A stretch of 64,000 nucleotides of DNA, taken from contig NZ_CP133782.1 of NCBI RefSeq assembly GCF_034351645.1, positions 1,679,001-1,743,000 on the forward strand. The letters are read 5' to 3'. Numbering within the stretch: position 1 is the stretch's first letter; the number at the start of each line of letters is the position of its first letter. Shown piece after piece: positions 1 to 64,000 of the stretch. The notes under the pieces are model-generated. The model ran no database searches and was not told the DNA's origin. It saw only the letters and a program-made list of their open reading frames with translations. The position numbers and the translations under genes are program-made. Origin of the DNA: Pseudomonas sp. DC1.2 (GTDB taxonomy: Bacteria; Pseudomonadota; Gammaproteobacteria; Pseudomonadales; Pseudomonadaceae).

Positions 1-1184
1 CGCTTAATGAGCTGGGGCGTGTAGCGCTGGTGGTGGCGGATCAGGTCAATCGGCAGCAGGCGCAAGGCATCGATAAGAATGGTGACTTTGGTGCGGCGAT
101 TTTCAACAACATCAACAGTGCTGCACTGATCAGCCAGCGCAGTATTGCCAAGGCCGGCAACAGCAGCGGTTCGGGCAATCTCGATGTCACGATCCAAGAC
201 ACCGGCAAGCTGACTTCCCGCGACTACCAGGTCACGTTCAGCAGCGCGACCGATTACAGCGTCAAGCGCTCCGACGGCACCGACATGGGCGCTTTCAGTA
301 CCACGACCACGCCGCCTCCGGTGATCGACGGGTTCACCCTCGCGCTGAATGGCGGTGCCCTGAGTGCCGGCGATTCTTTCAAGGTAACCCCGACTCGTGG
401 CGCGGCGACCAGCATCCAGACGGTGCTCACCGACCCGAAAAAAATTGCCGCAGCGGCGCCGTTGACCGGTGTCACCAGCGCTAACAACACCGGTACTTAC
501 ACCCAGCCGACGCTGACCAGCACCATCAATATCTACAACCCGGCGTCGCAGGCCGAAATGCAGACCGCGCTCAAGTATTCGACGCCGGTCAAAATGGTCT
601 TCGGTGCCGCCAGCGGTGGTAGCCAGAGCTACAACCTGGTGGATGCCAAGGGCAACTCCATGGGCACCGGGAACATTGTTCCGGGGCAGAGCAACACCGT
701 GAACCTGAACGTGAACATGGTCGATGCCAACGGCAATGCGGTCATGGACAACAGCGTCGTCCCGCCGGTCCAGAAAACCTTCACCGTGCAGACCACCGTG
801 GGCGGAACACCGGCGACCAATGAAAGCTTCACGATTTCCCTGACCGGCGCGGCGTCCTCGGACAACCGCAACGCTCAGGCTCTGGTGGCGCTGCAAACCA
901 AGCAGACGGTGGACACCGGTTCGGCGAGCAAGGGCATCAGCCTGACTGACGCCTACAACACGCTGGTCACTAACGTCGGTGCCAAGGCGGCGCAGGGCAA
1001 GTCTGACAGTACCGCTACCACGGCGATTCTGACCCAGGCCAAAGGTGCTCGTGATTCAGTCTCCGGGGTCGACCTGGATGAGGAAACGGGTAACCTCGTC
1101 AAATACCAGCAGTACTACACCGCCTCTTCGCAGATCATCAAAGCTGCGCAGGAAACTTTCAGCACGCTGATCAACAGCCTTTAA
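1..1184 (+). CDS. flgK: FlgK, hook-associated protein 1 (3' part, start outside window)
   Basis: Reading frame open from the first full codon (position 3) to TAA at 1182-1184, so the N-terminus lies upstream. The product is the C-terminal ~390 residues of HAP1, the junction protein between hook and filament. The stretch LNELGRVALVVADQVN followed by QAQGIDKNG is the family signature (ALAD.VN...QGIDLNG). The C-terminus (GVDLDEETGNLVKYQQYYTASSQIIKAAQETF) is the conserved D0 helix shared with flagellin-type axial proteins. The middle is Ser/Thr/Gly-rich variable domain. flgL follows after 13 bases, as in all Pseudomonas. Identification is firm. Confidence 0.95.
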   Translation, partial: LNELGRVALVVADQVNRQQAQGIDKNGDFGAAIFNNINSAALISQRSIAKAGNSSGSGNLDVTIQDTGKLTSRDYQVTFSSATDYSVKRSDGTDMGAFSTTTTPPPVIDGFTLALNGGALSAGDSFKVTPTRGAATSIQTVLTDPKKIAAAAPLTGVTSANNTGTYTQPTLTSTINIYNPASQAEMQTALKYSTPVKMVFGAASGGSQSYNLVDAKGNSMGTGNIVPGQSNTVNLNVNMVDANGNAVMDNSVVPPVQKTFTVQTTVGGTPATNESFTISLTGAASSDNRNAQALVALQTKQTVDTGSASKGISLTDAYNTLVTNVGAKAAQGKSDSTATTAILTQAKGARDSVSGVDLDEETGNLVKYQQYYTASSQIIKAAQETFSTLINSL

Positions 1185-1197
1185 GGAGTCGTAATTC

Positions 1198-2766
1198 ATG
1201 CGCATATCCACCGCTCAGTATTACGAAACAACCGCTGCCAACTATCAGCGCAACTTCAACAAGGCTGTCGCCACCAGTGCCGAAGCCAGCAGCCTGACGC
1301 GCATCAACACCGCCTCCGATGATCCGATCGGTGCCGGGCGTTTGCTGCAACTGGGTCAGCAAAGTGCGCTGCTTGATCAGTACAACGGCAACATCAGTTC
1401 GATCAAGAGTGGGTTGAGTTTGCAGGAAACCACCCTGACGTCGATTGGCACCGCTTTGCAGCGGGCCAAGGAAGTCGCCCTGAGCGCTAGCAGCGGCAAT
1501 GCTACCGACGCTGACCGCAAAGCCTATGCGTCGGAATTGGGTCAGATTCAACAGCAAGTCCTGGGCTTAATGAACTCCAAGGATTCAGCCGGTAGCTATC
1601 TGTTCTCCGGTTCGAAAACCGACACCCCACCGTACTCGCAAAATTCCGACGGCACCTACACTTATAGCGGTGACCAGACCAGCATCAACCTGGGCATCGG
1701 CGATGGACTGTCGGTGGCAACCAACACCACCGGCTGGGATGCTTTTCAGCAGTCCATCAATACCAGTCGTACCCAAGTCAGCATGACGGCACCGGCAACG
1801 GATGATGGTCGGGTGACGTTGTCCAACGGCGAAGTCAACAGCAGTACGACCTTTAACGCCAAATTTGCCTCAGGACAGCCGTATACCGTGAGTTTCGTCA
1901 GCAGCACTCAGTTGAAAATCACTGATGGCTTGGGCAATGACGTGACAGCCGAGGCGAGCCAGGGCGGCGTGGTCAGCAACGCCAATGGTTCGAACCAGGC
2001 GGTTAGCTTCCGCGGTATCAACATGAATCTGAACATCAACCTCGGCGCCAGCGATACCAATCCGGATGCGGTGATTGCCGGGCACAGTTTTCAGTTGTCG
2101 GCCAAACCTGACAGCTTCAACACCTCGCGCAGTCCTGGCAACGGTTCGACAGCGGTCGTCACCGCAACGAGCGTTACTAATTCGACGGCCTATAACAATG
2201 CATTTCCGGCGGGCGGGGCGATTCTCAAGTTCACCAGCGCCACCAACTATGATCTGTACGCTGCCCCGGTCACCACTGACAGCAAGCCGGTATCTTCGGG
2301 GACCATGGTCGGCAGTAATGCGACTGCCGCTGGCGTCACGTTTACCCTGGGCGGCGCACCGGCAGCGGGCGATCAGTTCACTGTTCAGTCCAACAATCAT
2401 CAGACCCAGAACGTCCTCGACACACTGGGCCAGATGGTCAACGCCATGAACGTGCCGATCGATAATAATGCGGTGGCCAAACAGAAGTTTCAGGCCGCGA
2501 TTGATTCGGGTATCAACAACCTGGGCAGTGCCACCGACCAATTGGGCACCGCCATTACGTCTATCGGTGCGCGGGGCAACTCGCTCGATGATCAGTCCGC
2601 GACTAACCAGAGCTTGACCTTGGCGAACACGACGACTCAATCGTCGATTCGCGACTCCGATCCGGCTGAAGTCATGACCCGTCTGACCTTGCAGCAAACC
2701 ATGTTGCAAGCCGCGCAACTGGCGTTCAGCAAGATCACGTCGCTGGGCCTGTTCAACAAGATTTGA
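1198..2766 (+). CDS. flgL: FlgL, hook-associated protein 3
   Basis: 522 residues. HAP3 sits between FlgK and the flagellin filament. The N-terminus (MRISTAQYYETTAANYQRN) and the C-terminal helix (DPAEVMTRLTLQQTMLQAAQ..FSKI) are the conserved flagellin-like D0 coiled coils. The protein is much longer than the enteric FlgL (about 317 residues); the extra length is a Thr/Ser/Asn-rich central insertion at roughly residues 180-420, consistent with a surface-exposed variable domain seen in fluorescent pseudomonads. GGAG lies just before the ATG. Pairs with flgK upstream as an operon; the glycosyltransferase starts about 115 bases downstream. Confidence 0.95.
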   Translation: MRISTAQYYETTAANYQRNFNKAVATSAEASSLTRINTASDDPIGAGRLLQLGQQSALLDQYNGNISSIKSGLSLQETTLTSIGTALQRAKEVALSASSGNATDADRKAYASELGQIQQQVLGLMNSKDSAGSYLFSGSKTDTPPYSQNSDGTYTYSGDQTSINLGIGDGLSVATNTTGWDAFQQSINTSRTQVSMTAPATDDGRVTLSNGEVNSSTTFNAKFASGQPYTVSFVSSTQLKITDGLGNDVTAEASQGGVVSNANGSNQAVSFRGINMNLNINLGASDTNPDAVIAGHSFQLSAKPDSFNTSRSPGNGSTAVVTATSVTNSTAYNNAFPAGGAILKFTSATNYDLYAAPVTTDSKPVSSGTMVGSNATAAGVTFTLGGAPAAGDQFTVQSNNHQTQNVLDTLGQMVNAMNVPIDNNAVAKQKFQAAIDSGINNLGSATDQLGTAITSIGARGNSLDDQSATNQSLTLANTTTQSSIRDSDPAEVMTRLTLQQTMLQAAQLAFSKITSLGLFNKI

Positions 2767-2882
2767 CGGTGTCCGGGCGTCTTGGCGCCCGATTGCCCTG
2801 ACCTTTCAATATTTATTGTCTTTTTTTGCGGTTTCAGAGCGCTCGCTGTCCTGGGCGGGCTCCCGCCGCTTGCGAGCCCGTC

Positions 2883-5800
2883 TTGAACTCATTGCCCCTT
2901 GTCAGCCTTGTCATTCCCGCCTTCAATCCGCGCTTTTTCAGTCGCGCATTGCTTTCTGCGGTCGGGCAGGGTTATGGCAATCTTGAAATCATTGTCTGCG
3001 ATGACAGTCGCGGTGACGAGATCAAGATCCTTGTTGATCAGGTGGTTGAACAGGGCGGTGTCGCCGTCCGCTATGTGCGTAATTCGAAAACACTCGGTCT
3101 GGTGGGTAACCTGCATGCCTGTCTTGAGCAGGCCCAAGGCGAATTCATCAAATTCCTTTGCGACGATGATCAACTGTTTGCTTCGTGTATCGAGCGCCAG
3201 GCTTACATATTGAGTGAGCGCGCCGAAGTCAATTTGGTGCTGGCCCAGCGTTTGTTCTGGGATGCCGATGATATGCAGCTGCCTTCGAGACTCGAGAATA
3301 CACCGCTGTCACCGTTGTGCGGGCTGTTCAAAGGTGATGACCTGCTGGCGATTTTTGAGCGTTTTCCGGCCAATATTCTCGGTGGTTTCAGCAACGCTCT
3401 GTTCCGTCGTGCGGACGTACAGGCCTTGCTTCCGGCTCTGACTCAGGTGGGCCATTGTTTTGTGGCGACCCTCGATTTTGCATTGTTCGTATGCTTGATG
3501 CGCCGTGGCAATACGGTCGTTCTCAATCATGTGCTGAGCGTCGAGCGGCTGTATCCGGAGCGTCTGAGCGGTCAGCAGGCGATGAAAGACGCTGTAGAGG
3601 CCGAGCGCGAGTGGTTGTTGCAGATGCTCAAGGCGCGCAGTGGAGAATCGGCGCCGGCGTCCGGCTGGGTTCGCTACCTACCGGTGACGCGGCTCGACGA
3701 GTCACCCAGGGTCTGGGAAGAGCTGCCGCTCATTCGAACGCTGGGGACCAAGCAAAGCACCCAGGAATGGCACGTAGGTATCAATAGCGTCAGCTTTTGC
3801 GAGTTGTACGCGCAGTGGCTTGCGTGTCGCACGCTGACTCAGCCGCAGCGATTGCTGTTGCCGGATACATTGGCGAGGTGGTCCTGGCAGCCGAAGATCG
3901 TGCCGATCATCATCGATGAGCAAGGCAGCCGTTCTACGCTGGACCTGACCCTGGAAAGTCTCGCCGGGCAGCTCTATGCGCCTGAGTTGATCTTGGTGTT
4001 ATCCAGCGCTTGTGAAGAGGCTGAGCTGGATGGACGGGTTTTTCGTCTACCGTTGCAGGGCGATTGGCAGCAGCAGATCAATGAACTGTTGCCACAACTG
4101 GACGGGGCTGACTGGTTCTACTTGCTGCGGGCCGGTGATCGTCTGGTGGAGCCGGCTTTACTGGTCATGGCGGAGCGCATAGCCGTCTCGGCAAGCGTGT
4201 CCTGTCTTTATAGCGATGAAGGTGGTTTGTTTCAGGGCGAATCGACGGAGCCGGCCTTCAAGCCCGACTTTAACCTGGACCTCTTGCGCAGTTATCCCTA
4301 TGTCGGCCGAGCGCTGGCATTCGAGCGTAAACGTTTCCTGGCACTGGGCGGTCTGGATTCGCTTTACGGCGAACTCGCGCCTCACGATGTGCTCTGGCGC
4401 ATGGTCGAGGAGGAGGGCGCCAATGTTGTGGGGCACATTGCGGAAATCTTGCTGGAGTCGGCGCAGAGCCTGTCGAAATGGCTCGCATCGCCGGAGGTGG
4501 TGGAAGGCAACGCGCCGTTAGTGCAAGGGCATCTTCTGCGCATGGGGATTGCCCATGAGATTCAGGCGGGCAGTGCGCCGCTGCTCAATCGTATCGACTA
4601 CCGGCATGATCGTCGTCCGCTGGTCTCGATCATCATCGTCAGCAAGGACCAAACAGTTGCTTTGCAACGTTGTGTCGAGAGCCTGCTGGAGAAAACCGCC
4701 TACAGCGAATATGAGCTGCTGCTAGTCGATCATGGCAGTGAGAGTGTCGAGGCCCGTACCTGGCTGGCCGGTATGGCGCAACTGGGCAGTGACCGGGTAC
4801 GCGTGCTGGAATATGCGCAGCAAGGCAATGCAGCGGCGGTGCGCAACTTCGCCATCGGACAGGCCCGTGGCGAGTATGTGTTGATGCTCAACCCTTACGC
4901 GGTGATTACGCAGGGAGACTGGCTGCACGAGATGCTCAATCATGGTCAGCGGCCTGAAGTCGGTGTGGTGGGTGCCAAACTGTTCAATCCTGACGGTCGT
5001 GTATTGCACGCCGGTCTGATTCTTGGCTTGCGCGGCCCTGCCGGGTTGCCGTTTTACGGCGAGCCCCTGCATTGCGCCGGCTATATGTTCCGGTTGCAGG
5101 TGGTTCAGGATTTAAGTGCCGTCGGCGCCGATTGCCTGATGGTTCGAAAAGCGGTTTTTGACAGTGTTGGTGGTCTGGATGAACAAGATCTTGCCAGCAC
5201 CCTGCATGAGGTCGATCTGTGCCTTAAGATCGGTCAAAACGGCTATCTGGTGGTTTGGACTCCTTATGCACAGCTGGCGCTCGGCGCGCAACCGGATGTC
5301 AGTGATCACGCCGATACGCAGGCTTTGCAGGGCAAAGAACAAGAGGTGTTCTACACGCGGTGGTTGCCGATCGTGGCGCGTGATCCGGCCTACAACACCA
5401 ACCTGGCGTTGCAGGCGCTCAGTGGTTCGAGTTTCAATCTGGAGCCGGGCTTACGCGCCGGTTGGAGTCCTTTTTCCAAGCCGCAGTTGCCGACAATTCT
5501 CGCATTGCCTGTCAACGCTTCCGCTATTGGACATTACCGGGTGACTCAGCCGCTGATTGAGCTGGAGGCTGCCGGCAGGGCGCAAGGGCGCATTCACTAC
5601 AACCTGCCGACCATGATTGAAGTCGAGCGTCAGTCGCCTGACGTGATCATTTTGCAGGGGCGTTATTCCGAAGGTCCGATCAATGAAATTCCAGGTCTGC
5701 AAAAGTATTCCAGTGCCCGTCGAATCTATGAACTGGATGATTTTGTGATCAACGTTCCCCATCGTAATGCGCATATCCGCAACATGCCGGGCAAGGACGA

Positions 5801-6479
5801 GATGGAAAAACTGGTTCGGCGTGCGATTGGCATGTGTGACCGGGTAGTGGTGTCTACTGAGCCCCTGGGTAACGCCTTGTCTGACATGCATCACGACATC
5901 CGCGTCGTACCGAACATGCTGGCCAAGCACCTCTGGAGCGATTTGCGCAGCCAGCGCCGAACCTCTAAAAAGCCTCGGGTCGGCTGGGGTGGCGGTACCA
6001 GTCACCACGGCGATCTGGCGGTCATTGCCGACGTGGTCCGCGAGCTGGCCAATGAAGTCGACTGGGTGTTCTTCGGCATGTGCCCGGATGATTTACGTCC
6101 GTATATGCATGAGTTTCATGGCGTCATCGACCTGGACATCTACCCGGCGAAGCTGGCCAGCCTGAATCTGGACCTGGCCCTTGCCCCACTGGAGTTCCAC
6201 ATCTTCAACGACTGCAAGAGCAACCTGCGGCTGCTGGAGTACGGTGCTTGTGGTTATCCGGTGATTTGCACTGATACCGAGGCGTATCGCGGGTACTTGC
6301 CATGCACCCGAGTCAAGACCAACTCCACTGATGAATGGTTGCAAGCTATTCGTATGCATTTGGCTGACGCCGATGCCAGCTATCGAATGGGTGACGAGCT
6401 ACGTGAGATCGTTCTGCGCGATTACATGTTGCGCGGCGATAACCTGCGTTATTGGGAGAACGGTTGGTTGGCGGATTGA
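2883..6479 (+). CDS. fgtA: Giant multidomain glycosyltransferase, FgtA-like
   Basis: About 1198 residues. Order of domains: an N-terminal GT2 domain opening with LPLVSLVIPAFN and carrying CDDDQ (DXD-like); a degenerate GT2-like part with YSDEGG and FKPDFNLDLL; a second full GT2 domain from RRPLVSIIIVSKD to about FNPDGRVLHAGLI; and a C-terminal GT4-type domain with a late LLEYGACGYPVICTD motif. Size, layout and place between flgL and the flagellin gene match the flagellar glycosyltransferase FgtA of P. aeruginosa, which adds the first sugars to FliC; function here is inferred. The start is uncertain: the frame is open back to a TTG at 2826, but the GT2 fold begins at the TTG at 2883, and neither has a clear ribosome site. 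Confidence 0.8.
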   Translation: MNSLPLVSLVIPAFNPRFFSRALLSAVGQGYGNLEIIVCDDSRGDEIKILVDQVVEQGGVAVRYVRNSKTLGLVGNLHACLEQAQGEFIKFLCDDDQLFASCIERQAYILSERAEVNLVLAQRLFWDADDMQLPSRLENTPLSPLCGLFKGDDLLAIFERFPANILGGFSNALFRRADVQALLPALTQVGHCFVATLDFALFVCLMRRGNTVVLNHVLSVERLYPERLSGQQAMKDAVEAEREWLLQMLKARSGESAPASGWVRYLPVTRLDESPRVWEELPLIRTLGTKQSTQEWHVGINSVSFCELYAQWLACRTLTQPQRLLLPDTLARWSWQPKIVPIIIDEQGSRSTLDLTLESLAGQLYAPELILVLSSACEEAELDGRVFRLPLQGDWQQQINELLPQLDGADWFYLLRAGDRLVEPALLVMAERIAVSASVSCLYSDEGGLFQGESTEPAFKPDFNLDLLRSYPYVGRALAFERKRFLALGGLDSLYGELAPHDVLWRMVEEEGANVVGHIAEILLESAQSLSKWLASPEVVEGNAPLVQGHLLRMGIAHEIQAGSAPLLNRIDYRHDRRPLVSIIIVSKDQTVALQRCVESLLEKTAYSEYELLLVDHGSESVEARTWLAGMAQLGSDRVRVLEYAQQGNAAAVRNFAIGQARGEYVLMLNPYAVITQGDWLHEMLNHGQRPEVGVVGAKLFNPDGRVLHAGLILGLRGPAGLPFYGEPLHCAGYMFRLQVVQDLSAVGADCLMVRKAVFDSVGGLDEQDLASTLHEVDLCLKIGQNGYLVVWTPYAQLALGAQPDVSDHADTQALQGKEQEVFYTRWLPIVARDPAYNTNLALQALSGSSFNLEPGLRAGWSPFSKPQLPTILALPVNASAIGHYRVTQPLIELEAAGRAQGRIHYNLPTMIEVERQSPDVIILQGRYSEGPINEIPGLQKYSSARRIYELDDFVINVPHRNAHIRNMPGKDEMEKLVRRAIGMCDRVVVSTEPLGNALSDMHHDIRVVPNMLAKHLWSDLRSQRRTSKKPRVGWGGGTSHHGDLAVIADVVRELANEVDWVFFGMCPDDLRPYMHEFHGVIDLDIYPAKLASLNLDLALAPLEFHIFNDCKSNLRLLEYGACGYPVICTDTEAYRGYLPCTRVKTNSTDEWLQAIRMHLADADASYRMGDELREIVLRDYMLRGDNLRYWENGWLAD

Positions 6480-6492
6480 TCGTTTCACGCTT

Positions 6493-6501
6493 CCCCCCCC
6501 C
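6493..6501 (+). repeat. Run of nine cytosines
   Basis: A homopolymer of nine C lies 14 bases after the stop codon of the FgtA-like gene and 10 bases before its terminator stem. It is outside any coding frame that I can support. Confidence 0.9.
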
Positions 6502-6510
6502 TCCCTGAAC

Positions 6511-6537
6511 AGGCGACCTTGAGTCGCCTTTTTTTCG
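6511..6537 (+). terminator. Factor-independent terminator after the FgtA-like gene
   Basis: Stem AGGCGA / TCGCCT with a seven-base loop, followed by a run of eight T. Placed 32 bases after the glycosyltransferase stop, it separates that gene from the CDP-sugar operon. Confidence 0.85.
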
Positions 6538-6570
6538 CACGCACGTGGCAGCTTGGCGGACTTAAATAGC

Positions 6571-6586
6571 TGGCGCGTTTCCTGCA
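6571..6586 (+). promoter_or_regulatory. Candidate sigma-54 promoter of the CDP-sugar operon
   Basis: TGGCGC-N5-CTGCA. The invariant GG and GC are exactly ten bases apart; it differs from TGGCAC-N5-TTGC at two positions. It stands after the upstream terminator and about 137 bases before the first gene, the only long untranslated gap in the block. RpoN/FleQ control would tie sugar synthesis to flagellar assembly; this is inference. Confidence 0.5.
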
Positions 6587-6722
6587 AGTCCTCCTTTATA
6601 TCGCCATAAAACGAGCACTGGTGTCGTCAGGCGTGTCATGAACCGCGTCGCGTTTTATCCAGATGGCCCGTAAAGCTTTGTACAGCTTGGCTGAGCCCTG
6701 TGAAGAACAAGAGGGGAAGAGG

Positions 6723-7496
6723 ATGAAGGCAGTTATTTTGGCGGGTGGTCTGGGCACGCGAATCAGCGAAGAGTCGCACCTCAAGCCAAAGCCCATGATT
6801 GAAATTGGCGGCAAGCCAATTCTCTGGCACATCATGAAGCAGTACTCCGCCCACGGAATCCACGATTTCGTGATTTGTCTTGGCTATAAGGGTTATGCGA
6901 TCAAGGATTTTTTCGCCAACTACTTTCTGCACACCTCTGATGTCACCTTTGACATGTGTAACAACCGCATGGACGTGCATCAGAACTACAGCGAACCCTG
7001 GCGTGTCACGCTTATTGATACCGGTGAAGAGACCATGACCGGTGGGCGTTTGCGGCGCGCCAGCCGTTACGTTGAAGACGAAGAAGCCTTCTGTTTTACC
7101 TACGGTGACGGCGTGTCGGACTTGAACATCGGCGCATTGGTGGATTTTCATCTGGAACACGGCAAGTTGGCGACGGTGACTGCCGTTCAGCCGCCCGGTC
7201 GATACGGTGCGTTGAATCGCGATGGCGATCAGGTCCTGGGTTTCACCGAAAAGCCTCGTGGCGATGGTGGATGGATCAACGGAGGGTTCTTTGTCTTGTC
7301 ACCCAAAGTGTTGTCCTTGATCGAGGGTGACAGCACCTCCTGGGAGTCCGGACCGCTTGATGGGCTTGCCGAACGCGGTGAACTTATGGCCTTCCAGCAC
7401 GATGGCTTCTGGCAGCCGATGGACACCCTGCGCGATAAGAATCACCTCGAAGCCCTTTGGCAGAGCGGGGAGGCCCCATGGAAACAATGGGACTGA
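6723..7496 (+). CDS. rfbF: Glucose-1-phosphate cytidylyltransferase
   Basis: 257 residues. Forms CDP-glucose from CTP and glucose-1-phosphate, the entry step of all CDP-deoxysugars. The N-terminus [18 protein letters not shown] with [18 protein letters not shown] is the nucleotidyltransferase signature of the RfbF family; YGDGVSD is the metal-binding acidic motif and WINGGFFV a substrate-loop motif. The ATG at 6723 is chosen because the Rossmann fold begins there and a purine-rich ribosome site (GAGGGGAAGAGG) precedes it. Its end overlaps rfbG by 19 bases. First gene of a tightly packed operon. Near-universal length for the family. Confidence 0.93.
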
Positions 7497-8560
7497 GCAC
7501 CGCGTTCTGGCGCGGCAAACGGGTTCTGGTCACCGGCCATACCGGTTTCAAAGGCAGTTGGCTGACGTTGTGGTTGCAAAGCCTCGGCGCTGAAGTCAGC
7601 GGGTTTTCCCTTGACCCGTCCACTGATCCGAGCTTGTTCGAGCTGGCGCGTGTGCATGAAGGCATCAACGATCAGCGCGGTGACTTGCGTGACTTGGGCG
7701 CCTTGCTGGAGGTCATCGCCGACACCGAGCCGGAGATCGTTTTGCACCTGGCGGCGCAACCGCTGGTGCGTGAAGGTTATCGCGACCCGCTAGGCACCTA
7801 CTCCAGCAACGTCATGGGCACCCTCAACGTGTTGGAGGCCATCCGTCAGGTCGGTTGCGTGCGCGCCTGCGTGCTGGTGACCACCGACAAGGTCTACGCC
7901 AACAAGGAATGGCTGTGGCCGTACCGCGAGAACGAAGCCCTTGGCGGGCACGATCCTTACAGCAGCAGTAAGGCCTGCTGCGAGTTGCTTGCGCAATCCT
8001 ATGCGGCTTCATTCTTCTCGGCCGAACGCTACGACGAACATGGGCTGGCCCTGGCGACTGCGCGTGCCGGTAACGTGCTGGGCGGCGGAGACTTTGCCCC
8101 GGAACGGTTGATCCCGGACGTGCTCAAGGCGTGGTCGGCTGATGCGCCAGTGACCTTGCGCTGTCCACAGGCCGTGCGCCCCTGGCAGCATGCGTTGGAG
8201 CCGCTGGCCGGTTATCTGCAACTGGCTGCCGGCCTTTACGAGCAAGGCCCGGAATACGCCGGTGCGTGGAATTTCGGGCCGAGCGAGGCCGACATGTGCA
8301 GCGTCGGCGAAGTGGTCGCGCTGCTGGCTAGCCGCTGGCCGCAAGCGCCGGGATTGCTCATCGAACCGAGTGAACTGCATGAGGCCGGCCTGTTACGCCT
8401 GGACAGCAGTCGCGCACGTCAACTGTTGGCCTGGCAGCCACGCTGGTCGTTGCAACAGTGCCTGGCTCAGACCCTCGACTGGCACCTGGCGTGGCAAAAC
8501 GGCGATGACATGCGTGCCGTCACCCTTGGGCAGTTGAACCTGTACCGAGGCGCGCTGTGA
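7478..8560 (+). CDS. rfbG: CDP-glucose 4,6-dehydratase
   Basis: 360 residues. Converts CDP-glucose to CDP-4-keto-6-deoxyglucose. SDR fold: NAD-binding [14 protein letters not shown] near residues 15-30, [12 protein letters not shown] with the active-site Thr/Asp region, and the catalytic YSSSKAC tyrosine-lysine pair about 35 residues later. [10 protein letters not shown] is a further RfbG hallmark. The ATG at 7478 follows GGGAGG; a second ATG lies three codons on. The pairing with rfbF fixes the sugar nucleotide as CDP rather than dTDP or GDP. Confidence 0.93.
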
Positions 8561-9117
8561 GCGAATTTTTGCTGAAAGCGTTGCCGCTCAATGGCCTGTT
8601 CAGCGTGCAGCACAAACGCGCCGAAGACGATCGTGGGCATTTCGCGCGGCTGTTCTGCGAAGGCAGCCTGAGTGCTTTCGACCAGCCATTTCATATTCGT
8701 CAGATCAATCACTCTTGCACCCGCGAACGCGGGACGGTCCGTGGCTTGCATTACCAGAATGCCAGCGCCCCGGAAGCCAAATTGATTACCTGCCTGCGCG
8801 GTGAAGTCTGGGACGTGGCAGTAGACTTGCGCCCCGAGTCCGAAACTTTCCTGCACTGGCACGCCGAACACCTGCGGGCCGGCGACGGGCGCAGTCTGTT
8901 GATCCCGGCCGGGTTCGCCCATGGTTTCCAGACCCTGACCGACGATGCCGAGTTGCTCTACCTGCACAGCACCGATTACACCCCGGCGCATGAGGGCGGT
9001 TTGTCGGTGAACGAGCCACGGCTGGCCATTGCCTGGCCGTTGCCTGTCAATAATCTGTCGGCCCGGGACGCCAGTCATCCCTTGCTCGATGAACACTTCG
9101 CCGGAGTGCGTCTATGA
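8557..9117 (+). CDS. Nucleotide-sugar 3,5-epimerase-like protein (RmlC family)
   Basis: 186 residues, GTG start overlapping the rfbG stop by four bases. Cupin of the dTDP-4-dehydrorhamnose 3,5-epimerase family: RGHFARLFCE, the conserved TVRGLHYQ with the catalytic His, VWDVAVDLR, and IPAGFAHGFQTL. By position it should act on the CDP-4-keto-6-deoxy sugar and set configuration at C3 and/or C5 before or after C-methylation. Whether one or both carbons are epimerised cannot be told from sequence. Next gene overlaps by four bases. Confidence 0.85.
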   Translation: MSEFLLKALPLNGLFSVQHKRAEDDRGHFARLFCEGSLSAFDQPFHIRQINHSCTRERGTVRGLHYQNASAPEAKLITCLRGEVWDVAVDLRPESETFLHWHAEHLRAGDGRSLLIPAGFAHGFQTLTDDAELLYLHSTDYTPAHEGGLSVNEPRLAIAWPLPVNNLSARDASHPLLDEHFAGVRL

Positions 9118-10340
9118 ACTGTCGTGGTTGCGCTGCGCCGCTGGCCTTGCCACTGATCGACCTCGGTACTTCGCCGCCGTCCAACGCCTATGTCCGCGTC
9201 GATCAATTGGAACAGGCCGAGCAATGGGTGCCATTGAAGGTGGCGGTATGTCAGCAATGCTGGCTGGTGCAGACCGAGGACTACAGCAGCGCCGAGAGTC
9301 TGTTCGACGCCGAGTACGCCTATTTCAGCTCCTTCTCGAGCACCTGGCTGGCGCATGCCGAGCGTTATGTGGCCGAGATGGTCGAGCGCTTCGGCCTGAC
9401 GTCCGAAAGCCGCGTGGTGGAAATTGCTGCCAATGACGGTTACTTGTTGCAGTACGTGGCCGCGCGCAGCATTCCTTGCCTGGGCGTCGAACCGACCCGC
9501 AGCACTGCCCAGGCGGCGCGGGAAAAAGGCCTGGAGATTCGTGAACTGTTCTTTGGTCGAGAAACGGCATCGCAGTTGGTGGCTGAAGGCTGGTCTGCCG
9601 ACCTGATGGCCGCCAACAACGTGCTGGCCCACGTGCCGGACATCAATGATTTCCTCGGTGGTTTTGCAACCCTGCTCAAACCAACGGGCGCGGCGACCTT
9701 CGAGTTTCCGCAACTGCTGACGTTGATGGCTGGTCAGCAGTTCGACACGCTGTATCACGAGCACTACTCCTACCTGTCCCTGACCGCCGTGCAAACCTTG
9801 TGCGAGCGCAATGGTCTGGAAGTGTTCGACGTCACTCATTTGCCGACCCACGGCGGCTCGCTGCGCGTCTTCGTTCAGCGCACTGACGGCGTTCGCCGCG
9901 ACGTACAGCCCGCGGTCATGCAGCAGTTGCACGCAGAACTCGCTGCGGGTGTGAAAACCCCTGAGTACTACGCGACCCTGGCCCCGGCGGCTGAACGCAT
10001 CAAGCACGACTTGTTGCGCTTCCTGTTGCAGGCCAAGGCTGATGGCAAGCGTGTCGTGGGGTATGGCGCGGCGGCCAAGGGCAACACTTTGCTCAACTAT
10101 GCTGGCGTCAAACCGGACCTGCTGGCTTGGGTCGCCGATGCCAACCCACACAAACAGGGCAAGTACCTGCCGGGCAGCCGCATTCCAATTGTGTCGCCCG
10201 AACGCATTGCGATAGAGAAACCTGACTACGTGCTGGTGTTGCCGTGGAACCTGCTGGATGAGATCACCCAGGCCTTCACCGGTATTCGTGCATGGGACGG
10301 TCGTTTTGTGATCGCCATTCCTGAGTTGATTATTCGATGA
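9114..10340 (+). CDS. Nucleotide-sugar C-methyltransferase (NovU/TylCIII-type)
   Basis: 408 residues. Three-part layout of sugar C-methyltransferases: an N-terminal zinc-binding unit (CRGCAAPL and CQQCW), a SAM-binding domain (VVEIAANDGYLLQYV), and a C-terminal Rossmann-like domain (RVVGYGAAAKGNTLLNYAG). The DTLYHEHYSYLSL motif carries the histidine used as base in this family. These enzymes methylate C3 of a 4-keto-6-deoxysugar, giving a branched sugar. Placed directly after the epimerase with a four-base overlap, it predicts a branched CDP-sugar; an unmethylated product cannot be excluded from sequence alone. Confidence 0.85.
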   Translation: MNCRGCAAPLALPLIDLGTSPPSNAYVRVDQLEQAEQWVPLKVAVCQQCWLVQTEDYSSAESLFDAEYAYFSSFSSTWLAHAERYVAEMVERFGLTSESRVVEIAANDGYLLQYVAARSIPCLGVEPTRSTAQAAREKGLEIRELFFGRETASQLVAEGWSADLMAANNVLAHVPDINDFLGGFATLLKPTGAATFEFPQLLTLMAGQQFDTLYHEHYSYLSLTAVQTLCERNGLEVFDVTHLPTHGGSLRVFVQRTDGVRRDVQPAVMQQLHAELAAGVKTPEYYATLAPAAERIKHDLLRFLLQAKADGKRVVGYGAAAKGNTLLNYAGVKPDLLAWVADANPHKQGKYLPGSRIPIVSPERIAIEKPDYVLVLPWNLLDEITQAFTGIRAWDGRFVIAIPELIIR

Positions 10341-11458
10341 GCAGAATTCATTACACCAAACCCAGTGTCGGTGAACTGGAAGCGCGTTACGCCCTCGATG
10401 CTGTACAGAACGGCTGGGGTGAACGCTGCTACGAATACCTCACGCGTTTCGAAAAATCTTTCGCCGAGCACGTGGGCACGTCCTACGCGATCGCGACCTC
10501 CAGTTGCACTGGGGCGCTGCACATGGGGATGGCTGCGCTGGGTATCGGCGCCGGCGACGAGGTGATCCTCGCCGACACTAACTGGATCGCCTCCGCCGCG
10601 CCCATTACTTATCTCGGTGCGACCCCTGTGTTTGTTGACGTGCTGGCGGACAGCTGGTGCCTCGACCCGCATCAGGTTCGACGAGCAATCACGTCGCGGA
10701 CCAAAGCCATTCTCGCGGTACACATTTACGGCAACCTCTGTGACATGGACGAGTTGTTGGCCATCGGCCGCGAGTTTGGTTTACCGGTCATCGAAGATGC
10801 GGCCGAAGCGATTGGCTCGCAGTGGCGGGGCCATGCCGCTGGATCGCTGGGCACGTTCGGGGCATTTTCCTTCCACGGCACCAAGACGATGACTACGGGT
10901 GAGGGCGGTATTTTCGTCACCTCGGACAAAGCGTTGTATGAGCGGGTATTGACCCTGTCCAACCATGGTCGGGTGGCCGGCAGCAGCAAGCAGTTCTGGC
11001 CGGATTTCATTGGCTTCAAATACAAGATGAGCAACCTGCAAGCGGCCGTCGGCTGTGCCCAGGTTGAGCGGATAGAGACACTGATCGAGCGTAAGCGAGC
11101 GATCTTCGCCTACTACGCCCAAGCGTTGGCAGGCTTGCCGGGTGTGTCGATGAACCCTGAGCCCGAGCACGGGCGTAACGGCTATTGGATGCCGACCGTA
11201 GTGTTTGACCGCGAACTGGGGATCACGCGGGAGATCTTGATGGCCGCGTTCCAGGCCGCCGACATCGATGCGCGGGTGTTCTTTTGGCCGCTGTCTTCCT
11301 TGCCGATGTTCAGTGACGTCAAGGCCGACTCGCCAGTGGCGTATGCGCTGCCCGAGCGGGCGATCAATCTGCCGAGTTACCACGACATGACTGATGACGA
11401 TCAGCAACGTGTCATCGAAGTGCTGAGTGCCCTGTTGCACAAAAGGACGCAGCTATGA
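10337..11458 (+). CDS. DegT/DnrJ/EryC1 aminotransferase (sugar 4-aminotransferase)
   Basis: 373 residues. PLP enzyme of the DegT family; the active-site lysine is in FSFHGTKTMTTGEGG (Lys183), and VIEDAAEAIG supplies the Asp that binds the PLP ring. Closest in layout to perosamine/viosamine synthases, which aminate C4 of a 4-keto-6-deoxysugar with glutamate as donor. Coupled to its neighbours by four-base overlaps on both sides. It is a separate enzyme from PseC (Lys188 of that protein) encoded 6.5 kb on. The regiochemistry is inferred from the 4-keto substrate made upstream. Confidence 0.85.
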   Translation: MSRIHYTKPSVGELEARYALDAVQNGWGERCYEYLTRFEKSFAEHVGTSYAIATSSCTGALHMGMAALGIGAGDEVILADTNWIASAAPITYLGATPVFVDVLADSWCLDPHQVRRAITSRTKAILAVHIYGNLCDMDELLAIGREFGLPVIEDAAEAIGSQWRGHAAGSLGTFGAFSFHGTKTMTTGEGGIFVTSDKALYERVLTLSNHGRVAGSSKQFWPDFIGFKYKMSNLQAAVGCAQVERIETLIERKRAIFAYYAQALAGLPGVSMNPEPEHGRNGYWMPTVVFDRELGITREILMAAFQAADIDARVFFWPLSSLPMFSDVKADSPVAYALPERAINLPSYHDMTDDDQQRVIEVLSALLHKRTQL

Positions 11459-12120
11459 AGGTGTACTTGCTGGGCGCGGCCAATCCTGAAGCGGTACGGA
11501 TGATCCTGACCCTGCAACGCCGCCAGCCGGATGTGCAGTTCGCGTTCCTTGATAACGATCCGGCGAAACAAGGCACGCTGTTTCATGGCGTGCCGGTGGT
11601 GGGCGGCACCGACAAAGTGGCCGAGCTGAAAGGCCCCGATACGCGGTTCGTCAACCTGATCACCGGCAGCACGGCGCTGCGGTATCAGACCACCTGCGAG
11701 ATCGTCGAGGCCGGTGGCACCCTGGGCAACTTTATCCATCCTGGGGTCGACCTGACGATGATCAGCATGGGCGTCGGCACCTATTTGCAAGAGGGCGTGA
11801 TCATGCAGGCGCAAGTTAGCCTGGGTGATAACACCAGTATCAGCGCCGGTAGCGTGGTCGGCCATGAGGGGCAGATCGGTCACTCGGTGTTCATGGCTCC
11901 TGGGGTCTGCATCGCTGGTTGTGTCGAGATCGGCGACGGCACCTTCATCGGCACCAACGCCACGATCCTGCCGCGTTTACGCATCGGTCGCTGGGTCACC
12001 ATCGGCGCAGGTGCCGTGGTGATCAACGATATTCCTGACTACGCGGTCGTGGTGGGCAGTCCCGCCAGGACCATCAAGACCAACCCTGTTTCCTTTCAAG
12101 ACGGTCGGGTTTTCAAGTAA
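11455..12120 (+). CDS. NeuD/PglD-type sugar O/N-acyltransferase
   Basis: 221 residues. N-terminal Rossmann-like part (VYLLGAANPEA, then FLDNDPAKQGTLFHGVPVVGG) followed by a left-handed beta-helix of hexapeptide repeats from about residue 95 (GNFIHPGVDLTMISMGVGT..., IGDGTFIGTNATILPRLRIG) and the closing ENDP-like VVINDIPDYAVVVGSPA. This is the PglD/PerB/NeuD layout. It most likely acylates the 4-amino group formed by the preceding aminotransferase; the acyl chain is unknown. ATG overlaps the aminotransferase stop. Confidence 0.85.
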   Translation: MKVYLLGAANPEAVRMILTLQRRQPDVQFAFLDNDPAKQGTLFHGVPVVGGTDKVAELKGPDTRFVNLITGSTALRYQTTCEIVEAGGTLGNFIHPGVDLTMISMGVGTYLQEGVIMQAQVSLGDNTSISAGSVVGHEGQIGHSVFMAPGVCIAGCVEIGDGTFIGTNATILPRLRIGRWVTIGAGAVVINDIPDYAVVVGSPARTIKTNPVSFQDGRVFK

Positions 12121-12150
12121 CCACCGCGGCTATTTTCTGGAGAGTGTGTG

Positions 12151-12879
12151 ATGAATCCTCATGAGCAGTTTCGTGAAGAAGTAAAAGAAAATATCGAAGG
12201 CTTGCAACAGGACAAAGCCCTGCAAGCCACGTCGCTGGACTGGGTTGGCACAACCGCCCGGCACAAATACACCTATAACTTCAGCTGGATGGGGCGCCCG
12301 ATTATTCAGTTCCCCCAGGACATGGTTGCCATGCAGGAGATCATTTGGTCACTGCGTCCGGACATCATCGTTGAAACCGGTATCGCCCACGGCGGCTCCC
12401 TGGTGTTCTACGCGTCGATGCTGGAGTTGGCCGGCCATGGTGAGGTGTTGGGCATCGATATCGATATTCGTCAGCACAACCGTGAGGCGATCGAAGCACA
12501 CCCTATGAGCAAGCGGATTGAAATGATTCAAGGGTCGAGTATTGATCCGGCAATCGTCGATCAGGTTCGCCAGCGCATTGCGGGCAAGAAAGTGCTGGTC
12601 GTCCTGGACTCCAACCACACGCATGAGCATGTACTCGAAGAGCTCCGGGCGTATGCGCCAATGGTCTCGGTGGGTAGTTACTGCGTGGTCATGGACACGG
12701 TGGTTGAAGACATGCCCGAAGATGCGTTTCCGGATCGTCCCTGGGGCAAGGGTGATAACCCAAAAACTGCGGTATGGGCCTATCTGAAAGAAAATAGTGA
12801 TTTCGAAATCGACCAGGCCATTCACAGCAAACTACTCATCACCGTCGCGCCGGACGGTTATCTGCGTCGTGTGCGTTAA
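12151..12879 (+). CDS. CmcI-like SAM-dependent methyltransferase/hydroxylase family
   Basis: 242 residues. Cephalosporin-hydroxylase (CmcI/RhmcL) family: FSWMGRPIIQFPQDMVAMQEI, the SAM site IIVETGIAHGGSLVFYAS, VLGIDIDIR, and LVVLDSNHTHEHVLEEL with metal-binding acidic and histidine residues. Members in glycan clusters are generally thought to O-methylate sugars. GTG at 12148 is one codon upstream; ATG 12151 is preferred because a GGAGAG site precedes it. Lies 30 bases after the acyltransferase, so likely decorates the same sugar or the finished glycan. Role inferred. Confidence 0.8.
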   Translation: MNPHEQFREEVKENIEGLQQDKALQATSLDWVGTTARHKYTYNFSWMGRPIIQFPQDMVAMQEIIWSLRPDIIVETGIAHGGSLVFYASMLELAGHGEVLGIDIDIRQHNREAIEAHPMSKRIEMIQGSSIDPAIVDQVRQRIAGKKVLVVLDSNHTHEHVLEELRAYAPMVSVGSYCVVMDTVVEDMPEDAFPDRPWGKGDNPKTAVWAYLKENSDFEIDQAIHSKLLITVAPDGYLRRVR

Positions 12880-12930
12880 GCAACAACATTGTTGAGTTCA
12901 TTCGGCTACGGGCCGGTTGTGGGGAAATAT

Positions 12931-15855
12931 ATGCAAGGCAAGTCCAGTTCTGAACACGGGTCGGCACTCAACGAACAGTTGACCGTGGTGCTGATTTCTC
13001 ACGAGCGGCCAGCGTTTCTGCGACGGGCGGTACGTTTTTACAGCAGCTTGCCGTGCAAAATTTTAGTGCTGGACTCATCGGTTGATCCTCAGCCGGGTAT
13101 GAGTGGTCAGTTCCCTAACGTGGATTATCAGCACCTGCCGCAGTTCGGTTACTGGGGAATCCGTGCCAAGTTGGCCCATGGCATTGAGCAAGTCACGACA
13201 CCTTTCATGGTGTTCGCTGCTGACGATGACTTCCTTGTACATGACGCTTTGCACGAAGCCGTGGCGTTCATGGGTGCCAACCCCGATTACAGCATGTGTC
13301 ATGGCTACAGCATGATGTATCTGGCATTGGTCAACAGCGTGAGTTACTACCGACGCGATAAGAAAGTCTGTGAAGACTATTCGTCAGAGCACGTCCAGGA
13401 CCGCGTGCAGGACTATATGCAGCAGTACATCCCGCCGTTTTATGCCGTACAACGCACTGCACTTTTGCGTGACTGGTATCACGTCATGCCTCACGACACG
13501 ATCTTTCAATGGCAGGAAGTCGGTCACACGTATTACATGCTGGCTCGGGGCAAAGTACGGATTCTGCCGATCGCTTATGTGGTGCGTGAAATCAACTACG
13601 TGGAATCCGATCACAAGACCGAGATTTATCACTCCCTTGCTTTTACCGATGCCAAATCAGTCGCCGAACGCGAAGCCTTTGCCGGTTTTCTGGCCGGGCT
13701 GCCGACTCAAATTCGTGACCTCGATGCGGAGCAGGGCAAACAGTTCGTGCTCCAAAGCTTTGAGGCACTGGCCGATAGCTTGCGCACGGGCCGGGCGCTG
13801 TGCGCCGAGCTGATTTTTGAATCGTCCTGGACGAATGCTCAAGGGGGGCCGCAGCGCCGGTTCGGTCCCAAGCAATACGTCGAAATGCCTTTTTATAACC
13901 AGGCATTTTTTGATCAGTTGACCCAATTCGAGTTTCTGCTGCATGCCATGCCGGCCGGACGTGTTCAGTTGCAAGGGCTGGAAGGTATCTGGACGCGTCA
14001 ACAGGACTTGATGCGGCCGCACAATAACGACACGCCTGAAAGCATCGTCGACCGTTTGTGGCTGGCTCACGAGCGCAATGCGTTCAACCGCACGGTGGTC
14101 AAGCGTCTGGCGGCGCAACTGGCGCTGCTTGGCCAAGACGAAGAGGCGCAGGCGATGCATGACTGGATCGCTCGTCTTGAGGCGGTGTCGCTCCTGGACC
14201 ATCACCCAACGTTCGACAAAATGCTCAGTGGCCGTCTGCTCAATTGGTTGGCGTCGCGCGAACCCACTCCCCAGGAGGCCGAGTCGATTACCCAGTATCT
14301 GGCGGCCAATGGCGGTGGTCCGCAGTTCGGTATCTTCTTACTCGACCTCGACAACAACATCGACAAGTTGCAAGTCACCCTCGACAGTCTGCTCGAAGGT
14401 CACAGCAAGGCGTTCAAAATCGTAGTCTTTACCACTGGCGAAGCACCCGCGGCCACCACGGCGCAAAACACCCTGCACTTTGTTCGTGTCACGCCAAGCA
14501 ACGTTGTCGACAAGCTGAACCTGAGCGCGCGTCAATCGCCTTGCGATTGGCTGCTACTGGCTGAAGCGGGTGATGAATTCACTGCCGCCGGCCTGTTACG
14601 TGCGAGCCTGGAGTTGATGTCGGCGCCTGATTGCCGCGCGGTAGCCACCGACGAAATTCAGCGCACGGCTGAAGGCGCACTGGTGAATATGTTTCGTCCG
14701 GGCCTCAACCTTGACCTGCTGCAAAGCCTGCCAGCAATGATGGCGCGGCACTGGCTGATCCGTCGCGAGGTCATGCTCGAGGTGGGCGGTTATCAGGCCG
14801 ACTTCAGCAAGGCCCTGGAATTCGATTTGCTGCTCCGCATCATCGAGCAGGGCGGCCTTAATGGGCTGGCGCACCTGGACGAACCGTTGCTGATCACCCC
14901 GGCGCCGCGGCTGGAGGAAAACGCCCATGAGCGCCAGGCGTTGTTGCGTCACTTGGGTAACCGTGGTTACAAGGCTCAAATCACCTCGACGGTGCCTGGC
15001 ACCTACCAGGTCGATTACCGTCACGTCGAGCGTCCGCTGGTCTCAATCATCGTGCCGGCCGGAGACGATCTACCCGTGCTGCAACGTTGTTTGGACGGGA
15101 TGCTGCTCAGAACCCGCTACACCCGCTATGAAGTGCTGATCGCTGCCAACCCGAATCAGTCTGCCGCTGTTAACGATTGGCTTGGCACGTTGCAGAACGC
15201 CAGGGTGCGTGTGTTGTATGCCGAGCAACCGCTGAGCGACGTGGCCTTGTGCAACGCCGTCAGCCAGGAGGCTCAGGGCGAGTACCTGGTGCTGCTGGCT
15301 GCCGACAGTGAAGTGGTCAATCCGAACTGGATCGAATCGCTGCTCAATCACGCTCAGCGTCCTGAAGTCGGCGTCGTGGGGGCCAAGTTGGTCGATCGTG
15401 ACGGCAACATCACGCATGCCGGCTTGATCCTGGGGATGAATGGCGGTGTCGGCTCGGCCTTTGTGGGCGAGCGGCATGATGCCAGCGTGCCGCTGCATCG
15501 CCTGAGCCTGGAGCAGAATTACTCTGCGGTGTCGAAGGCCTGCCTGATGGTGCGTAAAGCGCTGTTCGATGACATCGGTGGTCTGGATGACGTCGTGTTT
15601 GCCGAAGGCTTGAGTGATGTTGATCTGTGCCTGAAGGCCAGTCAGGCCGGTTACCTCACCGTATGGACGCCGCTGGTTCAGGTCATTCATTCGGGTGAGT
15701 TGCCGCCAGTGCCACAGGCGCTCGATGCCTTGCGTGAAAAATGGGCTGCTGCGTTTGCTCAGGATCCGTCCTACAACGCCAACCTGGCGTTGAATGGCAA
15801 GGGTTTTACCCTGGGTGAAAGCGCCCCGGTGAACTGGGCGCAGTTGCTCGCATAA
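12931..15855 (+). CDS. Second giant multidomain glycosyltransferase
   Basis: 974 residues. The N-terminal ~300 residues look like the TIGR00180-type glycosyltransferase (LTVVLISHERPAFLRRAV, then FVFAADDDF-like FMVFAADDDFLV and the EINYVESDHK region). Then a degenerate GT2-like part and a full GT2 domain from RPLVSIIVPAGDD to GAKLVDRDGNITHAGLILG. The last third is clearly paralogous to the middle of the FgtA-like protein (both have RPEVGVVGAKL and HAGLILG and the same YNANLAL-type ending). ATG 12931 is preferred over TTG 12889 because GGGGAAA precedes it. It probably transfers the CDP-sugar product; acceptor unknown. Confidence 0.8.
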   Translation: MQGKSSSEHGSALNEQLTVVLISHERPAFLRRAVRFYSSLPCKILVLDSSVDPQPGMSGQFPNVDYQHLPQFGYWGIRAKLAHGIEQVTTPFMVFAADDDFLVHDALHEAVAFMGANPDYSMCHGYSMMYLALVNSVSYYRRDKKVCEDYSSEHVQDRVQDYMQQYIPPFYAVQRTALLRDWYHVMPHDTIFQWQEVGHTYYMLARGKVRILPIAYVVREINYVESDHKTEIYHSLAFTDAKSVAEREAFAGFLAGLPTQIRDLDAEQGKQFVLQSFEALADSLRTGRALCAELIFESSWTNAQGGPQRRFGPKQYVEMPFYNQAFFDQLTQFEFLLHAMPAGRVQLQGLEGIWTRQQDLMRPHNNDTPESIVDRLWLAHERNAFNRTVVKRLAAQLALLGQDEEAQAMHDWIARLEAVSLLDHHPTFDKMLSGRLLNWLASREPTPQEAESITQYLAANGGGPQFGIFLLDLDNNIDKLQVTLDSLLEGHSKAFKIVVFTTGEAPAATTAQNTLHFVRVTPSNVVDKLNLSARQSPCDWLLLAEAGDEFTAAGLLRASLELMSAPDCRAVATDEIQRTAEGALVNMFRPGLNLDLLQSLPAMMARHWLIRREVMLEVGGYQADFSKALEFDLLLRIIEQGGLNGLAHLDEPLLITPAPRLEENAHERQALLRHLGNRGYKAQITSTVPGTYQVDYRHVERPLVSIIVPAGDDLPVLQRCLDGMLLRTRYTRYEVLIAANPNQSAAVNDWLGTLQNARVRVLYAEQPLSDVALCNAVSQEAQGEYLVLLAADSEVVNPNWIESLLNHAQRPEVGVVGAKLVDRDGNITHAGLILGMNGGVGSAFVGERHDASVPLHRLSLEQNYSAVSKACLMVRKALFDDIGGLDDVVFAEGLSDVDLCLKASQAGYLTVWTPLVQVIHSGELPPVPQALDALREKWAAAFAQDPSYNANLALNGKGFTLGESAPVNWAQLLA

Positions 15856-15885
15856 GCCTGGCTGACAGGTAAAAGGACTCACGGT

Positions 15886-16887
15886 ATGTTCAACGGCAAA
15901 TCGATTTTTATCTCCGGTGGCACCGGTTCGTTCGGGCGCAACTTCATCCGCCGCTTGCTGGAGCAATACCAGCCCAAGCGTGTCGTGGTGTTCTCGCGCG
16001 ATGAACTCAAGCAATACGAAATGCAGCAAACGTTCAACGCGCCGTGCATGCGCTACTTCCTGGGTGATGTGCGCGATGCTGAGCGTTTGCGTCAAGCCAT
16101 GCGTGGCATCGATTACGTGGTGCATGCTGCCGCCCTGAAGCAAGTGCCGGCGGCGGAATACAACCCCACCGAATGCATTCGTACCAACGTCAACGGCGCG
16201 GAAAACATCATCGCTGCCGCTATCGACAACGGCGTCAAACAAGTGGTCGCGCTGTCCACCGACAAGGCGGCCAGCCCGATCAATCTGTACGGCGCCACCA
16301 AGCTGCTGTCGGACAAACTGTTTGTGGCTGCCAACAACATTGCTGGCGAACAGCAGACCCGTTTTGCCGTGGTTCGATACGGTAACGTCGCCGGTTCGCG
16401 AGGATCGGTTGTGCCCTTTTTCAGCAAGCTGATTGCCGAGGGCGCCACGGAGCTGCCGATCACTGACGAGCGCATGACCCGTTTCTGGATCACCCTCGAT
16501 CATGGCGTGCAATTTGTGCTGGACAGCTTTGCCCGGATGCACGGTGGTGAAGTGTTTGTGCCGAAGATTCCGTCGATCCGCATTGTCGATCTTGCGCGTG
16601 GCATGGCCGCGCATCTGCCACACAAAAACGTCGGTATTCGTCCGGGGGAAAAACTCCATGAGTTGATGGTGCCGCTGGACGATGCACGCATGACCCTGGA
16701 ATTTACCGACCACTACACCATCCAGCCGTCGATCCGCTTCACCAGCGTCGATGTGGATTTCGCCGTGGACAAACTGGGCGAGCAGGGCAAGCCCGTCAGC
16801 GAAGACTTTGAGTACCGTTCCGACACCAACCCGCAGTTCCTTTCGGTCGGCCAGATCACCGACCTGCACGCGGAACTGTCGGCATGA
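15886..16887 (+). CDS. pseB: UDP-GlcNAc 4,6-dehydratase (5-inverting)
   Basis: 333 residues. First step of CMP-pseudaminic acid synthesis. SDR signature: SIFISGGTGSFGRNFIRRLL at the N-terminus, then VVVFSRDELKQYEMQ, DYVVHAAALKQVP, LSTDKAASPINLYGATK with the catalytic Lys/Tyr. The DKA-YGATK pattern and VKIPSIRIVDL-like motif are those of PseB/FlaA1 rather than long membrane-bound dehydratases. ATG has AAAAGGA upstream. Overlaps pseC by four bases. First gene of a fully coupled operon. Confidence 0.93.
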   Translation: MFNGKSIFISGGTGSFGRNFIRRLLEQYQPKRVVVFSRDELKQYEMQQTFNAPCMRYFLGDVRDAERLRQAMRGIDYVVHAAALKQVPAAEYNPTECIRTNVNGAENIIAAAIDNGVKQVVALSTDKAASPINLYGATKLLSDKLFVAANNIAGEQQTRFAVVRYGNVAGSRGSVVPFFSKLIAEGATELPITDERMTRFWITLDHGVQFVLDSFARMHGGEVFVPKIPSIRIVDLARGMAAHLPHKNVGIRPGEKLHELMVPLDDARMTLEFTDHYTIQPSIRFTSVDVDFAVDKLGEQGKPVSEDFEYRSDTNPQFLSVGQITDLHAELSA

Positions 16888-18041
16888 TTCCCTACGGTCG
16901 GCAGAGTCTCGATCAGGCGGACATTGACGCCGTGGTCGCCGTGTTGCAGTCCGACTGGCTGACCCAGGGGCCGACCATCGAGCGTTTCGAGCAGGCCATG
17001 GCTGAACGTTGTCAGGCCGATTTCGCGGTCGCGGTGTGTAACGCCACGGCGGCATTGCACATTGCCTGCCTGGCAGCCGGACTCGGGCCGGGCGATCGCC
17101 TGTGGACCACGCCAAATACCTTTCTGGCCTCGGCCAACTGCGGTCGCTACTGTGGCGCCGACGTCGATTTTGTCGACATCGATCCGCTGACCTGGAACCT
17201 CGATGCCTATGCCCTGAAGGCCAAGCTGGAAGTTGCCGAGGACAACGGCACGCTACCCAAAGTGCTGGTGGCGGTGGCGTTTGCCGGACAGAGTTGCGAT
17301 ATGCGGATGATCGCCGAGTTGGCCGAACGCTATGGTTTCACGGTCATCGAGGATGCCTCCCATGCGGTCGGCGCGAGCTATGCCGGGCGTGCGGTGGGCT
17401 GTGGTGATTTTGCGGCGATGACGGTGTTCAGCTTTCACCCGGTGAAAATCATTACCAGTGCTGAGGGCGGCATGGTCCTGACCAATCGCCGTGACCTGGC
17501 CGAGCGCCTGCAACGCCTGCGCAGCCATGGCATGACCCGCGACCCGGAGCAGATGACCGAGTCCAGTCATGGGCCCTGGTACTACCAACAGGTTGAGCTG
17601 GGCTTCAATTACCGCATCACCGATCTGCAAGCGGCCCTCGGTTTGTCGCAACTGAACAAACTGGATGAGTTTGTTGCGCGTCGGCGTGAGCTGGCTGCGC
17701 GTTATGACCGATTGCTGGCGTATTTGCCGCTGACGCTGCCCAGCGCACAGCCTGAAGCTGAATCGGCGTGGCACCTGTACGTGGTGCGCTTGCAGCTCGA
17801 CCGGATCAATCGCAGTCATCGACAGGTGTTCGAAGGGTTGCGGTCCGCCGGGGTCGGGGTGAATCTGCACTATATTCCACTGCATTTGCAGCCTTACTAC
17901 CGAGACTTGGGCTTCGCCGAGGGCGACTTTGCCCAGGCCGAGCGCTACTACGCTGAGGCCATCAGCCTGCCGCTGTTTCCGTTGCTCAGCAATGAACAAC
18001 AGGATTACGTGGTCGAGCAACTGCAACGGCTGATTGAATAA
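16884..18041 (+). CDS. pseC: UDP-4-amino-4,6-dideoxy-N-acetyl-AltNAc transaminase
   Basis: 385 residues. DegT-family PLP aminotransferase, second step of pseudaminic acid synthesis. Opens IPYGRQSLDQADIDAVV, has VIEDASHAVGASY for PLP binding and FSFHPVKIITSAEGG with the Schiff-base Lys188; NYRITDLQAALG follows. This HPVK-IIT..EGG motif is typical of PseC and separates it from the perosamine-type enzyme in the CDP cluster. Start overlaps the pseB stop (ATGA). High confidence from context and motifs. Confidence 0.93.
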   Translation: MIPYGRQSLDQADIDAVVAVLQSDWLTQGPTIERFEQAMAERCQADFAVAVCNATAALHIACLAAGLGPGDRLWTTPNTFLASANCGRYCGADVDFVDIDPLTWNLDAYALKAKLEVAEDNGTLPKVLVAVAFAGQSCDMRMIAELAERYGFTVIEDASHAVGASYAGRAVGCGDFAAMTVFSFHPVKIITSAEGGMVLTNRRDLAERLQRLRSHGMTRDPEQMTESSHGPWYYQQVELGFNYRITDLQAALGLSQLNKLDEFVARRRELAARYDRLLAYLPLTLPSAQPEAESAWHLYVVRLQLDRINRSHRQVFEGLRSAGVGVNLHYIPLHLQPYYRDLGFAEGDFAQAERYYAEAISLPLFPLLSNEQQDYVVEQLQRLIE

Positions 18042-18073
18042 ACGCTGCTACAGGCGGCAGATGGGAATGAGCA

Positions 18074-18694
18074 ATGCGTGAACTGAGTGAGCAGGAAAAA
18101 TTCTGGCAGGGCGATTTCGGTAATCAGTACGTCGACCGTAACCTTGGGCAGCCGCTGGTGGCGGCCAACCTGGCGTTGTTTGCCAAGGCGCTGACGCGAG
18201 CAGGGCAGATTGACAGCTTGCTGGAACTGGGGACCAATGCCGGCAACAATTTGCAGGCACTGCGTCAACTATTGCCGCAGTGCGAATTGTATGGCGTAGA
18301 AATCAATAGCAGCGCACAGGCCCAGGCCCAGGCGCTGGGGATTGCCCAGGTCTGGCACGGTTCGCTGTTTGATTTTCCTTGTCTGCGAACCTTTGATTTG
18401 ACCCTGAGCAAGGGGGTGCTGATTCATCTGGCGCCGACGTTGTTGCCCGCCGCCTACGCGCAGCTTTATGCGTTGAGCCAGCGCTATATTCTGCTGGCCG
18501 AGTATTACAACCCGGCGCCGGTCGAGGTGTCGTATCGCGGTAACAACGGCAAGCTGTTCAAGCGCGATTTTGCCGGTGAAATGCTTGACCGCTATCCCGA
18601 CCTGCAACTGGTGGATTATGGTTTTGGTTATCACCGCGACCCGCAATTCCCGGTGGACGACATCACCTGGTTTCTTCTGGAAAAACGCCGTTGA
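18074..18694 (+). CDS. Pseudaminic acid biosynthesis-associated methylase
   Basis: 206 residues. SAM-dependent methyltransferase fold: LLELGTNAGNNLQALRQL is the glycine-rich motif I and LYGVEINSSA the acidic motif II. The N-terminus with FWQGDFGNQYVDRN and the end DDITWFLLEKR match the family found only inside Pse operons (TIGR03587 type). Probably methylates a Pse intermediate or the finished sugar, but no reaction is proven to my knowledge. 32 bases after pseC; overlaps pseF by four bases, so made in step with the pathway. Confidence 0.85.
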   Translation: MRELSEQEKFWQGDFGNQYVDRNLGQPLVAANLALFAKALTRAGQIDSLLELGTNAGNNLQALRQLLPQCELYGVEINSSAQAQAQALGIAQVWHGSLFDFPCLRTFDLTLSKGVLIHLAPTLLPAAYAQLYALSQRYILLAEYYNPAPVEVSYRGNNGKLFKRDFAGEMLDRYPDLQLVDYGFGYHRDPQFPVDDITWFLLEKRR

Positions 18695-19398
18695 ACAACG
18701 TTGCAATCATCCCGGCTCGCGGTGGCAGCAAACGCATACCGCGCAAAAACCTCAAACCGTTCCTCGGTGTGCCAATGATTGCGCGCTCGATTCAGAGCGC
18801 TCTCGACTCAGGGTTGTTCGCCCGCGTAGTGGTCAGTACCGACGACGACGAGATCGCCGAGCTGGCTCTAGCCTGTGGCGCACAGGTGCCATTCATGCGG
18901 CCGGCCAACCTGGCCGATGACTTCACAGGCACGGCGGCGGTGATTGGTCACGCGCTGCAAGAACTGCATCGCCAGGGCCTGAGTTTTGAGTACGTCTGCT
19001 GCGTCTACGCGACCGCGCCGCTGTTGCAAACGCGGTTTTTGCAACAAGGGCTGGACGTGTTGGCGCACCACCCGGACAAGTCCTTTGCATTTTCGGTGTG
19101 TGACTTCGGTTTTCCGGTGCAGCGTGCCTTGACCCTTGACGATCAGGGCGCCTTGACCGCGTTGTACCCACAGTTCCGGGACACGCGTTCCCAAGACCTG
19201 CCGGCGGCTTATCAGGACGCCGGACAATTTTACTGGGGCCGCAGCGCGGCTTGGTTGCGCGGTGAGGCGTTGTATTCGCCGCAAAGCCTGCCGGTGATCC
19301 TGCCACGCTATCTGGTGCAAGACATCGACACTGAGGAAGACTGGAAGCGCGCCGAATATTTGTTTGCCGCGTTGAAGGCCGGCGGTGAGTTGCAATGA
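18691..19398 (+). CDS. pseF: Pseudaminic acid cytidylyltransferase
   Basis: 235 residues, TTG start overlapping the previous stop by four bases. Activates pseudaminic acid with CTP to CMP-Pse, the sugar donor. Signature NVAIIPARGGSKRIPRKN (P-loop-like CTP site), VVVSTDDDEIAE, YATAPLL, and the D-D metal pair near QDIDTEEDW at the end. Length and motif set fit PseF. A relative, the CMP-legionaminate or CMP-sialate enzyme, is less likely because all neighbours are Pse-type. Confidence 0.92.
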   Translation: MNNVAIIPARGGSKRIPRKNLKPFLGVPMIARSIQSALDSGLFARVVVSTDDDEIAELALACGAQVPFMRPANLADDFTGTAAVIGHALQELHRQGLSFEYVCCVYATAPLLQTRFLQQGLDVLAHHPDKSFAFSVCDFGFPVQRALTLDDQGALTALYPQFRDTRSQDLPAAYQDAGQFYWGRSAAWLRGEALYSPQSLPVILPRYLVQDIDTEEDWKRAEYLFAALKAGGELQ

Positions 19399-20900
19399 GA
19401 GTGTTGATCCGCGCCGACGCCTCACCGACCCTCGGCAGCGGCCACATTGCCCGCTGCCTGACGCTGGCCAAGGTTTTGCAGCAGCAGGGCGCGCACGTGG
19501 CGTTTGCCTGTCGCCAGTTGCCGGGCCATCGGCTCGACAGCCTTGCTGGCGAAGGCTTTGAAACCTTCGTGCTGCCGGATCGCTATCCCGAAGAAGACCC
19601 GCAGCAAGCCATTGAAGCCATGTTGCCTTGGCAGGCAGACATTGCCGCCTTGGGTCAGGCGCTGGAAAATCAGCAGGCTTTCGACTGGATCATCGTCGAC
19701 CACTACGGACTCGATCATCACTGGCAGACTGCGGCTCGCTGCTGGGCGCCAAGGATTGCAGCGGTGGATGACCTGGCGACGCGAACCTACAGCGTCGATC
19801 TGCTACTCAACCAGAATTTGTCGGGCACGCCAGAGGCCTATGCCTCACTGCTAGCGCCACATTGTCGGCGCTTGCTGGGGCCGCGTTTTGCGCTGCTTCG
19901 GGATGAGTTCTGCTGCGCGGCGATTGAAATCAAGCCCCAGGCCAAGCGGGTGCTGGTGAATTTTGGCGGCTTTGATGCCGCGCGGCAGACTCATCACGCG
20001 ATGCTCGCATTGGCGGATTTTCCTGATCTGGAGGTCGACTTCGTTGCCGGTGCCAATAACCCGGCTTGGGAGGCAATGCAGGCGCTGGCGGCCCATCGAC
20101 CGAACTGGCGCTTACACGCTTTTGTCAGCGATTTTTATCGATTGATGACTGAGGCCGATGTCTTTGTCGGCGCCGGTGGCGGCACCAGTTGGGAGCGCGC
20201 GGCCATGGGGCTGCCGACAATCTGTATTGCGGTGTCGAATAACCAGCAAGCCAACGGCGAGGTCATGGCGACCTCGGGTGCGCATGTGTTTCTAGGCCCG
20301 CGCGAGCAGGTCAGCGTCGAGCAACTGCGTCAGGCCATTGGGTTTGTTGCGAGCAATCAGGGGCTGCGTCAGAGCCTGGCCGAACGCTCTCGGCAATGGG
20401 TCGATGGCCGTGGCGCGCAACGCGTAGCGGCGGCGCTGGCCGGCGCGGTGTTATCGGTTCGCAAGGCGAGCGATGAGGATGCGCGATTGTTGTTCGAGGG
20501 GCGCAATGCCGATTCGGTTCGGCGCTGGTCGCTGGACAGTCAGCTTATCGAGTGGCCCGCACATCAGGCTTGGCTGGCGGCGAGCTTGAGCAATGAGCAA
20601 CGTTTACTGTTGATCGCCGAGTCCAGTGATGGCCCGGTCGGCGCGCTGCGTTACGACCTGCACGGGGCCAGCGCTGAAGTCTCTATTTATCTGTTTGAAG
20701 GCCGTTTCGGTCTCGGCTGGGGCAAGGCGCTATTGGCTCGCGGCGAGGCCTTTGTGAGCGGCCACTGGCCGCTGCTGCAAACCATTACCGCTCAAGTATT
20801 GCCTGCCAACCAGCCGTCGCTGAGCTTGTTTCGCGAAGCCGGTTTCAACCAGAGTGCTTGCGCGTTCACGCGCGTACTGAAGGATCATCGCAATGACTAG
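19395..20900 (+). CDS. pseG: PseG-PseH fusion: UDP-sugar hydrolase plus N-acetyltransferase
   Basis: 501 residues where PseG alone has about 340. Residues 1-350 are PseG, a GT-B-like hydrolase that removes UDP from 2,4-diacetamido-trideoxyaltrose: RADASPTLGSGHIARC with the catalytic His17, and GAGGGTSWERAAMGLP. From residue ~352 (VLSVRKASDEDARLLF) to the end is a GNAT fold with the acetyl-CoA loop near FGLGWGKALL and LFREAGF, that is, PseH, which acetylates the C4 amine. No other pseH is present in the operon, so the fusion completes the pathway. PseH acts before PseG, so one polypeptide carries consecutive steps. Overlaps pseF and pseI. Confidence 0.92.
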   Translation: MRVLIRADASPTLGSGHIARCLTLAKVLQQQGAHVAFACRQLPGHRLDSLAGEGFETFVLPDRYPEEDPQQAIEAMLPWQADIAALGQALENQQAFDWIIVDHYGLDHHWQTAARCWAPRIAAVDDLATRTYSVDLLLNQNLSGTPEAYASLLAPHCRRLLGPRFALLRDEFCCAAIEIKPQAKRVLVNFGGFDAARQTHHAMLALADFPDLEVDFVAGANNPAWEAMQALAAHRPNWRLHAFVSDFYRLMTEADVFVGAGGGTSWERAAMGLPTICIAVSNNQQANGEVMATSGAHVFLGPREQVSVEQLRQAIGFVASNQGLRQSLAERSRQWVDGRGAQRVAAALAGAVLSVRKASDEDARLLFEGRNADSVRRWSLDSQLIEWPAHQAWLAASLSNEQRLLLIAESSDGPVGALRYDLHGASAEVSIYLFEGRFGLGWGKALLARGEAFVSGHWPLLQTITAQVLPANQPSLSLFREAGFNQSACAFTRVLKDHRND

Positions 20901-21945
20901 CTTCAAAATTGGCCGCCACACGATCGGTGCCGATGCGCCGCCGTTTATCATTGCCGAGATGAGCGGCAACCATAACCAGTCCCTGGACGTGGCGTTGCAA
21001 ATCGTCGAAGCCGCGGCCAAGGCCGGCGCTCATGCGTTGAAACTGCAAACCTACACCGCCGAGACCATGACGCTGGACCTCGATGAGGGCGAGTTTTTTA
21101 TCAAAGACCCCAATAGCCTGTGGGCAGGGTCGTCGCTGTATGCGCTGTATGAAAAGGCCCATACACCTTGGGAATGGCATGCGCCGATTTTTGCACGGGC
21201 CAAAGAGCTGGGCTTACTCGCGTTCTCAACGCCTTTTGATGACAGCGCCGTGGATTTCCTCGAAAGCCTGGACGTGCCTGCGTACAAGATCGCCAGTTTC
21301 GAGAACACCGATTTGCCGCTGATTCGTCGGGTCGCCGCCACCGGCAAACCGCTGATCATTTCCACCGGCATGGCCAGCGTCGCCGAGCTTGACGACACCG
21401 TGCGTGCCGCACGCGAGGCCGGTTGCAAGGATCTGGTCCTGCTTAAATGCACCAGCACGTACCCGGCGACCCCCGCTAACAGCAACGTGCGGACGATTCC
21501 TCACTTGCGGCAGTTATTTGGCTGTGAAGTTGGGTTGTCCGATCATTCCATGGGCGTCGGCGTGTCTGTCGCCGCGGTGGCGCTGGGCGCGACGGTGGTG
21601 GAAAAACATTTCACCCTCGACCGTGCCGCTGGAGGGGTGGACGCCAGTTTCTCCCTGGAGCCGGCAGAACTGGCCAGCTTGGTGATTGAAACCGAGCGCG
21701 CTTGGCAGGCAATGGGCCAAGTGCATTACGGCGTAACCGAGGCTGAGCGCAAGTCGCTGGTTTACCGCCGCTCGCTCTATGTCACTCTGGACATGGCCGC
21801 CGGTGAACCGTTCACGCTGGCCAATCTGCGGGCCATTCGTCCGGGGCTGGGTCTGGCGCCCAAACACGCTGAAAACCTTCTGGGCCGCCACGCTCGCCAT
21901 GCCATTAAACGCGGTACGCCGCTTGACTGGTCGTTGGTCGAATAA
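20893..21945 (+). CDS. pseI: Pseudaminic acid synthase
   Basis: 350 residues. Condenses the 6-deoxy-AltdiNAc with phosphoenolpyruvate to pseudaminic acid. NeuB-type TIM barrel: FIIAEMSGNHNQSLDVAL at residues ~18-35, LKLQTYTAETMTLD, STPFDDSAVDFL, KIASFE, GLSDHSMG, VEKHFTLDR. The C-terminal ~60 residues form the antifreeze-like SAF domain (YRRSLYVTLDMAAGE). Starts eight bases inside pseGH. Last gene of the Pse operon. Confidence 0.93.
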   Translation: MTSFKIGRHTIGADAPPFIIAEMSGNHNQSLDVALQIVEAAAKAGAHALKLQTYTAETMTLDLDEGEFFIKDPNSLWAGSSLYALYEKAHTPWEWHAPIFARAKELGLLAFSTPFDDSAVDFLESLDVPAYKIASFENTDLPLIRRVAATGKPLIISTGMASVAELDDTVRAAREAGCKDLVLLKCTSTYPATPANSNVRTIPHLRQLFGCEVGLSDHSMGVGVSVAAVALGATVVEKHFTLDRAAGGVDASFSLEPAELASLVIETERAWQAMGQVHYGVTEAERKSLVYRRSLYVTLDMAAGEPFTLANLRAIRPGLGLAPKHAENLLGRHARHAIKRGTPLDWSLVE

Positions 21946-22046
21946 CCCTTAAGGGGCGGATTTGGCAAAATAGCGTGACCTGTGAGTCATAACGCGCATC
22001 TTCACTGTATTGTATTGACCGGGAAGATGGCGCCTGGCCCTCTGGT

Positions 22047-22062
22047 TGGCTCAGTTTTAGCC
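22047..22062 (+). promoter_or_regulatory. Weak sigma-54-like motif before the KASIII gene
   Basis: TGGCTC-N5-TAGC has the right 10-base GG/GC distance but TAGC instead of TTGC at -12. It lies in the 229-base gap after pseI, about 110 bases before the next start. The gap also holds CCCTTAAGGG just after pseI. Nothing else regulatory is clear there. Confidence 0.3.
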
Positions 22063-22174
22063 CTTTACGCTTCCCGTCTTCGCCTGTTGCTGGCGAGTCA
22101 TAATCTCTGTTTGTCGGCGCCCCTCGATTCCTTGCGAGCGGTGGTATTGGGCTGTTTATTATTGGGAAGCCGTA

Positions 22175-23101
22175 ATGATTGGCATAAAAAGCATTGCGAG
22201 CTACGTTCCTGTAGCCGGCGTGGACAATTACGCGCAAGGTGCAAAGTTTGAAAAGGATGAAGACTTCATTCTGGGCAAGATCGGTTCAGCCTTCCTGCCG
22301 CGTAAAGACGCTGAGCAGGAAACCTCGGACCTGTGTGTCGAAGCCGTCAATGCGCTGTTCGCCAACAACCCAGGTCTGAAACGTGAAGCGATCGACGTGC
22401 TGATCGTTGTCACTCAAAACGGTGATGAAGAAGGTCTGCCACACACTGCCGCCATTGTTCAGGACAAGCTGGGCCTGCCGACCACTGTGGCGGCGTTCGA
22501 CATCTCCCTGGGTTGCTCTGGTTACGTCTACGGTATTTATGCGATCAAAGGTTTCATGGAGGCCACGGGGCTGAAAAACGGCCTGTTGGTGACGGCCGAT
22601 CCCTATTCCAAAATCGTCGATCCGGAAGACCGCAACACCACTATGTTGTTTGGCGATGCGGCTACCGCGACCTGGATGGGTGAAGACGCACCGTGGCAAC
22701 TGGGCAAGGCCAAGTTCGGCACTGACGGTTCCGGCGCGCCGCACCTCAAAGTTACCGATGGCGTGTTCTATATGAACGGTCGTCAAGTGTTCAACTTTGC
22801 GTTGCTCAAAGTCCCGGCGCACTTGCGTGAACTGCTGGATGAGTCGGGGCTGACGGCTGACGATGTCGATGCCTTTTGCATTCATCAGGGCAGTGCGGCG
22901 ATTGTTGACGCCGTGGCGCGACGCTTTGAAGGCGAACCAGAAAAATTCATCAAGGACATGGTCGAGACCGGCAACACAGTGTCGTCGAGCATTCCGTTGC
23001 TGCTGGAAAAACACGTCCTCGACTCGAGCTGGAAGCGCGTGGCGCTGAGCGGTTTTGGCGTGGGATTGTCTTGGGGCTCAGCGATCATCTATCGTCCTTG
23101 A
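22175..23101 (+). CDS. Ketoacyl-ACP synthase III-like protein
   Basis: 308 residues. FabH-type thiolase fold with the complete Cys-His-Asn triad: Cys114 in LGCSGYVYG, His237 in FCIHQGS, Asn267 in TGNTVSSSIP. GDAATATWM is the usual mid-protein motif. Its location between Pse genes and maf argues against housekeeping fatty-acid synthesis; similar synthases occur in Pseudomonas flagellin-glycan islands, where they are thought to supply short acyl chains (for example hydroxybutyryl) for amino sugars. The acceptor here is unknown. ATG preceded by GGGAAG. Followed by a strong bidirectional terminator. Confidence 0.85.
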   Translation: MIGIKSIASYVPVAGVDNYAQGAKFEKDEDFILGKIGSAFLPRKDAEQETSDLCVEAVNALFANNPGLKREAIDVLIVVTQNGDEEGLPHTAAIVQDKLGLPTTVAAFDISLGCSGYVYGIYAIKGFMEATGLKNGLLVTADPYSKIVDPEDRNTTMLFGDAATATWMGEDAPWQLGKAKFGTDGSGAPHLKVTDGVFYMNGRQVFNFALLKVPAHLRELLDESGLTADDVDAFCIHQGSAAIVDAVARRFEGEPEKFIKDMVETGNTVSSSIPLLLEKHVLDSSWKRVALSGFGVGLSWGSAIIYRP

Positions 23102-23133
23102 GCCGGGGGCTTTAAGTCAGCACAAGCCCATAC

Positions 23134-23175
23134 AAAAAATAGCGTTCAAGGGTTAACCTTGAACGCTATTTTTTT
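23134..23175 (+). terminator. Perfect 18-bp bidirectional terminator hairpin
   Basis: An 18-base arm starting AAAAAATAGCG and its exact complement flank a five-base loop (GTTAA), with six A on the left and seven T on the right, so it works in both directions. It ends 23 bases before the maf start codon, leaving no room for a promoter between them. Confidence 0.9.
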
Positions 23176-23198
23176 GTCCGTAGAAAGAGCGAGGCAGC

Positions 23199-24491
23199 AT
23201 GAGCGAGAGCTTTGAAGACAATGCTCAGGTGCTAGAACGGCGCTGGCCGGCACTGCGCGCGCGATTGATGCTCGAAGACAGTTCGTCGGTTCAGGCTGAA
23301 CTGTTGCAAGGGCTGGGTTCGACGCTGAGCGTAGGCGGTATTCAGCTCACCAGCCGCCATGATCGCGTTCGCGAAGCCCGAGTACAGGCCGCGAGTCTGC
23401 CCGCTGATCAGGCGCAGTTGCATGTCTACGGCACGGGCCTCGGGGATTTACCCATGGTCCTGCTGGAGCGTCCTGAGCTGAAGCGGCTGTATGTGCATAT
23501 TCTGAATGGGGCTCTGTTCGCGCTGGTGTTGCAGTTGCTCGACCAGCGGCAATGGCTTGAGGACTCTCGCGTCGAATTGCGCTATGCCGGTGATTTGCCA
23601 GACATCTGTACGCCCTTTTTTGCGCTGCCATCGGAGATGCTACTGGCGGACGATTTCAACGCCAAGATTCGAGATCGTCTGGTCAGCGAAGTGCATTTGA
23701 GTTTCAACAATCGCGAATTCGATCCGCAGTCGCCGCACATTCTGCGTCGCTTGCAGGACACTCTTGAAGTCTTGCTTGGCGATGATGATATTGCGCAACT
23801 GTTTGGTACTTGCCCCGGACAGGAAATCTACGTGATCGGCACCGGGCCCAGCCTTGAAGGGCATTTCGAGCAGTTGGCAGCGGTGCGAGGGCACGCGCAG
23901 CGGCCGCTGTTCATTTGTGTCGACACCGCCTATCGGCCGTTGCGCGAGCACGGGATCAAGCCTGACCTGGTGGTGAGCATCGATCAGCGCATCAGCTTTC
24001 GACATTTGCCTTCGGAGGAATCCGATGGCATCCCGCTGGTGTACTTTCCCATGAGCGATCCGCAGGTGCTGAAGGCCTGGAAAGGCAAACGCTACGGTGG
24101 CTACTCCGCCAGCCCGATCTACGCGGCGTTGCGCAGCCAGCATGCCAGGGCAGAACTGTACGCTGGCGGCAGCGTGATTCATCCCGCCGTGGACCTGGCG
24201 GTGAAGATGGGCGCCGAGCGTATTACCTTGTTCGGGGCCGACTTTGCCTTCCCTATGAACAAGACTCATGCCGGTTGGAACGACGGTGATTTGGGGCCAG
24301 CGGTGAGTCAGGCCAAGCATTGGGTGCGTGATGGGCACGGGCAGCAGGTCAGGACGCAGTTGAATTTTCGCAGTTACCTGTGTGATTTGGAGCGCTACAT
24401 TGCCAGGCATCCAGAGGTGCGTTTCTTTAACAGCAGTCGAGCGGGGGCAATGATTGCCGGCACCCAGTTCAATCGGGAGTTCGTGCAATGA
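23199..24491 (+). CDS. Maf-like (DUF115) motility accessory factor / flagellin glycosyltransferase
   Basis: 430 residues. The core domain starts at about residue 205 (GQEIYVIGTGPSLEGHFEQL), followed by PLFICVDTAYRPLREHGIKPDLVVSID, and ITLFGADFAFPMNKTHA, which are the DUF115/MptE-like motifs of Maf proteins. Maf enzymes transfer nonulosonic acids such as pseudaminic acid to Ser/Thr of flagellin in the cytoplasm, so the neighbourhood (pse operon upstream, fliC downstream) fits well. The N-terminal ~190 residues are a less conserved Maf flanking region. GAG-rich ribosome site before the ATG. Overlaps the next small gene by four bases. Confidence 0.85.
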   Translation: MSESFEDNAQVLERRWPALRARLMLEDSSSVQAELLQGLGSTLSVGGIQLTSRHDRVREARVQAASLPADQAQLHVYGTGLGDLPMVLLERPELKRLYVHILNGALFALVLQLLDQRQWLEDSRVELRYAGDLPDICTPFFALPSEMLLADDFNAKIRDRLVSEVHLSFNNREFDPQSPHILRRLQDTLEVLLGDDDIAQLFGTCPGQEIYVIGTGPSLEGHFEQLAAVRGHAQRPLFICVDTAYRPLREHGIKPDLVVSIDQRISFRHLPSEESDGIPLVYFPMSDPQVLKAWKGKRYGGYSASPIYAALRSQHARAELYAGGSVIHPAVDLAVKMGAERITLFGADFAFPMNKTHAGWNDGDLGPAVSQAKHWVRDGHGQQVRTQLNFRSYLCDLERYIARHPEVRFFNSSRAGAMIAGTQFNREFVQ

Positions 24492-24754
24492 GCGCGCGGG
24501 TGCAATGTGTGAACGGCTGCCGGCAGTGTGCCGTGCTGTTTCGTCTGGGCTGCGATGTAGAGGCGGCGCTGATCATGGTTGATGTGTTCGACGAGGCGCA
24601 GCGGCTGTTACTGATGGAACCTCAAGCTGTCCAGCATGCATGGGCCCAAGTGCTCACCCAGATGCTGGCCTGTCAGGAGCGTCAGGATTGGCTGGGACTT
24701 GCCGACTTCATGGAGTACGAGCTGATTGGTTTGTTGGAAGACGGGCAGGCGTGA
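24488..24754 (+). CDS. Small Cys-rich protein coupled to maf, function unknown
   Basis: 88 residues, ATG overlapping the maf stop by four bases, which argues that it is a real, coupled gene. Helical and acidic after residue 25 (VFDEAQRLL..., ACQERQDWLGLADFMEYELIGLL). Four cysteines lie in the first 22 residues (C7, C11, C14, C22), spaced C-X3-C-X2-C-X7-C, which could bind metal but this is unproven. I do not recognise a family. Its place directly after maf and before fliC suggests a helper in flagellin modification. Confidence 0.7.
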   Translation: MSARVQCVNGCRQCAVLFRLGCDVEAALIMVDVFDEAQRLLLMEPQAVQHAWAQVLTQMLACQERQDWLGLADFMEYELIGLLEDGQA

Positions 24755-24892
24755 GCGTGGGTTTGAGGCATTGGCCAGACTGCGTGCGTGGCGGACGGTT
24801 TTATGACGTCATTTTTTTTGCTGGTGAAGGCAGGCCAGGCCTTTGTTTTCCGGGGGGTGGCAGGGTGATGGCAATATTTTTCAAAAAAGCCC

Positions 24893-24919
24893 TCAAGCAA
24901 CCAGCAATCCCGACGATAA
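24893..24919 (+). promoter_or_regulatory. FliA (sigma-28) promoter of fliC
   Basis: TCAAGCAA, an 11-base spacer, then GACGATAA. The -10 box matches GCCGATAA at seven of eight positions and the spacer is exactly that of the FliA consensus. It lies 80 bases before the flagellin start. Confidence 0.85.
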
Positions 24920-24999
24920 CTATTACGAAGGTTCTCTAGGCCACACCCGGCGCTTGCCAGGGCCGGAAGCCGCAGTACCCAACTAACGAGGATTTCGTC

Positions 25000-25851
25000 A
25001 TGGCTTTAACAGTAAACACTAACACTACATCTCTGGCCGTTCAGATGAACCTGAACCGTGCAGCTTCTGCCCTGTCGACTTCGATGACTCGTCTGTCTTC
25101 CGGCCTGAAAATCAACAGCGCTAAAGACGACGCTGCCGGCCTGCAAATCGCCACTCGCATGAGCAGCCAGATCCGCGGCCAGAACGTTGCAGTAAAAAAC
25201 GCCAACGACGGCATCTCGATGGCTCAGACCGCTGAAGGCGCTCTGCAAGAATCGACCAACATTCTGCAACGTATGCGTGAACTGGCTGTACAGGCACGTA
25301 ACGGCACCAACGGTACTGCTGACCAGACGGCGACTAACTCTGAATTCTCGCAGATGTCTGACGAATTGACCCGTATCTCGGCGTCGACCAACCTGAACGG
25401 CAAAAACCTGCTCGACGGTTCGGCTGGCACCATGACCCTGCAAGTAGGTTCGAACACTGGTACGGCCAACCACATCGACCTGACCCTTAGCTCCAAGTTC
25501 GACGCCGTCAGCCTGTCGGTTGGCAGCGGTACTACTGTTTTGACTGGTGCTACCAGTGCCGCCGCCGCTACCAACATCGATAACGCGATCACCGCGATCG
25601 ACGCTGCAATCGCTTCCATCGGTGCAACCCGTGCAAACCTGGGTGCTTCGCAAAACCGTCTGACCAGCACCATCTCCAACCTGCAAAACATCACTGAAAA
25701 CGTTACTGCTGCACAAGGTCGCGTACAAGATACCGACTTCGCCGCAGAAACCGCTAACCTGACCAAACAGCAAACTCTGCAACAAGCTTCCACCGCTGTT
25801 CTGGCCCAGGCTAACCAGCTGCCATCCGCTGTACTGAAACTGCTTCAGTAA
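25000..25851 (+). CDS. fliC: Flagellin
   Basis: 283 residues, short for a Pseudomonas flagellin. The N-terminal D0/D1 ([20 protein letters not shown] onward) and C-terminal D1/D0 ([21 protein letters not shown] ... SAVLKLLQ) are fully conserved; the variable middle is only about residues 150-205 and is Ser/Thr/Ala-rich, the likely glycan-acceptor surface. The flg22 epitope region is residues 30-51, with the key DDAAGLQIA end intact. Strong ribosome site (ACGAGGA). Own FliA promoter upstream and terminator downstream; encoded directly after the glycan block. Confidence 0.97.
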
Positions 25852-25868
25852 TATCGGATTGAGTTTTG

Positions 25869-25903
25869 GCGGGGGAGTGCGCTTGCGTGCTCTCTCGCTT
25901 TTT
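25869..25903 (+). terminator. Terminator after fliC
   Basis: Imperfect stem of about 12 pairs including several G-U pairs (GCGGGGGAGTGC against GTGCTCTCTCGC) followed by TTTTT. It lies 17 bases after fliC and should make flagellin mRNA mostly monocistronic, with some read-through into flaG. Confidence 0.7.
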
Positions 25904-25923
25904 CAGTTTAAGAGGTGATGGTC

Positions 25924-26289
25924 ATGGACATGAGCGTTAAGCTGAATTTGTCTTACCCGGCCGTGAAGCCGGTGGTCAGTGCTGGCGATAAAACGGCTGG
26001 AACGCCTCGAACCGATGCGACTCCGCCGGTCGCTGCAAGCAGCGGATCGGATTCGGATTCGGAAAACTCGGATAAGTTAAAGATGGCCGTTAAGGAGATC
26101 GAAAAGTTCGTTCAGTCGGTCAAGCGTAATCTGGAGTTCTCCATTGATGAAACGTCCGGCCAGGTCGTTGTCAAAGTAATCGCCAGTGAGTCCGGTGAAG
26201 TGGTGCGACAGATTCCATCAGCCGAGGCTCTGAAACTGGCTGAAAGCCTGCACAACGCAAGCAACGTCTTGTTCGACGCCAAAGCCTGA
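25924..26289 (+). CDS. flaG: FlaG-family protein
   Basis: 121 residues. C-terminal FlaG domain: VKEIEKFVQSVKRNLEFSID, then TSGQVVVKVIAS, GEVVRQIPSAEALKLAESL. Affects filament length in several bacteria; in Pseudomonas the gene always sits between fliC and fliD. In-frame GTG (25915) and ATG (25918) lie upstream but are too close to the AGAGG ribosome site; the ATG at 25924 has proper spacing. The N-terminal 45 residues are a low-complexity Ser/Asp linker. Confidence 0.9.
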   Translation: MDMSVKLNLSYPAVKPVVSAGDKTAGTPRTDATPPVAASSGSDSDSENSDKLKMAVKEIEKFVQSVKRNLEFSIDETSGQVVVKVIASESGEVVRQIPSAEALKLAESLHNASNVLFDAKA

Positions 26290-26371
26290 CACTGGCATGA
26301 AACGTGTTTGTACGATCATTGACCGCGTTTAATGGTCAAAAGATCGTCAGCGCACAGAGAGGGAGATACAC

Positions 26372-27799
26372 ATGGCAAGTCCAATTTTACCGGGCTCCGG
26401 GCTGGGGTCAGGCCTCGACATCGGTGCGATCGTCACGGCATTGGTCAACTCTGATAAGGCTGCCAAACAGGGCCAGATCACGAGTCAGACCTCGGTCACC
26501 ACGTCGAAAATTTCTGCGACGGGTGCGTTAAAATCTGCTTTGGCTGCCTTCCAGACAGCCATGGACGGTCTTAGCAAAACGGGAACGCCATCCTTTTCGG
26601 GCTTTTCGGCCACTTCAAGTGCGCCTACAACCCTGACGGTAACCTCGGACAACACCGCGGTTAACGGTAGCTACAATGTCATCGTGAATAATCTGGCCAC
26701 GGGCTCGAAAGTTGCCAGTGCAGCCTTTTCCGGCGGTGCCAGCAGTGCCATTCCGACTGGTACCCTGAAAATCAGTCAAAATGGTATTGACTACCCTGTC
26801 ACGATCCCATCTGGTGCGACGTTGCAGTCAACCCGAGATGCAATTAACACCACGCTGCAAACTCAAGGAATCACGGCCAACATCGTGACCGACGCGAACG
26901 GTTCGCGGCTGGTTGTGGGCTCGACTACCACCGGCGCTGGCTCTGATATTTCCCTCAGTGGTATCGCCGGGCTTGAAGTCAATGGCACTACCAAGATGGA
27001 CGGCACTGCGACGGGCGCTGGCTTCATCAATAATCTGGCTGCGAGCGCCTCGTACAGCGTCGATGGTCTGGCGATGACCAGCAAAAGCAACACGATCAGT
27101 GGCGCTGTCGGTGGTCTCAACATGACCCTGCTGGCCGCCACGGCGCCTAACGTGCCGGTGGTTGTCACGGTCGGGACTAACAGCGACGGTCTGAAAGCAA
27201 ATCTTCAGACATTCGTTGATGCCTACAACAAGGTGATCAACACGCTGACCAGCTACACAACGCCGAGTCTGGACAGCGCGGGTCGTCCTACCGTCTCGAA
27301 TGCGATGACCGGCGATTCTTTGCCGCGTAACCTGATCGAGGCCATGCGTAATCAACTGACCAATGTGCCCTCGGGTTCCGGTGGTAGTCCGTTGGCGGTG
27401 TTGGCGCAATTGGGGATTCAGACGGATCAGAAGACCGGTGCATTGAGCATTGATAGCACCAAATTCACCAAAGCGATGGCGAGTGGCTTGAGTGGTTCGG
27501 TGCAGGCACTGTTCAGTGGCACCACGACGACTAACGGTCTGATATCGCGTATGAGTGCTGCGATCACGCCTTACTCTCAGACTGGCGGCATCCTCGATCA
27601 GCGCACCACCAGTCTGAACAAGACCCAAAGGGATTTGACCAGTCAGCAGTCGGCGCTTGACCTGCGAGTCGCCAACTTGACAGCCTCCCTAACCGCGAAA
27701 TACAACGCGATGGATTTGTTGGTAGGCCAGATGAAAGCCACCTCCACCAGCATTACCAGCTTCTTTACGTCGTTGAACGCTCAGAAGTCAGGCGGCTAG
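26372..27799 (+). CDS. fliD: FliD, filament cap (HAP2)
   Basis: 475 residues. Cap protein that folds incoming flagellin at the filament tip. N-terminus SPILPGSGLGSGLDIGAIVTALV is the FliD signature, followed by the DKAAKQGQI coiled coil; the C-terminal D0 helix (ATSTSITSFFTSLNAQKSGG) is also typical. Middle domain Ser/Thr-rich. ATG after GAGAGGGAGA. 82 bases after flaG without visible promoter, so probably read through. Length is normal for the genus. Confidence 0.95.
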   Translation: MASPILPGSGLGSGLDIGAIVTALVNSDKAAKQGQITSQTSVTTSKISATGALKSALAAFQTAMDGLSKTGTPSFSGFSATSSAPTTLTVTSDNTAVNGSYNVIVNNLATGSKVASAAFSGGASSAIPTGTLKISQNGIDYPVTIPSGATLQSTRDAINTTLQTQGITANIVTDANGSRLVVGSTTTGAGSDISLSGIAGLEVNGTTKMDGTATGAGFINNLAASASYSVDGLAMTSKSNTISGAVGGLNMTLLAATAPNVPVVVTVGTNSDGLKANLQTFVDAYNKVINTLTSYTTPSLDSAGRPTVSNAMTGDSLPRNLIEAMRNQLTNVPSGSGGSPLAVLAQLGIQTDQKTGALSIDSTKFTKAMASGLSGSVQALFSGTTTTNGLISRMSAAITPYSQTGGILDQRTTSLNKTQRDLTSQQSALDLRVANLTASLTAKYNAMDLLVGQMKATSTSITSFFTSLNAQKSGG

Positions 27800-27813
27800 T
27801 TCTGACCTGACGC

Positions 27814-27852
27814 CAAAAACCCGGCTACACTTTCAGGTGCGCCGGGTTTTTG
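27814..27852 (+). terminator. Terminator after fliD
   Basis: Arms CAAAAACCCGGC and GCCGGGTTTTTG, 12 perfectly paired bases with a 15-base loop and a T run, 14 bases after fliD. Confidence 0.9.
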
Positions 27853-27862
27853 TCTTCTGAAC

Positions 27863-27889
27863 TAAAGTTTTTTAACTCCCAGGCGATAC
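27863..27889 (+). promoter_or_regulatory. FliA (sigma-28) promoter of fliS-fliT
   Basis: TAAAGTTT, identical to the FliA -35 consensus, an 11-base spacer, then GGCGATAC (six of eight matches to GCCGATAA). It follows the fliD terminator and lies 38 bases before fliS. Confidence 0.75.
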
Positions 27890-27926
27890 AGTGGTTATAC
27901 GAGTCACTGTGACAATGAGGTAGAAC

Positions 27927-28322
27927 ATGAATCCGATGTTAGCCCTTCGGCAATATCAGAAGGTGGGGGCGCAAGCCCAGACGTCCGAAGCCAGCCCGCA
28001 TCGCTTGGTGCAGATGCTGATGGAAGGTGGTCTGGATCGTATCGCTCAAGCCAAAGGCGCCATGGAGCGCAAGGACATTCCCGGCAAGGGAAGTTCTATC
28101 AGCAAGGCCATTGGGATTATTGGTGGTCTGCGCGAAGGCCTGGATCTTGAGACATCGGCCGACACGGTTGGTGAGCTGGATCGTCTCTACGCCTACATGA
28201 TGAAGCGTCTCGCCGAGGCGAACATCAAGAGTGACCCGCGTATTCTCGACGAAGTTGCCGGTTTGCTTCGCACGGTGAAAGAAGGCTGGGATGCCATCGC
28301 CGCGCCAGGTCTGGAGTTTTAA
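27927..28322 (+). CDS. fliS: FliS, flagellin export chaperone
   Basis: 131 residues. Four-helix chaperone that holds the C-terminal helix of FliC unfolded in the cytoplasm. AYRQYQKV-like start (MLALRQYQKVGAQAQTSEA), SPHRLVQMLMEGGLDRI and the LDRLYAYMMKRL helix are conserved FliS motifs. Separated from fliD by a terminator and a FliA promoter, so it can be expressed late with flagellin independently of fliD. Followed after 10 bases by fliT. Confidence 0.95.
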   Translation: MNPMLALRQYQKVGAQAQTSEASPHRLVQMLMEGGLDRIAQAKGAMERKDIPGKGSSISKAIGIIGGLREGLDLETSADTVGELDRLYAYMMKRLAEANIKSDPRILDEVAGLLRTVKEGWDAIAAPGLEF

Positions 28323-28332
28323 GGAGGTCATC

Positions 28333-28629
28333 ATGAGTCTTGTCTTGCAGCGAATCGAACACACCCGTGAAGCGTTGGTCGGTGCCTTAGCCGAGCGCAA
28401 CTGGGAGGCTATCGGTCAATTGGACCTTGATTGCCGTTCCTGCATGGAAGACGTTTTGAGTGAGGCTTCTTTGGATGAAGTGGCGCTGCGCGACAACCTT
28501 GAGGAGTTACTGCAGGTTTATAAGCAGCTTCTTGAGGTGGCAATGGGGGAGCGGCAGGCGATAGTCGACGAGATGTCGCAGATCCACCAAGCACAGAACG
28601 CGGCAAAGGTTTACCATCTGTTTGGTTAA
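28333..28629 (+). CDS. fliT: FliT-like flagellar chaperone
   Basis: 98 residues, all helical and acidic (ERNWEAIGQLDLDC..., NLEELLQVYKQLLEV). Position after fliS and length fit the FliT family, chaperone of FliD and regulator in enterics; sequence similarity within this family is weak, so the call rests largely on context. The ATG at 28333 is chosen over the frame-open ATG at 28291 because a perfect AAGGAGGT ribosome site (28321-28328) stands before it and it starts after the fliS stop. Confidence 0.8.
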   Translation: MSLVLQRIEHTREALVGALAERNWEAIGQLDLDCRSCMEDVLSEASLDEVALRDNLEELLQVYKQLLEVAMGERQAIVDEMSQIHQAQNAAKVYHLFG

Positions 28630-28802
28630 TTGACACTCGGTTAAACCAAGCAAGTGCGCCATAAATTTGACTGTGCACGGTTTTTTGACTTAACTAGTGG
28701 CTGGTTGCAGATTTCAGGCGTCTACAGGCATATACGTGCCTGCAAGCGTCTAGCTTGCCCCATCATTTCGGGCATTGAGTTGACTAGGGAAGTTGCTATT
28801 GC

Positions 28803-30278
28803 ATGTGGCGTGAAACCAAAATTCTGCTGATTGATGACGATAGCGTCCGCCGCCGTGACTTGGCGGTGATTTTAAATTTTCTTGGCGAAGAAAATTTACC
28901 CTGCGGTAGCCACGACTGGCAGCAGGCGGTCGGCTCTCTGTCATCAAGTCGTGAAGTGATCTGTGTGCTAATCGGCACTGTAAATGCTCCCGGCGCACTG
29001 CCAGGCTTGCTTAAGACACTCTCAACCTGGGATGAGTTCCTTCCGGTTTTGTTAATGGGCGATAATTCTTCCGTTGACTTGCCCGAAGACCAGCGTCGGC
29101 GAGTGCTTTCGACCCTGGAAATGCCCCCCAGCTACAGCAAGTTGCTCGACTCTCTGCACCGTGCCCAGGTCTATCGCGAGATGTACGACCAGGCCCGTGA
29201 GCGCGGTCGTCATCGTGAGCCTAATCTTTTCCGTAGCCTTGTCGGCACCAGTCGCGCGATTCAGCATGTGCGGCAGATGATGCAGCAAGTGGCTGATACC
29301 GATGCCAGTGTGCTAATTCTTGGCGAGTCAGGCACAGGCAAGGAAGTGGTCGCGCGTAACCTGCACTACCATTCCAAGCGCCGTGACGCGCCGTTCGTTC
29401 CAGTCAATTGCGGGGCGATCCCGGCCGAGTTGCTGGAAAGCGAGCTGTTCGGTCATGAGAAAGGTGCATTTACCGGCGCTATCACTAGCCGTGCCGGGCG
29501 TTTCGAACTGGCCAACGGCGGTACGCTGTTCCTCGATGAAATCGGCGACATGCCGCTGCCAATGCAGGTCAAGCTGCTTCGCGTGTTGCAGGAGCGCACC
29601 TTCGAGCGCGTGGGCAGCAACAAGACCCAGAGCGTTGATGTGCGGATCATCGCGGCGACCCACAAGAATCTCGAAAGCATGATTGAGATAGGTACGTTCC
29701 GCGAAGACCTTTACTACCGCCTGAACGTATTCCCGATCGAAATGGCGCCGTTGCGCGAACGTGTCGAAGACATCCCGTTGCTGATGAACGAGTTGATTTC
29801 GCGCATGGAGCACGAAAAGCGCGGTTCGATCCGTTTCAACTCTGCTGCAATTATGTCGCTGTGCCGCCACGGCTGGCCGGGCAACGTTCGCGAGCTGGCC
29901 AACCTGGTGGAGCGCATGGCAATCATGCATCCATACGGGGTGATCGGCGTGGTCGAGTTGCCGAAGAAATTCCGTTACGTCGATGACGAAGACGAGCAAC
30001 TGGTCGATAGCCTGCGCAGTGATCTTGAAGAGCGGGTCGCCATTAACGGTCATGTGCCTGACTTCAGCGCGAATGCATTGCTGCCACCGGAAGGTCTTGA
30101 CCTCAAAGACTACCTCGGTGGTCTGGAGCAAGGGCTGATTCAGCAGGCGCTGGACGATGCCAATGGGATTGTGGCGCGTGCCGCCGAACGCCTGCGCATT
30201 CGTCGTACCACCTTGGTGGAGAAGATGCGCAAGTACGGTATGAGTCGTCGTGACGGTGATGAACAGGCGGATGATTGA
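28803..30278 (+). CDS. fleQ: FleQ, sigma-54-dependent flagellar master regulator
   Basis: 491 residues. N-terminal degenerate receiver (FleQ domain, [17 protein letters not shown]) residues 1-135; AAA+ domain residues 140-375 with Walker A GESGTGKE, the sigma-54 loop GAFTGA (29463-29480) and Walker [15 protein letters not shown]-terminal Fis-type HTH from about 445 ([21 protein letters not shown]). In Pseudomonas FleQ starts the flagellar cascade with RpoN, binds c-di-GMP and is held back by FleN. No sigma-54 site precedes it, as expected for the top-tier gene; the 173-base upstream gap contains TTGACA (28630) but no clear -10. Confidence 0.97.
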
Positions 30279-30318
30279 CGCCTGTTTTTCAACTCTTTCA
30301 TTCTTAAGCAGTTTTTTT

Positions 30319-30335
30319 TAGGCACGGGTATTGCT
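30319..30335 (+). promoter_or_regulatory. Sigma-54 promoter of fleSR
   Basis: AGGCAC-GGGTA-TTGCT: all core bases of the -24 (GGCAC) and -12 (TTGC) elements with the exact spacing, 54 bases before fleS. Class II flagellar genes in Pseudomonas are driven from such sites by FleQ. Confidence 0.85.
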
Positions 30336-30388
30336 ACATCCCTCGCAACGTTCCGTTTCACTGACGGTCAGCCAAGCGAGAGAGCACG

Positions 30389-31612
30389 ATGCCCCAAGCC
30401 GCCCAGATGTCTCCTGTCCCAGACGCTTTGGGTCAATCGTCGTCCGTAGAGCAGGCAAGCCGGCTTGGTCTTGAGCAGGCGTTTGCCTTGTTCAGCCAGA
30501 TGTCGAGCCAATTGACTGACTCCTACAGCATGCTTGAAGCCCGGGTCTGCGAGCTCAAGGGCGAATTGGCGGTGGTCAGCGCTCAGCGCATGCAGGAGCT
30601 GGCGGAAAAAGAACGCCTGGCCAATCGGCTGCAAAACCTCCTCGATCTATTGCCTGGCGGTGTGATCGTCATCGACGCCCAGGGGATAGTGTGCGAAGCC
30701 AACCCTGCCGCGTGCGAACTGCTCGGTCTGCCTCTCGAAGGAGAGTTGTGGCGTCACGTGATCACTCGCTGCTTCGCGCCCCGTGAAGATGACGGTCATG
30801 AAATCTCCCTCAGGGACGGGCGGCGTTTGTCCATTGCCACGCGTTCACTGGATGCCGAGCCGGGTCAGTTGGTGTTGCTCAACGACCTGACTGAAACCCG
30901 TCAGTTGCAGGGACAGCTGGCCCGCCACGAGCGCTTATCGTCCCTTGGTCGTATGGTCGCGTCCCTGGCCCACCAGATTCGTACACCGCTGTCGGCCGCG
31001 CTGCTTTACGCCAGCCATTTGACTGAGCAAGAGCTGCCGGTCGCCACCCAGCAGCGTTTTGCCGGTCGCTTGAAAGAGCGGCTGCACGAGCTGGAGCATC
31101 AGGTGCGTGACATGTTGATCTTCGCCCGTGGCGAGCTGCCGCTGACTGATCGCGTGACGCCCAAGGTATTGATGCAGTCGCTGCAAGCGGCAGCGTTGAC
31201 CCATGTGCATGAGTTGCCGCTGCGCTGGCAGTGCGACAGCCATGAGGGTGAACTGCTGTGCAATCGCGACACGCTGGTCGGTGCCATCCTGAATTTGATC
31301 GAGAACGCCATCCAGGCCAGTGCTGGTGATGTGCGTTTGAAAGTCCACCTGTATACCCGTGATAACAACCTGCGCATCTGCGTCAGCGACAGCGGCAGTG
31401 GTATCGAAGCTGAAGTGCTGGCGCGTCTGGGTGAGCCGTTTTTTACCACTAAAACCACGGGTACTGGTCTCGGGCTGACCGTGGTCAAGGCGGTGGCCCG
31501 TGCTCATCAGGGAGAATTGCTATTGCGTTCACGGCTGGGTCGCGGCACTTGCGCACAGGTGATCTTGCCGCTTTTTTCTGGGGTAAAACCCGGCGCACAG
31601 GAAGCGGAGTGA
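30389..31612 (+). CDS. fleS: FleS, sensor histidine kinase
   Basis: 407 residues, no membrane segment, so cytosolic. A coiled-coil start, a PAS domain around residues 80-180 (LLDLLPGGVIVIDAQGIV, CEANPAACELLGL), a HisKA domain with the phospho-His in SLAHQIRTPLS (about residue 196) and a HATPase domain with N box LIENAIQAS and G boxes DSGSGIE and TGTGLGLTVVK. Phosphorylates FleR for class III flagellar genes. Partner gene fleR begins five bases downstream. Confidence 0.95.
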   Translation: MPQAAQMSPVPDALGQSSSVEQASRLGLEQAFALFSQMSSQLTDSYSMLEARVCELKGELAVVSAQRMQELAEKERLANRLQNLLDLLPGGVIVIDAQGIVCEANPAACELLGLPLEGELWRHVITRCFAPREDDGHEISLRDGRRLSIATRSLDAEPGQLVLLNDLTETRQLQGQLARHERLSSLGRMVASLAHQIRTPLSAALLYASHLTEQELPVATQQRFAGRLKERLHELEHQVRDMLIFARGELPLTDRVTPKVLMQSLQAAALTHVHELPLRWQCDSHEGELLCNRDTLVGAILNLIENAIQASAGDVRLKVHLYTRDNNLRICVSDSGSGIEAEVLARLGEPFFTTKTTGTGLGLTVVKAVARAHQGELLLRSRLGRGTCAQVILPLFSGVKPGAQEAE

Positions 31613-31617
31613 GGGAT

Positions 31618-33003
31618 ATGGTAATCAAGGTTTTGCTGGTCGAGGATGACCGCGCGTTACGTGAAGCGCTGGCCGATACATTGCTGCTGGCCGGGCACGA
31701 TTTCAAAGCGGTCGGCTCGGCGCAAGAGGCGCTGACGGCGGTAGGCGTCGAGGCGTTCAATCTGGTGGTCAGCGACGTCAATATGCCTGGCATGGACGGT
31801 CATCAATTGCTCGGATTGTTGCGCGCCCGGCAGCCGCAATTGCCCGTGTTGCTGATGACGGCGCACGGTGCCGTAGAGCGGGCCGTCGATGCAATGCGTC
31901 AGGGGGCGGCGGATTACCTGGTCAAGCCATTTGAGCCCAAGGCATTGCTGGAGCTGGTGGCGCGTCATGCGCTGGGCAGTCTCGGCGCGCCGGAGGCTGA
32001 AGGTCCGATAGCCTTTGAACCGGCCAGCGCGCAATTATTGGAGCTGGCGGCGAGGGTCGCGCGCAGCGATTCCACGGTACTGATCTCCGGCGAGTCTGGC
32101 ACCGGCAAAGAAGTCCTGGCGCGGTACATTCATCAGCATTCAAGGCGGGCCAGTCAGCCGTTCATCGCCATCAACTGTGCGGCGATCCCTGACAACATGC
32201 TGGAAGCGACCCTGTTCGGTCACGAAAAAGGCTCGTTTACCGGTGCTATTGCCGCTCAGGCTGGCAAGTTCGAACAGGCGGACGGTGGGACCATCCTGCT
32301 CGATGAGATTTCTGAAATGCCCCTCGGCTTACAAGCCAAGTTGCTGCGTGTGCTTCAGGAGCGGGAAGTGGAGCGGGTTGGGGCGCGCAAGCCGATCACC
32401 CTCGACATACGGGTTGTGGCGACCACCAACCGTGACCTCGCCGGTGAAGTGGCAGCAGGGCGGTTTCGTGAAGACCTGTTCTATCGACTGTCGGTTTTTC
32501 CGCTCGCCTGGCGTCCGCTGCGTGAGCGCACCGCCGACATTCTGCCGCTGGCTGAGCGTCTGTTGACCAAGCACGTCAATAAAATGAAGCATGCCGCCGC
32601 CAGATTGTCGCCAGAGGCGCAGGCGTGTCTGATCGGCTATCCATGGCCCGGCAATGTCCGTGAGCTGGACAACGCTATCCAGCGCGCATTGATTCTGCAG
32701 CAGGGAGGTTTGATTCAGCCGCAGGACTTTTGCCTGTCCGGGCCGGTCGCCTGCGCGCCACTGCCCACGCTGGCGCCCGCACCGCTGCGTAGTCTCGACG
32801 TCGAGGCCGAATCGGCAGGCGCCCTGGGCGATGACCTGCGCCGCCGCGAGTTCCAGATGATCATTGATACCTTGCGCGCCGAGCGCGGCCGGCGCAAAGA
32901 GGCGGCCGAACGCCTGGGTATCAGCCCGCGTACCTTGCGCTACAAGCTGGCACAAATGCGCGACGCCGGCATGGATGTGGAAGCGTGTCTGTTCGCCACT
33001 TGA
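31618..33003 (+). CDS. fleR: FleR, sigma-54-dependent response regulator
   Basis: 461 residues. Receiver domain 1-120 with acidic pocket (LLVEDDRA) and phospho-acceptor Asp in VVSDVNMPG; AAA+ domain from about 135 with GESGTGKE and ATLFGHEKG; Fis HTH at the end (RRKEAAERLGISPRTLRYKL). The sigma-54 contact loop reads GSFTGA (32230-32247) rather than GAFTGA. ATG 31618 chosen: the receiver fold starts here, GGAGTGAGG precedes it, and it follows the fleS stop. Works with FleS to activate class III basal-body genes. Confidence 0.95.
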   Translation: MVIKVLLVEDDRALREALADTLLLAGHDFKAVGSAQEALTAVGVEAFNLVVSDVNMPGMDGHQLLGLLRARQPQLPVLLMTAHGAVERAVDAMRQGAADYLVKPFEPKALLELVARHALGSLGAPEAEGPIAFEPASAQLLELAARVARSDSTVLISGESGTGKEVLARYIHQHSRRASQPFIAINCAAIPDNMLEATLFGHEKGSFTGAIAAQAGKFEQADGGTILLDEISEMPLGLQAKLLRVLQEREVERVGARKPITLDIRVVATTNRDLAGEVAAGRFREDLFYRLSVFPLAWRPLRERTADILPLAERLLTKHVNKMKHAAARLSPEAQACLIGYPWPGNVRELDNAIQRALILQQGGLIQPQDFCLSGPVACAPLPTLAPAPLRSLDVEAESAGALGDDLRRREFQMIIDTLRAERGRRKEAAERLGISPRTLRYKLAQMRDAGMDVEACLFAT

Positions 33004-33016
33004 TTGGTTAGCCTGC

Positions 33017-33036
33017 AAAGCCCTGGAAGGGCTTTT
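33017..33036 (+). terminator. Short terminator after fleR
   Basis: AAAGCCCT / AGGGCTTT with a three-base loop, ending in TTTTG, 13 bases after fleR. Stem is perfect but the T run is short. Confidence 0.7.
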
Positions 33037-33056
33037 GTGAAACAAGGCCCCGGAGC

Positions 33057-33072
33057 TGGCACCCTTGTTGCT
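33057..33072 (+). promoter_or_regulatory. Sigma-54 promoter of the fliE operon
   Basis: TGGCAC-N5-TTGCT, a perfect consensus -24/-12 element, 62 bases before fliE. Confidence 0.92.
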
Positions 33073-33133
33073 AACACCTCATTACCCGCCGAGTGAGTGT
33101 CAAAAAATTGCGGGTCGTCAAAGAGAGTAGTCC

Positions 33134-33463
33134 ATGAGCCAAGGTATTGAATTTAATCGATTGATGCTGGACATGCGTTCCATGCAAATGGATGCCATGT
33201 CGGCGCCTAAATCGACTGCGGCAGTTCCCGAAATGGGTGGCAGCAGCTTTGCTGACATGCTCGGTCAGGCCGTCAATAAAGTGAACGACACCCAGCAGGC
33301 GTCCAACCAGCTGTCCAGTGCGTTCGAAATCGGCAAGAGTGGCGTAGACCTGACGGACGTGATGATTTCCTCGCAGAAGGCCAGTGTGTCTTTCCAGGCG
33401 TTGACCCAAGTACGTAACAAGCTGGTTCAGGCTTACCAAGACATCATGCAGATGCCGGTTTAA
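33134..33463 (+). CDS. fliE: FliE, MS ring-rod junction protein
   Basis: 109 residues. Adapter between the FliF ring and the rod. Ends with the conserved [35 protein letters not shown](Q)MPV pattern; N-terminus variable and Met-rich. First gene of the fliEFGHIJ operon, with its own sigma-54 promoter. Standard length. Confidence 0.95.
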
Positions 33464-33478
33464 GGACGAGATTGAGTC

Positions 33479-35266
33479 ATGGCAGAAGCAGTCGCCGATA
33501 ATGTTCCGGCCAAGGGCACTCCAATAGACGGTAAACCGCCGCTGTTTGGGTTGTCTTTCCTGGAAAACCTCTCCGAGATGACCATGTTGCGTCAGGTGGG
33601 CCTGTTGGTCGGCCTGGCTGCCAGCGTGGCGATTGGCTTCGCCGTGGTGTTGTGGTCCCAGCAGCCGGACTACCGGCCTCTGTACGGCAGCCTTGCCGGT
33701 ATGGACGCCAAGCAAGTTATGGAAACCTTGGCTGCCGCAGACATTCCCTACACCGTTGAACCCAATTCCGGAGCCTTGCTGGTCAAGGCCGATGATGTCG
33801 CGCGCGCGCGGCTCAAGCTTGCGGCAGCTGGTGTCACTCCCAGCGACGGCAACATCGGTTTCGAGATCCTCGACAAGGACCAGGGGCTCGGCACCAGCCA
33901 ATTCATGGAAGCGACCCGTTATCGTCGCGGCCTCGAAGGCGAGCTGGCTCGCACCATCTCTAGCCTGAACAACGTCAAGGGTGCCCGTGTGCATCTGGCG
34001 ATTCCGAAAAGCTCGGTGTTCGTGCGCGATGAACGCAAACCCAGCGCTTCGATTCTGGTTGAACTCTACTCCGGTCGCTCGCTGGAGCCAGGTCAGGTGC
34101 TGGCGATCATCAACCTCGTTGCCACCGCCGTACCCGAACTCAGCAAGTCGCAGATCACCGTGGTTGACCAGAAGGGCAACCTGCTGTCCGACCAGGCGGA
34201 AAACTCCGAGCTGACCATGGCGGGTAAACAGTTCGATTACAGCCGCCGCATGGAAAGCATGCTCACTCAACGTGTGCATAACATCCTGCAACCGGTGCTG
34301 GGCAATGACCGCTATAAAGCCGAAGTCTCGGCCGACGTGGATTTCAGCGCCGTCGAATCGACGTCCGAGCAGTTCAACCCGGATCAACCGGCGTTGCGCA
34401 GCGAGCAATCGACCTCTGAACAACGCACCGCCAGCAATGGCCCGCAAGGTGTGCCGGGCGCCCTGAGCAACCAGCCGCCATCGCCGGCCTCGGCGCCGCA
34501 AACCACCGGTGGCGCTACCGCGTCGGCCGGCATGATACAGCCAGGTCAGCCGTTGCTTGATGCCAATGGTCAGCAAATCATGGACCCGGCCACCGGGCAG
34601 CCTATGCTTGCTCCCTATCCGGCGGACAAGCGTCAACAATCCACCAAGAACTTCGAGCTTGATCGGTCCATCAGCCACACCAAACAGCAGCAGGGTCGTT
34701 TGAATCGCCTGTCGGTGTCGGTGGTGGTGGATGATCAGGTCAAGGTCAACGCGGCCAATGGTGAAGTCACCCGTGCGCCGTGGAACGCCGACGAATTGGC
34801 GCGTTTCACTCGTCTGGTACAAGACGCCGTCGGTTTTGACGCCAGCCGTGGTGACAGTGTCAGCGTGATCAACATGCCGTTCTCAGCTGAACGTGGTGAA
34901 GTGATCGCCGAGATCCCGTTTTACTCCCAGCCGTGGTTCTGGGACATCGTCAAGCAGGTGCTGGGTGTGTTGTTCATCCTGGTGCTGGTATTCGGTGTGC
35001 TGCGTCCGGTGCTCAACAACATCACTGGCGGCGGCAAAAGCAAGCAACTGGCCGGTCTGGGCAGCGACGTCGAGTTGGGAGGCATGGGCGGCCTGGATGG
35101 CGAACTGTCCAACGACCGCGTCAGCCTGGGCGGTCCACAAAGCATCCTGCTGCCGAGCCCAAGCGAAGGCTATGACGCACAGTTGAATGCAATCAAGAGT
35201 CTGGTGGCAGAAGATCCGGGTCGCGTGGCTCAGGTCGTGAAAGAGTGGATTAACGCAGATGAGTGA
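33479..35266 (+). CDS. fliF: FliF, MS-ring protein
   Basis: 595 residues. Inner-membrane ring on which the basal body is built. Two membrane spans: about residues 40-60 (VGLLVGLAASVAIGFAVVLW) and about 490-510 (VLGVLFILVLVFGVLRPVL). Between them the YscJ-like ring-building motif (YRPLYGSLAG, then RARLKLAAAG and the GTSQFMEATRYRRGLEGELARTI stretch). C-terminal cytoplasmic tail, with RVAQVVKEWI, docks FliG; the fliG start overlaps the fliF stop by eight bases. Confidence 0.96.
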   Translation: MAEAVADNVPAKGTPIDGKPPLFGLSFLENLSEMTMLRQVGLLVGLAASVAIGFAVVLWSQQPDYRPLYGSLAGMDAKQVMETLAAADIPYTVEPNSGALLVKADDVARARLKLAAAGVTPSDGNIGFEILDKDQGLGTSQFMEATRYRRGLEGELARTISSLNNVKGARVHLAIPKSSVFVRDERKPSASILVELYSGRSLEPGQVLAIINLVATAVPELSKSQITVVDQKGNLLSDQAENSELTMAGKQFDYSRRMESMLTQRVHNILQPVLGNDRYKAEVSADVDFSAVESTSEQFNPDQPALRSEQSTSEQRTASNGPQGVPGALSNQPPSPASAPQTTGGATASAGMIQPGQPLLDANGQQIMDPATGQPMLAPYPADKRQQSTKNFELDRSISHTKQQQGRLNRLSVSVVVDDQVKVNAANGEVTRAPWNADELARFTRLVQDAVGFDASRGDSVSVINMPFSAERGEVIAEIPFYSQPWFWDIVKQVLGVLFILVLVFGVLRPVLNNITGGGKSKQLAGLGSDVELGGMGGLDGELSNDRVSLGGPQSILLPSPSEGYDAQLNAIKSLVAEDPGRVAQVVKEWINADE

Positions 35267-36278
35267 TAACCGAGCCGCTGTCGCCAAACTGACCAAGGTC
35301 GATAAAGCCGCGATTCTGCTGCTGTCCCTGGGTTCTACAGATGCTGCCCAAGTGCTGCGCCACATGGGGCCTAAAGAGGTCCAACGGGTCGGCGTGGCGA
35401 TGGCGCAAATGGGTAACGTACACCGCGAGCAGGTCGAGCAGGTGATGAGTGAGTTCGTCGATATCGTCGGCGACCAGACCAGCCTCGGCGTCGGCTCCGA
35501 CGACTACGTGCGCAAAATGCTTACCCAGGCCTTGGGCGAAGACAAAGCCAACGGCCTCATCGACCGCATCCTGCTCGGCGGCAACACCAGCGGCCTCGAT
35601 AGTCTGAAGTGGATGGAGCCGCGTGCCGTTGCCGATGTGATTCGTTTCGAGCACCCACAGATCCAGGCGATCGTGGTGGCTTACCTCGACCCGGATCAGG
35701 CCGGTGAAGTGCTCGGCAACTTCGACCATAAAGTGCGACTGGATATTATCCTGCGGGTGTCGTCGCTGAACACCGTGCAGCCGGCTGCTCTTAAAGAACT
35801 GAACCAGATTCTCGAGAAGCAGTTCTCCGGCAACTCGAACGCCTCGCGCACCACGTTGGGTGGCATCAAGCGTGCGGCAGACATCATGAACTTCCTCGAC
35901 AGCTCGATCGAAGGTCAGTTGATGGACTCGATTCGCGAAGTCGACGAAGACCTGTCCGGTCAGATCGAAGACCTCATGTTCGTCTTCAACAACCTGTCCG
36001 ATGTGGATGATCGCGGGATTCAGGCGTTGCTGCGCGAAGTGTCTTCCGATGTGCTGGTGCTGGCCCTCAAGGGTTCGGACGAGGGCGTCAAAGAAAAAAT
36101 CTTCAAGAACATGTCCAAACGGGCGGCCGAACTGCTGCGCGACGATCTCGAGGCCAAAGGCCCGGTGCGCGTCAGCGACGTGGAAACCGCACAGAAAGAA
36201 ATCCTCACCATTGCCCGCCGTATGGCCGAAGCCGGAGAAATCGTTCTCGGCGGCAAGGGCGGCGAAGAAATGATCTAA
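35259..36278 (+). CDS. fliG: FliG, rotor switch protein
   Basis: 339 residues. Torque-generating C-ring protein. ARM repeats and the EHPQ motif (RFEHPQIQAIV) in the middle domain; the charged C-terminal helix with KGSDEGVKEKIFKNMSKRAAELLRDDLEAKG carries the Arg/Asp/Glu residues that meet the stator. Start overlaps fliF. Standard length and sequence for Pseudomonas. Confidence 0.97.
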   Translation: MSDNRAAVAKLTKVDKAAILLLSLGSTDAAQVLRHMGPKEVQRVGVAMAQMGNVHREQVEQVMSEFVDIVGDQTSLGVGSDDYVRKMLTQALGEDKANGLIDRILLGGNTSGLDSLKWMEPRAVADVIRFEHPQIQAIVVAYLDPDQAGEVLGNFDHKVRLDIILRVSSLNTVQPAALKELNQILEKQFSGNSNASRTTLGGIKRAADIMNFLDSSIEGQLMDSIREVDEDLSGQIEDLMFVFNNLSDVDDRGIQALLREVSSDVLVLALKGSDEGVKEKIFKNMSKRAAELLRDDLEAKGPVRVSDVETAQKEILTIARRMAEAGEIVLGGKGGEEMI

Positions 36279-36285
36279 GGTCACT

Positions 36286-37095
36286 ATGTCGTCCAAACAT
36301 GATGAGTCCAATACCGACCTGATCCGTGGCAAGGGTGTCGGCGGTTTCGACGTCTGGTCGTTGCCCAGTTTCGATCCGTTTGTGCCGGAGCCCGAGCCAG
36401 AACCTGAGTCTGAGCCGCCGGAAATGGAAGAAGTGCCGCTGGACGAAGTCCAGCCACTGACCCTTGAAGAACTCGAAAGTATTCGTCAGGAGGCCTACAA
36501 CGAAGGCTTCGCCACTGGCGAGAAAGAAGGCTTTCACAGTGCCACGCTCAAGGTCCGCCAGGAGGCCGAAGTGGCTCTGACGGCGAAAATTTCCGGGCTG
36601 GAACAGTTGATGGCCAATCTGTTCGAGCCGATCGCCGAGCAAGATACCCAGATTGAAAAGTCGTTGGTTGACCTTGTACAGCACATCACCAAACAGGTAA
36701 TTCAGCGCGAACTGGCGATTGACTCGACGCAGATCGAACACGTCATGCGTGATGCCCTCAAGCTCCTGCCGCTGGGCGTGAACAACGTGCGGCTGTACAT
36801 CCATCCGCAAGATTTTGAGCAGGTCAAAGCCCTGCGTGAGCGCCATGAAGAAACCTGGCGCATCGTCGAGGATGAGGCGCTGTTGCCCGGTGGTTGTCGT
36901 GTCGAGACTGAACACAGTCGCATTGATGCGACGGTGGAAACCCGTGTCTCCCAAGTCATGGCCAAGCTCTTCGATCAGTTGCATGAGCAGGCCCTGCATC
37001 CGGCCGAGCCTGACCTGAACCTTGATTTGCCGATCGACGCCAAGCCAGACATCGCGCCGGCCGAGCCTGCGCCGGACGCTCCTGATGCGCCTTGA
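36286..37095 (+). CDS. fliH: FliH, export ATPase regulator
   Basis: 269 residues. Binds FliI and links it to the export gate. Acidic Pro/Glu-rich N-terminal tail ([16 protein letters not shown]), a [13 protein letters not shown] repeat of the FliH GxxxG type, then the conserved C-terminal domain ([24 protein letters not shown]). Short basic starts are absent; ATG follows fliG by seven bases. Its last 11 bases overlap fliI. Length slightly above the E. coli protein (228). Confidence 0.93.
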
Positions 37096-38443
37096 ACGCA
37101 CCAGTTTCGCCAAGCGCCTGAGCGGTTACGCCGAGGCAACGGAACTGGCCGGCGCGCCGATCCTTGAAGGACGCCTGCTGCGCATGGTCGGTTTGACCCT
37201 CGAAGCAGAAGGCTTGCGCGCCGCGATGGGTAGCCGCTGCATGGTGATCAACGACGACAGTTATCACCCGGTGCAGGTCGAAGCAGAAGTCATGGGTTTC
37301 TCCGGCAGTAAAGTCTTCTTGATGCCCGTGGGCAGCGTCGCCGGCATCGCGCCCGGCGCCCGTGTTGTGCCGATGGCCGACACCGGCCGTCTGCCGATGG
37401 GCATGAGCATGCTGGGACGGGTACTCGACGGTGCTGGCCGTGCGCTGGACGGCAAGGGCGGCATGAAAGCCGAAGACTGGGTGCCGATGGACGGCCCCAC
37501 CATCAACCCGCTCAAGCGCGACCCCATCAGCCAGCCTTTGGACGTGGGGATTCGCAGCATCAACGGTTTGTTGACGGTCGGTCGCGGTCAGCGGCTCGGC
37601 CTGTTCGCCGGTACCGGCGTGGGCAAGAGCGTGCTGCTGGGGATGATGACCCGCTTCACTGAAGCCGACATTATCGTCGTCGGCCTGATCGGCGAGCGGG
37701 GGCGAGAGGTCAAGGAATTCATCGAGCACATCCTCGGCGAAGAAGGCCTCAAGCGCTCGGTCGTGGTCGCCTCGCCAGCGGACGATGCACCGCTGATGCG
37801 TTTGCGCGCGGCCATGTATTGCACGCGCATCGCCGAATACTTTCGCGACAAGGGCAAGAATGTCCTGTTGCTGATGGACTCCCTGACCCGATTCGCCCAG
37901 GCCCAGCGCGAAATCGCCCTGGCCATCGGCGAACCGCCCGCGACCAAGGGCTACCCGCCCTCGGTGTTCGCCAAGTTGCCAAAGCTGGTGGAACGCGCCG
38001 GTAACGCCGAGAAGGGCGGCGGTTCGATTACCGCGTTCTACACCGTATTGTCCGAAGGCGACGACCAGCAGGACCCGATTGCCGATGCGGCGCGAGGCGT
38101 GCTTGACGGGCACATCGTGCTCTCGCGGCGTCTGGCCGAAGAAGGGCATTACCCGGCCATCGATATCGAAGCGTCTATCAGCCGGGTCATGCCATCGGTG
38201 GTGACGCCCGAGCACATGATGCGCGCTCAATACTTCAAACAGCTGTGGTCGCGTTACCAGCAGAGTCGCGACTTAATCAGTGTCGGCGCCTACGTGGCCG
38301 GCGGTGACCGCGAAACCGACCTGGCGATTGCGTTGCAGCCGCAGTTGGTCAAATACCTGCGTCAGGGCCTGAACGACAGCATCAGCCTGGGGGAAAGCGA
38401 GGCCTACCTCGGCACGATCTTCGCCCCTGCGGCTGGCGGCTAA
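37085..38443 (+). CDS. fliI: FliI, flagellar export ATPase
   Basis: 452 residues. F1-beta-like ATPase of the type III export apparatus. Walker [18 protein letters not shown], Walker [18 protein letters not shown], plus [15 protein letters not shown] 37085 ([12 protein letters not shown]) is chosen because it gives the usual family start and length; the frame is open further up inside fliH. Overlaps fliH by 11 bases, so translationally coupled. Confidence 0.96.
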
Positions 38444-38449
38444 TTCGTC

Positions 38450-38899
38450 ATGGCGCTGAGTCGGGCTGGGCGGCTGGCACCCGTAGTGGACATGGCCGAA
38501 AAGGTCGAAAAAGCCGCGGTCCAGCGCTTGGGGCACTTTCAGGGTCAAGTCCGTCTGGCAGAAAGCAAGCTCGCCGACCTTGAAGCGTTTCGCCTCGATT
38601 ACCAGGAGCAATGGATCGTGCGCGGCAGCGGCGGCGTTTCGGGGCAGTGGTTGCTGGGCTATCAGGGTTTTCTCGCACAACTGGGCACCGCCATCGATCA
38701 GCAGCGCCAGAGCCTGGCCTGGCACCAGAACAATCTGAACAAGGGGCGCGAAACCTGGCAGCAAGCATTTGCTCGCGTCGAAGGGCTGCGTAAGCTGGTT
38801 CAGCGTTACGCGCAGGAAGCGCGGCAACTGGAGGACCGGCGCGAGCAGAAGTTGCTGGATGAGCTGTCCCAGCGCTTGCCGCGCCATGATCCTTACTAA
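38450..38899 (+). CDS. fliJ: FliJ, export chaperone-escort stalk
   Basis: 149 residues, a long antiparallel coiled coil (EKAAVQRLGHFQGQVRLAESK..., VEGLRKLVQRYAQEAR) with few hydrophobic cores. Gamma-subunit-like stalk of the FliI hexamer. Six bases after fliI. Last gene of the fliE operon; a palindromic repeat follows. Confidence 0.92.
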   Translation: MALSRAGRLAPVVDMAEKVEKAAVQRLGHFQGQVRLAESKLADLEAFRLDYQEQWIVRGSGGVSGQWLLGYQGFLAQLGTAIDQQRQSLAWHQNNLNKGRETWQQAFARVEGLRKLVQRYAQEARQLEDRREQKLLDELSQRLPRHDPY

Positions 38900-38922
38900 T
38901 CGAGGTCTGTCGCGTAGTCGTT

Positions 38923-38944
38923 CTTCGCGAGCCGGCTCGCGAAG
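38923..38944 (+). repeat. Perfect 22-bp palindromic repeat (REP-like)
   Basis: CTTCGCGAGCC and its exact complement, no loop. This is the common core of short palindromic elements of fluorescent pseudomonads. It occupies the 159-base gap between fliJ and hsbA; no promoter could be recognised in the rest of that gap. Confidence 0.8.
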
Positions 38945-39058
38945 GGCTGCACCTATTCACCGCTGCATTGGCGAACAACTGATGCTTTCTCGCCTTGCCG
39001 CGACCTCCGCCAAGTGCTAAACCTTTTGTACGTTCGTCAATGACAAGGAAGCCGATAC

Positions 39059-39358
39059 ATGTCAGTCGCTACAGAAATATCCCCCGATGGGCAAAAGCTG
39101 ACGATTTCGATCAAGGGGCGCTTCGATTTCGCCAAGCATCAAGAGTTTCGTGAATCCTACGAGGACAGGAACCTCGCTTCAGTGGTGGTTGACTTAAAAG
39201 AGACGACTTACCTCGACAGCTCTGCACTGGGCATGTTGCTCTTGCTGCGTGATCACGCCGGTGGCGACAACGCCGATATTCGTGTGGTCAACAGCAGTTC
39301 TGACGTGAAAAAGATTCTCGCCATCTCTAACTTCGACAAACTGTTCGACATTAGTTGA
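39059..39358 (+). CDS. hsbA: HsbA, STAS anti-sigma-factor antagonist
   Basis: 99 residues. STAS domain; the phosphorylated serine is in the motif YLDSSALGMLLLL (residues 51-63). In P. aeruginosa HsbA switches partner between FlgM and the cyclase HsbD, linking swimming and surface life. ATG after CAAGGAAG. The stop overlaps the TTG that could also start the next gene. Operon with hsbR and hptB. Confidence 0.88.
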   Translation: MSVATEISPDGQKLTISIKGRFDFAKHQEFRESYEDRNLASVVVDLKETTYLDSSALGMLLLLRDHAGGDNADIRVVNSSSDVKKILAISNFDKLFDIS

Positions 39359-39363
39359 TCGCC

Positions 39364-41070
39364 ATGCAGTCGCCATTTGAGTTGCTGACGATTCTGGTCG
39401 CTGAAGACAGTGCGGCTGATCGTATGCTGCTTTCCAGTATCGTGCGTCGCCAAGGGCATGAAGTGCTCACGGCCGCCAACGGTGCCGAGGCGGTCGACGC
39501 GTTTCGTCGGCAGCGGCCGCAGTTGGTGCTGATGGACGCCATGATGCCGGTGATGGATGGTTTCGAGGCGGCGCGGCAGATCAAGGCGCTGGCCGGAGAA
39601 ACACTGGTACCGATTATCTTCCTGACCTCGTTGACCGAAACCGAAGCCCTGGTTCGTTGCCTGGAGGCCGGTGGCGATGACTTTTTGGCAAAGCCTTACA
39701 ACCAGGTCATTCTCGCCGCGAAGATCAAAGCGATGGATCGTTTGCGACGTTTGCAAGCCACCGTGCTTGAGCAGCGTGACCTCATCGCCAAGCACCATGA
39801 CTACTTGCTCAACGAGCAGCGGGTGGCCAAAGCGGTGTTTGACAAGGTGGCCCACTCCGGTTGCCTGAACGCGCCTAACATTCGCTACCTGCAATCGCCT
39901 TATGCGCTGTTCAACGGCGATCTGCTGCTCGCGGCCTATACCCCGGCCGGCGATATGCATGTGCTGCTCGGCGATTTCACCGGTCACGGCTTGCCGGCTG
40001 CCGTCGGCGCCATGCCCCTCGCCGAAGTGTTTTACGGCATGACCGCCAAGGGCTACGGCATGCCCGAAACCCTGCGCGAGATGAATGCCAAGCTCAAGCG
40101 TATCTTGCCGGTGGACATGTTCTGTTGCGCGACGCTGCTGTGCCTGAGCTTTCAGCGCCGTTCGGTGGAGGTCTGGAATGGCGGGATGCCGGACGGTTAT
40201 TTGCACAGCCTGGCCACCGGCGAACGTACCCCCCTGACCGCGCAGCACCTGCCGTTGGGGGTGTTGAGCCCACAAACTTTTGATGACCGCACTGAAGTGT
40301 TCCCGATGGCGTTGGGCGACCGGGTGTTCCTGTTCTCCGACGGGGTTATCGATACTTGTGATGCCAACGAGCAATTATTTGGCGTGGAGCGATTGCAGCA
40401 AGTGTTTGCCGCCAATCGCAAGCCAGACTCGTTATTCCAGGAGATCGAACAGGCTCTGCGAGATTTTCGGGGTGAAGCCCGGGACGACGTGAGCATGGTC
40501 GAGGTCAGCCTGCTGGATGCGGCACAGCTGAGTCTACCGGCGGTGGTGTACTCCGACAGTGGCCAGTCGTGCCCGCTGGACTGGTCGGTGACTTTCGAGT
40601 TTCGCGCCGCCACCCTCAGACGTTTCAATCCTCTGCCGTTTCTCCTGCAATTGCTGCTTGAAGTCCATGGTCTGCGGGCTCAGAGTGGCGCGTTGTACAG
40701 CGTATTGGCGGAGCTTTACTCCAATGCCCTGGAGCATGGAGTGTTGGGCCTCGACTCAAGCCTCAAGCGAAATGCCTCGGGTTTTGCGCGTTATTATCAA
40801 GAGCGTAATGCGCGCCTGGAGCAATTGCAGGACGGCTATGTGCGCGTTCACTTAGAGGTGACGCCCGAAGGTGAAGGAGGGTGCCTGACGGTTCGGGTTG
40901 ATGACAGCGGTCAGGGGTTTGATGTGGCGCGCGTGATGGACCGGCCTCTTGATGGCATCCTTCTGTCGGGGCGCGGCGTGAGCCTGATCCGCCAATTGAG
41001 TCACAATGCGAGCTGGTCTGACCAGGGGCGAAGTGCTCGCGTGGAGTTTTTTTGGGGGGCTCTGGCATAA
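39364..41070 (+). CDS. hsbR: HsbR-like response regulator with PP2C phosphatase and kinase-like domains
   Basis: 568 residues. Receiver domain 1-125 (ILVAEDSAADR, VLMDAMMPVMDG with the phospho-Asp, and the K of FLAKPYN), then a SpoIIE/PP2C phosphatase domain (LLGDFTGHGLPAAVGAMPLAE about residues 203-225, and GDRVFLFSDGVID), then a HATPase_c fold at about 430-560 (ELYSNALEHGVLGLD, DDSGQGFD). Controls the phospho-state of HsbA and is itself fed by HptB. ATG 39364 preferred; TTG 39355 also possible. Confidence 0.88.
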   Translation: MQSPFELLTILVAEDSAADRMLLSSIVRRQGHEVLTAANGAEAVDAFRRQRPQLVLMDAMMPVMDGFEAARQIKALAGETLVPIIFLTSLTETEALVRCLEAGGDDFLAKPYNQVILAAKIKAMDRLRRLQATVLEQRDLIAKHHDYLLNEQRVAKAVFDKVAHSGCLNAPNIRYLQSPYALFNGDLLLAAYTPAGDMHVLLGDFTGHGLPAAVGAMPLAEVFYGMTAKGYGMPETLREMNAKLKRILPVDMFCCATLLCLSFQRRSVEVWNGGMPDGYLHSLATGERTPLTAQHLPLGVLSPQTFDDRTEVFPMALGDRVFLFSDGVIDTCDANEQLFGVERLQQVFAANRKPDSLFQEIEQALRDFRGEARDDVSMVEVSLLDAAQLSLPAVVYSDSGQSCPLDWSVTFEFRAATLRRFNPLPFLLQLLLEVHGLRAQSGALYSVLAELYSNALEHGVLGLDSSLKRNASGFARYYQERNARLEQLQDGYVRVHLEVTPEGEGGCLTVRVDDSGQGFDVARVMDRPLDGILLSGRGVSLIRQLSHNASWSDQGRSARVEFFWGALA

Positions 41071-41100
41071 TCCCCGAATTCTTGATCAAGGAGTGAGCAA

Positions 41101-41469
41101 GTGGCTGACACACATCTGGACCACAATGTTTTGAGTGCGCTACAGGACGTGATGGAAGAAGAGTACCCCGTCTTGCTGGATACCTTTCTGAGTGACTCCG
41201 AAGAGCGTTTGCTGGCGTTGCGCAAGGCCGGCGATGCCGAGCAGTTGGGTGCAACGGCGCACAGTTTCAAAGGCAGCAGCAGCAATATGGGCGCGCTTAG
41301 GCTCGCCGAGTTGTGCAGTCAACTTGAGCAGCGAGCCAAGACCCTCTCGTTGGCTGATGTTGAACAACTGGTGGCAGACATTGACGGCGAGTTCGCGATT
41401 ATTCGTCCCCTTTATGAGGCTGAACGCCAGCGTTCCCTTGCGCACACCGCAACCGTTCGGCGTTTTTAA
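41101..41469 (+). CDS. hptB: HptB, histidine phosphotransfer protein
   Basis: 122 residues, GTG start with AAGGAG nine bases upstream. Hpt four-helix domain with phospho-His54 in ATAHSFKGSSSNMGA. In P. aeruginosa HptB relays phosphate from several orphan hybrid kinases to HsbR. Here it is the third gene of the hsbA-hsbR-hptB set, placed inside the flagellar cluster between fliJ and fliK. Confidence 0.88.
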   Translation: MADTHLDHNVLSALQDVMEEEYPVLLDTFLSDSEERLLALRKAGDAEQLGATAHSFKGSSSNMGALRLAELCSQLEQRAKTLSLADVEQLVADIDGEFAIIRPLYEAERQRSLAHTATVRRF

Positions 41470-41486
41470 CGACTATTGGGTCGACA

Positions 41487-41502
41487 TGGCTCGACCCTTG
41501 CA
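41487..41502 (+). promoter_or_regulatory. Sigma-54 promoter of fliK
   Basis: TGGCTC-N5-TTGCA with the exact spacing; one mismatch (A to T) in the -24 element. 50 bases before fliK, beyond the hptB stop. Confidence 0.75.
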
Positions 41503-41551
41503 GCCAACTCCGCAACTGTACCCATGATCCCAGTGCAGCGGAGATCGCTTT

Positions 41552-42919
41552 ATGCCCGTTTCGCCCAACATACTGCTTCAGGCCGCCGCGACGGCCAAGG
41601 CTCAAGCCGCCCCCGTCAATACGCCGGTGGTGGCCGCTGCGCCTGCGGACAAAGCGTCCAGCTTTGCCAGCGTCTACGCCAAGCAGGCTCAGAGCAAACC
41701 CGCGGCATTGGCTGAGGGACCGGTGAAGCCGGCCCGTGAAAAAGCGTCGGACAGCACCGGTAAAAAGGACGTTAGCAAAGACAAGTCTGCCGCCCCTGAG
41801 CCGACTGTTGCCGATAGCGGCAAATCCTTGCCCGCCGATAAACCGGCGTCCAGTGATGGTAAAACTGCCAGCGACACGGCACCGGACGCTAGTCAGGCGC
41901 CGGTAGCAGATGCCCCTCCGATCGATCCGGCACTTGATCCTGCGCTGATGCAGGCGGTGCAGCCGGTGGTGCCCACGCCTGAGCCGGCTACCCCGCCAGT
42001 GACGATTGCTACAGAATCGCCGCCACTCGCCGCGCCTGTTGCCGCTGCCGTTGCTGCGCCCGCTGTTGCTCCCGCGCCGGTCTCCGGCAGCGTTTTCGAT
42101 CCTGAGGCGGACCCACTCGACGCGCTTCCGGCCCTGCGTTTGGCCATGGAGCAGGGTGGCCATGTTTCCGCTTCAAGCCAGGTCCAGACCAAAGCGGCAT
42201 CGACGGATGCTCAGCCCGACGGTGAGTTGACGTCGGCACAGAATTTCACCACCGGTATGGCGAGCATGCTCGATGTCCAGGCCGACAAAGACAGCACCAG
42301 TCAGGGCGGCGACAAAGCGTTCGGTGGTCTGATCCAGGACGGTCTGAAAGATGTGAAGTCCGCCAGTAGCGATACCCGTGTCGACGATTTCGCCAACCGT
42401 CTGGCGGCACTGACCCAGGCCGCTACTCCGAAAACCGCCAACGCTACACCGGTGAATCAGCCGATCGCCATGCATCAGAGCGGCTGGACTGACGAAGTGG
42501 TAAACCGGGTCATGTACCTGTCCAGTGCCAACCTCAAATCTGCCGACATCCAATTGCAGCCGGCGGAACTCGGGCGCCTGGATATTCGGGTGAACATGGT
42601 CCCGGATCAGCAGACCCAAGTGACGTTCATGAGCGCTCATCCGAGCGTCCGTGAGGCGCTGGACGGGCAGATGCATCGTTTGCGTGACATGTTTGCGCAG
42701 CAGGGCATGGGCCAGGTCGATGTCAACGTCTCCGACCAGTCGCGTGGCTGGCAGGGGCAAGGTCAGGATCAGCAGGCACAGCAGGGGCAGGGCGGGCGAG
42801 CCGGCGCCAGTGGTGGTCGGGTTGATGGCATGGATGAAGAACTTGCACCGACGGTCGCTGAAGTAGCGGCAAGCACGACCCGGGTCATCGGCTCCAGCGC
42901 CGTAGACTATTACGCCTGA
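41552..42919 (+). CDS. fliK: FliK, hook-length control protein
   Basis: 455 residues. Long Ala/Pro/Ser-rich N-terminal ruler region (VAAAVAAPAVAPAPV-type stretches), then the conserved C-terminal T3S4 domain from about residue 305 (SADIQLQPAELGRLDIRVNM...QTQVTFMSAHPSVREALDGQM) that switches FlhB specificity. Own sigma-54 promoter. A palindromic repeat follows the stop. Confidence 0.93.
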   Translation: MPVSPNILLQAAATAKAQAAPVNTPVVAAAPADKASSFASVYAKQAQSKPAALAEGPVKPAREKASDSTGKKDVSKDKSAAPEPTVADSGKSLPADKPASSDGKTASDTAPDASQAPVADAPPIDPALDPALMQAVQPVVPTPEPATPPVTIATESPPLAAPVAAAVAAPAVAPAPVSGSVFDPEADPLDALPALRLAMEQGGHVSASSQVQTKAASTDAQPDGELTSAQNFTTGMASMLDVQADKDSTSQGGDKAFGGLIQDGLKDVKSASSDTRVDDFANRLAALTQAATPKTANATPVNQPIAMHQSGWTDEVVNRVMYLSSANLKSADIQLQPAELGRLDIRVNMVPDQQTQVTFMSAHPSVREALDGQMHRLRDMFAQQGMGQVDVNVSDQSRGWQGQGQDQQAQQGQGGRAGASGGRVDGMDEELAPTVAEVAASTTRVIGSSAVDYYA

Positions 42920-42927
42920 TCAGACGT

Positions 42928-42953
42928 GTGGGAGTGAGCAGGCTCGCTCCCAC
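42928..42953 (+). repeat. REP-like palindrome after fliK
   Basis: Arms GTGGGAGTGAGC and GCTCGCTCCCAC with a two-base gap and one mismatch. Typical short Pseudomonas palindrome; may also slow transcripts between fliK and fliL. Confidence 0.8.
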
Positions 42954-43006
42954 CTTTGTTTTTCGCCCGCCGTTCAGTCACTGTCTCCTCTACCTTGCGC
43001 CACTTC

Positions 43007-43022
43007 TGGCATAACACTTGCT
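43007..43022 (+). promoter_or_regulatory. Sigma-54 promoter of fliL
   Basis: TGGCAT-N5-TTGCT, one mismatch (C to T) in the -24 element, spacing exact, 51 bases before fliL. Drives the fliLMNOPQR-flhB operon. Confidence 0.85.
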
Positions 43023-43072
43023 CTTGCCTTGCCGTGCGACTGTGAAAACCTGAATAGTGACGGATTATTGGC

Positions 43073-43579
43073 ATGGCGAAGAGCGAAGCAGAAGTAGCAG
43101 TAAAAGACCCCGCAACCAAAGGCAAACTCAAGCTGATCATTATGATCGTGGTGGCGGTGCTGCTCGCGATCGGTCTGTCTGTGGGGGCAACCTGGTACTT
43201 CATGCACAGTGCCCAGAGTAAACCTGCCGCAGCGGCTGAAACAGCCCCGGCCGGCAAGCAGGCAGCGGTCTTCGAACCAATGGCGCCAGCCTTCGTCGCC
43301 AACTTCAACCAGAACGGCCGTCAGCGCTACCTGCAAGTGAGCATTACCCTGCAGGGCCGTAATCAGGCCGACATGGACGCGCTCAAGGTTCACATGCCGG
43401 TTATCCGCAATAACCTCGTGATGCTGTTTTCGGGCCAGGATTTCGCCACGCTGGCGACCCCGGTCGGCCAGGAAATGTTGCGTCAGAAGGCCACGGCCAG
43501 CGTTCAGGAAGTGGCGCAGAAAGAACTCGGCAAAGTGGTGATCGAACAGTTGCTTTTCACTAATTTCGTACTGCAGTAG
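43073..43579 (+). CDS. fliL: FliL, stator-associated membrane protein
   Basis: 168 residues. One membrane span at residues 22-41 (LKLIIMIVVAVLLAIGLSVG), then periplasmic domain with the conserved FVANFNQNGRQRYLQVSI motif. Ends ELGKVVIEQLLFTNFVLQ as family members do. Basic start MAKSEAEVAVKD. First gene of the operon. fliM follows after nine bases. Confidence 0.94.
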   Translation: MAKSEAEVAVKDPATKGKLKLIIMIVVAVLLAIGLSVGATWYFMHSAQSKPAAAAETAPAGKQAAVFEPMAPAFVANFNQNGRQRYLQVSITLQGRNQADMDALKVHMPVIRNNLVMLFSGQDFATLATPVGQEMLRQKATASVQEVAQKELGKVVIEQLLFTNFVLQ

Positions 43580-43588
43580 GAACACGAC

Positions 43589-44557
43589 ATGGCCGTGCAG
43601 GACCTGCTGTCCCAGGATGAGATCGACGCGCTGTTGCATGGTGTCGATGATGGTCTGGTACAGACCGATAACGCCGCCGAGCCAGGCAGCGTCAAAAGCT
43701 ACGACCTGACCAGTCAGGATCGCATCGTCCGTGGACGCATGCCGACCCTGGAAATGATCAACGAGCGTTTCGCCCGCTACACCCGCATCAGCATGTTCAA
43801 CATGCTGCGCCGCTCGGCGGACGTTGCGGTCGGGGGCGTGCAGGTCATGAAGTTCGGTGAATACGTACACTCTCTGTACGTGCCGACCAGTCTCAATCTG
43901 GTCAAGATCAAACCATTACGCGGCACCGCCCTGTTCATCCTCGACGCCAAACTGGTGTTCAAACTGGTGGATAACTTTTTCGGCGGTGACGGCCGGCACG
44001 CGAAGATCGAAGGGCGTGAATTCACCCCCACTGAACTGCGTGTGGTGCGCATGGTGCTGGAGCAGGCCTTCGTTGATTTGAAAGAAGCCTGGCAAGCGAT
44101 CATGGAAGTGAACTTCGAGTACATCAACTCGGAAGTGAACCCGGCCATGGCCAACATCGTCGGCCCGAGCGAAGCGATTGTGGTGTCCACATTCCACATC
44201 GAACTCGATGGCGGTGGCGGTGATCTGCACGTGACCATGCCGTACTCGATGATCGAGCCAGTACGTGAAATGCTCGATGCTGGCTTCCAGTCCGACCTCG
44301 ACGACCAGGACGAACGCTGGATCAACGCCCTGCGTCAGGACGTACTCGACGTTGATGTACCGATTGGCGCCACGGTTGCCCGTCGCCAACTGCGCCTGCG
44401 GGACATCCTGCACATGCAGCCGGGGGACATTATCCCGGTGGAAATGCCGGAAGAAATGATCATGCGCGCCAACGGCGTGCCTGCGTTCAAGGTCAAGATG
44501 GGCTCGCACAAAGGCAACCTCGCGTTGCAAGTGATCGAGCCGATTGAGCGCCGTTGA
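43589..44557 (+). CDS. fliM: FliM, C-ring switch protein
   Basis: 322 residues. N-terminal CheY-P binding peptide LLSQDEIDALLHG (residues 6-18, 43604-43642), central CheC-like domain (TLEMINERFARYTRISMFNMLR, then GGDGRHAKIEGREFTPTE), C-terminal SpoA domain (VPIGATVARRQLRLRDIL). Main CheY receptor at the motor. Overlaps no neighbour; fliN starts 66 bases on. Confidence 0.96.
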   Translation: MAVQDLLSQDEIDALLHGVDDGLVQTDNAAEPGSVKSYDLTSQDRIVRGRMPTLEMINERFARYTRISMFNMLRRSADVAVGGVQVMKFGEYVHSLYVPTSLNLVKIKPLRGTALFILDAKLVFKLVDNFFGGDGRHAKIEGREFTPTELRVVRMVLEQAFVDLKEAWQAIMEVNFEYINSEVNPAMANIVGPSEAIVVSTFHIELDGGGGDLHVTMPYSMIEPVREMLDAGFQSDLDDQDERWINALRQDVLDVDVPIGATVARRQLRLRDILHMQPGDIIPVEMPEEMIMRANGVPAFKVKMGSHKGNLALQVIEPIERR

Positions 44558-44623
44558 CCGGCGCTCCACACCTTTGACTTTTAACTGACTGCTTCTCACT
44601 GAATTTTTGCCCGCCGAGGACAA

Positions 44624-45085
44624 ATGATGAACGATGAAATGAACGCCCAGGACGACCAGGCGCTGGCTGATGAATGGGCTGCGGCCCTGGAAGAAACCGG
44701 TGATGCCAGCCAGAGCGACATTGATGCCTTGTTGGCTGCCGATGCTGGCCACTCGTCGTCCAACCGTCTGCCGCTGGAAGAGTTTGGCAGCGTGCCGAAA
44801 AACAATAACCCGGTGACCCTGGACGGCCCTAACCTGGATGTGATCCTCGACATCCCGGTATCGATTTCCATGGAAGTGGGCAGCACCGACATCAACATCC
44901 GCAACCTGCTGCAACTCAACCAGGGTTCGGTGATTGAGCTGGACCGTCTGGCCGGCGAGCCGCTGGATGTTTTGGTCAACGGTACACTCATCGCCCACGG
45001 TGAAGTGGTGGTGGTCAACGAGAAGTTCGGTATCCGCCTGACTGACGTGATCAGCCCAAGCGAACGCATCAAGAAGCTGCGCTGA
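44624..45085 (+). CDS. fliN: FliN, C-ring switch protein
   Basis: 153 residues (second ATG one codon on). C-terminal SpoA domain: LDVILDIPVSISMEVG, NIRNLLQLNQGSVIELDRLAGEPLDVLVNG, LTDVISPSERIKKL. The N-terminal extension of about 75 residues is acidic and contains SQSDIDALLAA (residues 30-39), resembling the CheY-binding peptide of FliM. Longer than enteric FliN (137). Followed with no gap by fliO. Confidence 0.95.
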   Translation: MMNDEMNAQDDQALADEWAAALEETGDASQSDIDALLAADAGHSSSNRLPLEEFGSVPKNNNPVTLDGPNLDVILDIPVSISMEVGSTDINIRNLLQLNQGSVIELDRLAGEPLDVLVNGTLIAHGEVVVVNEKFGIRLTDVISPSERIKKLR

Positions 45086-45538
45086 GTGAAAAGGTTACTG
45101 GGGTTTGCGCTGGCATTGCCGTTCAGCGTACTGGCTGGCGAGCCGGTCGCGACAGCCATTGTGAGTGCCACCGCCGCACCCGCTGTCAGTGCGGGTGTGG
45201 GTGGGCAGTTGACGCAACTGGTGTTCGGCCTGCTGCTGGTGCTGGGGTTGATCTTCTTCCTCGCCTGGTTGCTACGCCGTGTGCAGCAGGCCGGACCTGC
45301 CGGCAAGGGGCACGTGATCGAGATTGTCGGCGCCCGCGCACTGGGCCCGCGTGACCGCTTGATGCTGGTGCAGGTCGGCAACGAGCAGATTCTGCTTGGC
45401 CTGAGCCCTGGCACCATCACGGCGTTGCATGTGCTCAAGGAACCGGTGCAGGTGCCGAGTGGGACTGAAAAGTCGACCCCGGAGTTTGCTCAGCGCCTGA
45501 TGGAGCTGATGGGCAAGGATCAGAAGGATAAGAAGTAA
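45086..45538 (+). CDS. fliO: FliO, export-gate assembly protein
   Basis: 150 residues, GTG start immediately after the fliN stop. An N-terminal hydrophobic signal-like segment, a membrane span at about 46-67 ([22 protein letters not shown]), then the cytoplasmic FliO domain ([21 protein letters not shown]). Helps FliP assemble. The stop overlaps the fliP start by one base. Confidence 0.9.
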
Positions 45539-46296
45539 TGGGTGCGTTACGCATCGTCTTGACGCTGGCACTGATGCTGGCCGCACCGCTGGTATTGGCT
45601 GCCGATCCGTTGTCGATTCCGGCCATCACGTTGGGCACCAATGCCAACGGTGCCCAGGAATACTCGGTCAGCCTACAGATTCTGCTGATCATGACCGCGC
45701 TGAGCTTCATTCCAGCGTTCGTCATGCTGATGACCAGTTTCACCCGGATCATCATCGTGTTTTCGATCCTGCGTCAGGCCCTGGGCCTTCAGCAGACCCC
45801 GTCGAACCAGATTCTCACCGGCATGGCGTTGTTCCTGACCATGTTCATCATGGCCCCGGTGTTTGATCGGGTGAACAACGACGCGTTGCAGCCGTACCTG
45901 GCGGAAAAGCTCACCGCCCAGGATGCCGTGGCCAAAGCTCAAGTGCCGATCAAGGACTTCATGCTGGCCCAGACCCGCACCAGCGATCTGGAGCTATTCA
46001 TGCGCCTGTCCAAGCGCACGGACATAGCCACGCCGGATCAGGCGCCGCTGACCATTCTGGTGCCGGCCTTCGTCACGTCGGAGCTTAAAACCGCGTTCCA
46101 GATCGGTTTCATGATCTTCATTCCATTCCTGATCATCGACCTCGTCGTGGCCAGTGTGCTGATGGCCATGGGCATGATGATGCTCTCGCCGTTGATCATT
46201 TCCCTGCCGTTCAAAATCATGCTGTTCGTGCTGGTCGATGGCTGGGCGTTGATCATAGGCACCCTGGCGAGCAGTTTCAGCGGAGTGTCGCCATGA
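45538..46296 (+). CDS. fliP: FliP, export-gate subunit
   Basis: 252 residues. Cleavable signal peptide ([17 protein letters not shown]), then the conserved [20 protein letters not shown] segment and [19 protein letters not shown]. Core of the type III gate, with FliQ and FliR. The last bases overlap fliQ. Confidence 0.96.
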
Positions 46297-46562
46297 CGCC
46301 GGAAGTTGCCGTCGATATCTTTCGTGAAGCGCTGTGGCTGACCACCATGATGGTCGCCGTGCTGGTGATCCCGAGTCTGCTGGTGGGGCTGCTGGTCGCG
46401 ATGTTCCAGGCAGCGACCCAGATCAACGAACAGACGCTGAGCTTCCTGCCGCGTCTGTTGGTCATGCTGGTGACACTGATCGTGGCGGGTCCTTGGCTGG
46501 TCCAGACCTTCATGGAATATATCCTCCAGTTGTACGGCAATATTCCTATGGTCATCGGCTAA
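46293..46562 (+). CDS. fliQ: FliQ, export-gate subunit
   Basis: 89 residues with two membrane helices (about 17-38 and 55-73), opening [20 protein letters not shown] as the family does, and the [21 protein letters not shown] segment. Part of the FliPQR gate. Overlaps fliP by four bases. Confidence 0.95.
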
Positions 46563-46565
46563 GGC

Positions 46566-47348
46566 ATGTCACTGCTTCAGTTGACCGACACCCAGATCAG
46601 TAGCTGGGTGGCTTCGTTCATGTTGCCGCTGTTTCGCGTCGGTACGTTGCTGATGCTCATGCCGATTTTCGGCACAACCCTGGTGCCCCGGCGTGTGCGG
46701 GCGTATATGGCGCTGGCGATTACGGTGGTCATTACGCCGGCCCTGCCGCCGATGCCCCCGGTCAATCCACTGGACCTCAGCGGGCTGCTACTAATCGGCG
46801 AGCAGATCATCATCGGCGCGGTGATGGGCTTCTCCTTGCAGCTGTTCTTCCAGGCGTTCGTGGTGGCGGGACAGATCGTTGCGATTCAGATGGGCATGGG
46901 CTTCGCCTCGATGGTCGACCCCACCAACGGGGTGTCGGTGGCCGTCATCGGGCAATTCTTCACCATGCTGGTGACGTTGTTGTTCCTGTCCATGAACGGC
47001 CATCTGGTGGTCTTCGAAGTCCTCACCGAAAGCTTTACCACGCTGCCGGTCGGCAGCGGGTTTATGGTTAATCATTTCTGGGAACTGGCTGGCAAGCTCG
47101 GCTGGGTGCTGGGCGCGTCGCTGGTGTTGGTGCTGCCCGCGATCACCGCGTTGCTGGTGGTCAACATTGCGTTTGGCGTGATGACCCGGGCGGCGCCGCA
47201 ACTGAACATCTTCTCCATTGGCTTTCCACTGACCCTGGTGCTCGGGATGTTCATCTTGTGGGTCAGCCTCGGCGACATCCTCAACCAGTTTCAACCCATG
47301 GCCTCTGAGGCCTTGCAGTTTTTACGTGAACTGGCACAGGCGCGCTGA
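46566..47348 (+). CDS. fliR: FliR, export-gate subunit
   Basis: 260 residues, six predicted membrane helices; motif FGTTLVPRRVRAYMALAIT near residue 40 and GMGFASMVDPTNGVSV in the middle are family landmarks. Three bases after fliQ, two before flhB. Confidence 0.95.
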   Translation: MSLLQLTDTQISSWVASFMLPLFRVGTLLMLMPIFGTTLVPRRVRAYMALAITVVITPALPPMPPVNPLDLSGLLLIGEQIIIGAVMGFSLQLFFQAFVVAGQIVAIQMGMGFASMVDPTNGVSVAVIGQFFTMLVTLLFLSMNGHLVVFEVLTESFTTLPVGSGFMVNHFWELAGKLGWVLGASLVLVLPAITALLVVNIAFGVMTRAAPQLNIFSIGFPLTLVLGMFILWVSLGDILNQFQPMASEALQFLRELAQAR

Positions 47349-47350
47349 GC

Positions 47351-48490
47351 ATGGCTGAGAGCGAAAGTGGTCAAGACAAAACAGAAGACGCCACCGACAA
47401 GAAGAAAAAAGACGCCCGTGACAAGGGTGAGGTGGCGCGCTCCAAGGAACTCAACACCCTGGCGATCATGCTCGTCGGTGCCAGCGCCCTGCTGATTTTC
47501 GGCGGGGCGTTGGCTCAGGACATGATGGAGTTGATGCGCCTGAACTTCTCGCTGCCCCGTGAGGTGATTCTGGATCAGCGCTACATGAGCACCTACCTGA
47601 TGCATTCGGGGCAGATTGCCCTGTGGGCAATTCAGCCGATCATGATTTCTTTGGTGCTGGCGGCAATTATCGGTCCGATTTCCCTGGGCGGCTGGCTGTT
47701 CGCGGCAGACTCCATGGCGCCCAAGTTCAGCCGAATGAACCCGCTCAGCGGCCTTAAGCGGATGTTTTCCAGCAAGGCGCTGGTGGAACTGCTCAAGGCC
47801 TTGGCCAAATTCATCATCATCCTGTTCGTGGCGCTGGCGGTGTTGTCGTCAGACATCGACGACCTGCTGCGTATCGCCCATGAACCGCTGGATCAGGCGA
47901 TTATTCACAGCCTGCAAGTGGTCGGCTGGAGCACCCTGTGGATGGCCTGCGGGCTCATCATCATCGCGGCGGTGGACGTGCCGGTGCAGTTGTGGGAAAG
48001 CCACAAAAAACTGCTGATGACCAAGCAGGAAGTGCGTGACGAGCACAAGGATCAGGAAGGGCGGCCCGAGGTCAAGCAGCGCATTCGTCAGCTTCAGCGC
48101 GAAATGTCCCAGCGCCGAATGATGGCTGCGATCCCGGATGCCGACGTGATCATCACCAACCCGACCCACTACGCGGTTGCGCTCAAGTACGACCCGGAGA
48201 AGGGCGGGGCGCCGATGCTGGTTGCCAAGGGCAGCGACTTCCTGGCGTTGAAAATTCGCGAAATCGCGGTGGCCAATAACGTCATGCTCCTCGAATCGCC
48301 GGCTCTGGCGCGTTCGATTTATTACTCCACCGAACTCGATCAGGAAATCCCCGGCGGGCTGTACCTGGCGGTGGCGCAGGTACTGGCCTACGTCTACCAG
48401 ATCCGCCAACACCGCGCCGGCAAGGGCAAGCGCCCGGACCCGCTCAAGGGCGACTTGCCGATCCCGCCGGATTTGCGCCGCGATTCTTGA
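47351..48490 (+). CDS. flhB: FlhB, export substrate-specificity switch
   Basis: 379 residues. Four membrane helices in the first 210 residues and a cytoplasmic domain with the autocleavage motif NPTH in IITNPTHYAVALKY (near residue 270). Cleavage changes export from rod/hook to filament type under FliK. N-terminus Lys/Asp-rich as usual. C-terminus slightly long (KGKRPDPLKGDLPIPPDL). Last gene of the fliL operon. Confidence 0.96.
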   Translation: MAESESGQDKTEDATDKKKKDARDKGEVARSKELNTLAIMLVGASALLIFGGALAQDMMELMRLNFSLPREVILDQRYMSTYLMHSGQIALWAIQPIMISLVLAAIIGPISLGGWLFAADSMAPKFSRMNPLSGLKRMFSSKALVELLKALAKFIIILFVALAVLSSDIDDLLRIAHEPLDQAIIHSLQVVGWSTLWMACGLIIIAAVDVPVQLWESHKKLLMTKQEVRDEHKDQEGRPEVKQRIRQLQREMSQRRMMAAIPDADVIITNPTHYAVALKYDPEKGGAPMLVAKGSDFLALKIREIAVANNVMLLESPALARSIYYSTELDQEIPGGLYLAVAQVLAYVYQIRQHRAGKGKRPDPLKGDLPIPPDLRRDS

Positions 48491-49020
48491 GGGTGGTCTC
48501 GGTAATGCTGGGCGATGGCCGCTTTTTTTTACGCTGTTGTCCCGGCGCCAACAACTCGAAACCTTTGGCATCATTGAAAGACTTCACCGCCTCTCTGGAC
48601 ATGATCAGTGCTCCGCTGCCCGGTTTTACCGGGCCTGGTACACCCCATCGAATACCCAAAAGCTCACGCTGGCTACTGTTAGAACTAACAGGCGCTGGGG
48701 CAGTTCGGCTGCGCGTCAATCCCGATAAGACAAACCCCGCCCGATTCACCGGCAGCTCACCGAGCATGATGATCTGCGGGATCGCCGGCGTCGTGTTGTG
48801 CTGTGTGCTTTTTCAGGCGTAGAGGTGTTGCGGCCTGGCTCTCAACGAGCAGCGATGCTTCGCGCGAATCAAAAAAATATCCAGCGTCAGACTGTCGGTC
48901 TGTTCGCCCTGGCGTGACTCTATTTCGGTGGTCGGCAAAAGTTGGAAGGCTTCTTGCACTAGTCGCTTTGCGTCTGCTTCAGGCGTCAAAAGTTTTGCTT
49001 TAAAGGAACGAGGAAAGCCG
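48491..49020 (+). other. 530-base gap between flhB and flhA with inverted repeats
   Basis: No gene can be firmly supported. It holds a T8 run at 48533, a 7-bp hairpin (GCCCGGT/ACCGGGC) at 48618-48634, a 7-bp hairpin (CTGTTAG/CTAACAG) at 48676-48691 and a nested hairpin at 48692-48714. A 111-residue + frame (48487-48822) and a 107-residue - frame (48444-48767) are open here, but both have mixed Pro/Ser composition and no recognisable fold; the - frame has RAGFVLSGLTRSRTAPAP. The flhA promoter lies at its right end. Confidence 0.6.
48943..48958 (+). promoter_or_regulatory. Sigma-54 promoter of flhA
   Basis: TGGAAG-N5-TTGCA: GG and GC exactly ten bases apart, -12 element perfect, -24 with two mismatches. 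It lies 62 bases before the GTG start of flhA, inside the region that the frame-open upstream ATG would translate, which supports the GTG start. Confidence 0.65.
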
Positions 49021-51150
49021 GTGGATCGCTCTCAGCTAATCAACAGTGCTCGCACAAACGTCGCCGACTTGAGTCGGGGCAATCTGGGTGTGCCGCTGCT
49101 GCTGCTGGTCATGCTGGCGATGATGATGTTGCCGGTGCCGCCGTTCCTGCTGGACGTGTTTTTCACGTTCAACATCGCCTTGTCGATTGTCGTGTTGCTG
49201 GTCTGCGTCTACGCCTTGCGGCCGCTGGATTTCGCGGTGTTCCCGACGATTCTGCTGGTGGCGACGCTCATGCGCCTGGCGCTGAACGTGGCCTCCACGC
49301 GGGTCGTAATGCTCCACGGTCAGGAAGGGCACGCCGCCGCCGGCAAGGTGATTCAGGCCTTCGGTGAGGTGGTGATCGGCGGTAACTACGTGGTGGGTAT
49401 CGTGGTTTTCGCGATCTTGATGATCATCAACTTCGTCGTTGTGACCAAGGGCGCCGGGCGGATTTCCGAGGTGAGCGCGCGTTTCACCCTCGATGCGATG
49501 CCCGGCAAACAAATGGCGATTGACGCCGACCTTAACGCCGGCCTGATTGATCAGCCCCAGGCCAAGCTGCGCCGCATGGAAGTGGCTCAAGAGGCCGAGT
49601 TTTATGGCTCCATGGACGGTGCCAGCAAGTTCGTGCGTGGTGACGCCATCGCCGGCCTGCTGATTCTGTTCATCAACCTGATCGGCGGCATGGCGGTGGG
49701 TATCTTCCAGCACGGCATGAGCTTCGGCGACGCCGGCAGGGTTTACGCCTTGTTGACCATCGGTGACGGTTTGGTGGCGCAATTGCCATCACTGTTGTTA
49801 TCCACAGCGGCGGCGATCATGGTGACCCGTGCTTCCGGTTCGGAAGACATGGGTAAACAGATCGGTCGTCAGATGTTCGCCTCACCCAAGGCGCTGGCGG
49901 TGGCGGCAGGCTTGATGGCGGTCATGGGCCTGGTGCCCGGCATGCCGCATTTCTCCTTTCTCAGCATGGCGGCGCTGGCAGCGGGCGGCGCGTACCTGTT
50001 CTGGAAGAAACAAAACGTGGTCAAGGTGCAGGCGCTGCAAGAGGTCAAGCGTCAGCAGGAACTGTTGCCATCGCCTGCCCGTGCTCAGGAAACCAAAGAG
50101 CTGGGCTGGGACGATGTAACGCCTATCGACATGATTGGCCTGGAAGTGGGTTATCGCCTGATTCCGCTGGTGGATCGCAACCAGGGTGGTCAGTTGCTCG
50201 CGCGGATCAAGGGAGTGCGTAAAAAGCTCTCCCAGGATTTGGGCTTTTTGATGCCGACTGTGCATATCCGTGACAACCTCGACCTGGCGCCAAGCGCCTA
50301 TCGCTTGACCCTGATGGGCGTGATCCTGGCCGAAGCCGAGATTTACCCGGACCGTGAGTTGGCGATCAACCCAGGGCAGGTCTACGGCACGCTCAATGGC
50401 ATTACCGCCAAAGATCCGGCTTTTGGTCTGGAGGCGGTCTGGATCGAAATCAGTCAGCGTGCCCAGGCGCAATCCCTGGGTTACACCGTGGTCGATGCCA
50501 GTACGGTAGTGGCAACCCACTTGAACCAAATTTTGTACAAACACTCTAGTGAGCTGATTGGCCACGAAGAAGTGCAGCAACTCATGCAATTGCTGGCCAA
50601 AAGCTCGCCAAAACTGGCCGAAGAGCTGGTGCCAGGCGTGGTGTCGCTGTCGCAGTTGCTCAAGGTATTGCAGGCGCTGCTGGCTGAACAGGTGCCGGTT
50701 CGTGACATACGCAGCATTGCAGAAGCCATCGCTAACAATGCCGCCAAGAGTCAAGATACTGCCGCTCTGGTGGCGGCTGTGCGCGTCGGCGTATCCCGCG
50801 CAATCGTCCAAAGCATTGTAGGGACTGAGGCGGAGCTACCAGTTATCACTCTGGAGCCAAGGTTGGAACAGATATTGCTCAATAGTCTGCAGAAGGCAGG
50901 ACAAGGCTCGGAAGAGGGCGTTCTGCTGGAGCCAAGCATGGCAGAGAAGCTGCAGCGCTCGTTGATCGAAGCCGCGCAGCGTCAAGAGATGCAAGGTCAA
51001 CCGGTGATTCTGCTGGTGGCCGGTCCGGTTCGCGCGATGCTTTCGCGATTCGGTCGGCTGGCAGTGCCGGGTTTGCACGTGTTGGCTTATCAGGAAATTC
51101 CTGACAACAAGCAAGTGACCATCGTTGCGACAGTAGGGCCCAACGGCTGA
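49021..51150 (+). CDS. flhA: FlhA, export-gate subunit
   Basis: 709 residues. GTG start, with AAGGAACGAGG upstream, gives the typical family start VDRSQLINSARTNVADL; the frame is open to 48928. Eight membrane helices in the N-terminal half (LLLLVMLAMMMLPVPPFLLD onward), the FHIPEP-type motif (FTLDAMPGKQMAIDADLNAGLI) and a C-terminal cytoplasmic ring domain that receives FliI-bound substrates. Confidence 0.96.
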   Translation: MDRSQLINSARTNVADLSRGNLGVPLLLLVMLAMMMLPVPPFLLDVFFTFNIALSIVVLLVCVYALRPLDFAVFPTILLVATLMRLALNVASTRVVMLHGQEGHAAAGKVIQAFGEVVIGGNYVVGIVVFAILMIINFVVVTKGAGRISEVSARFTLDAMPGKQMAIDADLNAGLIDQPQAKLRRMEVAQEAEFYGSMDGASKFVRGDAIAGLLILFINLIGGMAVGIFQHGMSFGDAGRVYALLTIGDGLVAQLPSLLLSTAAAIMVTRASGSEDMGKQIGRQMFASPKALAVAAGLMAVMGLVPGMPHFSFLSMAALAAGGAYLFWKKQNVVKVQALQEVKRQQELLPSPARAQETKELGWDDVTPIDMIGLEVGYRLIPLVDRNQGGQLLARIKGVRKKLSQDLGFLMPTVHIRDNLDLAPSAYRLTLMGVILAEAEIYPDRELAINPGQVYGTLNGITAKDPAFGLEAVWIEISQRAQAQSLGYTVVDASTVVATHLNQILYKHSSELIGHEEVQQLMQLLAKSSPKLAEELVPGVVSLSQLLKVLQALLAEQVPVRDIRSIAEAIANNAAKSQDTAALVAAVRVGVSRAIVQSIVGTEAELPVITLEPRLEQILLNSLQKAGQGSEEGVLLEPSMAEKLQRSLIEAAQRQEMQGQPVILLVAGPVRAMLSRFGRLAVPGLHVLAYQEIPDNKQVTIVATVGPNG

Positions 51151-51161
51151 GGTAGTGGTTT

Positions 51162-52496
51162 ATGCAAGTTAAGCGTTTTTTCGCCGCCGATATGCGTCAG
51201 GCCATGAAACTGGTTCGTGATGAGTTGGGGGCTGATGCCGCCATCATTGGTAATCGCCGGATCGCTGGCGGTGTCGAACTAACGGCTGCCCTGGATTACA
51301 AGCTGTCGGCGCTGGCGCCGCGTGTTCCGAACATTGAACTCGAAGATGAATTGCGCAAGACGCAGTCGCGGATCGTCACTGCCCAGGCCGAGCTGAGCCT
51401 GCGTGGCGAGGGCGAAACCGAAGGCGACCAGACCACCAATCGCCAACTGTTTGCCGGTCTGCCGTTGACCGCCGCTGAGCCGCTGGTCGAGCCGACTTAC
51501 ACTCAGCCGCGGCGCCCTGCGCCGGCCCCGGCCTACGCCGCTGGCGGTGTCGATCCGCGAGCATTTGACTCGATGCGTTTCGAACTCAATAGCTTGCGCG
51601 AGTTGATGGAAGTACAGCTTGGCTCCCTGGCCTGGAATCAACTGCAAGGCAGTCGCCCCGCCCAGGCTAATCTCTGGCGTCGCTTGCAACGCATAGGCCT
51701 GTCTGGCCCGCTGTCGCGCGATCTGCTGGCGATGATTTCTGACATTGAAGAACCCCGTCAGGCCTGGCGCATGTTGTTGGCGCACCTGGCGCGGATGATC
51801 GCCACCCCCGAAGTCGAACCTCTGGAAGAGGGTGGCGTGATTGCGATGGTCGGCCCTGCGGGCATGGGCAAGACGACGACGCTGGCCAAACTGGCGGCCC
51901 GTTATGTACTCAAGTACGGCGCGCAGAGCATCGCGCTGGTGAGCATGGACAGCTACCGCATTGGCGCTCAGGAGCAACTCAAGACCCTGGGCCGGATTCT
52001 CAATGTGTCGGTGACCCACGTCGATCCGGGTCAGTCCCTGGCGCAGGCGCTGGATCCACTGTTGCGCAAACGCGTGGTGCTGATCGACACCGCCGGCCTC
52101 CAGGCCAGCGACCCGGCGCTGCGCATGCAACTTGAAAGCCTGGCCGGCCGTGGCATCAAATCGAAGAATTATCTAGTGCTGGCAACCACCAGCCAGAAGC
52201 AGGTCCTGGCGGCCGCTTATCACAGTTACAAGCGTTGCGGTCTGGCTGGGTGCATCCTGACTAAATTGGATGAAACGGCGAGTCTGGGCGAGGTGTTGAG
52301 CCTGGCCATCAGTCATGAATTGCCGGTGGCGTATCTCACCGACGGCCCGCGGATTCCGGATGATTTGCATCTGCCGCGTCGTCACCAGTTGGTCAGTCGC
52401 GCGGTGAGCGTGCAAATGCAGGAAGAGCCCAGCGAAGAAGCTATGGCTGATATGTTCGCTGATATCTACCACAGCCCGACCAAACAGGTCGGCTGA
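51162..52496 (+). CDS. flhF: FlhF, SRP-like GTPase setting the flagellated pole
   Basis: 444 residues. N-terminal B domain (MQVKRFFAADMRQAMKLV), a Pro/Ala-rich linker, then NG GTPase domain with P-loop GPAGMGKTTTLAKLAARYV (about residue 228-246), DTAGLQASD and TKLDETASLGE. Recruits FliF to the pole. 11 bases after flhA; upstream of fleN. Confidence 0.95.
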   Translation: MQVKRFFAADMRQAMKLVRDELGADAAIIGNRRIAGGVELTAALDYKLSALAPRVPNIELEDELRKTQSRIVTAQAELSLRGEGETEGDQTTNRQLFAGLPLTAAEPLVEPTYTQPRRPAPAPAYAAGGVDPRAFDSMRFELNSLRELMEVQLGSLAWNQLQGSRPAQANLWRRLQRIGLSGPLSRDLLAMISDIEEPRQAWRMLLAHLARMIATPEVEPLEEGGVIAMVGPAGMGKTTTLAKLAARYVLKYGAQSIALVSMDSYRIGAQEQLKTLGRILNVSVTHVDPGQSLAQALDPLLRKRVVLIDTAGLQASDPALRMQLESLAGRGIKSKNYLVLATTSQKQVLAAAYHSYKRCGLAGCILTKLDETASLGEVLSLAISHELPVAYLTDGPRIPDDLHLPRRHQLVSRAVSVQMQEEPSEEAMADMFADIYHSPTKQVG

Positions 52497-52612
52497 GGTA
52501 TTCATCAACAGTTTTTGTACCTACATCGATGGCCTGCCATGCATTGTTCCGATGGTGAACGCGCAGCCAGTAATGTGGCCTCCGTCTAAGTAAGACAAGG
52601 TAAAGAAATAAC

Positions 52613-53443
52613 ATGGGCAGCATGCATCCCGTACAGGTGATCGCGGTGACCGGCGGCAAAGGTGGCGTCGGGAAGACTAACGTGTCAGTAAACTTGTCCC
52701 TGGCTCTAGCTGAGCTTGGCCGACGGGTCATGCTGCTGGACGCTGACTTGGGATTGGCCAACGTCGACGTTCTACTGGGTCTCACACCCAAACGGACGCT
52801 GGCCGACGTGATTGAAGGTCGCTGCGAGCTGCGCGACGTTTTGTTGCAGGGCCCTGGCGGTATTCGGATCGTTCCCGCGGCGTCCGGCACGCAGAGCATG
52901 GTGCATCTGACACCGGCCCAACACGCCGGCCTGATTCAGGCGTTCAGCGATATCGGTGACAACCTTGACGTCCTGGTGATCGACACGGCCGCAGGCATTG
53001 GTGACTCGGTCGTCAGTTTCGTGCGCGCTGCGCAAGAAGTGCTGCTGGTGGTCTGTGACGAGCCGACCTCGATCACGGATGCCTACGCCTTGATCAAACT
53101 GCTAAACCGCGATTACGGCATGAACCGCTTCCGGGTCCTGGCCAACATGGCACAGAGCCCGCAGGAAGGTCGCAACCTGTTCGCCAAGTTGACCAAGGTC
53201 ACAGACCGTTTCCTTGACGTCGCCTTACAATACGTCGGCGCCGTGCCTTATGACGAAAGCGTGCGCAAAGCCGTGCAGAAGCAGCGCGCCGTCTACGAAG
53301 CCTTTCCGCGTTCCAAGTGCTCACTGGCGTTCAAAGCCATTGCACAAAAGGTCGACACTTGGCCGCTGCCCGCCAACCCGCGCGGCCACCTGGAGTTTTT
53401 TGTCGAGCGTCTCGTGCAACAAACCGCAGGGCCCGTCCTATGA
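52613..53443 (+). CDS. fleN: FleN, MinD-like ATPase controlling flagellar number
   Basis: 276 residues. Deviant Walker A GGKGGVGKTNVSVNLSLALA and DADLGLANVDVLLG. FleN (FlhG) binds FleQ and lowers its activity, limiting cells to one flagellum. ATG 52613 (MGSMHPVQ) chosen; GTAAAG lies upstream. The last four bases overlap fliA. A 116-base gap before it shows no clear promoter. Confidence 0.95.
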   Translation: MGSMHPVQVIAVTGGKGGVGKTNVSVNLSLALAELGRRVMLLDADLGLANVDVLLGLTPKRTLADVIEGRCELRDVLLQGPGGIRIVPAASGTQSMVHLTPAQHAGLIQAFSDIGDNLDVLVIDTAAGIGDSVVSFVRAAQEVLLVVCDEPTSITDAYALIKLLNRDYGMNRFRVLANMAQSPQEGRNLFAKLTKVTDRFLDVALQYVGAVPYDESVRKAVQKQRAVYEAFPRSKCSLAFKAIAQKVDTWPLPANPRGHLEFFVERLVQQTAGPVL

Positions 53444-54180
53444 CATCAAGTGGCTACAACCTCTACAAGAAGTCTGCACGTGACTCACAATACGAGCTGA
53501 TTGAGCGTTACGCGCCACTGGTCAAACGCATTGCTTACCATTTGCTGGCGCGTCTGCCGGCCAGTGTCCAGGTCGAAGACCTGATCCAGGCCGGTATGAT
53601 CGGGCTACTGGAAGTCTCAACCAAATACGACGCCAGCAAAGGTGCCAGCTTTGAGACCTACGCGGGCATTCGAATCCGCGGCGCGATGCTTGATGAAGTC
53701 CGCAAGGGCGACTGGGCACCACGTTCCGTTCACCGCAATACGCGAATGGTGAGCGACGCAATTCGTTCTATTGAAGCTAAAACCGGCCGTGACGCTAAAG
53801 ATCACGAGGTTGCGGCCGAACTCCAATTGAGTCTCGACGATTATTACGGGATTTTGAACGATACCTTGGGCAGTCGGCTCTTCAGTTTTGACGACCTGTT
53901 GCAGGACGGCGAACACGAAGGACTGCACGAGGATGGCGCCAGTGCTCATACGGAGCCGTCACGTGATCTGGAAGATGAACGGTTCCAGGCCGCGCTGGCG
54001 GACGCGATTGCCAATTTGCCGGAGCGTGAGCGGCTGGTGTTGGCGCTGTACTACGACGAAGAGCTGAACCTCAAGGAAATCGGTGAGGTCCTGGGGGTCA
54101 GCGAATCGCGGGTCAGCCAGTTACATAGCCAGTGCGCGGCCCGTTTGCGGGGGCGTTTGGGGGAGTGGCGAGCGCGCTGA
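53440..54180 (+). CDS. fliA: FliA, sigma-28
   Basis: 246 residues. Sigma-70 family: region 2 (YAPLVKRIAYHLLARLPASVQVEDLIQAG, and SFETYAGIRIRGAMLDEVRKGDWAPRSVHRN), region 4 (PERERLVLALYYDEELNLKEIGEVLGVSESRVSQLH). Directs late genes such as fliC. The frame is open upstream to 53317, but ATG 53440 overlaps the fleN stop and begins the family sequence. Confidence 0.96.
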   Translation: MTSSGYNLYKKSARDSQYELIERYAPLVKRIAYHLLARLPASVQVEDLIQAGMIGLLEVSTKYDASKGASFETYAGIRIRGAMLDEVRKGDWAPRSVHRNTRMVSDAIRSIEAKTGRDAKDHEVAAELQLSLDDYYGILNDTLGSRLFSFDDLLQDGEHEGLHEDGASAHTEPSRDLEDERFQAALADAIANLPERERLVLALYYDEELNLKEIGEVLGVSESRVSQLHSQCAARLRGRLGEWRAR

Positions 54181-54225
54181 AGGCAGTGTGGGGGACACTG
54201 CGAACGAGGCTGGTGCGGTGATGAA

Positions 54226-54241
54226 CGGCACCGGTCTTGCT
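54226..54241 (+). promoter_or_regulatory. Candidate sigma-54 promoter before cheY
   Basis: CGGCAC-N5-TTGCT: only the first base departs from consensus. It lies in the 156-base gap between fliA and cheY, about 96 bases before cheY. FliA-type promoters were expected here from P. aeruginosa, and none with good boxes is visible. Confidence 0.5.
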
Positions 54242-54336
54242 CTGTTGTGCTCCACGCAGTCATCGAGTGCTTTGCCGGATTGATTGAAATGGCGCGTCCA
54301 GGTGCTGGGCGCGTTTAAGACTGCTTGGAGGTCGAA

Positions 54337-54720
54337 TTGGACAAGAACATGAAAATCCTCATCGTTGATGACTTCTCAACGATGCGGCGGATCATTAAAA
54401 ACCTGTTGCGTGACCTTGGGTTCACCAACACGGTCGAGGCTGACGATGGCATTACTGCCATTCCGGTTCTCAACAGCGGGAGCATCGACTTTCTGGTAAC
54501 GGACTGGAACATGCCTGGCATGACCGGTATCGATCTGCTGCGTCATGTACGTGCCGATGAAAAGCTCAAGCACCTGCCGGTGCTGATGGTGACCGCTGAA
54601 GCCAAGCGCGAGCAGATCATCGAAGCGGCCCAGGCCGGTGTTAACGGCTATGTGGTCAAACCCTTCACGGCCCAGGCGTTGAAAGACAAAATCGAGAAAA
54701 TTTTCGAACGCATCGGTTGA
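54337..54720 (+). CDS. cheY: CheY, chemotaxis response regulator
   Basis: 127 residues from TTG 54337, which has GGAGG six bases upstream; the ATG at 54349 ([10 protein letters not shown]) would give 123. Receiver fold only: [24 protein letters not shown] with phospho-Asp, TAEAKRE, and KPFTAQ with the conserved Lys. Phosphorylated by CheA, binds FliM to reverse rotation. Followed by cheZ 22 bases on. Confidence 0.95.
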
Positions 54721-54742
54721 GAAACTGCGCCACGGGGGAGCT

Positions 54743-55531
54743 ATGGAGCATAACGAATCTTCACAGGGCGATTTTGAATCGACCCTGAAAAAACATGCGC
54801 GCGAACTGGTCGACAGCCTTGAAAAAGGTAAATTCGGCGATGCTGTGCAACTGATCCATGAGCTCAATCAGACCCGTGACCGAGGCCTGTATCAGGAAGT
54901 GGGTAAGCTCACTCGTGAGCTGCATAGCGCGATTGTCAATTTTCAGATCGATCCGCACATGCCGCAAGCCGAGGAAGTGTCACAGATCACGGACGCCACC
55001 GAGCGTTTGGGTTACGTGGTCAAGCTGACTGAGGCCGCCGCTAACCGCACCATGGACCTGGTGGAAAACGCCACGCCGCTGGTCAATGGTCTGAGCCAGG
55101 AAGCTCAGGCGTTGAGCACCGACTGGGGACGGTTCATGCGTCGCGAAGTCGGGGCCGAAGAGTTCCGCGAGCTGGCTCGGCGAGTCGACGGTTTCCTGAC
55201 ACGCAGCAGCGAAGACAATCGCGTGGTGTCGAGCAACCTCAACGACATTCTGCTGGCCCAGGATTACCAGGACCTCACCGGTCAAGTGATCAAGCGCGTC
55301 ACCCAACTGGTCACCGAAGTCGAAAGTAATTTGCTCAAACTGGTGCTCATGGCAAGTCAGGTAGACCGCTTTGCGGGCATCGAACATGACCGTGATGCGA
55401 TGCTGGCTGAAAAAGATCCACAAAAACATCTCTCTCAGGGTGAAGGTCCGCAGATTCATGCCGATAAAAGAGAAGACGTTGTGTCCGGTCAGGACGATGT
55501 GGACGATTTGCTTTCCAGCCTTGGATTTTAG
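54743..55531 (+). CDS. cheZ: CheZ, CheY-P phosphatase
   Basis: 262 residues. Long helical hairpin with the catalytic region (LLAQDYQDLTGQVIKRV, containing the conserved Gln) and the C-terminal CheY-binding peptide (QDDVDDLLSSLGF, residues ~250-262). ATG after GGGGGAG. Within the che operon. Confidence 0.94.
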   Translation: MEHNESSQGDFESTLKKHARELVDSLEKGKFGDAVQLIHELNQTRDRGLYQEVGKLTRELHSAIVNFQIDPHMPQAEEVSQITDATERLGYVVKLTEAAANRTMDLVENATPLVNGLSQEAQALSTDWGRFMRREVGAEEFRELARRVDGFLTRSSEDNRVVSSNLNDILLAQDYQDLTGQVIKRVTQLVTEVESNLLKLVLMASQVDRFAGIEHDRDAMLAEKDPQKHLSQGEGPQIHADKREDVVSGQDDVDDLLSSLGF

Positions 55532-55560
55532 GTTTTTAAACCTGTAGGAGCACCCCATAC

Positions 55561-57807
55561 ATGAGCTTCGGCGCCGATGAAGAGATCCTTCAGGATTTCC
55601 TGGTTGAGGCCGGCGAGATTCTAGAGCTACTGTCCGAACAACTGGTCGAACTTGAAAGCCGACCGGATGATGCAGACTTGCTCAATGCAATTTTTCGCGG
55701 TTTTCACACTGTAAAAGGGGGCGCCGGCTTCCTCCAGCTCAACGAGCTGGTGGAGTGCTGTCACATCGCCGAGAACGTGTTCGATATCCTGCGCAAGGGT
55801 GAACGTCGCGTCGACTCGGAACTGATGGATGTGGTTCTCGAAGCACTGGATGCGGTGAACGGCATGTTCACTGAAGTCCGCGAGCGCGGCCCGATCACGG
55901 CCGCCACTCCAGAGTTGCTTGCAGCGTTGGCCCGTCTGGCCGAGCCGCAAAGCGCCGACGAAGTAGCACCTGTTGCCCACGTGGCCGAAGAACCGGTGGC
56001 CGAAAGCGAATCAGGTGACATCACTGATAACGAATTCGAACAACTGCTGGACTCGCTGAACGCCGTCAAGGCCCAGGCCGAGGCCCCGACAGCTGCGCCA
56101 ACCCCCGCCAGCGCCGAGGTGGGTAGCGACGAAATCACTGATGCCGAGTTCGAGTCGTTGCTCGATCAACTGCACGGTAAAGGCCAGTTCGCTGTCGATG
56201 CGGTGACCGCACCTGCTGCGCCTGTCGCCTCCGCGCCGAAAGTGGCAGGCGACAGTTCGGACATCACCGACGACGAATTCGAGGCATTGCTCGATCAGCT
56301 GCATGGCAAGGGCAACTTTGCCGTGGAGGCGCTGGAGTCGGCGATTGCTTCGGCTCCGACACCGGCTGCGCCAACCGCCAAAGCGGCGGGCGGCGATCTG
56401 ATCACCGACCACGAATTCGAGTCGCTGCTCGACGAATTGCACGGTAAAGGCAAGTTCACTGAGGTAGGCACCGGTTCTGCGTCGTCTTCGGTGGCGGCTC
56501 CAGTGGCCAAGGCGCCTGCGCCGAAACCCGTGGCCAAAGCGCCTGAGCCTAAAGCCGAGGCGCCGAAACCGGCCGCTGCTGCTCCGGCACCTGCCCGCGC
56601 TCCCGCCACGCCGTCACCGGAAAAACCGGCCAGTGAAGCCGAGACCACCGTGCGGGTTGATACCGCGCGTCTCGACGAAATCATGAACATGGTTGGCGAG
56701 CTGGTACTGGTGCGTAACCGCTTGGTACGCCTGGGCCTCAACAGCGGCGACGAAGCCATGTCCAAGGCTGTGTCGAACCTTGATGTGGTCACGGCTGACC
56801 TGCAAACCGCGGTGATGAAAACCCGGATGCAACCGATCAAGAAGGTCTTCGGGCGCTTCCCGCGTCTGGTTCGCGACCTGGCCCGCCAGCTCAAGAAAGA
56901 GATCAACCTGGAGCTGGTCGGCGAAGAAACCGACCTCGACAAGAACCTCGTCGAGGCCCTGGCCGACCCGCTGGTCCACTTGGTGCGCAACGCGGTCGAC
57001 CATGGCATCGAGTCGCCGGAAGAGCGCGAAGAGTCTGGCAAGGCTCGCGGTGGCAAGGTGATCCTGGCTGCCGAACAGGAAGGCGACCATATCCTGCTGT
57101 CGATTTCCGATGACGGCAAAGGCATGGACCCGCACGTCTTGCGTGCCATCGCGGTAAAACGCGGGGTGATGGACAAGGATGCGGCAGATCGGTTGAGCGA
57201 TACCGAGTGCTACAACCTGATTTTCGCACCGGGCTTTTCGACCAAAACCGAGATATCCGATGTGTCCGGTCGTGGCGTGGGCATGGATGTGGTGAAAACC
57301 AAGATTTCCCAGCTCAACGGTTCGATCAACATCTACTCGACCAAGGGCCAGGGTTCGAAGATCGTCATCAAGGTGCCACTGACCCTGGCGATCATGCCGA
57401 CGCTGATGGTCATGCTCGGCAACCAAGCGTTTGCGTTCCCTCTGGTGAACGTCAACGAGATCTTCCACCTCGACCTGTCACGCACCAACGTGGTGGACGG
57501 TCAGGAAGTGGTGATCGTGCGGGACAAGGCACTGCCGTTGTTCTACCTCAAACGCTGGCTGGTCAGCTCCGCGGCTCACGAAGAGCAGCGCGAGGGCCAT
57601 GTGGTGATCCTTTCGGTGGGCACTCAGCGGATCGGTTTTGTCGTCGATCAACTGGTCGGCCAGGAAGAAGTGGTCATCAAGCCATTGGGCAAAATGCTCC
57701 AGGGAACCCCGGGCATGTCCGGCGCCACCATCACCGGTGACGGCCGTATTGCACTGATTCTGGATGTCCCGAGCATGCTCAAGCGTTACGCCGCACGGCG
57801 TATTTGA
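55561..57807 (+). CDS. cheA: CheA, chemotaxis histidine kinase
   Basis: 748 residues. P1 (Hpt) with phospho-His49 in [10 protein letters not shown]; a long Ala/Pro-rich linker with four repeats of the form ITDxEFExLLDxLHGKG (see 56014-56460), in place of an ordinary P2; P3 dimerisation ([19 protein letters not shown]); P4 kinase with N box [18 protein letters not shown] and [11 protein letters not shown]5 CheW-like at the end. Phosphorylates CheY and CheB. Long for the family mainly because of the linker. Confidence 0.96.
56014..56460 (+). repeat. Four tandem repeats in the CheA linker
   Basis: Units begin near 56014, 56128, 56260 and 56395, 114-135 bases apart. Each encodes I-T-D-x-E-F-E-x-L-L-D-x-L, and the last three continue HGKG. 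Spacers are Ala/Pro-rich. Confidence 0.9.
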
Positions 57808-57856
57808 TTCTGGTGGGGCGGGGCGACTGAGCCTCGCTCCGTCTAACGGAGTGTTT

Positions 57857-59002
57857 ATGGTAGTCAAAGTCCTGGTGGTGGACGATTCGGGGTTTTTCCG
57901 CCGCCGCGTCTCGGAAATTCTTTCAGCGGATTCGAATATCCAGGTTGTCGGTACGGCAACCAACGGAAAAGAGGCGATCGATCAGGCGCTGGCCCTCAAG
58001 CCAGACGTGATCACCATGGACTACGAGATGCCGATGATGGATGGCATCACGGCGGTGCGGCACATCATGCAGCGCTGCCCGACACCGGTCTTGATGTTCT
58101 CTTCGCTGACGCACGAAGGCGCCCGGGTCACCCTGGATGCGCTGGACGCTGGTGCGGTGGATTTCCTGCCGAAGAATTTCGAAGACATCTCGCGTAACCC
58201 GGAGAAGGTCAAGCAACTGCTGTGCGAGAAGATTCTGAGTATTTCGCGCAGTAACCGTCGCGCCAGTACCTACAGCGCCCCGGCCCCAGCGCATGTGCCC
58301 GCTCCAGCGCCGGCGCCTTCGAGCACCAGCAGTTACGTCAGCACCGCGCCGGCACGTCCGGCACCCGCACCGATCCCGGCGCGCATGCCTGCACATGCTC
58401 CAGCGTCGTCAGGTTCCTTGTCGCACGCGCCAAAACGCAAAGCCTACAAGCTGGTCGCCATCGGCACGTCCACTGGCGGCCCGGTCGCGCTGCAACGGGT
58501 GCTGACCCAATTACCGGCCAACTTCCCGGCGCCAATTGTGTTGATCCAGCACATGCCGGCTGCTTTCACCAAGGCCTTTGCCGAGCGTCTGGACAAGCTG
58601 TGCCGCATCAGCGTCAAGGAAGCCGAGGACGGTGACATCTTGCGTCCGGGGCTGGCACTGCTGGCACCGGGTGGCAAACAGATGATGATCGATGGCCGTG
58701 GCGCGGTGAAAATCCTGCCCGGTGACGAGCGTCTGAATTACAAGCCTTGCGTAGACATCACCTTTGGCTCGGCCGCTAAATCCTACGGCGACAAAGTTCT
58801 GGCGGTGGTGTTGACCGGCATGGGCGCCGACGGTCGCGAAGGCGCGCGTCTGCTCAAGCAGGGCGGTAGCGCAATCTGGGCTCAGGATGAAGCCAGTTGC
58901 GTGATCTACGGCATGCCGATGGCCATCGTCAAAGCCGACCTCGCGGACGCGATTTACAGCCTGGACGATATCGGCAAGCACTTGGTCGAGGCGTGTCTCT
59001 GA
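57857..59002 (+). CDS. cheB: CheB, chemoreceptor methylesterase
   Basis: 381 residues. Receiver domain ([26 protein letters not shown]), an Ala/Pro-rich linker of about 60 residues, and the methylesterase domain with the catalytic Ser in AIGTSTGGP, His in LIQHMP and Asp in [13 protein letters not shown] 57857 has CGGAG upstream; the frame is open to 57764. The stop overlaps motC. Confidence 0.95.
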
Positions 59003-59742
59003 TGGATGTGCTCAGCCTTATCGGGATCATCATGGCGTTTGTCGCCATCATTGGCGGCAACTACCTTGAAGGCGGTCACCTCGGCGCTCTGGCTAATGGC
59101 CCGGCGGCGTTGATCGTACTCGGTGGGACTGTCGGTGCGGCGCTGTTGCAATCGCCGATGAGCGCTTTCAAGCGCGCCATGCAGATTCTTGCCTGGATCC
59201 TGTTTCCACCGCGTGTGGATTTGGCCGGGGGCATTGATCGGGTGGTGAACTGGAGCCTGACCGCGCGCAAGGAAGGTTTGCTTGGGCTTGAAGGCGTGGC
59301 CGATGCCGAACCTGACAGTTACTCGCGCAAAGGCCTGCAATTGCTGGTGGACGGCGCTGAACCGGAAGCGATTCGCAGCATCCTGGAAGTTGATTTCTAT
59401 ACCCAGGAAAGCCGCGACATCGAAGCCGCGAAAGTCTTTGAAAGCATGGGCGGTTATGCACCGACCATTGGCATCATCGGCGCCGTGATGGGCCTGATTC
59501 ACGTCATGGGCAACCTCGGCGATCCGTCCCAACTGGGCAGCGGTATTGCTGTGGCGTTTGTGGCCACCATTTACGGTGTGGCCAGCGCCAACCTGGTGTT
59601 GCTGCCAGTAGCGTCCAAACTCAAGTCCATCGCGTTGCGTCAGTCGCGTTATCGCGAAATGTTGTTGGAAGGGATTCTGTCGATCGCCGAAGGTGAAAAC
59701 CCTCGCTCCATTGAGTTGAAGCTTCAGGGCTTCATGGACTAA
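59002..59742 (+). CDS. motC: MotC, second stator MotA-like subunit
   Basis: 246 residues. Four membrane helices; starts [19 protein letters not shown], with PTIGIIGAVMGLIHVMGNL typical of the second stator pair. ATG overlaps the cheB stop (TGATG). Uses ion flow with MotD to turn the motor, important for swarming in P. aeruginosa. Confidence 0.94.
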   Translation: MDVLSLIGIIMAFVAIIGGNYLEGGHLGALANGPAALIVLGGTVGAALLQSPMSAFKRAMQILAWILFPPRVDLAGGIDRVVNWSLTARKEGLLGLEGVADAEPDSYSRKGLQLLVDGAEPEAIRSILEVDFYTQESRDIEAAKVFESMGGYAPTIGIIGAVMGLIHVMGNLGDPSQLGSGIAVAFVATIYGVASANLVLLPVASKLKSIALRQSRYREMLLEGILSIAEGENPRSIELKLQGFMD

Positions 59743-59754
59743 GGGAATAACCTC

Positions 59755-60645
59755 ATGGCTCGTCGTCGCCAACCTGAAGAACACGTCAATCACGAACGCT
59801 GGCTGGTGTCCTATGCCGACTTCATCACGTTGCTGTTTGCGTTCTTCGTGGTGATGTACTCGATCTCTTCAATCAACGAAGGCAAGTACAAAGTGGTTTC
59901 GGAAGCATTGATTGGTGTATTCACTGATTCGGATCGCGCGCTCAAACCGATCCCCATTGGTGACGAACGACCGAAGACGGTGACCCCGGCCCAACCGCTG
60001 GTTCAGGACAGCGAGCAGATCGACGCGGGTATTGCCGGTGGCAGCGACCCGCTCAAAAGCATTGCCGACGACATCAGTGCCGCGTTCGGTGACCTGATCA
60101 GTTCCAATCAGATGACCGTGCGCGGCAACGAACTGTGGGTTGAAATCGAGCTCAACTCCAGTCTGTTATTCGGCAGCGGCGACGCCATGCCCAGCGACAC
60201 CGCTTTTAATATCATCGACAAGGTTGCGGCGATCCTCAAACCGTTCGACAACCCGATTCACGTTGAAGGCTTTACCGACGATCAACCGATTCGTACCTCA
60301 CAGTTCCCGACCAACTGGGAGCTGTCATCGGCTCGCTCGTCGAGCATTGTGCGCATGTTGGCGATGCAGGGCGTGAACCCTGGGCGTTTGGCCTCGGTCG
60401 GTTACGGGGAGTTTCAACCGGTGGCTAATAACGCCACCGCCGAAGGTCGGGCGCGCAACCGTCGCGTTGTGCTGGTGGTGTCGCGAAACCTTGATGTACG
60501 CCGCAGCCTCACGGGCACTGGGACCGCGAATGCGCGCCCGGACGCCGCATTGAAGCGTGCTGGCACACAAACTGCACCGGCACCGGTCAAGTCGCCGGGA
60601 CGAGAGAGCGCCGTCAATTCTCCGTCACCCGCATTAATACGTTGA
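59755..60645 (+). CDS. motD: MotD, second stator MotB-like subunit
   Basis: 296 residues. One membrane helix (WLVSYADFITLLFAFFVVMYS) with the ion-binding Asp22, then an OmpA-like peptidoglycan domain (HVEGFTDDQPI, NWELSSARSSSIVRML). C-terminal ~50 residues are Ala/Pro/Arg-rich. 12 bases after motC. Confidence 0.94.
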   Translation: MARRRQPEEHVNHERWLVSYADFITLLFAFFVVMYSISSINEGKYKVVSEALIGVFTDSDRALKPIPIGDERPKTVTPAQPLVQDSEQIDAGIAGGSDPLKSIADDISAAFGDLISSNQMTVRGNELWVEIELNSSLLFGSGDAMPSDTAFNIIDKVAAILKPFDNPIHVEGFTDDQPIRTSQFPTNWELSSARSSSIVRMLAMQGVNPGRLASVGYGEFQPVANNATAEGRARNRRVVLVVSRNLDVRRSLTGTGTANARPDAALKRAGTQTAPAPVKSPGRESAVNSPSPALIR

Positions 60646-60688
60646 GCTATTTCTCGGTTGAGCTAATCGATCGGGAGGAACAATCCGA

Positions 60689-61477
60689 ATGAGAGTCTGG
60701 GCAGTTGCCAATCAAAAGGGTGGTGTTGGTAAAACCACTTCCTCTATCGCTTTAGCCGGGTTGCTGGCCGAGGCGGGCAAGCGCGTGGTTGTGGTCGACC
60801 TCGATCCCCACGGCTCCATGACCAGTTATTTCGGTTACGACCCCGACAGCCTGGAACACAGCAGCTACGACCTGTTTTTGCACAAAGGCAGCGTGCCGCA
60901 GGGCTTGCCCGGTCAGTTGTTATTGCCGACCAGTCATGAACACATCTCCCTGTTGCCGTCGAGCACCGCACTGGCGACCCTTGAACGCCAGTCTCCGGGG
61001 CAGAGTGGGCTGGGTCTGGTAATCGCCAAGAGTCTGGCGCAATTGTGGCAAGACTTCGATTACGCGGTGATCGACAGCCCGCCGTTGCTCGGTGTGTTGA
61101 TGGTCAACGCCTTGGCCGCAAGCCAGCAGTTGGTGATTCCGGTGCAGACCGAACACCTGGCGGTCAAAGGCCTGGAGCGCATGGTTAACACCTTGGCGAT
61201 GATCAACCGCTCACGCAAACAGGCACTGCCGTTCACCATCGTGCCGACCTTGTTCGACCGCCGCACACAAGCTTCTCTCGGTACGCTGCGAGTGCTGCGT
61301 GACATGTACCCGGAGGATATCTGGCAAGGCTACATCCCCGTGGACACTCGCTTGCGCGACGCCAGCCGGGCCGGTGTCACGCCTTCGCAGTTCGACGGCA
61401 AGAGCCGTGGGGTGCTCGCGTACCGGGCGCTGCTCAAACATTTGCTGGCCGCTCAACTTGTACCGCAGGTGGCCTGA
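60689..61477 (+). CDS. parC: ParC, ParA-like ATPase of chemotaxis arrays
   Basis: 262 residues. Walker A NQKGGVGKTTSSIALAGLLA and DLDPHGSMTSYFGYD. ParC recruits chemotaxis arrays to the pole in Vibrio and Pseudomonas; assignment here is from position between motD and cheW. GGGAGGAA before ATG. Confidence 0.85.
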   Translation: MRVWAVANQKGGVGKTTSSIALAGLLAEAGKRVVVVDLDPHGSMTSYFGYDPDSLEHSSYDLFLHKGSVPQGLPGQLLLPTSHEHISLLPSSTALATLERQSPGQSGLGLVIAKSLAQLWQDFDYAVIDSPPLLGVLMVNALAASQQLVIPVQTEHLAVKGLERMVNTLAMINRSRKQALPFTIVPTLFDRRTQASLGTLRVLRDMYPEDIWQGYIPVDTRLRDASRAGVTPSQFDGKSRGVLAYRALLKHLLAAQLVPQVA

Positions 61478-61478
61478 C

Positions 61479-62369
61479 GTGAACCGCCCGGTAAAAATCA
61501 CCTCGCGTCCGCAACTGGCGCTCCAGTCTTATCTGGACAGCTTGCTGCAAGACGCTACCGAAGAATTGTCGGTGGAAATCCAAGCGCGTCCTCCGGTTGT
61601 AGAGGCCGTGGCAGTTGCTGAAATTGTCGATGCTGAAGGTGCGCTGGATGAGTTCCAGGCTGCCGTGCTCGAAGAACAGGCCCGCGATGCGCGTCAGCAC
61701 GCTAGCGCTGCACCAGCGGTGGTGGCGGTTACGAATTCGCCGTTGGCGGTGATCGAAGCCCCGGCGCCGATCCTGGCTTCGGTATCGACCCTCGCGCCCC
61801 TGCTGCAAGCGCTGGTGCCGCCGGTCGTTGAAGTTCACCTGCCGCCGAGTAACACACCGCCGCCGGTGGAAACCGATGGTCGGCCGTCCTGGGCGGCCGA
61901 ACCGTTCGAGTGCCTGTTGTTCGACGTTGCCGGGCTGACATTGGCGGTGCCTTTGGTGTGCCTGGGCTCGATTTACTCACTGGCCGGCCATGAGCTGACG
62001 CCATTGTTCGGCCAACCGGAGTGGTTCCTCGGGATTCTGCCGAGCCAGGCCGGCAATCTGAAAGTATTGGATACCGCGCGTTGGGTCATGCCAGACCGCT
62101 ACCGCGACGACTTCCGTCAGGGACTGCAATACATTATTTCGGTTCAGGGCTACGAGTGGGGGCTGGCGGTGCATCAGGTCAGCCGCTCGTTACGCCTGGA
62201 CCCGAACGAAATCAAATGGCGCAGCCACCGTGGTCAACGACCCTGGTTGGCGGGCACGGTGATTGAGCACATGTGTGCTTTGCTGGACGTGTCCGAACTG
62301 GCCGAATTGATTGCCAGCGGCGGGGCCAAACACATGAACCTCGCCAAGCCGGCGCACAAACCGACATAA
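61479..62369 (+). CDS. parP: ParP-like CheW-domain protein
   Basis: 296 residues, GTG start one base after the parC stop (frame open to 61299). N-terminal ~140 residues low-complexity Ala/Pro/Val; C-terminal CheW-like domain (FECLLFDVAGLTLAVPLVCLGSIYSL, WFLGILPSQAGNLKVLDTARWV). Matches ParP, which binds CheA and ParC at the array. Confidence 0.85.
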   Translation: MNRPVKITSRPQLALQSYLDSLLQDATEELSVEIQARPPVVEAVAVAEIVDAEGALDEFQAAVLEEQARDARQHASAAPAVVAVTNSPLAVIEAPAPILASVSTLAPLLQALVPPVVEVHLPPSNTPPPVETDGRPSWAAEPFECLLFDVAGLTLAVPLVCLGSIYSLAGHELTPLFGQPEWFLGILPSQAGNLKVLDTARWVMPDRYRDDFRQGLQYIISVQGYEWGLAVHQVSRSLRLDPNEIKWRSHRGQRPWLAGTVIEHMCALLDVSELAELIASGGAKHMNLAKPAHKPT

Positions 62370-62391
62370 CAGCTGCATCACAGACACGTGA

Positions 62392-62407
62392 CGGCACATG
62401 GATTGCC
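62392..62407 (+). promoter_or_regulatory. Candidate sigma-54 element or hairpin before cheW
   Basis: CGGCAC-N5-TTGC with exact spacing, but the same bases form a 7-bp inverted repeat (GACGGCA/TGCCGTC, 62390-62410), so it could equally be a processing or attenuation hairpin in the 87-base gap before cheW. Confidence 0.35.
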
Positions 62408-62456
62408 GTCGCACAGAACACATACCGCCAAGGGCGGTTTTTCGAGGGGTCAGGGT

Positions 62457-62942
62457 ATGAATGATAAGGCGTCGTCTGCAAAGGGTTCCGAAGATCCGAT
62501 CCTGCAATGGGTAACCTTCAAGCTGGACAATGAAACCTACGGCATCAATGTGATGCGCGTTCAGGAAGTCCTGCGCTACACCGAAATCGCCCCGGTCCCC
62601 GGTGCCCCGAGCTACGTGCTGGGCATCATCAACCTGCGCGGTAACGTGGTCACCGTGATCGACACCCGTCAGCGCTTCGGCCTGATGAATGCCGAAATCA
62701 GCGACAACACTCGTATCGTCATCATCGAGGCCGACAAGCAAGTGGTCGGGATCATGGTCGACAGCGTGGCTGAAGTGGTTTACCTGCGTCAGTCGGAAAT
62801 CGAAACCGCCCCGAACGTTGGTAACGAAGAGTCCGCCAAGTTCATTCAGGGTGTGTGCAACAAGAACAATGAACTGCTGATTCTCGTCGAGTTGGACAAG
62901 ATGATGAGCGAAGAAGAGTGGTCGGATCTGGAGAGCATCTGA
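62457..62942 (+). CDS. cheW: CheW, chemotaxis coupling protein
   Basis: 161 residues. Motifs LQWVTFKLDNETYGINVMRVQE, LGIINLRGNVVTVIDTR, and VDSVAEV. Joins CheA to receptors. ATG 62457 gives the usual start (MNDKASSAKG); the frame is open upstream to 62388. Confidence 0.95.
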   Translation: MNDKASSAKGSEDPILQWVTFKLDNETYGINVMRVQEVLRYTEIAPVPGAPSYVLGIINLRGNVVTVIDTRQRFGLMNAEISDNTRIVIIEADKQVVGIMVDSVAEVVYLRQSEIETAPNVGNEESAKFIQGVCNKNNELLILVELDKMMSEEEWSDLESI

Positions 62943-63335
62943 TTGATTCTTGAGGTTGCGGTCATTGTCCTGTTCCTCTTTTGGGCAGGCACTTTGGCGA
63001 TGTTCCTGGCGTACATTCGCGGCCAGCGGTTGATCGCCGCGCAGCAGGCCCAGGGCGATGCGCTGCGCGATCAGCGCATCAAAGACCTGGGCAAACGCGT
63101 CGATAACTATCAAAGCGGCAATGTGCGCATGGGTGAAGACCTGCACGAACTGCGCGCTGTGGTCGGGCCATTGCCGGACAAACTGGCTCAGCTTGAGCAA
63201 CGTGACCCGTCAAGCCTGTCGTTTGCCCAAGCGGCGCGACTGGTCGGGATGGGCGCCACCGTTGATGAGCTGACTCAGGCCTGCGGGTTGACCCAGGCTG
63301 AGGCGGAGTTGATGCGCAAGTTGCACAAGAACTGA
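62943..63335 (+). CDS. DUF2802 membrane protein
   Basis: 130 residues, TTG start directly after the cheW stop. One N-terminal membrane helix (AVIVLFLFWAGTLAMFLAY), a coiled coil, then an HTH-like end (LVGMGATVDELTQACGLTQAEAELM). Constant neighbour of cheW in Pseudomonas; role unknown, probably coupled to chemotaxis gene expression. Confidence 0.85.
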   Translation: MILEVAVIVLFLFWAGTLAMFLAYIRGQRLIAAQQAQGDALRDQRIKDLGKRVDNYQSGNVRMGEDLHELRAVVGPLPDKLAQLEQRDPSSLSFAQAARLVGMGATVDELTQACGLTQAEAELMRKLHKN

Positions 63336-63350
63336 CGCCTGTCAGAGATT

Positions 63351-63373
63351 GTTCCCACGCAGAGCGTGGGAAC
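63351..63373 (+). repeat. Palindromic repeat between convergent genes
   Basis: GTTCCCACGC and its exact complement around a three-base loop. Known Pseudomonas short palindrome type; by placement it may end transcripts from both sides. Confidence 0.8.
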
Positions 63374-63375
63374 GA

Positions 63376-63690
63376 TCAGTAGTCATCCCCGCGTTCTGTG
63401 ATGTCTTTCTCCGGCATGACCGCCTCCGGGTCCTGCCCCGCAGGAAACTTACCCTTCAGATTCCAGGCAAACGCAATGATCTCGGCGATCGTGCGGTACA
63501 ACTCTTCCGGAATACTGTCCCCAAGCTCCATCCTGGCCAGCAGTTTCACCAGCTCTGGGTTTTCGTAGATCGGTACTTCGCATTCGCGGGCAATCCGCAA
63601 AATCTCTTCCGCCAGTTCGTCGTCGCCTTTGGCGGTAAGGATCGGGGCGTGGTTGCCGTCGTATTTGAACGCTTTGTGGCAAGGCTGCAA
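63376..63690 (-). CDS. FlhB C-terminal-domain-like protein, 5' end apparently lost
   Basis: 104 residues from a TTG at 63690; no ATG exists before the in-frame stop at 63748-63750. The body (KYDGNHAPILTAKGDD, EVPIYENPELVKLLARMEL, IPEELYRTIAEIIAFAW) matches the FlhB cytoplasmic domain just after the NPTH region, as in the small FlhB paralogue (FlhX-type) found beside che genes in Pseudomonas. The residues before KYDG do not fit the usual start and the flanking DNA is AT-rich, so an original start was probably removed. Could be a fragment. Confidence 0.6.
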   Translation of the reverse strand: MQPCHKAFKYDGNHAPILTAKGDDELAEEILRIARECEVPIYENPELVKLLARMELGDSIPEELYRTIAEIIAFAWNLKGKFPAGQDPEAVMPEKDITERGDDY

Positions 63691-63700
63691 TCGAACTGAA

Positions 63701-64000
63701 GGTGGCAGCTTTATTGATAGCGATACGGAAGCGAAATTAATTGAAGTTCAGATTCGTTGCCCGTCATCAGACCAAAATTACACTGTCCCAGTCCATTTCC
63801 TACAGTTTTGTGGGATCTCGCCGGCTTGTGCTAGTTGCTAGTCGTCGGTAATTTAATAACTCATTGAGTAGCTCTGTTCTTCTTAGCGGACTTGGCTAAT
63901 AACGCTTCTTGAATAAAAGCCTTATGTTGAGCTGTGGCTTCTAAATAAATTGGCGCGTGGCTGTTTTAGTAAGGTTGTCTGATTTTTTCTGTGTTGAACT
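63701..64000. other. AT-rich stretch without a supported gene
   Basis: Base composition drops clearly below the rest of the window. Stops are frequent in all frames. A short - frame near 63860-63965 encodes a Lys/Ala-rich tail (KAFIQEALLAKSAKKNRATQ) with no start inside the window; it could be the 3' end of a neighbouring gene but nothing confirms it. No repeat or att-like site was recognised. Confidence 0.5.

Follow-up and report, generated by a model that had tools for sequence, protein, structure and literature searches.

Pseudomonas sp. DC1.2 carries, between flgL and fliC, a gene island that, judging from its gene content, probably makes two unusual sugars and decorates the flagellar filament with them. 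The explanation that we favor for the whole locus, and consider probable, is a Pseudomonas-type flagellin glycosylation island with two exchangeable cassettes. The window is the entire 64,000-nt stretch of DC1.2 DNA that was analyzed; all coordinates are positions in it, and the stretch studied runs from 2883 to 24754. The genes follow the order flgL, a large glycosyltransferase (GTA), the CDP-sugar cassette, a second large glycosyltransferase (GTB), the CMP-pseudaminic acid route, a FabH-like gene, Maf and fliC; large glycosyltransferase genes thus lie between flgL and fliC, as in Pseudomonas flagellin glycosylation islands. Family scans bear out the gene content originally predicted for a composite island reaching from flgL to fliC (a CDP route, a pseudaminic acid route, giant transferases and Maf), but not its extent, since an 88-aa ORF 3′ of maf ends at 24754 and fliC lies beyond it. 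The features are:

1198..2766, + strand: flgL, hook-filament junction protein, left border (Flagellin_N/C Pfam matches; named FlgL from position and length)
2883..6479, + strand: GTA, large multidomain glycosyltransferase starting at TTG 2883, 1198 aa (PF00535 in two stretches; C-terminal PF13524 below cut-off)
6723..7496, + strand: rfbF, glucose-1-phosphate cytidylyltransferase (TIGR02623, 463 bits, cut-off 300)
7478..8560, + strand: rfbG, CDP-glucose 4,6-dehydratase (TIGR02622, 476 bits, cut-off 278; signature TDK...YSSSK)
8557..9117, + strand: RmlC-like 3,5- or 5-epimerase (PF00908; TIGR01221 slightly under cut-off; top PDB matches RmlC)
9114..10340, + strand: sugar 3-C-methyltransferase, mycarose/TcaB9 type (PF08421, PF13489 and PF08484; PDB D-mycarose 3-C-methyltransferase, E 2e-67)
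10337..11458, + strand: DegT-family C-4 aminotransferase, perosamine-synthase-like, the amino branch marker (PDB perosamine synthetase, E 5e-79; FSFHGTKTMTTGEGG lysine motif)
11455..12120, + strand: NeuD/PglD-type N-acyltransferase, perosamine N-acetyltransferase-like (TIGR03570 slightly above cut-off; PDB 4ea7, E 6e-22)
12148..12879, + strand: RMNT, CmcI/rhamnosyl-O-methyltransferase-like O-methyltransferase (PF04989)
12889..15855, + strand: GTB, 988-aa transferase with three alpha/beta (apparently GT-A-like) domains (TIGR04440 at 30-234; GT2 at about 716-950)
15886..16887, + strand: pseB (TIGR03589 above cut-off)
16884..18041, + strand: pseC (TIGR03588 above cut-off)
18074..18694, + strand: pseudaminic-acid-associated methylase (TIGR03587 above cut-off)
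18691..19398, + strand: pseF, CMP-Pse synthetase (TIGR03584 above cut-off)
19395..20900, + strand: pseG fused at its C-terminus to a GNAT domain that putatively serves as PseH (TIGR03590 above cut-off; TIGR03585 38 bits, cut-off 93)
20893..21945, + strand: pseI, pseudaminic acid synthase (TIGR03586 above cut-off)
22175..23101, + strand: FabH-like beta-ketoacyl synthase III (PF08541/PF08545)
23199..24491, + strand: Maf-type putative flagellin nonulosonate transferase (PF01973, MptE-like; NF050051 weak, under cut-off)
24488..24754, + strand: 88-aa ORF overlapping maf (no Pfam match; in 29/30 loci with maf and 0/6 without)
25000..25851, + strand: fliC, 283-aa flagellin, presumed acceptor (PF00669/PF00700)

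From rfbF to pseI (6723-21945) no gap between neighboring genes exceeds 32 bp and some genes overlap, and the CDP and pseudaminic acid routes therefore look like one operon; the presence of two nucleotide-sugar routes at the flagellar locus, here in a single operon-like run, is thus supported. A terminator-like stem lies between GTA and rfbF (6511-6529), such sites not being enriched (18, against 19.8 in shuffles). No polymerase, flippase or ligase emerged when the genes from GTA to maf were scanned for protein families.

The CDP cassette begins with both enzymes of a CDP-glucose 4,6-dehydratase route, the TIGR02623 cytidylyltransferase and a TIGR02622 dehydratase bearing the [ST]DK...Yx3K signature described for CDP-glucose 4,6-dehydratases (PMC8987622). 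For both the dehydratase and the nucleotidyltransferase of the island, scores with CDP-type models far exceed those with dTDP-type models. The rfbG gene, which most likely starts at ATG 7478, encodes the only CDP-glucose dehydratase above cut-off in the genome; rmlB and rmlD are found elsewhere in the same genome. The nearest PDB structures of the aminotransferase and the N-acetyltransferase are perosamine enzymes. From these assignments, the predicted product of the cassette is a CDP-linked, O-methylated 4-acylamino-3-C-methyl-4,6-dideoxyhexose.

The pseudaminic acid route had been predicted to be complete. This holds for PseB, PseC, PseF, PseG and PseI, which exceed their NCBIfam cut-offs by at least 125 bits; PseH is represented only by the weakly matching GNAT domain. 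Maf, which lies beside flagellin together with this nonulosonate route, tracks pseudaminic acid: among loci that reach fliC it is present in 29/29 with the pseudaminic acid route versus 1/7 without. The adjacent fliC encodes the single flagellin of the genome apart from FlgL. Its length is ordinary rather than short, as had been supposed, the best match covering all 283 residues in 79 of 80 composite genomes.

Contrary to the original prediction that Pseudomonas islands usually carry one route or the other, a CDP-glucose dehydratase and PseI occur together in 117 of 398 genomes of the genus, within 25 kb of each other in at least 85 (among 150 listed with position). When 80 of these composite genomes were tested, fliC lay 15.4-19.5 kb from the dehydratase in all 80. 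The two routes side by side are thus common in the genus; what is rarer is this strain's amino version of the CDP sugar, a less common branch that the original prediction had missed. Most composite islands tested end the CDP route with a ketoreductase and (mostly) a second methyltransferase, at the place where DC1.2 has the aminotransferase and the NeuD-like N-acetyltransferase following its mycarose-type 3-C-methyltransferase. The two endings are mutually exclusive: among the 80 composite genomes, 61 have the reductase, 18 the aminotransferase, none both and one neither (Fisher p 5e-17). The C-methyltransferase had no match in five loci (L033, L099, L106, L108 and L111). The aminotransferase was found in 32/398 genomes, in 25 of the 32 at 80% identity or above; the remaining seven matches (61-68%) belong to divergent amino cassettes, and the two of these that were inspected both lie outside the flagellar locus, by clpA- or rpsA-like genes, one of them carrying a flippase-like gene.

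The type of ending is mirrored in neighboring genes. RMNT travels with the amino branch, at 88-96% identity in the 18 amino-branch islands fetched versus 69-74% in reductive-branch islands. Gene trees were built from the 35 of 58 eligible loci having all genes (11 amino, 24 reductive), the 23 lacking a gene being dropped. Changes between the two endings numbered 9 on the fabH tree, 8 each for pseI and rmlC, 7 each for rfbG and pseC, and 5 each for pseF and the GTA C-terminus; there were 3 for the C-methyltransferase and 1 each for RMNT and rfbF. For GTB the count was 2 at residues 1-260, 2 at 261-500 and 6 at 501-988. Shuffles, which ignore relatedness, gave means of 9.4-9.7 and minima of 5-7.

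The GTB differences between ending types fall mainly in residues 1-325, around the first glycosyltransferase domain; when loci were grouped by ending for GTB, L109, with neither ending, was excluded, and L085 has no full GTB ORF. In a window scan (57 rows, 46 after removal of near-identical ones), branch signal was seen at 1-325, with peaks at 66-130 and 196-260, and was near nil or negative beyond 325. Of the 54 separating columns, six lie outside this N-terminal part, at 328-446. Residue 91 is I/V in 18/18 amino loci and M/L/F in 45/46 reductive loci; at residue 87, G occurs in 18/18 and 6/46, respectively. Both residues belong to the first domain and precede its DDD motif (112-114). The AlphaFold model of GTB (pLDDT 88.5) contains three alpha/beta domains, which we read as GT-A-like, so that a count of three transferases for the island was too low. 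We propose, from this pattern of co-variation, that the first GTB glycosyltransferase domain transfers the CDP-derived sugar. Linkage could mimic functional co-variation, because rfbF, for which no dependence on the branch is expected, follows it as well. RMNT adjoins the GTB N-terminus, and a recombination tract including both could have carried the GTB differences along irrespective of donor specificity. We consider such hitchhiking unlikely, though by no means negligible: the signal peaks at 66-130 and 196-260 instead of at the RMNT-side edge (1-65) and fades past 325, and residues 87 and 91 lie within the first domain, ahead of the DDD motif.

We envisage that slot 1, between GTA and GTB, would convert glucose-1-phosphate into a CDP-linked 4-acylamino-3-C-methyl-4,6-dideoxyhexose, which the CmcI-like enzyme would O-methylate to a kansosamine- or N-acyl-viosamine-like sugar, and that slot 2 would yield methylated CMP-pseudaminic acid. 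Maf would attach pseudaminic acid to Ser/Thr of flagellin, and GTA and GTB would assemble the other glycan, the GTB N-terminal domain adding the CDP-derived sugar; the substrate order and a rhamnose base are those that we infer. Tentatively, and with slightly less than even confidence, we suggest that flagellin carries a CDP-derived N-acyl 4-amino-3-C-methyl-4,6-dideoxy-O-methylhexose (kansosamine-like) as well as methylated pseudaminic acid, with a genus-wide amino/neutral switch made by swapping a short enzyme module and the GTB donor-binding domain.

Whether these sugars would form two separate glycans is, in our estimate, evenly balanced; separate sites and a single mixed chain each have precedents in print. 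In a mixed chain, Maf would set pseudaminic acid on Ser/Thr and GTA and GTB would extend it with CDP-derived and other sugars, much as in Aeromonas piscicola AH-3; in Aeromonas a pseudaminic acid derivative is the linking sugar, extended by Fgi-1 (PMC7874193). The single operon-like run fits such a chain, as does a weak tracking of pseudaminic acid status by GTB residues 326-390, 651-715 and 716-780 after whole-protein relatedness is removed (z 2.7-3.7, from only 6 loci with the route missing or variant). However, GTA and GTB are kept in three loci without the pseudaminic acid route and Maf (L089, L117, L119), and GTA, GTB and Maf in four without the CDP cassette (L037, L038, L128, L131); neither half therefore needs the other, and we regard the mixed chain as possible but rather doubtful. 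It is very improbable that the CDP sugar is bound only for lipopolysaccharide or another polysaccharide and is merely made at the flagellar locus. The non-flagellar, polysaccharide-like surroundings of the two inspected divergent cassettes would agree with this, but all 80 composite islands tested adjoin fliC, the island has no polymerase or flippase by family scans, and the neighboring N-terminal part of GTB co-varies with the cassette. Moreover, amino-branch CDP cassettes adjoin flagellin without a pseudaminic acid cassette in L088, L089 and two betaproteobacterial MAG loci (L060, L061), the latter from distant bacteria.

Flagellin glycans influence motility and plant recognition. Under the favored reading of two exchangeable cassettes, the genus has two interchangeable sugar slots and a transferase domain whose sequence changes along with the sugar, a natural experiment in which sequence can reveal the donor specificity of flagellin glycosyltransferases; if true, a CDP-linked C-methyl amino sugar would be added to the known flagellin glycans. 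Among the open-access PMC papers listed as matches, none concerned this island or sugar by its title or the start of its abstract.

The locus can be compared with several known systems. In P. syringae pv. tabaci 6605 (fgt1, fgt2, vioA-vioT), transferase genes also lie upstream of fliC, a placement that that of GTA would seem to resemble, and the final sugar, made with the help of aminotransferase, acyltransferase and methyltransferase enzymes, is an N-acylated, O-methylated 4-amino-4,6-dideoxyhexose, as predicted for DC1.2 (PMC3927599, PMC3958885). As described there, that sugar is dTDP-linked viosamine from a viosamine island; it caps rhamnose and has no C-methyl group. DC1.2 differs in having a CDP-linked, C-methylated route inside the flgL-fliC block, plus pseudaminic acid and Maf. 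A start from a dTDP-sugar, as in the viosamine island, does not fit DC1.2, whose dehydratase and nucleotidyltransferase score as CDP-type; genes for VioR, VioT and an acyl carrier protein were absent among scanned ORFs of at least 90 aa (a 69-aa acyl carrier protein falls under that size). Aeromonas group II islands, as in A. piscicola AH-3, likewise combine, near flagellin, a pseudaminic acid route and Maf with additional genes for sugars and transferases, but the transferases are others, and the sections of that account drawn on here mention no CDP-glucose route (PMC7874193). A like layout is seen in the composite islands of P. koreensis, P. fluorescens, P. rustica and others (L033-L059), 25 of 27 of which have rfbF-rfbG, GTA, GTB, the pseudaminic acid route, Maf and fliC in the same slot order; GTA itself has 24 homologues in related loci (54-84% identity). 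Among solved structures, the nearest to the aminotransferase, acyltransferase and C-methyltransferase of DC1.2 are perosamine synthase, perosamine N-acetyltransferase and the mycarose/TcaB9 C-methyltransferases. The perosamine and mycarose/TcaB9 enzymes use GDP- or dTDP-sugars; unlike those systems, DC1.2 has a CDP-type dehydratase.

ORF and family scans placed all genes of the locus on the + strand. From the left end these are flgK (cut by the window edge), flgL, the large multidomain glycosyltransferase GTA, rfbF and rfbG, followed by an RmlC-like epimerase, a C-methyltransferase, a DegT aminotransferase, a NeuD-like acyltransferase, a CmcI-like O-methyltransferase (RMNT) and a second large glycosyltransferase, GTB. 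Beyond GTB lie the pseudaminic acid (Pse) genes pseB, pseC, a Pse methylase, pseF, pseG with a fused GNAT domain and pseI, and then a FabH-like gene, the flagellin nonulosonate transferase gene maf, an 88-aa ORF, fliC, flaG, an ORF at the fliD place, fliS, FliT (a weak match) and fleQ. Intergenic gaps are at most 32 bp throughout rfbF to pseI, an in-frame ATG at 7478 fits as the rfbG start, and fliC starts 245 bp beyond the end of the island (2883-24754).

Features of the island and its right flank (window coordinates)
2883-6479, +, GTA (1198 aa)
12148-12879, +, RMNT
12889-15855, +, GTB (988 aa)
23199-24491, +, maf
24488-24754, +, 88-aa ORF with a 4-nt overlap with the maf stop and no Pfam match
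26372-27799, +, ORF at the fliD place, named from position alone

In one homologous locus (L046:1960-4398), an 812-aa ORF with RTX calcium-binding repeats is placed between GTA and rfbF.

The CDP-glucose dehydratase family produces CDP-4-keto-6-deoxyglucose. Its signature, as described in PMC8987622, is present in the window's rfbG (TDK...YSSSK). In PDB comparisons, the C-methyltransferase was nearest to D-mycarose 3-C-methyltransferase and TcaB9, the aminotransferase to perosamine synthase, and the acyltransferase to perosamine N-acetyltransferase, with VioB next; RMNT was nearest to CmcI. In the proposed pathway, the rfbG-type dehydratase would supply CDP-4-keto-6-deoxyglucose as the starting intermediate, on which the C-methyltransferase, aminotransferase and acyltransferase would act (we infer the step order and epimerisation). 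The predicted product would be a CDP-linked 4-acylamino-3-C-methyl-4,6-dideoxyhexose, and O-methylation of the CDP-derived sugar could take place either before or after transfer.

The original prediction described a composite island, with the CDP-glucose and Pse routes at one locus, as unusual for Pseudomonas; the gene content is real, but the rarity did not hold, as 117 of 398 genus genomes hold both key enzymes. CDP-glucose 4,6-dehydratase was over the cut-off in 180 of the 398 (alone in 63) and PseI in 142 (alone in 25). Among the 150 dehydratase genomes with gene places, the two genes lie less than 25 kb apart (9.8-13.7 kb) in 85; 16 of the other 30 hold PseI too. The flagellin gene was 15.4-19.5 kb from the dehydratase in all 80 composite genomes examined of these 85. 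Retrieval via GTB, which is biased toward islands resembling the window's (the family census is independent of GTB), gave 29 loci, 27 of them from Pseudomonas; 25 of the 27 hold both routes, Maf and fliC, and the other two, L037 and L038, have no CDP cassette. The 85 genomes need not all produce the same nonulosonate, because three of the 36 composite islands retrieved (16 of the amino type and 20 others) have a PseI just 53-54% identical to the window's and different genes in the Pse slot, apparently a different nonulosonate set. The slot in these three (L082, L084 and L102) holds PseC-like genes, and in L082 also an ATP-grasp (PRK12767-like) gene. The main text of a review (PMC8036289) contains neither "pseudaminic" nor "viosamine", and a search of open-access PMC for CDP-glucose and flagellin gave nothing on flagellin glycans by title or abstract start; since the literature covered was open-access PMC, earlier accounts of composite islands may exist in subscription journals.

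What makes the island interesting is its amino-branch variant, together with a transferase domain that co-varies with this branch. The usual content between the C-methyltransferase and RMNT is a ketoreductase (SDR) and, in most loci, a second methyltransferase; the window has the aminotransferase and the NeuD-like acyltransferase. The aminotransferase was found at E 1e-100 in 32 of 398 genus genomes (identity of at least 80% in 25), near PseI in 22 of the 32. The 80 composite genomes comprised 61 with the reductase, 18 with the aminotransferase, none with both and one with neither, and this exclusivity fits the pattern expected if the two were alternative ends of one 4-keto intermediate. Among the best 120 of 1747 matches, close NeuD homologues bore species names that include P. 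moorei (94%), P. vancouverensis (88%), P. fluorescens (76%) and P. koreensis (73%). P. moorei CCUG 53114 (L038) lacks the CDP cassette, yet a P. moorei-named protein (P0001) matches the NeuD-like enzyme at 94% identity; the slot possibly varies within this species. The same amino cassette stands next to flagellin, without Pse or Maf, in two loci from MAGs with the labels Iodobacter and Janthinobacterium (L060, L061). Five composite islands (L033, L099, L106, L108 and L111) have no C-methyltransferase match and a more divergent RmlC-like gene (62-68%), and would carry the CDP cassette in a third form. Divergent amino cassettes in L090 and L091 stand next to clpA-like or rpsA-like genes and other sugar genes, with a flippase-like gene in L091; similar chemistry thus appears to be employed outside flagella.

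Gene trees were built for the 35 of 58 eligible loci with all compared genes (11 amino, 24 reductive). The branch label changed 7-9 times on the trees of fabH, pseI, rmlC, rfbG and pseC, five times for pseF and the GTA C-terminus, three times for the C-methyltransferase and once each for RMNT and rfbF; for GTB residues 1-260, 261-500 and 501-988 the changes were 2, 2 and 6. Shuffled labels, which ignore kinship, gave means of 9.4-9.7 and minima of 5-7. When the set was enlarged to as many as 64 labelled GTB rows, the three segments gave 5, 5 and 8 changes. Along GTB, in 65-residue windows, the branch signal lay in residues 1-325 (z 2.2-6.6) and persisted there once whole-protein identity was subtracted (z 5.7 at 66-130, 3.3 at 196-260). 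In 54 columns the frequencies differ by more than 0.6; 48 of these columns fall at or before residue 325, and six at 328-446. An AlphaFold model (38 sequences; pLDDT 88.5, pTM 0.83) has alpha/beta domains at about 27-235, 480-675 and 716-935, which on the model can be read as GT-A-like, the solved-structure comparison covering the third domain only. Domain 1 has a DDD motif at 112-114 and a TIGR04440 match, and, given the branch signal in residues 1-325, we therefore propose that it transfers the CDP sugar. Co-variation through linkage is a real alternative, because rfbF follows the branch too without a chemical reason; a further caution is that the shuffles disregard kinship among loci.

Across the 36 loci extending as far as fliC, Maf was present in all 29 with Pse and in one of seven without (L088). 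In the L088 genome, Maf stands next to fliC at about 1 Mb and the sole PseI found is at 4.79 Mb; this Maf may depend on a separate locus for its supply. The 88-aa ORF accompanies maf in 29 of 30 loci and is absent from all six loci without maf, which makes it a candidate Maf partner. Loci without Pse and Maf (L089, L117, L119) retain GTA and GTB, as do loci without the CDP cassette (L037, L038, L128, L131), so that the gene content leans toward two glycans built separately, a Maf-attached Pse and an Fgt-type chain. By analogy with Aeromonas AH-3, which extends Pse (part of PMC7874193), Pse may instead be extended into one mixed chain, and the later parts of GTB weakly track Pse status (six loci); however, neither Pse/Maf nor the CDP cassette is required for the presence of GTA and GTB. 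The genes rmlB and rmlD are present in the same genome, away from the island; a second dTDP-glucose 4,6-dehydratase, also distant from it, was found at about 186 kb. Pseudomonas flagellin glycans are reported, in portions of PMC3927599, PMC3958885 and PMC11833859, as rhamnose-based, optionally carrying modified viosamine, phosphate-linked N,N-dimethylthreonine or other sugars. The Fgt-type chain is perhaps likewise built on rhamnose, like those of P. syringae and P. aeruginosa (parts of PMC3927599, PMC3958885).
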